Virus record (IMG/VR): IMGVR_UViG_3300034198_023937
Span: 1 to 31,292 of that record
Length of the DNA stretch: 31,292 nt
Direction: 5' to 3' (one strand)
From: a virus
Shown here: piece by piece, positions 1-31,292 of the stretch
Layout of the letters: each line of letters starts with the position of its first letter
Numbering within the stretch: position 1 is the stretch's first letter
Translations under genes and position numbers: made by a program
Notes under the pieces: model-generated
Told to the model about the DNA's origin: nothing
Seen by the model: only the letters and a program-made list of their open reading frames with translations
Databases searched by the model: none

Positions 1-1
1 C

Positions 2-196
2 GCCAACGTTGAGATTGACGGCACCGCCGTGGAGGTGATCTTCCAGAGCAACAGCGACCGTGCCTACGGGTTCGAAGCGACCCCCGCTTTCGCTGCCCGC
101 CTGGCAGAGGTGATCTCCTCCCCCGACCTGCTGGGCCTCTCCCTGGGGCGCCTGATCAACGACGCCCGCCGCAGCGGCGACCTGCAGCAGATCTGA
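2..196 (+). CDS. Small hypothetical protein, 3' end only (GC-rich)
   Basis: An open frame enters from the left edge and encodes 64 residues before a TGA at 194-196. It begins ANVEIDGTAVEV and ends ARRSGDLQQI. Almost every codon ends in G or C (GCC, AAC, GTG, CTG), which supports real coding and contrasts sharply with the AT-rich genes after base 560. The product looks like a small soluble alpha/beta protein: a hydrophobic-alternating start (VEVIFQ), a Y-x-F strand, then two helices. From memory it resembles short hypothetical proteins of marine cyanomyoviruses, but I cannot verify that. The start codon lies outside the window. A G/C hairpin follows 7 bases after the stop. No function can be assigned. 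Confidence 0.6.
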   Translation, partial: ANVEIDGTAVEVIFQSNSDRAYGFEATPAFAARLAEVISSPDLLGLSLGRLINDARRSGDLQQI

Positions 197-203
197 CCCC
201 TAC

Positions 204-225
204 GGGGGGGGGTTGACCTCCCCCC
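204..225 (+). terminator. G/C hairpin after the first small gene
   Basis: Nine G residues (204-212) and CCTCCCCCC (217-225) can form a stem of about nine pairs, including one G-U, closed by the four-base loop TTGA. It sits just after the TGA at 194-196. CCCC at 197-200 can instead pair with GGGG at 204-207 across TAC, so two mutually exclusive folds exist. No T-run follows, so it may be an RNA 3'-end stabiliser or an imperfect intrinsic terminator. Confidence 0.5.
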
Positions 226-266
226 CATTACCGACTACAATTCCAAAGCAAACCGCAACGCACCCG

Positions 267-458
267 ATGACCAGCACCACCATCGACGGCATCCAGTTCA
301 CCATCACCCGCCTGCCCGTGGCACACGGTGCCGCTGCCCTCCGTTGGGCAGATCGCATCAAGGGCGGCAGCACCCGCGTTCGCACCCACGGTGGAGCAGC
401 AGGCAGCAGCAGCACCCGGATGAGCACCAAGGCAAGCGCCCTGGGCGACGTGCAGTGA
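267..458 (+). CDS. Possible small basic protein (GC-rich)
   Basis: An ATG at 267 opens a 63-codon frame ending at TGA 456-458. The product begins MTSTTIDGIQFTITRLP and continues with a Lys/Arg- and Ser-rich tail (RIKGGSTRVRTHGG, then SSSTR). The frame can be extended upstream to a TTG at 213, but that start lies inside the hairpin loop and is unlikely. No good Shine-Dalgarno sequence precedes the ATG. In favour of a real gene: it lies between two G/C hairpins, it has the same G/C-ending codon habit as the preceding gene, and its first half reads like a folded beta protein. Against it: GC-rich DNA easily produces chance frames, and overlapping frames exist on both strands. I do not recognise a family. 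Confidence 0.42.
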   Translation: MTSTTIDGIQFTITRLPVAHGAAALRWADRIKGGSTRVRTHGGAAGSSSTRMSTKASALGDVQ

Positions 459-711
459 CGGTTCGGGGGGTGGCACACCCGCCCCCTATTCGTTCGTGGC
501 AGGGGCAGTATTATGGTATAACGGTATCGTGATGGCGTGGCGCCGTGGCTAAAAACCAATGGATCCCTCAAGCTATAAAGTGTTACCCAAGCTAGGTCTA
601 TATCACACAATAAACAAAAAAATTTTTCGTATAAAAAATTGCCCCACCAAGTCTCACACAATATTAGTAATTACTATATAATTTTGAAAAGTAAAATTGA
701 TATAGATCAAA
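459..711. other. Non-coding junction, GC-rich to AT-rich
   Basis: No convincing gene is present. The left part (to about 545) is GC-rich and contains the second hairpin. From about 560 the DNA is AT-rich and stays so to the end of the window. At about 629-650, AATTTTT and AAAAATT arms separated by about six bases form a weak AT hairpin. ACTATATAAT near 673-682 resembles a -10 element upstream of the next gene, without a clear -35. The start of AT-rich sequence is not marked by a tRNA gene or an obvious repeat. Confidence 0.6.
465..483 (+). terminator. G/C hairpin after the second small gene
   Basis: GGGTG (468-472) and CACCC (476-480) pair across the loop GCA. The stem continues after one G-G mismatch with GG at 465-466 and CC at 482-483. 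It lies just after the TGA at 456-458 and echoes the hairpin after the first small gene. It is followed by CCCTATTCG rather than a T-run, so calling it a terminator is tentative. Confidence 0.4.
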
Positions 712-888
712 ATGCAAAAAAATTCTGGGGGAAATGTTAGAAGCATACAAGTTGATCCGATTACTGGCGAATATTATGTTATAATTCCAGAGTGGATCGC
801 CAACGATCTATCTTGGTATGAGGATACTGAGATTAAATTTAATGTGGAAGGAAATGAAGTATTACTTTCAGAGTACGACCAAAATTAA
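712..888 (+). CDS. Small AbrB/SpoVT-like (swapped-hairpin) protein
   Basis: An ATG at 712 encodes 58 residues ending at TAA 886-888. The order 'VDPITGEYYVIIPEWI', then 'LSWYEDTEIKF', then 'VEGNEVLLSE' matches the swapped-hairpin AbrB layout: a strand with an IP turn, a short helix ending in L-x-W-x-x-x-T, then strand-turn-strand. Known family members are DNA-binding transition-state regulators and antitoxins. The phage form is short and acidic, so DNA binding is not assured. No toxin partner is adjacent, because the next gene is glycosyltransferase-like and has its own promoter. AT-rich codon use agrees with the phage part of the window. The family call rests on pattern reading only. Confidence 0.72.
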   Translation: MQKNSGGNVRSIQVDPITGEYYVIIPEWIANDLSWYEDTEIKFNVEGNEVLLSEYDQN

Positions 889-900
889 AAATCAATTCTA

Positions 901-929
901 TTGACAATTCATATATAATATTGTATGAT
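901..929 (+). promoter_or_regulatory. Sigma70-type promoter
   Basis: A perfect -35 box TTGACA (901-906) is separated by exactly 17 bases from TATGAT (924-929), a 5/6 match to the -10 consensus. It lies 22 bases upstream of the ATG at 952. This is what the host primary sigma factor would recognise, so the glycosyltransferase-like gene and its followers may be transcribed before the late genes. Confidence 0.75.
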
Positions 930-951
930 ACTTCAGTAATGAATTGAAATT

Positions 952-1707
952 ATGGCTAAAGGATTTACGGTTAAAGCAAAGACTCCCACAGTAACACCAG
1001 AATCTGAATGGGATTATAATTTGGCAAAAGAAATGATACGTGGAAAATCCATCGTATTCTGTTTGCCCGGTAGAGGAGTTTCATATACCTACCTCAAGAG
1101 TTTTGTGCAACTTTGTTTTGATATTGTTCAGGCAGGGGCAAGCATTCAAATCTCGCAGGACTATTCATCAATGGTAAATTTCGCCCGCTGCAAATGCCTG
1201 GGCGCAAATGTTCTTCGTGGACCAGATCAATTACCATGGGACGGAAAACTTCCTTATGATTGGCAGTTGTGGATTGATTCTGATATTGTTTTCAATACAG
1301 AAAAATTCTTTCAACTTGTTCTTATGGAGAAGGACATTGCTGCTGGATGGTATTGTACCGAAGATGGTCACACCACATCAGTTGCACACTGGTTAGAGGA
1401 AGATGATTTCCGCAATAATGGTGGAGTCATGAATCACGAAACTTTAGATAGTATCTCTAAGCGCCGCAAACCTTTTACAGTTGATTATACTGGATTTGGT
1501 TGGTTGCTAATCAAGAATGGTGTATTTGAACATTCTGAGATGAAGTATCCATGGTTTGCCCCCAAGATGCAAGTCTTTGAATCCGGTGAGGTTCAGGACA
1601 TGTGTGGAGAAGATGTATCATTCTGTTTGGATGCGAAGGAAGCAGGATTTGAAATTTGGTGCGACCCTCGTGTTAGAGTCGGTCACGAAAAAACAAGAGT
1701 TATTTGA
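952..1707 (+). CDS. GT-A-fold glycosyltransferase-like protein
   Basis: The product has 251 residues. It shows the features of a nucleotide-sugar-dependent GT-A (GT2-like) glycosyltransferase: an N-terminal beta-alpha start with a nucleotide-binding-type strand (KSIVFCLPGRGV, about residues 32-43), a DxD-type metal motif in WIDSDIVF (Asp109 and Asp111), a GED motif at 219-221 where the catalytic base is expected, and a terminal His (His245 in VGHEK) that often completes the metal site. Such genes are common in cyanophages. Their acceptor is usually unknown: virion protein, host surface glycan and modified DNA are all possible. It has its own sigma70-type promoter and is followed after 3 bases by the next small gene. 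I am confident of the fold and less sure of the activity. Confidence 0.78.
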   Translation: MAKGFTVKAKTPTVTPESEWDYNLAKEMIRGKSIVFCLPGRGVSYTYLKSFVQLCFDIVQAGASIQISQDYSSMVNFARCKCLGANVLRGPDQLPWDGKLPYDWQLWIDSDIVFNTEKFFQLVLMEKDIAAGWYCTEDGHTTSVAHWLEEDDFRNNGGVMNHETLDSISKRRKPFTVDYTGFGWLLIKNGVFEHSEMKYPWFAPKMQVFESGEVQDMCGEDVSFCLDAKEAGFEIWCDPRVRVGHEKTRVI

Positions 1708-1710
1708 CGA

Positions 1711-1872
1711 ATGGCTAACAGATCTTACAATATTCTTTGTAAGGGTAGAAAGATATATTCAAATCTTACAGAGGAAGAATATTTCGATACTATGGAGAAT
1801 TTGGCAGTAAAATTCTACCAGTCAGGTTCTCCAAAACCAGAAGATTTAGAAACTGAAATTATCGGAGAATAG
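1711..1872 (+). CDS. Small protein, 53 residues
   Basis: An ATG at 1711, three bases after the stop of the glycosyltransferase-like gene, encodes 53 residues ending at TAG 1870-1872. It starts MANRSYNILCKGRKIYSNLT, then reads EEEYFDTMENLAVKFYQSG, and ends in an acidic tail (PEDLETEIIGE). The Leu-Thr-Glu-Glu-Glu-Tyr-Phe pattern and the beta start followed by a helix are typical of small conserved cyanophage proteins. I cannot assign a function. The tight spacing on both sides (3 bases upstream, 2 downstream) supports a co-transcribed gene. Confidence 0.72.
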   Translation: MANRSYNILCKGRKIYSNLTEEEYFDTMENLAVKFYQSGSPKPEDLETEIIGE

Positions 1873-1874
1873 TT

Positions 1875-2018
1875 ATGGCAATTAAAAAATCATTGAGTGG
1901 CTCTAAGATTATTGAGTCTAATCCCAAAAATACTCGTCAAGGCTGCGGTTCCAATACAAAGTATGCCGCTTCCTCTCGCAATAAAGCGCGTAAGAAGTAT
2001 AGAGGACAGGGGAAATAA
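1875..2018 (+). CDS. Small basic Lys/Arg-rich protein, 47 residues
   Basis: An ATG at 1875, two bases after the previous stop, encodes 47 residues beginning MAIKKSLSGSKIIES and ending KARKKYRGQGK before TAA 2016-2018. It is strongly basic and rich in Ser, Asn and Gly, with one Cys (QGCGSN). I recall near-identical small proteins in T4-like cyanophages, annotated only as hypothetical. The charge suggests nucleic-acid or ribosome binding, which is inference. It lies head to tail in a tight string of genes, five bases before the next ATG. Confidence 0.75.
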   Translation: MAIKKSLSGSKIIESNPKNTRQGCGSNTKYAASSRNKARKKYRGQGK

Positions 2019-2023
2019 AAAAA

Positions 2024-2227
2024 ATGCTTCAGTTAAATCCACAAATCCCAGTTGTTACCCCAAAGGGTAATGGTTGGGCATTTTTTTTAATTGACCGATC
2101 ACAAGAACACGATCTTGAATGGATTGTGTTCTTGGATGATGGTGGCATATGTTGGACATTTAGAAATAAGGACATTAGAATTCAAAAAAATTCTACTTTT
2201 TCTCGTGAAAACATTTTAGATTCTTAA
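2024..2227 (+). CDS. Conserved-looking small protein, 67 residues
   Basis: The 67-residue product starts MLQLNPQIPVVTPKG and contains GWAFFLIDRSQEHDLEWIVF, DDGG and CWTFRNKDIR. The pattern of a PxVTPKGxGxAFFxID start, an EHxLxW core and a WTFxNxxIR end is one I recall from many marine cyanomyoviruses, always without a known function. It looks like a compact all-beta domain. AGGGG at 2008-2012 is a plausible ribosome binding site for the ATG at 2024. Position between the small-gene string and speD suggests co-expression with them. Confidence 0.75.
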   Translation: MLQLNPQIPVVTPKGNGWAFFLIDRSQEHDLEWIVFLDDGGICWTFRNKDIRIQKNSTFSRENILDS

Positions 2228-2235
2228 AATAAATA
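2228..2235 (+). promoter_or_regulatory. Possible late promoter before speD
   Basis: AATAAATA matches the T4 late consensus TATAAATA at 7 of 8 positions and starts just after the stop of the preceding gene, about 25-40 bases before the speD start. In AT-rich DNA a 7/8 match can arise by chance, so this is weaker than the three perfect copies elsewhere in the window. Confidence 0.35.
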
Positions 2236-2259
2236 ATCCTTTAGTGTGATTTTTGTATC

Positions 2260-2601
2260 TTGAAACAATTTTCAATGGGTAAGCATCTCTTATTGGAGGT
2301 ATATAATGTTAAATATGATTTGATTAATAATGCAGTTGCTCTCGAAGAGGTGATGGTTACAGGAATTAACCGTGTCGGAATGACAATTTTGAACGTCTTT
2401 CAACATTGTTTCGTACCACAAGGATGTACGATTGTTATTTCACTTGCAGAAAGTCACGTTTCTTGCCATACTTGGCCAGAAGAAGGTTGTTTGGCAATAG
2501 ATGTTTATACGTGTGGTGAAGGCAATCCTAGGTTAATTGCATTGGAACTTTTAAAGTATCTAAATTCTTATAGCTATTCAATTCGGGAAATAGATCGTTA
2601 A
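2260..2601 (+). CDS. speD: S-adenosylmethionine decarboxylase proenzyme
   Basis: The product is a class 1B (short prokaryotic) AdoMet decarboxylase of 113 residues from TTG 2260, or 108 from ATG 2275 (MGKHLLLEVYN). The enzyme decarboxylates S-adenosylmethionine to give the aminopropyl donor for spermidine and spermine. Family members cleave themselves between Glu and Ser to make a pyruvoyl cofactor. The site is visible as AESHVSCHTWPE. With the TTG start the cleavage Ser is residue 65, the processing His is 70 and the catalytic Cys is 85, each exactly two more than Ser63, His68 and Cys83 of the Thermotoga maritima enzyme. So the chain appears active. speD is an established auxiliary metabolic gene of marine cyanophages, here next to the baseplate genes. 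Neither start has a clear Shine-Dalgarno sequence. Confidence 0.93.
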   Translation: MKQFSMGKHLLLEVYNVKYDLINNAVALEEVMVTGINRVGMTILNVFQHCFVPQGCTIVISLAESHVSCHTWPEEGCLAIDVYTCGEGNPRLIALELLKYLNSYSYSIREIDR

Positions 2602-2604
2602 ATA
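2597..2604 (+). promoter_or_regulatory. Possible degenerate late promoter overlapping speD stop
   Basis: GTTAAATA keeps the TAAATA core of the T4-type late promoter (6 of 8 matches to TATAAATA) and overlaps the speD TAA. If used, transcription would start near 2610, exactly where the GGGGAG of the following possible RNA switch begins. The match is weak and the call tentative. Confidence 0.3.
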
Positions 2605-2610
2605 GATGTA

Positions 2611-2666
2611 GGGGAGATAGCAACCTCCTTCAAAAAAAAGTTCTGTTTTTTACCAAAAAACAGGAG
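2611..2666 (+). promoter_or_regulatory. Possible RNA switch covering a ribosome binding site
   Basis: Three complementary pieces lie in order. GGGGAG (2611-2616) can pair with CTCCTT (2625-2630), the inner four pairs being Watson-Crick and the outer two G-U. The same CTCCT (2625-2629) is also a perfect complement of the Shine-Dalgarno AGGAG (2662-2666). Separately, CTGTTTTTT (2643-2651) and AAAAAACAG (2655-2663) form a perfect nine-pair hairpin with loop ACC, extendable by two more pairs into the AGGAG. The ribosome binding site of the gene at 2672 can therefore be masked in two different ways. The pairings are seen in the sequence; regulation is inferred. Confidence 0.45.
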
Positions 2667-2671
2667 CTACA

Positions 2672-2905
2672 ATGTCAAACTTACCAGTTGATAGAGATCC
2701 AAGTTACATGCACAAAATGTGGGGCACCACAAAATTAGTGACGGATTATTCGGATAATAGAAAAGTGATTCAAGAAATTATGCATGATGAGATTCCAAAA
2801 AACAAATATAATCTTGCAGAGGAAATGCATAAGAAAATTCGTAATGATAATGACTATGATGATTGGGATTATGGAACTGAGCCATCATACGGTCATTCTT
2901 GGTAG
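2672..2905 (+). CDS. Acidic small protein of unknown function, 77 residues
   Basis: The 77-residue product starts MSNLPVDRDPSYMHKMWGTTKLV, has a central amphipathic helix (KVIQEIMHDEIPKNKYNLAEEMHKKI) and ends in an Asp/Tyr/Trp-rich tail (NDNDYDDWDYGTEPSYGHSW). No catalytic motif or membrane segment is visible, and I do not recognise the family. AGGAG at 2662-2666, five bases before the ATG, is the best Shine-Dalgarno in this part of the window and lies within foldable RNA. The gene sits between speD and the late promoter of the baseplate operon. The acidic, aromatic tail suggests a protein-protein contact, which is inference. Confidence 0.75.
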   Translation: MSNLPVDRDPSYMHKMWGTTKLVTDYSDNRKVIQEIMHDEIPKNKYNLAEEMHKKIRNDNDYDDWDYGTEPSYGHSW

Positions 2906-2909
2906 TCCA

Positions 2910-2917
2910 TATAAATA
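2910..2917 (+). promoter_or_regulatory. T4-type late promoter for the gp25 operon
   Basis: A perfect TATAAATA lies 22 bases upstream of the gp25 ATG. In T4 this element is read by the phage late sigma factor gp55 with gp33 and the clamp. It would drive gp25, gp6 and the giant gene. Confidence 0.82.
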
Positions 2918-2939
2918 AAAAAAATAGTTAAATTCTTTA

Positions 2940-3341
2940 ATGTCTGCAACGAGAATATCCAGAAAATTTAAGGATATTAGTTTGTCTTTTGACATGCATC
3001 CTGTAACTAAGGATATTCTCGTTTTGACTAATGAGAATGCTATTAAAAGATCAATTCGTAATATTATACAAACAGTTCCAAGTGAAAAATTTTTCAATTC
3101 AACATTTGGTTCTGATGTAAAAATAACTTTATTTGAATTCATTGATTTTGGTACTGCATCATTACTTCAAAAACAAGTTGAGATTGCAATTAATAATTAT
3201 GAATCAAGAGTAAATAAAGTCAAAGTTGAAGTAGACCCAAGACCTGATGATAATGCTTTTGAAATAAACGTATTTTTTGATATCATTGGGCAAGATTTTC
3301 CATCACAAACATTTAATTACATTTTAGAGGCAACAAGATAA
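2940..3341 (+). CDS. 25: Baseplate wedge protein gp25
   Basis: The product is 133 residues, essentially the same length as T4 gp25 (132). It has the gp25/VC-sheath-initiator look: a basic start (SATRISRKFKDISLSF), TKDILVLTNENAIKRSIRNI where the Asn and Arg residues fall in the conserved helix, then the P-x-E-(K)-x-F segment, here VPSEKFFNSTFGS, and strands ending LEATR. In T4, gp25 joins gp6 and gp53 in the inner baseplate and starts sheath assembly. It follows a perfect late promoter and ends one base before the gp6 ATG. No ribosome binding site is obvious in the short AT-rich leader. Confidence 0.9.
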   Translation: MSATRISRKFKDISLSFDMHPVTKDILVLTNENAIKRSIRNIIQTVPSEKFFNSTFGSDVKITLFEFIDFGTASLLQKQVEIAINNYESRVNKVKVEVDPRPDDNAFEINVFFDIIGQDFPSQTFNYILEATR

Positions 3342-3342
3342 A

Positions 3343-5238
3343 ATGCCTTTTACAAAATTTGCTGATCTAGATTTTGATCAGATAAAAACATCAATTAAAA
3401 CTTACTTAAGAGCAAATTCTAATTTTACAGATTTTGATTTTGAAGGTTCAAATTTTTCCGTCTTAATAGACACTCTTGCGTATAATACTTACATTACTGC
3501 GTTCAATTCAAATATGATAGTCAACGAATCCTTTTTGGATTCTGCGACTATTAGAGATAATGTAATATCACTTGCAAGAAACGTTGGATATGTTCCAAGA
3601 TCAAAAACTTGTGCAAAAGCAAATATATCTTTTAACATTAATCTTCCGGTTGCCGCAACTTCACCAAGTCAAATTATTCTTAAAGCAGGACTTGTTTGTG
3701 TAGGGTCAATAGAAAATACATCCTATACATTTTCAATTCCTGAGGACATTGCAACAGTTGTTGATACAAATAGTAAAATAGCAGCATTTAATAACTTAGA
3801 AATTTGTCAGGGAGTATTCTTAACAAAAGAATTTATAGTTAATAATTCAATCAGTCAAAAATTCATTTTAGATAATCCAAATATTGACACAAGTACAATT
3901 ATTGTCAAAATAATTGATTCTGGAACCGAAGTTGAGTATAGCAAAGTAGATAATATTCTCAAGATTAATGAAAAATCTGAAATTTTTCTAATTCAAGAAA
4001 TTGAAGATGAAAAATATGAAATACTATTTGGAGATGGAATTCTTGGTAAAAAATTAGCAAATGGAGTTACTGTAAAAATTAGTTATATTATAACTGATGG
4101 TATTGATGGCAATGGTCCTTCTGTATTTTCTTATTCTGGATCAATAACGAATACATTAGGAGTAACACAGGATCCAGTAGGAACTGTACTCATCACAACA
4201 AACTCTGGAGCATCTGGGGGAGGTGACATTGAGTCAATTGATTCAATCAAGTACTTTGCCCCCAGAGTTTATTCTTCACAGTACAGGGCGGTTACAGCAA
4301 AGGACTATGAGGCAATAATTCAGTCAGTATATCCAAATACAGAATCTGTTTCTGTTGTTGGTGGAGAAGAATTAATTCCGCCACAATATGGAAATGTTTT
4401 TATTAGTATAAAACCAAAAAATGCCTATACAATTTCCGATTTTACAAAATTTAATATTCTTTCAAAATTAAAACAACATAGTATCATAGGAATAAATCAA
4501 AAAATTATTGATCTAAAACTATTATATGTTGAAATTGATTCATCCATTTATTATGATTCTTCTAAAGTTTCAAACGTTAGTGACTTACAATCCAAAATAC
4601 AATCAAATCTTGAGGTTTATTCAAAATCTGTCGATTTAAATAAATTTGGAGGAAGATTTAAATATAGTAAAATTTTACAAATCATTGACAATTCTGATAC
4701 TAATATCACTTCAAATATCACCAAGGTTAAAATTAGAAGGAATTTAAATTGTGTAATATCACCAAATACTTTCTCCCAGTATGAATTATGCTTTGGAAAT
4801 AAATTTCACAAAGAAATTGGAAAATATAATATTAAAAGCACCGGATTTACTGTTTCAGATGTTATAGGAACAGTTTTCTTTACTGATGTTGCTGTTGTGG
4901 ATAGTAACATTGGATCATTGGCAATTGTTAGGAAAAACGATAGTACCAATTCACTTGAAGTAGTTAAAAAATCAATAGGAACAGTTAATTATGAGACTGG
5001 AGAAATTTTAATCAGCACCATAAAAATTACAGGAACTTCACTACCAAATAATATTGTAGAAATTCAGGCATATCCAGATTCAAATGATGTTATTGGTTTG
5101 AAAGATCTATATGTTGTTTTTGATGTTACGAAAAGTTCAATAAATATGGTAAAAGATACAATTTCTTCTGGGCAGCAAATTTCTGGAGTTAATTTCCCAT
5201 CAACTTCAAGCTATTCAAATGGAAATTTAACGAGGTAA
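3343..5238 (+). CDS. 6: Baseplate wedge protein gp6
   Basis: The product has 631 residues; T4 gp6 has 660. gp6 dimers make the continuous inner ring that ties the wedges together in the baseplate. Visible signatures are the N-terminal DFDFEGSNFSVLIDTLAYNT segment (about residues 29-48), SATIRDNVISLARNVGYVPRS (about 66-86), and the Baseplate_J-like APRVYSSQYRAVTAKDYEAI (about 306-325), which corresponds to the 'P..(Y/F)..Q.RAVT..DYE' motif of the J/gp6 group. The gene starts one base after gp25 and stops one base before the giant gene, as expected for a wedge operon in T4 order. Nothing is truncated. Confidence 0.9.
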   Translation: MPFTKFADLDFDQIKTSIKTYLRANSNFTDFDFEGSNFSVLIDTLAYNTYITAFNSNMIVNESFLDSATIRDNVISLARNVGYVPRSKTCAKANISFNINLPVAATSPSQIILKAGLVCVGSIENTSYTFSIPEDIATVVDTNSKIAAFNNLEICQGVFLTKEFIVNNSISQKFILDNPNIDTSTIIVKIIDSGTEVEYSKVDNILKINEKSEIFLIQEIEDEKYEILFGDGILGKKLANGVTVKISYIITDGIDGNGPSVFSYSGSITNTLGVTQDPVGTVLITTNSGASGGGDIESIDSIKYFAPRVYSSQYRAVTAKDYEAIIQSVYPNTESVSVVGGEELIPPQYGNVFISIKPKNAYTISDFTKFNILSKLKQHSIIGINQKIIDLKLLYVEIDSSIYYDSSKVSNVSDLQSKIQSNLEVYSKSVDLNKFGGRFKYSKILQIIDNSDTNITSNITKVKIRRNLNCVISPNTFSQYELCFGNKFHKEIGKYNIKSTGFTVSDVIGTVFFTDVAVVDSNIGSLAIVRKNDSTNSLEVVKKSIGTVNYETGEILISTIKITGTSLPNNIVEIQAYPDSNDVIGLKDLYVVFDVTKSSINMVKDTISSGQQISGVNFPSTSSYSNGNLTR

Positions 5239-5239
5239 T

Positions 5240-8200
5240 ATGATAAGTACAGGTTTCGAGCAAAGAGTAAAAATACAACAAATTATTGATAATCAACTTC
5301 CTGAGTTTATTTTGGATGAAAATCCAAAATTTTCAGAATTTTTGAAGCAATATTATATTTCTCAAGAATACCCCGGAGGTCCAGTTGATATTGCGGAAAA
5401 TTTAGATCAATATTTAAAATTTGACAACTTAACTCCAGAAGTTATTGCAGGTAATATTGGTCTTAGTACAAATATTACCTCCACTGTTGGAATCATTACA
5501 GTAACAAGTACCAAAGGATTTCCATCCCAATATGGATTGCTGAAGATCGATGATGAAATTATAACCTATACTGGAATTACTACAAACACTTTTACGGGAT
5601 GTATTCGTGGATTTTGTGGTATTGTAGATTACCACCAACCCATTAACCCAGAAGAACTTGAGTTCTCTACATCAAAAGCATCTTCACATAATGTACATTC
5701 TCCTGTCACTAATTTAAGTTCCTTATTTTTAAAAGAATTTTATAAAAAATTAAAATATTCATTTGCGCCAGGTTTTGAGGACGTTGCATTTGATTCAAAT
5801 TTAAAAGTTGATAATTTTCTAAAGAGGATAAAAGATTTTTATGCTTCTAAAGGTACAAATGAGTCTTTTAAAATTTTATTTAATGTTCTTTATAATGTTA
5901 ATCCAAAAATTTTAAATACTGAAGATTTTTTATTAAAACCATCTGAAAGTGAATATATTCGCAGAGAAGTTTTAATTGCAGAATTACTCACACCAGAAGC
6001 AAATCCATATAATCTTGTTGGAGAAGAAATCCGAAGTGATGATGGAAGTGCATCCGGACCAGTATCAAAAGTTGATATTATAACAAGAAATGGTAAAGTT
6101 TTATATAAAATTGAACTATTTTCTGGATACGATGATAATACTTTAGTTTTTGGAAAATTTGCAATTACTCCAAAAACTAAAGTATCAGATAATATTTCTA
6201 TAGGATCATCCGTCATAACAGTTGATTCTACTGTTGGTTTTGATATTAGTGGATCATTTATTTGTAATAATGATGTTATAACTTATAGTGATAAATCTAT
6301 TAATCAATTTTATGGATGTACCAATATACTGGAAAATATTTTAGCAGGATCAGACATACGTTCCGAAAAAATTATATATGGATATGAAAATGGTGATTTA
6401 TCTAAAAAAGTAGAATTAACAGTACAAGCATCTCTTTCAAATCTAGAAAATATTGATGATTTAAATTATTCTAATGTTGGTGATAATATTTTATTTGAAA
6501 ATTTTGGTGATAATATTTTAAATTCCAAAAATTCATTTAAAGAAATATTATTTAATTCATGGATCTATAATATCAGATCTAGATATGAAATATCCACATA
6601 TTCTAATGGTGATAATGCTGCTACAATAATTTTATACGAAAATCCAGATAAATCATCATTAAAAATAAATGATCGTGTTGATATTTTTAAACAAAATTCT
6701 ACAGATACTGTTTTAGAAAATGTTGTTATAACTTCAATTGATGGTAATAAAGTATTTTTAGACGCTAAAATTCCAGCAGTAATTCCTGGTCAAAAATTAA
6801 GCATAATTAGAAGATATGATTATGCATCAACTTCGGAAAATTCTGTAAGATTAAAATATCCCAATATCCTTTCAAATATACAAAATACTTATAATGAAAA
6901 CGAAGAATATATTTACGTTGCATCAAATTCTTTACCATCAAATACTATAGAAAAATCTATAAAAATTGCATCTAGGGATATAAATTCTAATGCTGATGTT
7001 GATAATTTTATCTCTGAGCAAAATAATCAAACTTTTAAATATTCAGTTTTAGTTTTTGCAAATAATGTCCCATTTATTACGGGAGACTCTGTAATTTATA
7101 CGCATACTACAAATGAACCAATCGCTGGACTTTCAAATAATACAGAATATTTTGTTGAAGTTTTGTCCAGTAAAACTAAAATAAGATTATATTCATCAAG
7201 ATCATTTATTGTAACTGAAGAATTTATAGAAATTGATAGAATTTATGATTTAGGAAATCATAAATTTACACTATCTTCCGAATTTGGAAAAATTTTGGCA
7301 CCAAAAAAATCTTTGGCCAAGTTTCCAATAAAACAAAATCTTAATTTTGATAATCAAATCTCAACAATACCAGGATCTGTTGGAACACTTATCAATGGTG
7401 TTGATATTATCAATTACAAATCAAATGATAAGATTTTTTATGGACCATTAAAAAATCTAAGAGTTATTAATAGTGGATTGGATTATGATGTCATAAATCC
7501 ACCAAAAATAATAATTTCCAATTCTAGTATCGGGTTGGGAACAACGGCATTGGCAAATGTTGTTGTTAGTGGATCAGTTAAAAACGTAATCATAGATCCA
7601 CAAAAAGTTTCCATTAAAAGAATTATATCTGCTAAAATATCTGGTGGAAATGGATCTGGTGCAATTTTAGATCCAGTATTATCATCACAATATAGAGAAA
7701 TTGAATTTGATGCTCGCCAGAGTACAAATTTTGGTGGGGTTAATGTAGATAATGAATCCATCCTTTTTTCAGAATATCATAAACTAAAAGATGGTCAAAA
7801 AATAGTTTACAATTCTAATGGAAATCCTGAACTTGGCATTGGAACTTTTAATGGTTCCAATACTCCTCAGGGAAAATATTTGAAGAACGGATCAGTATAT
7901 TATCCAAAAGTTTTAAATGCAAGAGCAATAAAACTTTATTATTCTCAGTCAGATTTAAACAGTGGAATCAATACAATTGGATTTACTCAAGAAAATACTG
8001 GAGGAATTCACAAATTTAGAGAATATGATGAAATTAAAGTATTATCTAAATTAAATGTTCTTGATGGTGGATTTGGATATACAAACAGGTCGTTGTATGT
8101 AAAATCTTCTGGAATTTCAACAATATCAAATACGATTAATTATGTTAATCATGGATTTAATGATGGGGAAATAATCAATTATTCCCACGAATCTGAAAAT

Positions 8201-11200
8201 CCAGTTTCAGGTCTTTCAACTTCTAAACAATATTATATTTTAAAAAATACGGATGATAGTTTTCAACTTTCAGATGCTGGATATATAAGTGTTGGAATAT
8301 CAAAAACAGATTATAATAGAAGAAAACCTGTTAAATTTGAGACAAATCCAACAGGATACCATATTTTTTCTTATCCAAAAATTTCTGTAGATTTGGAAGT
8401 TGAATATTCTGGATTTATCGGTACAATAACAGCAACTCCTGTAGTCAGGGGTAATATTATAGATACTTATCTATATGAATCTGGAACTAATTATGGATCA
8501 AATGTTCTAAATTTCCACAAAAAACCTACAATAACAATAAAAAATGGAAGTGGTGCTCAGTTAAAACCAATTATAATTAATGGTAGAATCGTTGCGGTTG
8601 AAATTCAAATTGGAGGATCTTTTTATCCATCTAGTATCAATTTGGATGTTTTTGGATCCGGATTGGGAGCAGAATTAAGAGCTGATATTGTAAAAGGAAG
8701 AATAAATTCTATAGTCGTCATTAATGGTGGAATTGGTTATGATGAAAATACACAAATTAAAATAAGTGTTCCTGGCAAAAATTTAAAATTAGATGTCTCT
8801 GTTAGAGAATTAACTATTAATAATATAGAGAGATTTTCTGACCAAATTTTAACGGATTATAATGGTGATTTGGCATATGGTGTATGTGGATATGTGCCAG
8901 GGAGAGAAGGAGTATTGTTCTTAGATCCAGATTCAAATACTGGGCATTCTAAAATTATTGGATGGTGTCGTGATGGTAATCCAATCTATGGACCATATGG
9001 GCATAGCGATCCAAGAAATTTTAATTCAGAAATTATTAAATTGCAGTCTGGATATTCCTTAAATATAGGAAATGTGGATAATAGACCTCCAATATCTGAT
9101 TTTTCTGAAGGATTTTTTGTCGAAGACTATACTTTTGAAGATTCTGGACAATTGGATAAAAGTAATGGTAGATTTGAAAAAACTCCAGAATTTCCACAAG
9201 GTGTGTATGCATATCATGTTGGAGTAAAAGTTGATCCAACTACTGGAAGTTTTATTCCAGAATTTCCTTATTTTGTAGGAGAATTTTATAGATCTAATAT
9301 TGAAGATAATTTTTATACAGATCAAAATATTAATTTTGATGATTCAGTATTAGTTAGAAATACTTTTCCATATAGAGTAAATAATGATTATTCTACAAAT
9401 GATTTTTTACCAAAAGTAAATAAAAAACTAAGACAAATAACCAAAATAAAATCTATTAAATCTGGAAAAATTGATTCTATAGATATTATTCAACCTGGTG
9501 AAGATTATTCGGTTGGAGATTCACTAACTTTTGACAACACTGGAACAGATGGTGGTGGATGTTATGCAGAGGTTTCCAAAATTTATGGCAAAGAAATTAA
9601 TAAAATAGAAACTTCTTTTAAAAATTATGAAAATACAATATTTACTTGGAAAAACAATAATACAATTTCTGCACATATATCTCCATATCATGAATTATTA
9701 GATGGTGATAGTGTTCAAATAACAGACATTTCAACATATACTTCTGGATTATCAAATAACCATAAAATATCCGTAAATCAATCAAATACAAGATTGGCAA
9801 AGGCAATGGCATCCAGTGGAATAGTAACTGACATATATGTTACAAATATTCCAGATGTTGTAAGTATTGGTAGTTCTATTGCTATTGAAAATGAAATTTG
9901 TTCAGTTCTCAATATATTTGATGAGCAAAATGTTATTAGAATTAATAGAGGATCCGTTGGCACTTCCCACACATCTTCAACAATAGTTAATGTATATTCA
10001 AATTATTTTGATATTAATTTGAGTGTTGATTATTTTGATTCTTCATTAAATGATATAGTTTATTTCAATCCAACAATTTCTATTGGAGTTGGTATTGATA
10101 CTGGATCTTCTATTAGTCGTGAGTATTATATTGGAGATTATAAGAAAGATATATCCATTCCAATACAGAGCATTTATTTACCAAATCATCCATTTAAAAC
10201 AAATCAGAGGGTTTTATTTTCTGGAAGTTCTGGGGGATCTAGCATCAATGTTTCCAATATTTCTGGTCCGTCTCAATTTTCTTTGGGAATCGGTACTCAT
10301 GTTTATATAATTAATAAGTCCAAAGATTTTATTGGAATAGTTACTCAAGTAGGTTTAACTACACAAACTGAGGGTTTATTTTTTACATCAAGTGGTAATG
10401 ATAAGTATAATTATAGTTTTTCTAGCATACCCAATCAAATATCAGGTTCAGTTAAAAAAATTGATGCAACAATAACAACATCAGAAAACCACGAGTTATT
10501 AGATTCTGATTATATTAATCTTATTATCAAACCAAATCTTTCTGTTGGTATTGGAACTTCTACTTCTATAAGGGTAAAGTATGAGGAAAATTATAACAAA
10601 CTTTTAATTAATCCCGTAGGATTTAATTCTAGTTCTGTTAATGTTAGTAGTAGTATTATAACTCTACCCTCTCACAATTTTAAAACTGGACAAAAAATAT
10701 TTTATAGTGCAATAGGAACTAAAATAAGTGGTCTAACTACTAGTGAATATTATGTGTATCGGACTAATAGTAATAACATCCAACTTTGTGAAACATATGT
10801 AGATTCAACCTCAAATCCACCAACAATTATTTCTATTGGAAGTAGTGGTGGGAATAATCAACAAATATCACAGATCAATCCAAGAATATTATCAATTAAG
10901 AATAATAATTTAGTTTTTAATCTTTCAGATTCTTCATTAATAGGATATAAATTTGAATTTTTCTATGACAAACAATTTAATAAGAATTTCGTTTCAGTAG
11001 CAAACACTTCCAATTTTACTGTTAGTAATAATACCAATAATGCCGGAATTGTAACAGAATCAACTATCAATTTTAGTGAAAATTTACCAAAAAATTTATA
11101 TTATAATTTAAGCAAAAATGGAATTCCAGTGTTTAGTAATGATGAGGATGAAGACTATCAAATTTCTTTTGTTGATGAGTTATATAATCAAGAATATAAA

Positions 11201-14200
11201 ATTTCTGGAGTTGGGAGTACAACTTTCCATGTCTCTTTAAATGAGATCCCACAAAAATTATCATATACGCAAAGTGAATGTGCATATTTAAAATATGAAA
11301 CTACGTCCAAGTCCACAAAAGGTGGAATATCAAATATAGAAATTTTAAATTCTGGTTATGGATATAAAAAACTTCCAAAAATTTCAAAAATTGAATCTAG
11401 AACTTTTGGAAAAAATTGCATTCTTGAATTAAATTCAAAATCTATAGGAAAAATTGGAAAAATTGAAATTGATAACAATGGATATGACTATCCATCAGAT
11501 AAATCTTTAAGGGCTCGTGCTCGGGTAGATGTTGTTGCTATTATAAGCAACAACGAAACAATTGAAGATATCAAAGTTTCAAATGGAGGGAAAAATATTA
11601 TATCTAAACCCGAATTACATTTGGTAAATACGGTTTCTAGAAAAAAAATACTTAATGGATTATTTGAGGTAAAGTTGGGTAAAAATAATATTAGTCAAGT
11701 CAATATTATACAAAAACCAACAGGTTTAGAATCGGTAACTCATCAAATTTTTACTATCAATAATAGTAATGGAATTTCGATAGAAGAAATTACCAGTGCC
11801 ACTGATGGAATTGTTGAATGTGTTATAAGAACTCCACCAATTACTGGATATACTGTTCCACCATTTGAGGTTGGTGATTTAGTATTTGTTGAGGGAATAG
11901 TAAAACCTTCTTCAAAAGACGAATTTGGAGTAGTAACTTATCCTGGAGATGGATTCAATTCTATTGATCATGGATACAATTTCTTTAAAGTTGTTGAATT
12001 TATCAATACAGATCCAGCAATTTTAAAATATGATATTAGTGAATATACTCTAACTCCGGGAAAAAATGAAGTTGACTTTTCATCATTTGTCCCATCGGGA
12101 TTTACTGCAATTACAAATATTAAAAATTGTCCAACATTTGAAATCACACAAGTGATAGATAATTTTATTGATAATGAAAATATAATTGTAAATGACAATA
12201 CAACAAATATTTTGATTAAAAAATCCTCAAATAATTCATTAAATATTTTAGATCCGGATAATCTTCTCAAAAATTATGACATTATAAGAGGTGTGTCATC
12301 TGGAGCAATTGCAACAATTTCTAGAGTATTCAAATACAATAATATAAGATATGCAATAGATTCTACAAATAAAAAAGAACTTGGGTGGAAAACTGATATT
12401 GGAAAATTAAACACTGATCTCCAAGTTACACCAGATAATGATTATTATCAAACATTATCATATTCTATCCAAAGTCCAATAGAATATGCAAATTTTGTAG
12501 GATACGCAAATAATCTTGTCCATCCTATTGGAACTAAAAATTTTGCGGATGTTGGTATTACTTCTGTTGGAATTACTTCTATAAAATCTAATCAAACTTT
12601 ACTAACTACATTAGACTTTGTGCAAGAGAAAAGAATTGATACGATTGATAATTTTGATCTAGTTACTGATTATAATCCAATTGGAAATTCTTCAACATTA
12701 ATAAGATTTAGAAATAAAAAACTTGCCGATTTTATTGAATGTATAAGTAATAGGGTTCTTCAAATAGATGATATTAGCAATTCTTTTTCCAGTTCAGAAT
12801 TCAATAAGGATACATTTTTAGATGCATATGAGTATCCAGTAATTGATTTTTATTCTAAATTTTTAGTTCAAATTTATGATAATGAGCAAGAAAATTACCA
12901 ACTTAGTGAAATTGTTATAATAAACGATTATAAAACAACATATACATTGAATAAATTGGATTTATATAATAATGAAATCCTAGGATCATTTAGTGGTGAA
13001 ATTGGTCCAGTTGGAGATCCTATTTTAAGATTCAATCCATCGGACCCATATAATAAAGGATATGAATTAAAAATATATAGAGAGTCATTTGATCCTGGCA
13101 CAAAAAATGTTGGAGTGGGATTCACCGATTATGGATTTGTTAGATTGAGTGGAAAAACAGAAAAGTTGGTCCCAGGAGTTGGAATTTCAACTACAATGTT
13201 TAGGGGTCTATTAAATCAATTTAATACAATTTTTTCAAGTTCTCTAATTATTGATACTGATAATAATAAACTAAATTATTATGAGGTAATAGGTTATCAT
13301 GATGGAGTAACTCCTAATATAGCCGAATTTTATTTTGATTCTGAACAATCAATTAGTGGATTATCTGGAAGTTATATTGGAACTTTTGGACTAAATGTTT
13401 CTGGTGGCATATTAAATTTATCCTTTTTTAGTAATAAAAATAACAATATCGTAGTAAAAACAAAAACTGTTGGATTTGGAACTACTGCTGGTGGAATTGG
13501 CACTTATAGATATTTGGTTGATGATCAAATTCCAGGAACTGAACAAACAACAAGATTGGAATCGGATTATAAAATTATAACAGGAATAACAACAATTAAA
13601 ACTTTTGATAGTTCCATTGAATCTTCATTAAAGTCCTTAATAAGAGTTGGTATTGGATCAACTGTTGCATTGCACCAAGTTTCTGTTATAGCAAATCAAG
13701 TATCAAATAATATTCAACATTATCCATTTATATCTATAGGGTCTACTTCAGGAATTGGTACATTTTCAACTGAAGTTCAAGGTCTAAATGTTTCGGTAAA
13801 ATTTCACCCAGACAGTCAGTTTCAAAATAGTCAAATATTAGTTCAAAGTTTTGATCAATTCATATATTCATCTCTTGATGAGTTTAATATTCCGGACGAA
13901 TTAATTTATGGAACATCTATAGAAAAATTTTCAATTAATAGATATGGATCCATAAACAATTTTGGTAAAGATAGATTAAATTTTGATTTAAATTATAATA
14001 GAACTCCAATTTTTCAAAAAACATTTAATCCAACAAGTTTGAGTACATTAAATAAAGCAACTGGAATATTTACAATCAATAATCATTTTTTCCAAAATAA
14101 TGAGGAATTAATATACACTCCAGATTCAACCTTAATTGGAATTGCCGCATCTTCCGTGGGAATTGGTACTACTATTGTTGGTGGAAATTCTATTGAAGGT

Positions 14201-17200
14201 GACTTTATTATTGGGTTTTCCACAATAACTGGTATAAGCAACATTGATGGTATTGTGGTAGGAAATCAAATTTCTGGAAAAAGTATTACAAACAATACTA
14301 CTATTGTAAGTATTGGTCAAACTTATTCATATTTTATTGGAAATGTTTCTTCCGGATCATCTGTTATTACGGGAATTGCAAATACTTCAATATTAACTGT
14401 TGGGGCAGGAATCTTTTCCGGAAATAACAACTCTTTAGGAACAATTGTAAGTATTGGAATAAATTCTATCACAGCATCCGCATCAATTGCTGCTGGAGGA
14501 TTGAATAGAATTTACTATACAAATACACTCAGATCTTCACTAAAATTATCCAATGTTTCTACAGCATCTACATTTAGGGAGATTTACGCTGTTGGAATTT
14601 TAACAGATATATGCCCATCTAAAGTTTATGCCATAACAATAGATGAGAATAGATTTAAATTGAAAGGAGTTTCTGGACCAAGTGGAATTGGATTTACATT
14701 TACTTCAACAGGATCTGGAAATTACCACAGACTTGAAATGAAGAAAAAGAATGAAAAGTCACTAATTACTGTCAATGGAGTAAATCAATATCCATTAACT
14801 TATACTCCTCTAGTAGGAATAATAACAGGAAATATTGGAAATTTAGTAAGTATTGGAGCATCATTTATTGGGGTATCGGGAATATCTTCAATAATGTCCA
14901 ATGATATTATCAAAGTAGAAGATGAGTATATGACAATTTCAAATGTTGGATTTGGTACAACTGTTACTGGTCCAATTACTGGAATTGGAACAATTCCTAT
15001 AGTTGAAGTCCAACGTGGTAAACTTGGATCAACAGAATCAAATCATTATGATGGATCAAATTTTAGAATTTACAAAGGATCTTATAATATTGTTGGTAAT
15101 GAAATTTGGTTTGCAGATGCTCCAGATGGTAAGGCAAATAATGATAGACTTTTGAGCAATTATCTATTATCACCAAAATCAACATTTAATGGTAGAACTT
15201 ATTTGAGAAAAGATTATACCAACAATCAAATATATGATGACATTTCTTCCAGTTTTACTGGGGTAGGAAGAACATTTACCTTATATAAGGAAGGCAATAC
15301 TGTCTCAAATGCAGTACCTGGAAATAATTTAATTTTTATTAATGATGTGTTCCAAACACCCGATACTGAAAATAATAATGGAAACAATTATGAAATTTTA
15401 AATTCTGGAATATCTAGCGTATCATTTAGTGGAACAAAAGGACTTTTAGCTAATCCAAGTGAAATTTTAATTGTTGGAAATGATGTAAATCAAAATTTAG
15501 TTCCAAGAGGAGGATTAATAGTTTCCCTGGCATCAACTGGAGGAATTGGATATGCACCTCTAGTTGGAGTTTCATCATCAATGTTGGATGTTAGGATAGG
15601 TGCCGGAGGATCAATTTCTTATATTGGATTTACATCTTCAATTATAGTTGGAATTGCTACAACAGGAACCATTGGGATAACAACAGATAGAATAACTGGA
15701 ATTACAACTCTCAGTGTCCGTGTTAATCAAAAAATTACTGACATATTATCTACACAAAAGTCTGGAAATATTATCCCAAATATTACCAAAATACTACCAT
15801 TCGATACCAGAGTATCCTCTATTGGAGTTGGTACAGTATTTTTAACTAAAGTATCAACAAATGTAAGTTCCATTTCAACTTCATTTGGATTTGATATTGG
15901 TCCAATATATGGTTCTGGATATAACAAATCTACTATTTCAATTGGAATTACTGATTCAAATCATACTGGAACTCAGGCATCAATTACTGCAACTGTTGGT
16001 AATGGTGGATCCATTACTTCATTTAATATTAATAATGGTGGAACAGGATATGTAAGTCCCTTGGTTTCAATATCTGACCCATCCTATGAAAATTTATCAA
16101 TTCAACCTATAAGTAGAATTGGTACAAATAATCCAAATACATTGGGAGTTGGATTATCAATAACAGTAGATATTGGTCCAAATTTTAAAAACGTTGGAAT
16201 TGGAACAAGTTATTTTGCAATAAAATCATTTGAAATTAAAAAACCTGGTTATGGATTTCAATTAGGTGACACTTTTTCATTAGTTGGATTAGTAACAGAT
16301 TCTAGACTTGCTTCACCAATAGAAAAATTAATTTTTACTGTCGATGACGTAAGAACGGACAGTTTTGCATCTTGGCAACTTGGAGAATTTGATTTTATTG
16401 ATAATATTAAAGAGTTACAAAATTCTGTTAGAAAAAGATTTCCTTTATATAAAAATAATCAATTGCTGAGTTTTGAGAAAAAAATTGGTAGTAATATTGA
16501 TTATGATGCACTATTATTAATTTATATAAATGGTGTTATGCAAGAACCGAGTATTTCATATCAATTTGATGGGGGAACGTCATTCAAATTTACTGAAGCA
16601 CCAAGATTTGAAGATAATATTGCAATTTTCTTCTATAGAGGTACTGCAGGAGATGACAGTAAAGAAACCAATATAATTCCATCAATTAAACCGGGAGATA
16701 CTGTACAAATTAAAGAAAATCCCCAAATTATATCAACAATTTCTCAAAATCCAAGAATAGCATCATTTATTGTATCCTCAGATGTTCTTGAAACGGGCAT
16801 ATACCTTGATGAAGGTATTGATGAGACTAACTTGAAACCATTATCTTGGACTAAGCAAAAAACTGATTTAATTATCAATGATGTTATTCAGTATAAAGAA
16901 AGAGATTCCTTAGAGTCTTTAATATTTCCTACTGCAAAAATTATTAAATCAATAGATTCTTCCAGTACAGATATTTTTGTAGATAATGCACAATTTTTTA
17001 ATTATGAGGAAAATTCTGGTGCTGGAACAATTAATAAAGTCAATGCTTTGGTCATTTCAGGTAATGAACCATCATTTGCAGATATAAGTGCAAATGTTTC
17101 TACTGGACAAACTACAATTTCATCATTAACAATCAATAATGGTGGAAGTGGTTACAATTATGTTGGTGCAGGAAGTAGTGTTCAACTTAAATTGAGGTCT

Positions 17201-17899
17201 ATTGTTGGTTTGGGAGGAAGTGATGCTATCATTTATGCCCCAATTTCAAGTGCAGGAACAATAACTACACCATTCAATATAATAAGTTCTGGATATGGAT
17301 ATACATCTTCAAATGTACCTGAGGTTATTGCACCAACTCCAAGTCCAAGTAAAGAATTGATTAGTAATATTACTTATGTTCAAGGATTTTCTGGCATAAT
17401 AACTGGAATTGCTACATGTGCTGGAATAGGAACGGATCTTGCAATTAAATTTTATGTCCAATATGATCAGAATGATGCATCAAAAGTATCTGATTTGCTT
17501 AGTGATAGTCAATATCCAATATTAGTTTTTGATTCTACGGTTGGTAAAGGTACAACTTCTATTGATAAACTGAATAGTGCTGTTGTTGGTATTGGGACCA
17601 CATTTGTAGATAATATTTATTATGCACATTCCGTTTATTTAAATAATTTGGTGGGAATCATCACATGTAATATACATTCAAATACTGATTGTGTTGGTAT
17701 AGGCAGCACCTTTGGTTCCAAAATTTGTGGTAGATTTTCTTGGGGAAGATTGAGTTTATTCAATAGATTATCATCTTCACCAATATCTATTAATCTTAAC
17801 AATTATACAGTAAATTCTGGACTTACATCATATCCAACTATACAAAGAAGAAATTATGGATTGAGAGATACTGGTGCTATCGTAAAAGATTTTGATTAA
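5240..17899 (+). CDS. Giant baseplate protein in the gp7 position, with YHYH-type domain
   Basis: A single uninterrupted frame encodes 4219 residues (T4 gp7 has 1032). It lies between gp6 and gp8, where T4 has the wedge scaffold gp7. Residues 1-230 (start MISTGFEQRVKIQQIIDNQLP, helix-rich FLKEFYKKL to ILFNVLY at about 164-219) look like the gp7-type anchor of cyanophages. About 1205-1355 is a YHYH-type domain: the DGNPIYGPYGH block near 1240-1257, then LDKSNGRF, TPEFPQGVYAYH and FPYFVGEFYR. The rest is beta-rich: GxGY repeats near residues 739, 940, 1157, 1413, 2030, 2071, 3594, 3960 and 4014; 'GL.....YYV' modules near 625, 986 and 1827; 'E-I-x-x-Y ... RG' modules near 95, 1547 and 3222. Gly-Ile-Gly-Thr is very frequent from about 1600 onward. 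No transmembrane helix or protease motif is evident. A receptor-binding or baseplate-extension role is inferred. Confidence 0.82.
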   Translation: MISTGFEQRVKIQQIIDNQLPEFILDENPKFSEFLKQYYISQEYPGGPVDIAENLDQYLKFDNLTPEVIAGNIGLSTNITSTVGIITVTSTKGFPSQYGLLKIDDEIITYTGITTNTFTGCIRGFCGIVDYHQPINPEELEFSTSKASSHNVHSPVTNLSSLFLKEFYKKLKYSFAPGFEDVAFDSNLKVDNFLKRIKDFYASKGTNESFKILFNVLYNVNPKILNTEDFLLKPSESEYIRREVLIAELLTPEANPYNLVGEEIRSDDGSASGPVSKVDIITRNGKVLYKIELFSGYDDNTLVFGKFAITPKTKVSDNISIGSSVITVDSTVGFDISGSFICNNDVITYSDKSINQFYGCTNILENILAGSDIRSEKIIYGYENGDLSKKVELTVQASLSNLENIDDLNYSNVGDNILFENFGDNILNSKNSFKEILFNSWIYNIRSRYEISTYSNGDNAATIILYENPDKSSLKINDRVDIFKQNSTDTVLENVVITSIDGNKVFLDAKIPAVIPGQKLSIIRRYDYASTSENSVRLKYPNILSNIQNTYNENEEYIYVASNSLPSNTIEKSIKIASRDINSNADVDNFISEQNNQTFKYSVLVFANNVPFITGDSVIYTHTTNEPIAGLSNNTEYFVEVLSSKTKIRLYSSRSFIVTEEFIEIDRIYDLGNHKFTLSSEFGKILAPKKSLAKFPIKQNLNFDNQISTIPGSVGTLINGVDIINYKSNDKIFYGPLKNLRVINSGLDYDVINPPKIIISNSSIGLGTTALANVVVSGSVKNVIIDPQKVSIKRIISAKISGGNGSGAILDPVLSSQYREIEFDARQSTNFGGVNVDNESILFSEYHKLKDGQKIVYNSNGNPELGIGTFNGSNTPQGKYLKNGSVYYPKVLNARAIKLYYSQSDLNSGINTIGFTQENTGGIHKFREYDEIKVLSKLNVLDGGFGYTNRSLYVKSSGISTISNTINYVNHGFNDGEIINYSHESENPVSGLSTSKQYYILKNTDDSFQLSDAGYISVGISKTDYNRRKPVKFETNPTGYHIFSYPKISVDLEVEYSGFIGTITATPVVRGNIIDTYLYESGTNYGSNVLNFHKKPTITIKNGSGAQLKPIIINGRIVAVEIQIGGSFYPSSINLDVFGSGLGAELRADIVKGRINSIVVINGGIGYDENTQIKISVPGKNLKLDVSVRELTINNIERFSDQILTDYNGDLAYGVCGYVPGREGVLFLDPDSNTGHSKIIGWCRDGNPIYGPYGHSDPRNFNSEIIKLQSGYSLNIGNVDNRPPISDFSEGFFVEDYTFEDSGQLDKSNGRFEKTPEFPQGVYAYHVGVKVDPTTGSFIPEFPYFVGEFYRSNIEDNFYTDQNINFDDSVLVRNTFPYRVNNDYSTNDFLPKVNKKLRQITKIKSIKSGKIDSIDIIQPGEDYSVGDSLTFDNTGTDGGGCYAEVSKIYGKEINKIETSFKNYENTIFTWKNNNTISAHISPYHELLDGDSVQITDISTYTSGLSNNHKISVNQSNTRLAKAMASSGIVTDIYVTNIPDVVSIGSSIAIENEICSVLNIFDEQNVIRINRGSVGTSHTSSTIVNVYSNYFDINLSVDYFDSSLNDIVYFNPTISIGVGIDTGSSISREYYIGDYKKDISIPIQSIYLPNHPFKTNQRVLFSGSSGGSSINVSNISGPSQFSLGIGTHVYIINKSKDFIGIVTQVGLTTQTEGLFFTSSGNDKYNYSFSSIPNQISGSVKKIDATITTSENHELLDSDYINLIIKPNLSVGIGTSTSIRVKYEENYNKLLINPVGFNSSSVNVSSSIITLPSHNFKTGQKIFYSAIGTKISGLTTSEYYVYRTNSNNIQLCETYVDSTSNPPTIISIGSSGGNNQQISQINPRILSIKNNNLVFNLSDSSLIGYKFEFFYDKQFNKNFVSVANTSNFTVSNNTNNAGIVTESTINFSENLPKNLYYNLSKNGIPVFSNDEDEDYQISFVDELYNQEYKISGVGSTTFHVSLNEIPQKLSYTQSECAYLKYETTSKSTKGGISNIEILNSGYGYKKLPKISKIESRTFGKNCILELNSKSIGKIGKIEIDNNGYDYPSDKSLRARARVDVVAIISNNETIEDIKVSNGGKNIISKPELHLVNTVSRKKILNGLFEVKLGKNNISQVNIIQKPTGLESVTHQIFTINNSNGISIEEITSATDGIVECVIRTPPITGYTVPPFEVGDLVFVEGIVKPSSKDEFGVVTYPGDGFNSIDHGYNFFKVVEFINTDPAILKYDISEYTLTPGKNEVDFSSFVPSGFTAITNIKNCPTFEITQVIDNFIDNENIIVNDNTTNILIKKSSNNSLNILDPDNLLKNYDIIRGVSSGAIATISRVFKYNNIRYAIDSTNKKELGWKTDIGKLNTDLQVTPDNDYYQTLSYSIQSPIEYANFVGYANNLVHPIGTKNFADVGITSVGITSIKSNQTLLTTLDFVQEKRIDTIDNFDLVTDYNPIGNSSTLIRFRNKKLADFIECISNRVLQIDDISNSFSSSEFNKDTFLDAYEYPVIDFYSKFLVQIYDNEQENYQLSEIVIINDYKTTYTLNKLDLYNNEILGSFSGEIGPVGDPILRFNPSDPYNKGYELKIYRESFDPGTKNVGVGFTDYGFVRLSGKTEKLVPGVGISTTMFRGLLNQFNTIFSSSLIIDTDNNKLNYYEVIGYHDGVTPNIAEFYFDSEQSISGLSGSYIGTFGLNVSGGILNLSFFSNKNNNIVVKTKTVGFGTTAGGIGTYRYLVDDQIPGTEQTTRLESDYKIITGITTIKTFDSSIESSLKSLIRVGIGSTVALHQVSVIANQVSNNIQHYPFISIGSTSGIGTFSTEVQGLNVSVKFHPDSQFQNSQILVQSFDQFIYSSLDEFNIPDELIYGTSIEKFSINRYGSINNFGKDRLNFDLNYNRTPIFQKTFNPTSLSTLNKATGIFTINNHFFQNNEELIYTPDSTLIGIAASSVGIGTTIVGGNSIEGDFIIGFSTITGISNIDGIVVGNQISGKSITNNTTIVSIGQTYSYFIGNVSSGSSVITGIANTSILTVGAGIFSGNNNSLGTIVSIGINSITASASIAAGGLNRIYYTNTLRSSLKLSNVSTASTFREIYAVGILTDICPSKVYAITIDENRFKLKGVSGPSGIGFTFTSTGSGNYHRLEMKKKNEKSLITVNGVNQYPLTYTPLVGIITGNIGNLVSIGASFIGVSGISSIMSNDIIKVEDEYMTISNVGFGTTVTGPITGIGTIPIVEVQRGKLGSTESNHYDGSNFRIYKGSYNIVGNEIWFADAPDGKANNDRLLSNYLLSPKSTFNGRTYLRKDYTNNQIYDDISSSFTGVGRTFTLYKEGNTVSNAVPGNNLIFINDVFQTPDTENNNGNNYEILNSGISSVSFSGTKGLLANPSEILIVGNDVNQNLVPRGGLIVSLASTGGIGYAPLVGVSSSMLDVRIGAGGSISYIGFTSSIIVGIATTGTIGITTDRITGITTLSVRVNQKITDILSTQKSGNIIPNITKILPFDTRVSSIGVGTVFLTKVSTNVSSISTSFGFDIGPIYGSGYNKSTISIGITDSNHTGTQASITATVGNGGSITSFNINNGGTGYVSPLVSISDPSYENLSIQPISRIGTNNPNTLGVGLSITVDIGPNFKNVGIGTSYFAIKSFEIKKPGYGFQLGDTFSLVGLVTDSRLASPIEKLIFTVDDVRTDSFASWQLGEFDFIDNIKELQNSVRKRFPLYKNNQLLSFEKKIGSNIDYDALLLIYINGVMQEPSISYQFDGGTSFKFTEAPRFEDNIAIFFYRGTAGDDSKETNIIPSIKPGDTVQIKENPQIISTISQNPRIASFIVSSDVLETGIYLDEGIDETNLKPLSWTKQKTDLIINDVIQYKERDSLESLIFPTAKIIKSIDSSSTDIFVDNAQFFNYEENSGAGTINKVNALVISGNEPSFADISANVSTGQTTISSLTINNGGSGYNYVGAGSSVQLKLRSIVGLGGSDAIIYAPISSAGTITTPFNIISSGYGYTSSNVPEVIAPTPSPSKELISNITYVQGFSGIITGIATCAGIGTDLAIKFYVQYDQNDASKVSDLLSDSQYPILVFDSTVGKGTTSIDKLNSAVVGIGTTFVDNIYYAHSVYLNNLVGIITCNIHSNTDCVGIGSTFGSKICGRFSWGRLSLFNRLSSSPISINLNNYTVNSGLTSYPTIQRRNYGLRDTGAIVKDFD

Positions 17900-17905
17900 G
17901 TATCA

Positions 17906-17913
17906 TATAAATA
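17906..17913 (+). promoter_or_regulatory. T4-type late promoter for the gp8 operon
   Basis: A perfect TATAAATA lies in the 32-base gap between the giant gene and gp8, 18 bases before the gp8 ATG. An AAGGG (17920-17924) follows as a possible ribosome binding site. This gives gp8 and the 2351-residue protein a start independent of the 12.7-kb gene upstream. Confidence 0.82.
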
Positions 17914-17931
17914 TAGAAAAAAGGGATAATA

Positions 17932-19482
17932 ATGTCTGCGATTGTTACCGATCAATTTAGAATATTAAATTGTAAAAATTTTGTGGATTCTGTTCAAGAT
18001 CCAAACAATTCTTATTATGTATTTTTAAGTCTTCCCAATCCAAGTGATGTTGGATTTGGAAGATCTGAGACATGGGATTCTAATACTCCACCACCAATAG
18101 ATAGTCTTGATTATTTGAATCATATAAAGGATACTATTATTTTTGGTAGAAAAATTACACCAAATAATATTAGAAGATTGATTAGAAGGGTTGATTGGAC
18201 TGCCAATACCATTTATGAATTGTACAGACATGATTATAGTGTATCAAATCCATCCCAAAGAACAAGCGCATACAGGCTATATGATGCAGAATATTATGTT
18301 ATTAATAGTGACTATAGAGTTTATATTTGTATTGACAATGGATCTTCTCCAGTGTATCCTTCAGGAAGACCATCACAAGATGAACCAAAGTTTGTCGATT
18401 TGGAACCATCAAGAGCTGGAGAAAGTAATGATGGTTATATTTGGAAATACTTATTCACAGTAAATCCCAGTGATATTATTAAATTTGATTCTATAGATTA
18501 CATCCCCATACCAAATGATTGGGCAACTAGCGATAATTCAGAAATAGTTGCAGTTCGAGATTCTGCAGATTCCTCAGTAAATTATAATCAAATTAAAAAA
18601 GTTTATATTGAAAGATCCGGAAGTGCGTATAACGTAACAGACAGTCAATTAGATATAATTGGTGATGGTGAAGATGGTAAAGTAATAGTTGATGTGGTTG
18701 ATGGAAAAATAAATGATGTTATAGTTTCTAGTGGTGGTAGAGGATATACTTATGGTAGAGTAGATTTATCCTCCATAAATCAAAACGCAACTTCTTTTGC
18801 TCATCTAATACCAATTATTCCACCATCTCTTGGGCATGGATATGATATTTACACAGAACTTGGGTCCGATAAATGTTTAATTTACGCAAGATTTGATGAT
18901 TCGACAAAAGATTTTCCACTGGATACTACATTTGCACAAATTGGAATCATAAAAAATCCAACGATTGTTGGATCTTCAAGTTCAATATTTACTGAAAATA
19001 CATTTTCAAGTGTAACTGGATTAAAACTAACTGCAATAACAAATTCGGGAGATGCAATTCCAGGAACTACAATCTATCAAGCAATATCTGGAGTTGGTAC
19101 GGCAATTGGATATATTGCATCATACGACGATGAAACAACAGTTTTAAAATATTTTGCAGATAGATCTTTATTTTACAATAAAACTTACTATAATCAGATA
19201 GATAGTAAAACTGTTAGCTCAGAATCAGTTAAAATAGGATTTTCGACTGCTGGAGGTATTATTTCCGCAGGTAATTTTGAAGCATCTATTCAAAATTTTA
19301 GTGGAATTGTAACAGCAGTTTCTCCAACAAAAACAGTTAGACTAGATTCAACTTTTACAAAAGGCATCTCCCTTCCCGAAATAAATAAATCATCAGGAGA
19401 AATTGTATATCTTGATAATCGTCCTCTTGTAACTAGAAATCCAAGACAAAAGGAAGATATTAAAATCGTACTAGAATTCTAA
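17932..19482 (+). CDS. 8: Baseplate wedge protein gp8, enlarged
   Basis: The product has 516 residues; T4 gp8 has 334. The N-terminal half fits cyanophage gp8: DQFRILNCKNFVDSV at the start, then YYVFLSLPNP, the IIFGRKITPNNIRRLIRRVDW segment (about residues 69-85 onward) and SNDGYIWKYLFTVNPSD (about 164-180). In T4, gp8 dimers bind gp10, gp7 and gp6 in the wedge. About residues 218-290 hold two copies of the GxGY-type beta repeat (IKKVYIERSGSAYNV and INDVIVSSGGRGYTYG), absent from the T4 protein as I know it. With the extra C-terminal beta region this accounts for the length. The gene has its own late promoter. Confidence 0.85.
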   Translation: MSAIVTDQFRILNCKNFVDSVQDPNNSYYVFLSLPNPSDVGFGRSETWDSNTPPPIDSLDYLNHIKDTIIFGRKITPNNIRRLIRRVDWTANTIYELYRHDYSVSNPSQRTSAYRLYDAEYYVINSDYRVYICIDNGSSPVYPSGRPSQDEPKFVDLEPSRAGESNDGYIWKYLFTVNPSDIIKFDSIDYIPIPNDWATSDNSEIVAVRDSADSSVNYNQIKKVYIERSGSAYNVTDSQLDIIGDGEDGKVIVDVVDGKINDVIVSSGGRGYTYGRVDLSSINQNATSFAHLIPIIPPSLGHGYDIYTELGSDKCLIYARFDDSTKDFPLDTTFAQIGIIKNPTIVGSSSSIFTENTFSSVTGLKLTAITNSGDAIPGTTIYQAISGVGTAIGYIASYDDETTVLKYFADRSLFYNKTYYNQIDSKTVSSESVKIGFSTAGGIISAGNFEASIQNFSGIVTAVSPTKTVRLDSTFTKGISLPEINKSSGEIVYLDNRPLVTRNPRQKEDIKIVLEF

Positions 19483-19486
19483 AAAA

Positions 19487-22400
19487 ATGGCACAAAAAAT
19501 AAACTTAAATGTTTCTCCATATTATGATGATTTTGATGCTGAAAAAAATTTTTATAAGGTTCTTTTTAAACCAGGAACTCCAGTACAAGCGCGTGAATTA
19601 ACAACTCTCCAAACAATTTTACAAAATCAAATCCAATCTTTTGGAAGCAACATATTTAAAGATGGATCTGTAGTTGTTCCGGGAAATATAACTTATGATC
19701 CAGATTATTATGCAGTGAAAATAAATTCATTTCATCTAGGATTAGATGTTGAATTTTATGCCGAAAATTTAGTAGGGAAAAAAATAATTGGTCAAACATC
19801 AAAAATTTCTGCAGTAGTTCAGAATGTAATAAAGAGATCAGATTCTTTATTATTAACAACTACTCTCTATGTAAAATACCTTAGTTCAGATTCTAATTTT
19901 CAATCCTCCAAATTTATAGATGGAGAAACACTAATAACTCAGGATACATTTAGTTATGGAAATACTACCATAACTTCCGGAAGTACTATTGCAACTTTAA
20001 TTGAATCAAATTCAACACCTACTGCTTCTGCAGTTTCAATTACGCCAGGAATTTATTTTATTAGAGGATTTTTTGTTAATGTATCTCAAGATACATTAAT
20101 TTTGGATCAATATACCAATACCCCATCTTACAGAATTGGTTTAGAAGTTATTGAAGATCTCACAACTTCTTATGAAGATTCTTCCCTATATGATAATGCA
20201 AAAGGTTTTACAAATTATGCTGCCCCAGGTTCTGATAGACTGAAAATAAGTACAAAATTGTCGAAAAAATCTTTAGCAGATTTCAATGATCAAAATTTCA
20301 TTGAAATTTTGAGAATTACTGATGGGCAAGTTAAAAAAATAAAAGATACAAGCGATTATTCTTTGATAAAGGATTATCTAGCAAAAAGAACATATGAGGA
20401 ATCCGGAAATTATTCTTTAGCACCATTTGAAATTGATGCTGTAGATTCATTAAATAATTTAACAGATTCTAATGGATTATTTTTATCAAGTGAAAAAACT
20501 GAAGAATTAAACACACCGTCAGAAGATTTATTGTGTATAAAAGTTTCTTCCGGAAAGGCATATGTTGGTGGATTTGATATTGAAAAATCCGGAGCAACTG
20601 TTTTAGACGTTATAAAAACTAGAGAAGTTGAAACTGTAGCATCAACATCTATCCCATTCGAAATGGGAAATTTAATTGTAGTTAATAATGTTTCCGGAGC
20701 TCCAATCATTGGAATTAATAATGATTATACTGTAGAGTTATATAATCAAAGAAAAATTGGAAATTCTAGTGCTTCCGGAACAAAAATTGGAGAAGCAAGA
20801 GTATATTCATTTTCAGTAAGTGATGCTCCATATGAAAATAAAAAAACTAATTGGAATTTATACTTATATGACGTCCAAACATATACAGTATTAACTCTCA
20901 ATTCAAACCTATCTTCCCAAGATTGTCCACCTACATCCTACATAAAAGGATCCAATAGTGGTGCTTCTGCATATGTTGTTGGATCTCCAAGTGGGAATGA
21001 TATTACTTTGTCCCAAACTTCCGGATCTTTTATTTTGGGGGAGCAAATTATAGTCAATGGTGATAATTCAATATCAAGATCTATAAAATCCTTAAGAGCA
21101 TATGCTGTAGATGATATAAAATCATTATATCAAGATTCATCTTCAATGGGACTATCGAGTGATTTTTCTGCAGATACATTTTTAGAGAAAAAAACACCAT
21201 CAAATTTTAGAGTAAGTGATAGAATTATCATTACTGCCAGAAGTGGTGGAATAAGTACTGTTACTTCGCCAGGAAATAATTTTATTGGAATCAAGAGCGA
21301 TACTATTATTAGATATCAAATAGCAGGATTATCAACCGAAACATATAATAGAATTAGTTCCGTTTCTGCTGACGGTCTATCTATGATATGTGTTGGAGTT
21401 GGGACAACAGTTGCTGGAGTTTGTATTAGTGACCTTCCAACCTCGGAAACTACTACGTCCTTTACTTTGGGAATTCCATCGATTAAAAATACCCAAAAAT
21501 CTTCATTATATTCAAATCTATCCAATACAAATATTTCGGAAGTTAATTTATCAAATTCACAATTAACATTTAAAAAACAAATAACTGGTAAATCTACATC
21601 ATCATCAGGAACACTTTCACTCACAACATCAGATGTTGGAGTTGCTAATTGTTCATTTGAACCATTTAATACTCAAAGGTATTCAATTTTTTATTCGGAT
21701 GGAACTATTGAACCTTTGTCATATGATAAAGTTTTAGTAGAAAACAATGGTCAAAATATATCATTTAGTGGTATATCGGCATCAAAATCGGCAACAATAG
21801 ATGTAACAGTTACCAAAAATATTATTAAAAATAAGAAAAAATTATCTACAAGAAGTCAAAAAATCCAAATATCTAAAACTGCTGAAACTAGAAATAAAAA
21901 TGTTAGCGGTTTATCAACAAATCAATATTATGGTCTTAGAGTTGAAGATGAAGAAATATCTCTTAATGTTCCAGACGTATATAAAGTTATAGCAATATAC
22001 GAATCTTTGGATTCATCATCACCAATTTTGGATAAACTTACATTTTCTTCAGGATTAAATTTAAATACAAATTCAATTTTGGGAGAAAAAATAATTGGAT
22101 CCACTAGTGGAGCAGTTGGGCAGATTGTTACTAGGAGTTCCTCAACACAAATTGAGTTTGTGTATTTGAACAAAAATAAATTTCAATCTGGAGAAACTGT
22201 AAAATTTGACGAATCTAAAATTTCTTCTTCTTTAGTCTTCATAGATGTTGGTTCATATATTGACAGAACAGAAAATTACGATTTGGATAAAGGACAAAAG
22301 GATCAATACTATGATTATTCCAGAATAATTAGGAAAAATGGAAGAATCCCATCCAAAAATCTTCTAGTAATTTATGATTGCTATATTGTTCCACCTAATG

Positions 22401-25400
22401 ATATTGGTGATTTATATACTGCAAATAGTTATGATTCTGAAAGATTTAAATTTGACATTCCACTACTAAAAAATCAGTTAAGAGCATCTGATACTTTTGA
22501 TCTCAGACCAAGAGTATCACAATTTACTTCAATTTCAAAATCACCTTTTGCATTTTCTAGTAGGAACTTTTCAGAATCTGGTGTTAATCCGCCATTAGTT
22601 GTAGCGCCAAATGAAAGTTCTTCTGTTGGTTATTCGTATTATGTGCCCAGAATTGATAAACTTATTTTAGATAAATCTGGAGATTTTAAACTAATTAAGG
22701 GGATAGCAACATCAAATCCTAAGGAACCAGAATCTTCACAAGATTCTATGGATATTGCCACAATTAAAATACCAGCATATGTTTATAATGTAGATGATAT
22801 TTCAATTTCATTGATTGAAAATAAACGATATACTATGAAAGATATTGGGAAATTGGATGACAGAATTAAAAATTTAGAGAATTTAACATCACTAAGTTTA
22901 ATAGAATTGGATACAAAATCTTTACAGATTACTGATGCAGATGGTTTATTAAAATTTAAATCTGGATTTTTTGCAGATAATTTTAGAGATAATAAATTTA
23001 TAGATATTGCCAATCAAGATTCTAATAGTACTGTTAATACATCATTAGAAGAATTAACTTCAGATATTTCCATATATTCACTAAAATCTAAAATTTATCC
23101 TAATGAAACAGTTAATTCTGAATCGGAAGATTTTTCGGCAAATATAAGTTTATTGGATCCAAATATTAAAAAAACTGGAGACTTATTAACACTCAATTAT
23201 TCTGAAGTGGAGTGGGGAGATGTATCTCAGTTATTTGCAACTAAAAAAGAATCTATAAATTTATCCGGTCTTACTGATTATAATGGATATGTAAAATTAA
23301 GACCATCTTCAGATGCGTGGGTAAGAACTATTAATACGGATGGAAAAGTAATTATTAAATCCCAAAGTGAATGGAAGGATTCATTTATTTCAAATTTAAT
23401 TTCTAGTAGCAAATCTAACAATAAGATAAGATCAAGAAATATAGAATTTACTGTTGGTAATCTTTGCCCAAATACACAATATTACTCTTCATTGGATAGT
23501 AGAAATGATATTGATATAATTCCAAAACTTTTACAAGTCTCAATGATAACTGGAGTTTTCCAGTCAGGTGAAATTGTTGAGGGATATATTGGATCAGAAA
23601 AGATGGCATGTTTCCGTCTATCAAATACTGATCACAAATTTGGACGATATAATTTGCCGGATGAAGTATATTCAGAAAATCCATATTCACCGTCCAATAT
23701 ATTAAATTCATATTCACAATCATCTTCAATTTTAAATATAGATACTTATTCCTTATCAGATGATTCTGATGGAAGATTTTATGGATATACACCATTTGGG
23801 ATGATTTTGGTTGGAAAAACTAGTAAAGCTCAGGCAACAGTATCAAATCAATCTTTAATTTCTGATAGTGTTGGAGATTTAATTGGATGCTTGTTTATTA
23901 AAGATCCATTATCAAATCCAACTCCACAAACAACATTTAATGTGGGGACAAAAACATTTAGAATATCCCAGACATCAGCATTCAATTCTACATCAAAAGT
24001 AAACTACTGTGAAACAAATTTCTACATTAACGGATCTCCACAATCTTATACTAATAATTTTATCATTAGGAGACCAGTTTTATCAAAATCTTTTAAAAAT
24101 ATAACAAAAGATCCCCTTACTCAAACATTTAGAACTGATAATTCTGGAGGATTTTTAACATCCCTAGATTTATTTTTTGCCGAAAAAGATGCTTCTGAGA
24201 AATTAACTATTGAAATTAGGGAGGTAGATCTCGGAGGTTCTCCCACAAACAATGTTGTTCAAGATTTTTCCAGAGTTCAAATTCTCCCTAGTAAAATCAC
24301 AATTTCTGCGGACGGAGAAACTCCAACAAATATTAAACTACCATCTCCACTTTATTTGGAACCAAATAAACAGTATGCAATTTCATTAAATTCACCATCT
24401 TCTCAAAAGTATAAAGTCTGGATTGCCGAATCAAATAAACCAACTGTTACAACACAAAATTATCCTTATACCTTACAAGTAATATATTCGAATCAATACG
24501 TTGGTGGAAATCTTTACAAACCACAAAATGGAACAACACCAATCTCAAGTCCATTTGAAGACTTAAAATTCAGGTTATACAAAGCAAAATTCTCAAGTAA
24601 ATCTGGAACTGCATATTTTACGAATCCAGATCTTTCTGGAAGTGGAACTGGAGATGATTATGACTTTAATATTCAAAAATTAACAAACAACCCAATAACA
24701 ATGTACCCAAGAAAATTAATTGTGGGTATTTTGACAAGCACAAATTTGAGCAATATTTTAACTGTTGGCACAAAAGTTGCTGAAGGTACAAAATATGGGT
24801 ATATTGAAAAAGTTGGAGGTAACATATTAGGAATTTCGACTTCAAATGTTGGAACTGGATATTCTTCTGGGGCATATACTTCAGTACCATTATATACTAT
24901 AACTGGATATGGAAGCAGTGCTACTGCAAACATCACTTTTGCTTCTAACGGAACAGTCTCTGTAGTTTCAATAGCAAATACTGGAAGTGGATATGCGGTT
25001 GGTGATTTACTTGGAATTACAACAAGTTCAGTTTCTAAAGGTAGAGGAGCAACTATATCAGTTTCTTCCATAAACACCATAGATACTTTACGATTAACAA
25101 ATGTCAAAGGTTATACATTTACTACAGGAAATTCTATAGGATATTATGATGGTAATACTTTGGTTGCTTTATCTGGAACAACAGTAAGAGGTACTTCTTC
25201 GATTGTAAATGATTTGTATAGTGGAGATATTATTAAAGTAAATCAATATAATCATGGAATGCATTCCTCAGGTAATATGGTTACAATAAGTGGAGTATTT
25301 CCAGATACTGTTCCAGAAAAACTAACAGTTGCGATAGTACCATCATCTCTAACAATAAGTGTGGCAAATACTGCAACATTCACAACATTTGAAGGAAGCG

Positions 25401-26542
25401 TTGGAGTTAATACTGGATATGTTTTGATTAACAATGAAATTATATCCTATGATAGTGTTGGTTCTGGAGTTTTAAATATATCTACTAATGGTCGAGGAAT
25501 TAATGGATCTACCACTAGAAATCATTCAATCAATGATTTAGTTTATAAGTATGAACTAAATGGTATGTCATTGGCAAGAATTAATACCACACACGAAATT
25601 TCAAACAATTCTTCACTATTAACATCCTTGAGAGATATTGATAATTATTATTTAAAGTTATTTGATGGATCAAATACCATAAACTTTAACGAAGAAAAAA
25701 CATCAGGATCTTCAAATTGTAAAGCAACTCAAAATTTCCAATACAATTCACTGATACCACAATTCAATACATTATCTCCACAAAATACATCAATAAATTC
25801 ATCGTTAAGATCAATTACTGGAACAAGTGCTGGTGGATCTGAAATTTCATTCTCCGATAATGGATATGAATCTGTGGCATTAAATAACAATAATGAATTA
25901 AATTCTCCAAGAATGATATGTTCTAAAATTAATGAAACTACTAATCTGACATTTATGCCAAGATCAAAATCTTTGATTTTAAATATTAGCATGGATACAA
26001 CAGATGAGAATGTTTCGCCAGTAATTGATGTGACAGAGTCTGGAACATTTATTTTGAGTAGAAATAGAATTAATAATCCAATATCTAATTATGTATCAGA
26101 TTCTAGGTCCAATAATTTAATTGGAGATCCACATTCTTCAGTGTATGTTTCGAATAAAATTGACTTATTGCAACCAGCAACTTCTCTAAAAGTTATAACA
26201 AATGCATATAGAAATTCTTCTAGTGATTTTAGAGTTTTGTATAGATTATTTAAATCAGATTCTAGTGAAATTGAACAATCATATCAATTATTCCCAGGAT
26301 ATAATAATCTCAAAGATCTAAATGGTGATGGTATTGGAGATATTATTATTGACCAATCTTTAAATGATGGATCTTCCGACATTTTTGTTTCATCTGATGA
26401 AAATAATAATTTTTCAGAATATCAATTTAGTGCCGATAATTTGGAAGAATTTAATGGATTTGCAATTAAAATCGTTATGAGTGGTACGAATGAAGCATAT
26501 CCACTAAGATTCAGAGATATTAGAGTAGTTGCACTGGCATAA
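19487..26542 (+). CDS. Giant DUF4815-type virion structural protein
   Basis: The product has 2351 residues, begins four bases after gp8, and occupies the place of T4 genes 9-12. The start (INLNVSPYYDDFDAEKNF, then VLFKPGTPVQARELTTLQT at about 27-45) is the hallmark I know as DUF4815, a phage structural family. Further family-like blocks are KVSSGKAYVGGFDI (about 349-362) and FDLRPRVSQF (about 1005-1014). Residues about 1540-1665 look like a jelly-roll (SGGFLTSLDLFFAEKD through LEPNKQYAISL). Two GxGY repeats lie near 1778 and 1821, and an 'E-I-I-S-Y ... RG..GST..H' module near 1980. A DxNxDGxGD calcium-type loop is at about 2277-2285, and the end (FNGFAIKIVMSGTNEAYPLRFRDIRV) is a C-terminal block I recall in cyanophages. 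It is probably a peripheral baseplate or fibre-anchoring protein. Confidence 0.8.
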   Translation: MAQKINLNVSPYYDDFDAEKNFYKVLFKPGTPVQARELTTLQTILQNQIQSFGSNIFKDGSVVVPGNITYDPDYYAVKINSFHLGLDVEFYAENLVGKKIIGQTSKISAVVQNVIKRSDSLLLTTTLYVKYLSSDSNFQSSKFIDGETLITQDTFSYGNTTITSGSTIATLIESNSTPTASAVSITPGIYFIRGFFVNVSQDTLILDQYTNTPSYRIGLEVIEDLTTSYEDSSLYDNAKGFTNYAAPGSDRLKISTKLSKKSLADFNDQNFIEILRITDGQVKKIKDTSDYSLIKDYLAKRTYEESGNYSLAPFEIDAVDSLNNLTDSNGLFLSSEKTEELNTPSEDLLCIKVSSGKAYVGGFDIEKSGATVLDVIKTREVETVASTSIPFEMGNLIVVNNVSGAPIIGINNDYTVELYNQRKIGNSSASGTKIGEARVYSFSVSDAPYENKKTNWNLYLYDVQTYTVLTLNSNLSSQDCPPTSYIKGSNSGASAYVVGSPSGNDITLSQTSGSFILGEQIIVNGDNSISRSIKSLRAYAVDDIKSLYQDSSSMGLSSDFSADTFLEKKTPSNFRVSDRIIITARSGGISTVTSPGNNFIGIKSDTIIRYQIAGLSTETYNRISSVSADGLSMICVGVGTTVAGVCISDLPTSETTTSFTLGIPSIKNTQKSSLYSNLSNTNISEVNLSNSQLTFKKQITGKSTSSSGTLSLTTSDVGVANCSFEPFNTQRYSIFYSDGTIEPLSYDKVLVENNGQNISFSGISASKSATIDVTVTKNIIKNKKKLSTRSQKIQISKTAETRNKNVSGLSTNQYYGLRVEDEEISLNVPDVYKVIAIYESLDSSSPILDKLTFSSGLNLNTNSILGEKIIGSTSGAVGQIVTRSSSTQIEFVYLNKNKFQSGETVKFDESKISSSLVFIDVGSYIDRTENYDLDKGQKDQYYDYSRIIRKNGRIPSKNLLVIYDCYIVPPNDIGDLYTANSYDSERFKFDIPLLKNQLRASDTFDLRPRVSQFTSISKSPFAFSSRNFSESGVNPPLVVAPNESSSVGYSYYVPRIDKLILDKSGDFKLIKGIATSNPKEPESSQDSMDIATIKIPAYVYNVDDISISLIENKRYTMKDIGKLDDRIKNLENLTSLSLIELDTKSLQITDADGLLKFKSGFFADNFRDNKFIDIANQDSNSTVNTSLEELTSDISIYSLKSKIYPNETVNSESEDFSANISLLDPNIKKTGDLLTLNYSEVEWGDVSQLFATKKESINLSGLTDYNGYVKLRPSSDAWVRTINTDGKVIIKSQSEWKDSFISNLISSSKSNNKIRSRNIEFTVGNLCPNTQYYSSLDSRNDIDIIPKLLQVSMITGVFQSGEIVEGYIGSEKMACFRLSNTDHKFGRYNLPDEVYSENPYSPSNILNSYSQSSSILNIDTYSLSDDSDGRFYGYTPFGMILVGKTSKAQATVSNQSLISDSVGDLIGCLFIKDPLSNPTPQTTFNVGTKTFRISQTSAFNSTSKVNYCETNFYINGSPQSYTNNFIIRRPVLSKSFKNITKDPLTQTFRTDNSGGFLTSLDLFFAEKDASEKLTIEIREVDLGGSPTNNVVQDFSRVQILPSKITISADGETPTNIKLPSPLYLEPNKQYAISLNSPSSQKYKVWIAESNKPTVTTQNYPYTLQVIYSNQYVGGNLYKPQNGTTPISSPFEDLKFRLYKAKFSSKSGTAYFTNPDLSGSGTGDDYDFNIQKLTNNPITMYPRKLIVGILTSTNLSNILTVGTKVAEGTKYGYIEKVGGNILGISTSNVGTGYSSGAYTSVPLYTITGYGSSATANITFASNGTVSVVSIANTGSGYAVGDLLGITTSSVSKGRGATISVSSINTIDTLRLTNVKGYTFTTGNSIGYYDGNTLVALSGTTVRGTSSIVNDLYSGDIIKVNQYNHGMHSSGNMVTISGVFPDTVPEKLTVAIVPSSLTISVANTATFTTFEGSVGVNTGYVLINNEIISYDSVGSGVLNISTNGRGINGSTTRNHSINDLVYKYELNGMSLARINTTHEISNNSSLLTSLRDIDNYYLKLFDGSNTINFNEEKTSGSSNCKATQNFQYNSLIPQFNTLSPQNTSINSSLRSITGTSAGGSEISFSDNGYESVALNNNNELNSPRMICSKINETTNLTFMPRSKSLILNISMDTTDENVSPVIDVTESGTFILSRNRINNPISNYVSDSRSNNLIGDPHSSVYVSNKIDLLQPATSLKVITNAYRNSSSDFRVLYRLFKSDSSEIEQSYQLFPGYNNLKDLNGDGIGDIIIDQSLNDGSSDIFVSSDENNNFSEYQFSADNLEEFNGFAIKIVMSGTNEAYPLRFRDIRVVALA

Positions 26543-26547
26543 GAATA

Positions 26548-26745
26548 ATGATACCAATTAACAATCATAAAAATTTATTTCGGGATGAAAATTCTGGTGC
26601 TATTGTAAATGGTGATAGATATGAATATTTGCAATATGTTAAAATTAAAAATGAAAAGAAAAAGCAAAAAAATGAAATAGATGATATTAAAAAGGAATTG
26701 GATGAAATTAAATCTTTATTAAAGGAGTTATTACGTGGAACCTAA
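26548..26745 (+). CDS. Small coiled-coil protein, 65 residues
   Basis: The ATG at 26548 lies five bases after the giant's stop. The 65-residue product has a short N-terminal part (MIPINNHKNLFRDENSGAIV) and then one long charged helix (KIKNEKKKQKNEIDDIKKELDEIKSLLKELL) with heptad-spaced Ile/Leu, so it should form a coiled coil. The N-terminal 'FRDENSGAIVN' pattern is one I recall from small cyanophage tail-region proteins. It overlaps the next gene by 11 bases and supplies that gene's Shine-Dalgarno. It is likely a small structural or assembly factor; this is inference. Confidence 0.78.
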   Translation: MIPINNHKNLFRDENSGAIVNGDRYEYLQYVKIKNEKKKQKNEIDDIKKELDEIKSLLKELLRGT

Positions 26746-26905
26746 AGAAATTAAATTAGATTCTATAGATAAATTATTCGAATATGAAAAACAATGTAGA
26801 ATTATTGATGATTTAAATATTGATGAATTAAAAAAATTTTCAAAACTGTATTGCAAATTATACTTAAGTCAGCAAGAGGTTATTGGTAATCTTGGCAAAA
26901 TGTAA
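26735..26905 (+). CDS. Small protein with GTG start, 56 residues
   Basis: A GTG at 26735 opens a 57-codon frame ending at TAA 26903-26905. The start is supported by AAAGGAG at 26721-26727, seven bases upstream, the strongest ribosome binding site in the tail region. The protein reads MEPKEIKLDSIDKLFEYEKQ, then LNIDELKKFSKLYCKLYLSQQEV, and ends GNLGKM. It is predicted to be all-helical, with two Cys. It overlaps the coiled-coil gene by 11 bases, so translation is probably coupled. The pair may act together. I recognise no family. Its stop is one base before the late promoter at 26907. Confidence 0.75.
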   Translation: MEPKEIKLDSIDKLFEYEKQCRIIDDLNIDELKKFSKLYCKLYLSQQEVIGNLGKM

Positions 26906-26906
26906 A

Positions 26907-26914
26907 TATAAATA
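26907..26914 (+). promoter_or_regulatory. T4-type late promoter for the neck operon
   Basis: A perfect TATAAATA lies 24 bases before the ATG at 26939 and one base after the stop of the previous small gene. It would drive the 114-residue protein, gp13, gp14, gp15 and gp16. Confidence 0.82.
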
Positions 26915-26938
26915 TACTGTAGAGTATGTTCTCTAATA

Positions 26939-27283
26939 ATGGCGTCCGTATATGTAAATAATATTGTTATTAACTCTGGAGCAACTTTTACGCAAGAATA
27001 TTTTCTTGAGAATAGTTCTACTAATTCTGCTTTAATCTTATCAAATTCGACAGTAAATTCTCAAATGAGAAAATGGGCAGGTAGTGTCGGAGTAACAACA
27101 TTTACAACTACTATAGTGAATTCATCCAATGGACAAATCAGAATTGGATTAGGATCAAGTGCAACTTCAAATTTAAAACCTGGAAGATATATTTACGATA
27201 TATTGATCACTGATAATAGTACAAATATTGTAAGTAGAGTTGTTGAGGGTATGGTGTTAGTTAGGGAAGGAGTTACTCGATAA
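26939..27283 (+). CDS. Ig-like / BppU-type small structural protein
   Basis: The 114-residue product sits where T4 has wac (fibritin), just before gp13, but has no coiled coil and is not fibritin-like. The layout is a beta sandwich: VYVNNIVINSGATFTQEYFL, then SQMRKWAG, TFTTTIVNSSNGQIRIGL, the LKPGRYIYDILITD strand pair and a VVEGMVLVREGVTR end. The pattern 'polarised mutable strand - R/K - turn - LxPGxYxYDIxI - RxVEGxVxVxxxVTR' matches short phage proteins with a BppU-N-like or Ig-like fold that attach fibres or decorate the tail. It shares a TAATG with gp13, so translation is coupled. It is probably a neck or collar attachment protein. Confidence 0.68.
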   Translation: MASVYVNNIVINSGATFTQEYFLENSSTNSALILSNSTVNSQMRKWAGSVGVTTFTTTIVNSSNGQIRIGLGSSATSNLKPGRYIYDILITDNSTNIVSRVVEGMVLVREGVTR

Positions 27284-28128
27284 TGTCTAAACCAGCAAGC
27301 AAACAGCAATTAGTAGATTACTGCCTTAGAAGACTGGGAGCTCCAGTTTTGGAAATTAATGTTGACGAAGATCAAATAGATGATCTTGTTGATGATGCAT
27401 TACAATATTTTCATGAGAGACATTTTGATGGTGTTGAAAGAATGTTTCTCAAATATCAAATTACGCAAGAAGATATTGATAGGGGAAGTGCAAGTGCAAA
27501 AAGTCCTAGAGGATCTGGGATAACTACAACAACAGGATCATCAACAATTAATGGAGTTTCTAAAACATTTAATTTTTACGAATCTTCTAATTATATACAA
27601 ATTCCAGATTCTGTGATTGGAGTTGAAAAGATTTTTAAATTTAATTCTAGTACTATTTCCTCTGGAATGTTTAGTATTAAATATCAATTATTTTTAAATG
27701 ATTTATATTATTTTAATTCCATTCAATTATTGCAATATTCTATGGTTAAATCATATCTTGAGGATATTGATTTTCTTTTAACAACAGATAAGCAAATAAG
27801 ATTCAATAAAAGGCAGAATAGATTGTATTTGGACTTTAATTGGGAGGGAAATAATCCAGGAGATTTCCTTGTCATAGATTGTTATAGAATTTTGGATCCA
27901 AATGATTTTACTAAAGTATGGAATGATAGTTTTTTAAAGAAATATCTAACTAGTCTGATTAAAAAACAATGGGGTCAAAATCTTATTAAGTTTAGGGGAG
28001 TTAAACTTCCTGGTGGAATTGAACTTAATGGAAGAGAAATTTATGAGGATGCCGAAAGAGAATTGTCAGAAATTAGAGACAGAATGACTACAGATTATGA
28101 ATTACCACCTTACGATTTTATTGGATAA
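27283..28128 (+). CDS. 13: Neck protein gp13
   Basis: The product has 281 residues; T4 gp13 has 309. The start PASKQQLVDYCLRRLGAPVL and EINVDEDQIDDLVDDALQYFHERHFDG (about residues 24-50) is the characteristic gp13 N-terminus of T4-like phages. A Ser/Gly-rich linker (about 73-90) is followed by QIPDSVIGVEKIF (about 106-118) and a conserved C-terminal helical region with TSLIKKQWGQNLIKFRGVKLPGG (about 223-245). gp13 and gp14 form the head-completion neck joining portal and tail. Both gene ends are TAATG overlaps, giving coupled translation with its neighbours. Confidence 0.9.
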   Translation: MSKPASKQQLVDYCLRRLGAPVLEINVDEDQIDDLVDDALQYFHERHFDGVERMFLKYQITQEDIDRGSASAKSPRGSGITTTTGSSTINGVSKTFNFYESSNYIQIPDSVIGVEKIFKFNSSTISSGMFSIKYQLFLNDLYYFNSIQLLQYSMVKSYLEDIDFLLTTDKQIRFNKRQNRLYLDFNWEGNNPGDFLVIDCYRILDPNDFTKVWNDSFLKKYLTSLIKKQWGQNLIKFRGVKLPGGIELNGREIYEDAERELSEIRDRMTTDYELPPYDFIG

Positions 28129-29528
28129 TGGCACTCAATCCTTTCTTTTTACAGGGATCTCCTGGAGAACAACGTCTTGTACAAGACTTAATTAATGAGC
28201 AACTTAAAATATATGGGGTTGAAGTTTCATATATTCCAAGAAAATTTGTAAGAAAAAATACAATTTTGAGAGAAGTTACTTCTTCTAAATTTGATGATAA
28301 TTTTTCAATAGAAGCATATGTAGCAAACTATGATGGATATAGTGGATCTGGAGATATTTTAACCAAATTTGGAATGAGTCTAAGGGATGAGGTTACTTTA
28401 ATTATATCTAGAGAAAGATTTGAAGATTTTATATCCCCATTTTTGGAGGGTATGGATGATGATGAAATAATTTTATCAACCCGCCCAAGAGAGGGTGACA
28501 TAGTTTATTTTCCTTTGGGTAAAAGATTATTTGAAGTTAAATTTGTAGAGCACGAGCAACCTTTTTACCAATTAGGTAAAACTTATGTTTATGAGTTGAA
28601 GTGTGAATTATTTGAATATGAGGACGAAGTTGGTGGAGACAATGATTCAAATACTACTATTGAAGAAATAGATTCAGTATTGCAAACTCAAGGTTATATA
28701 ACATCTTTAAAATTATTTGCAACTGGACAACGAGCAACTGCTTCAGCAGGAATTTCAAGTGGATATGTTAGAAAAGTTATTTTGTCCAATGATGGATATG
28801 ATTATGTTGGAATTCCAACCGTTTCATTTACTCCAGCACCTACGGGTGGTATAACAGCATCTGCAGTTGCAATAACTACGTGTAAAGGTGGAGTTTGTTC
28901 TATCAAAGAGATATTATTAGTTAATCCAGGATCTGGATATACAGCAACTCCAACTGTGACAATATATGCCAATGGAAGTGGTTCTGGGGCAGATGCTACC
29001 TGCGATTTAGTCAAAGGTTCGTATGGTGTTGGTATAGTCGGAATACAAACGTATGGTCAGGGGTACGCAACAGCGCCAGTCATAACGTTTAGTCCTCCTC
29101 CAGTAGGAACTGGGGTAACTGCACGGGGAAGGGTTGTTGTAGGGGCAGCAGGAAGCATTACACAGGTTCTTATTTTAGATGCTGGAATAGGATATACTTC
29201 ATCCCCATCTATAACTATAGATCTTCCACCTCTCATAACTGGTATTGGTACTTATACATTCAATGAGATTGTTACTGGATCCATTTCTGGTACAAAATCT
29301 AGAGTTAAATCTTGGGATAAAGATACCAATATTCTTCAAGTCGGAGTAATTGATGGTGCATTTATTCCTGGAGAAATTATAGTTGGATCCGGATCTTCGG
29401 CAACATATACCTTACAACTCACATCTCAAAGTGAATTTGCGGATAAATATGAACAAAACGACGAAATAGAAGAAGCAGCAGATCTAATTTTAGATTTCTC
29501 AGAATCAAATCCATTTGGTAACTACTAA
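28128..29528 (+). CDS. 14: Neck protein gp14 with internal beta-repeat insertion
   Basis: The product has 466 residues against 256 in T4. The first about 165 residues fit gp14: ALNPFFLQGSPGEQRLVQDLINEQL at the start, VSYIPRKFVRKNTILREV, then the FPLGKRLFEVKFVEHEQPFYQLGKTYVYELKCELFEYEDE block (about 126-167). Residues about 205-370 are four GxGY repeats near 213, 258, 299 and 347, about 44 residues apart, each like 'xxIxxxGxGYxxxPxVTI' (for example LLVNPGSGYTATPTVTIYA). Removing them leaves roughly 300 residues, close to the T4 size, so they look like an insertion before the C-terminal end (SEFADKYEQNDEIEEAADLILDFSESNPFG). The gene overlaps gp13 and gp15 by TAATG. Confidence 0.88.
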   Translation: MALNPFFLQGSPGEQRLVQDLINEQLKIYGVEVSYIPRKFVRKNTILREVTSSKFDDNFSIEAYVANYDGYSGSGDILTKFGMSLRDEVTLIISRERFEDFISPFLEGMDDDEIILSTRPREGDIVYFPLGKRLFEVKFVEHEQPFYQLGKTYVYELKCELFEYEDEVGGDNDSNTTIEEIDSVLQTQGYITSLKLFATGQRATASAGISSGYVRKVILSNDGYDYVGIPTVSFTPAPTGGITASAVAITTCKGGVCSIKEILLVNPGSGYTATPTVTIYANGSGSGADATCDLVKGSYGVGIVGIQTYGQGYATAPVITFSPPPVGTGVTARGRVVVGAAGSITQVLILDAGIGYTSSPSITIDLPPLITGIGTYTFNEIVTGSISGTKSRVKSWDKDTNILQVGVIDGAFIPGEIIVGSGSSATYTLQLTSQSEFADKYEQNDEIEEAADLILDFSESNPFGNY

Positions 29529-30325
29529 TGCTTGGAACATATTACTATCACGAAATAATCAGGAAAACTATCATTTCTTTTGGAACACTTTTCAATCAAA
29601 TATACATTAAGCATAAAGATGCTAATGATGCTGATTATAGCGAAATGAGAGTTCCCTTAGCATATGGACCAACTCAAAAGTTTTTAGCAAGACTTGAGCA
29701 GCAGGCAGATTTAAATAAACCAGTTCAAATAACATTACCAAGAATGTCATTTGAAATGATTTCAATCCAATATGATCCATCTAGAAAATCTGGTGTAACC
29801 CAAACATTTAAAGCTTTGGATGGACAAAACTTAAAAAAAGTTTTTATGCCAGTTCCATATAATATTGGATTTGAACTTAATGTACTAACAAAATTAAATG
29901 ATGATGCGCTACAAATTGTTGAACAAATTCTTCCATATTTTCAACCAGCATTTACTTTAACGGTTGATTTAGTAGATTCTATTGGAGAAAAAAGAGATAT
30001 TCCCGTTGTTTTGGAAAATGTTTCCTTTCAAGATGATTATGAAGGAGATTTTTCAACTAGAAGATCTTTAATTTATACGTTCCAATTTACGGCTAAGACA
30101 TACTTATTTGGACCAATTGCAGCATCAACCGATGGTCTCATTCGTAAAGTTCAAGTCGATACTTATACATCTACAGATGTTATATCTGCTAAGAGAGAAA
30201 TGAGATACACGGTTGAACCAGATCCTATTGATGCGACACCGGATGATGATTTTGGATTTAATGAGAATTGGGATTTCTTCCAAGATTCCAAAACATATAG
30301 TCCAACACAGCAAATTGATATTTAA
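29528..30325 (+). CDS. 15: Tail sheath stabiliser and completion protein gp15
   Basis: The product has 265 residues; T4 gp15 has 272. gp15 hexamers cap the end of the tail tube and sheath and mate with the neck. Signatures are YYYHEIIRKTIISFGTLFNQI (about 5-25), VPLAYGPTQKFLARLEQQ (about 42-59), the LPRMSFEMISIQYDPSRK block (about 70-88), QILPYFQPAFTL (about 133-144) and FQDDYEGDFSTRRSLIYTFQF (about 166-186), all as in T4-like gp15. It shares TAATG with gp14 and precedes gp16 by six bases. Nothing unusual is seen. Confidence 0.92.
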   Translation: MLGTYYYHEIIRKTIISFGTLFNQIYIKHKDANDADYSEMRVPLAYGPTQKFLARLEQQADLNKPVQITLPRMSFEMISIQYDPSRKSGVTQTFKALDGQNLKKVFMPVPYNIGFELNVLTKLNDDALQIVEQILPYFQPAFTLTVDLVDSIGEKRDIPVVLENVSFQDDYEGDFSTRRSLIYTFQFTAKTYLFGPIAASTDGLIRKVQVDTYTSTDVISAKREMRYTVEPDPIDATPDDDFGFNENWDFFQDSKTYSPTQQIDI

Positions 30326-30331
30326 TAAATT

Positions 30332-30757
30332 ATGACGAATAGTTATGGTGGATTGGATAAGGCACTTAATATAGAAAGTGATATTGTTGACGTTAAGGCA
30401 TCCTCCAAAGAAATTAATATTCTTCCAAAAGAAAGTAGTGATATTAAAAAGGATTATGAATATACTAGAGCAAATCTATATTCATTAATTGAAAAGGGGC
30501 AGGAAGCAATTAATGGAATTATGGAACTTGCTGGTGAAGGTGGTAGTCCTAGAGCATATGAAGTTGCAGGTCAATTAATTAAAAGTGTTGCTGATACAAC
30601 GGATAAATTAATTGATCTTCAAAAGAAACTTAAAGATGTTGAAGAAGATGTGCCAAAAACTACTAATAATGTCACGAATAATGCATTATTCGTTGGATCT
30701 ACATCAGAGTTGTCAAAAATACTTAAACAAGGTTTTCTAAATAACAATAAGGAATAA
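30332..30757 (+). CDS. 16: Terminase small subunit gp16
   Basis: The 141-residue product lies where T4 has gene 16 (164 residues), directly after gp15. It has an acidic N-terminal arm, a central helical hairpin (YTRANLYSLIEKGQEAINGI, then AGEGGSPRAYEVAGQLIKSVADTTDKLIDLQKKLKDVEED), and a C-terminal TNNALFVGSTSELSKILKQ. The GGSPRAYEVxGxLIK...DLQKK pattern is typical of T4-like small terminases. The protein should form ring oligomers that recognise DNA and stimulate the gp17 motor. The gp17 gene is not in the window. An unusual accessory gene follows immediately. Confidence 0.88.
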   Translation: MTNSYGGLDKALNIESDIVDVKASSKEINILPKESSDIKKDYEYTRANLYSLIEKGQEAINGIMELAGEGGSPRAYEVAGQLIKSVADTTDKLIDLQKKLKDVEEDVPKTTNNVTNNALFVGSTSELSKILKQGFLNNNKE

Positions 30758-30768
30758 TTTTTTTTATT

Positions 30769-31292
30769 GTGCAGAAATTAAAATCTCATAAATCAGTTGA
30801 GCAAATTGCAAGAAAACACCGTATGGATGTTTCCGATATTCAAAAACAATTGGATATGGGAGAACCAATTGAGCACGAGCATACTAAGAATCATAAACTT
30901 GCTATGGACATTGCTCTTCAACATCTGGACGAGTTTCCAGACTACTATACAAGACTTAAAAAAATGGAAGCATCTGCGAAGAAGGAGCACAAAAAGTTCA
31001 AAGATGTGAAAGAAGCAACTGATGGAATTAAAGCAAGGGATTATAATGGCAGGTTAGATAAGTGGTTTGATGATGGTGGATGGGTCCAAACTGGTGGAAA
31101 GTATGATGGAAAACCTTGTGCAAAACAACCAGGTCAAACAACAAAACCTTATTGTAGAGATCCTGATGATCGTGCCGCAATGGATGAAGATGAAAGAGAT
31201 AAGAGAGCTGCTAAAAAACGTAAAGAAGACCCAAATCCAAATAGATCAGGTGAAGCAAAAATGGTAACTCAAGAATCTGCTGGTGAAAAAGA
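30769..31292 (+). CDS. Cyanophage accessory protein, 5' part (GTG start, runs off the window)
   Basis: A GTG at 30769 follows a TAA at 30748-30750 in the same frame, so the frame cannot start earlier than that. It encodes at least 174 residues and stays open to the last base. The start reads MQKLKSHKSVEQIARKHRMDVSDI, then QKQLDMGEPIEHEHTKNHKLAMDIALQHLDEFPDYYTRLKK (about 25-65). This is the DUF5661-type helical domain I recall in cyanophages. About 89-143 is a second conserved block: WFDDGGWVQTGGKYDGKPC, then AKQPGQTTKPYCRDPDDRA and the KRxxDPNPNRSG tail. The two Cys sit in that block. Ribosome-site support is weak: AAGGA (30749-30753) is 15 bases from the GTG. Function is unknown, and the gene sits where gene 17 would start. 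Confidence 0.7.
   Translation, partial: MQKLKSHKSVEQIARKHRMDVSDIQKQLDMGEPIEHEHTKNHKLAMDIALQHLDEFPDYYTRLKKMEASAKKEHKKFKDVKEATDGIKARDYNGRLDKWFDDGGWVQTGGKYDGKPCAKQPGQTTKPYCRDPDDRAAMDEDERDKRAAKKRKEDPNPNRSGEAKMVTQESAGEK

What the first reader, a model, noticed from the sequence alone, without database searches (positions are those of the whole stretch)
7440..29240. One GxGY beta repeat is spread over four neighbouring tail genes
Segments like 'xxIxxGGxGYxxxPxV' occur about ten times in the giant, twice in gp8, twice in the 2351-residue protein and four times in gp14. For gp8 and gp14 the copies are inside the chain and explain most of the excess over the T4 lengths. The same unit therefore appears to have been copied into proteins at different places in the virion (baseplate, periphery, neck). 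It may serve as a common adhesion or glycan-binding surface, or a docking site for a shared decorating protein.
Basis: partly seen in the sequence, partly recalled or inferred. Interest (0 to 1): 0.65.

Follow-up and report, generated by a model that had tools for sequence, protein, structure and literature searches.

The report
Shared beta-module across phage tail proteins
Four neighbouring tail proteins of a marine cyanobacterial virus carry copies of the same ~40-residue beta building block, which also sits in the sheath, hub and fibres of relatives and in secreted bacterial proteins, so it is an old, widespread, uncatalogued protein module rather than a quirk of this virus.

Summary
Confirmed and extended. 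The window is a T4-like cyanophage tail cluster. A profile seeded only with gp14 units, checked against reversed ORFs, finds copies in gp14 (4), the 4219-residue gp7-slot protein (12), gp8 (2) and the DUF4815 protein (2). Profile-profile comparison joins the four families (E 1e-4 to 1e-12; reversed controls >0.04). The unit is about 40 residues with three strands; AlphaFold models gp14 190-430 and giant 1100-1178 with the same pattern at pLDDT around 90. Two units probably make one six-stranded domain. In three complete cyanophage genomes all 62 matches lie in virion genes (also hub gp5, sheath gp18, fibres). T4-like sheaths carry 4 to 10 units starting at residue ~98, where the outward-facing Domain I of T4 gp18 begins. 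The copies are old: each position clusters with its own orthologues (210/210), so nothing was copied recently. The unit also occurs in bacterial and archaeal secreted proteins and has no Pfam, NCBIfam or PDB sequence match. gp14's array is missing in S-PM2 with flanks intact. For gp8 the copies explain only ~80 of 182 extra residues. Function (weak adhesion, fibre docking, or spacer) is inferred, not shown.

The parts
7451..7570 (+). giant unit, aa 738-777 (weak partner follows to aa ~820)
   Evidence: 27 bits; giant 733-820
8045..8113 (+). giant unit, aa 936-958 (partial)
   Evidence: 6 bits, weak
8450..8575 (+). giant unit, aa 1071-1112
   Evidence: E 1e-11 to gp14 array
8582..8683 (+). giant unit, aa 1115-1148, modelled as part of a six-strand domain
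8696..8773 (+). giant unit, aa 1153-1178
9464..9571 (+). giant unit, aa 1409-1444
   Evidence: 25 bits
11321..11398 (+). giant unit, aa 2028-2053
11447..11560 (+). giant unit, aa 2070-2107
   Evidence: weak; 2023-2159, E 1e-6
15911..15997 (+). giant unit, aa 3558-3586
16007..16084 (+). giant unit, aa 3590-3615
17114..17182 (+). giant unit, aa 3959-3981
   Evidence: 3941-4035, E 6e-8
17273..17341 (+). giant unit, aa 4012-4034
18586..18699 (+). gp8 unit 1, aa 219-256
18700..18825 (+). gp8 unit 2, aa 257-298
24818..24946 (+). DUF4815 protein unit 1, aa 1778-1820
24947..25069 (+). DUF4815 protein unit 2, aa 1821-1861
   Evidence: (29 bits)
28761..28883 (+). gp14 unit 1, aa 212-252
28896..29015 (+). 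gp14 unit 2, aa 257-296
29022..29144 (+). gp14 unit 3, aa 299-339
29151..29276 (+). gp14 unit 4, aa 342-383

Best explanation
The GxGY segment is the visible core of a ~40-residue, three-stranded beta unit (GxIxxIxVxnxGxGYxxxPxIxIxxxxGxGAxaxaxV). Two units probably close into one six-stranded domain. It is an old, mobile accessory module inserted into permissive, probably solvent-facing loops of many virion proteins of T4-like cyanophages: neck gp14, wedge gp7-slot giant and gp8, the DUF4815 protein, hub gp5, sheath gp18 and fibres. SHOWN: shared ancestry of the copies, old positional orthology, clean presence/absence in gp14, presence at the Domain I site of T4-like sheaths, wide occurrence in secreted cellular proteins. 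INFERRED: outer-surface exposure in every host protein, and the role. Most likely role: accessory surface modules giving weak, multivalent contacts with host envelope or extracellular polymers while the virion approaches and orients, the part proposed for phage Ig-like domains. I give the identity and architecture about 0.85 and this particular role about 0.4.
For: Gp14-seeded profile joins the proteins against reversed decoys. Profile-profile: gp14 array vs giant E 3e-8 to 7e-12, vs DUF4815 2e-6; giant segment vs gp8 1e-11; reversed controls 0.04 or worse. Same strand order in both AlphaFold models. All 62 matches in P-SSM2, S-SRM01 and S-PM2 lie in virion genes; none in KVP40 or P-SSP7, one weak in T4 (in gp18) (annotations 12, 13, 18, 19, 40-43, 54, 55). 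gp14 array absent in S-PM2 with both flanks conserved. Sheath proteins with the array, homologous to T4 gp18 over full length (E 3e-52), carry mostly 4, 8 or 10 units from residue 97-98, in length classes about 80 residues apart; T4 Domain I starts at 98 and faces outward (PMC3004832). Even copy numbers prevail (81 vs 22 and 80 vs 29 ORFs). Cellular carriers include a Bacteroidetes lipoprotein and multicopper oxidases, which fits a general extracellular module. Fold search finds many virion proteins with the same fold.
Against: No binding data of any kind. No model of the assembled virion, so exposure in gp14, gp8 and giant is not shown. The gp14 core was modelled poorly (pLDDT <50), so the array's placement on the neck is unknown. 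Conserved positions are mainly glycine, tyrosine and hydrophobic, as expected for fold alone; no binding site was identified. Strict gp14-only profiles failed. gp14 units are moderately conserved (0.65 vs 0.83 in the core), not hypervariable as in receptor-binding tips.
Confidence: 0.6

Rival explanations
1. Docking sites: the modules hold retracted tail fibres or a shared decoration protein against neck, sheath and baseplate, as T4 gp18 Domain I does for long tail fibres.
For: Units occupy the Domain I site in T4-like sheaths. In T4 Domain I binds the baseplate and retracted long tail fibres, and G106S, S175F and A178V there block fibre retraction (PMC3004832). If numbered without the first Met these residues fall in T4 GSNY and SSGLAA, which resemble the unit's GxGY and GxGA. 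Domain I is the only Pfam model touched by unit members (2 of 43, E 0.06), and T4 gp18 had the highest probability (0.66) among the listed PDB fold matches of gp14.
Against: Homology of T4 Domain I to the unit is not established: profile-profile E 0.005-0.25, while Domain II, a control, scored as well or better; the giant model did not match gp18. Secreted bacterial carriers have no fibres to dock.
Confidence: 0.22
2. Structural spacers: the modules only enlarge or stiffen the virion proteins and have no binding partner.
For: Conserved residues are those needed for the fold; copy number changes in pairs; found in unrelated proteins including oxidases.
Against: The gp14 array keeps exactly four units in the sampled close relatives and its motif residues are 90-100% conserved in 41 sequences; a pure spacer would be freer to vary.
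Confidence: 0.3
3. Chance or low-complexity similarity: glycine-rich beta segments that converge on GxGY without common descent.
For: Unit is short and G/S/T/N rich; strict profiles fail to join the copies.
Against: Reversed sequences with the same composition give no comparable scores; alignments span two or more units; models agree.
Confidence: 0.04

Closest known systems
T4 gp18 Domain I (Pfam PF22639 Gp18_dom_I; PDB 3FOA, 3FO8)
   Same: Same site in T4-like sheath proteins, similar size to two units, six-stranded barrel, GSNY and SSGLAA segments resembling the two motifs
   Different: Sequence homology not significant; T4 has a helix where the second GxGY loop would be and only one such domain per sheath subunit
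Ig-like accessory domains of phage tail and capsid proteins
   Same: Mobile beta modules added to unrelated virion proteins, gained and lost, proposed weak adhesion (PMC9230969)
   Different: No Ig or fn3 Pfam match in any unit-bearing window protein; 40-residue three-strand repeat with GxGY/GxGA, not a ~90-residue Ig fold
PHROG virion families 701, 708, 5342, 2885, 17885 (structural, wedge, fibre)
   Same: Their profiles match the gp14 array (E 4e-13 to 3e-7)
   Different: They are whole-protein families; the shared unit is not defined as a family of its own there
Beta-strand repeats of bacterial and archaeal secreted proteins (e.g. L354, L387)
   Same: Same unit by profile, up to 21 copies
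   Different: Cellular, extracellular; no Pfam or NCBIfam model covers the repeat

Membership tests
T4 gp14 neck protein (PF11649) | Conserved N-terminal core | tested here: met
   residues 4-185, E 3.5e-29; PDB gp14 E 1e-22
Gp18_dom_I (PF22639) | Profile match above the curated cutoff | tested here: not met
   2 of 43 units, best E 0.06; no match for unit-bearing sheaths
Gp18_dom_I (PF22639) | Position in sheath after Domain III N-terminal part | tested here: met
   arrays start at residue 97-98 in most T4-like sheaths L589-L668; applies to sheaths only, not to the window proteins
Gp18_dom_I (PF22639) | Six-stranded barrel fold | tested here: inconclusive
   six strands per two units in the models; Foldseek to T4 gp18 prob 0.66 for gp14 with region not reported, none for giant
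Ig-like phage accessory domain | Ig fold or Ig/fn3 profile match | tested here: not met
   no Ig or fn3 model in the window proteins or unit members
Ig-like phage accessory domain | Modular presence/absence in unrelated virion proteins | tested here: met
   gp14 of S-PM2 lacks the array; many virion genes
Carbohydrate-binding module | Demonstrated sugar binding | not testable with these tools
   needs binding assays

The most novel reading that the evidence does not exclude
T4 gp18 Domain I is itself a diverged two-unit copy, and cyanomyoviruses have spread this module over neck, sheath, wedge and hub as a virion-wide docking surface for retracted fibres, so one fold organises fibre storage along the whole tail.
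Probability: 0.15. Interest if true: 0.75.

Novelty: new member of a known kind. Interest (0 to 1): 0.5.

Why it matters
A beta module that recurs in marine phage tails and in secreted prokaryotic proteins has no Pfam or NCBIfam model and no solved sequence relative. Defining it would correct annotations (gp7-slot and fibre proteins labelled 'neck protein' or 'head closure' through the repeat), explain most of the extra length of gp14, and give a testable target: sheaths with 4 to 10 units at the place where T4 docks its fibres.

Tried and rejected
Profile from the four window gp14 copies only: not above decoys. Default-weight gp14 unit profile: too specific, found only gp14. PDB sequence search with the unit profile: only spurious hits plus a weak T4 gp18 match. 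Homology of T4 Domain I by hhalign with narrow and broad sheath sets: not significant, and Domain II control equal or better. Foldseek of the giant segment vs PDB: no meaningful match. Recent duplication: rejected. My first split of genome and viral loci was wrong and is corrected.

Full report
WHAT THE WINDOW IS. The 31,292-base record is an IMG/VR virus contig. It holds the tail cluster of a T4-like cyanophage: gp25, gp6, a 4219-residue protein in the gp7 slot with a YHYH domain, gp8 (516 aa), a 2351-residue DUF4815 protein, gp13, gp14 (466 aa) and gp15. The nearest named relatives by gp14 are Synechococcus phage S-SRM01 (60%) and Prochlorococcus phage P-SSM2 (54%), both Kyanoviridae with the same gene order.

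CHECK OF THE OBSERVATION. The motif is far above shuffled expectation. After iteration the window has 4 copies in gp14, 12 in giant, 2 in gp8 and 2 in DUF4815. Because iteration could drift, I tested the families by profile-profile alignment with orthologue alignments: gp14 array vs giant E 3e-8 at 1073-1179, 6e-8 at 3941-4035, 1e-6 at 2023-2159; vs DUF4815 2e-6 at 1778-1879; vs gp8 2.5e-4; giant 1040-1205 vs gp8 1e-11 and vs DUF4815 8e-7; all reversed controls 0.04 or worse. The refutation condition 'a profile failing to join the copies' is therefore not met.

SHAPE OF THE UNIT. The full unit is GxIxxIxVxnxGxGYxxxPxIxIxxxxGxGAxaxaxV, about 40 residues. AlphaFold on gp14 with 41 sequences gives pLDDT around 90 for residues 190-430 with three strands per unit; the gp14 core was poorly modelled. 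An independent model of giant 1040-1205 gives six strands at 1104-1176, pLDDT mostly above 90, in the same order. Copy numbers favour pairs: 81 even vs 22 odd ORFs among genome loci and 80 vs 29 among viral loci, and sheath arrays come in length classes differing by about 80 residues. I infer that two units form one domain. These counts include related sequences and missed copies, so the binomial values are not strict.

WHERE IT OCCURS. In P-SSM2 (17 matches), S-SRM01 (21) and S-PM2 (24), every match lies in a virion gene: gp14, gp7-slot giant, gp8, DUF4815, hub gp5, sheath gp18 (S-PM2), structural and tail fibre genes. HTVC008M has copies in its gp7-slot protein and gp8, phiM12 in gp8 and gp7; KVP40 and P-SSP7 have none; T4 has one weak match, in gp18 (E 0.008); PSS2 one weak match. 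The array in gp14 is a clean module: S-PM2 gp14 (292 aa) runs from the equivalent of residue ~177 to ~372 without it. A pattern scan found the unit in 97 of 115 prokaryote loci and 100 of 120 viral loci (E <1e-5, no reversed ORF below 0.5); the loci were picked by a core motif, so these fractions are not frequencies. Cellular carriers include a Bacteroidetes lipoprotein with 15 units and multicopper oxidases of Neobacillus and a Dehalococcoidia MAG. No Pfam, NCBIfam or PDB sequence family covers it.

HISTORY. Copies are equally diverged within and between proteins (aa 29 vs 28%, nt 47 vs 46%). In a tree of 210 units from 15 positions, every unit's nearest neighbour is the same position in another phage. 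The spread is old and no gene conversion is visible. 'Copied into four genes' is right only as an ancient event.

THE SHEATH CONNECTION. Eighty T4-like sheath loci (L589-L668) carry unit arrays, most starting at residue 97-98. A subset of 38 aligns with T4 gp18 over the full length (E 3e-52), with the array at the T4 Domain I site. In T4, Domain I (98-188) is a six-stranded barrel plus helix, faces outward, makes no sheath-sheath contact, binds the baseplate and retracted long tail fibres, and three mutations in it block fibre retraction (PMC3004832). Counting without Met, these residues are the glycine of GSNY and residues of SSGLAA, which look like the unit's two motif loops. I tested whether Domain I is itself two units and could not show it: hhalign is not significant and a Domain II control scored better; Foldseek gave T4 gp18 probability 0.66 for gp14 but nothing for giant; Pfam Gp18_dom_I touched 2 of 43 units at E 0.06. 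So the shared site is shown, the shared origin is a lead. IME-SM1 and S-PM2 sheaths have units at another site.

MECHANISM. Placement at the outward site of the sheath, occurrence in unrelated virion proteins and in secreted cellular proteins point to an extracellular accessory module. I commit to weak multivalent surface contact as the most likely role (about 0.4), ahead of inert spacer (0.3) and docking of fibres or decoration (0.22). None of these is shown here.

NOVELTY. Mobile accessory beta domains in phage structural proteins are known, mainly Ig-like (PMC9230969). This is a different, unnamed family with a wide reach within one virion. Full-text searches for the core sequence and for related descriptions found nothing, but the library lacks most subscription papers.

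Noticed in passing
L256:13436-16486 (HTVC008M I899_gp055): Annotated 'head closure Hc2', but the gp14 core does not match it (E 0.5) while the giant family does (1e-9) and the gp14 repeat array does (2e-6); the label probably came through the shared repeat.
   Followed up: yes
Synechococcus phage ACG-2014h, KF156338.1 / NC_023587.1 90695-91057: The same gene is called 'neck protein' in one record and 'tail fiber protein' in the other; the gp14 array matches it.
   Followed up: no
window 2260-2601: ORF matches the S-adenosylmethionine decarboxylase gene just upstream of gp25 in S-SRM01 (E 2e-61); a polyamine gene next to tail genes.
   Followed up: partly
window 952-1707: 251-aa ORF conserved at the same place in P-SSM2 (PSSM2_106) and S-SRM01 (gp186), function not annotated.
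   Followed up: partly
window 1-2000: G+C is 45% here against about 29% in the rest.
   Followed up: no
window 26548-26905: Two small overlapping ORFs (65 and 56 aa) between the DUF4815 gene and the next gene, with short tandem repeats.
   Followed up: no
window 24098-24610 (DUF4815 protein aa 1538-1708): Matches the solved DUF4815 protein 9euf (E 2e-29); the two GxGY units follow about 70 residues after this region.
   Followed up: no
BFVD A0A3G5AH46: A protein of Sylvanvirus, a giant virus of eukaryotes, is among the fold matches of the gp14 model (E 2e-6).
   Followed up: no
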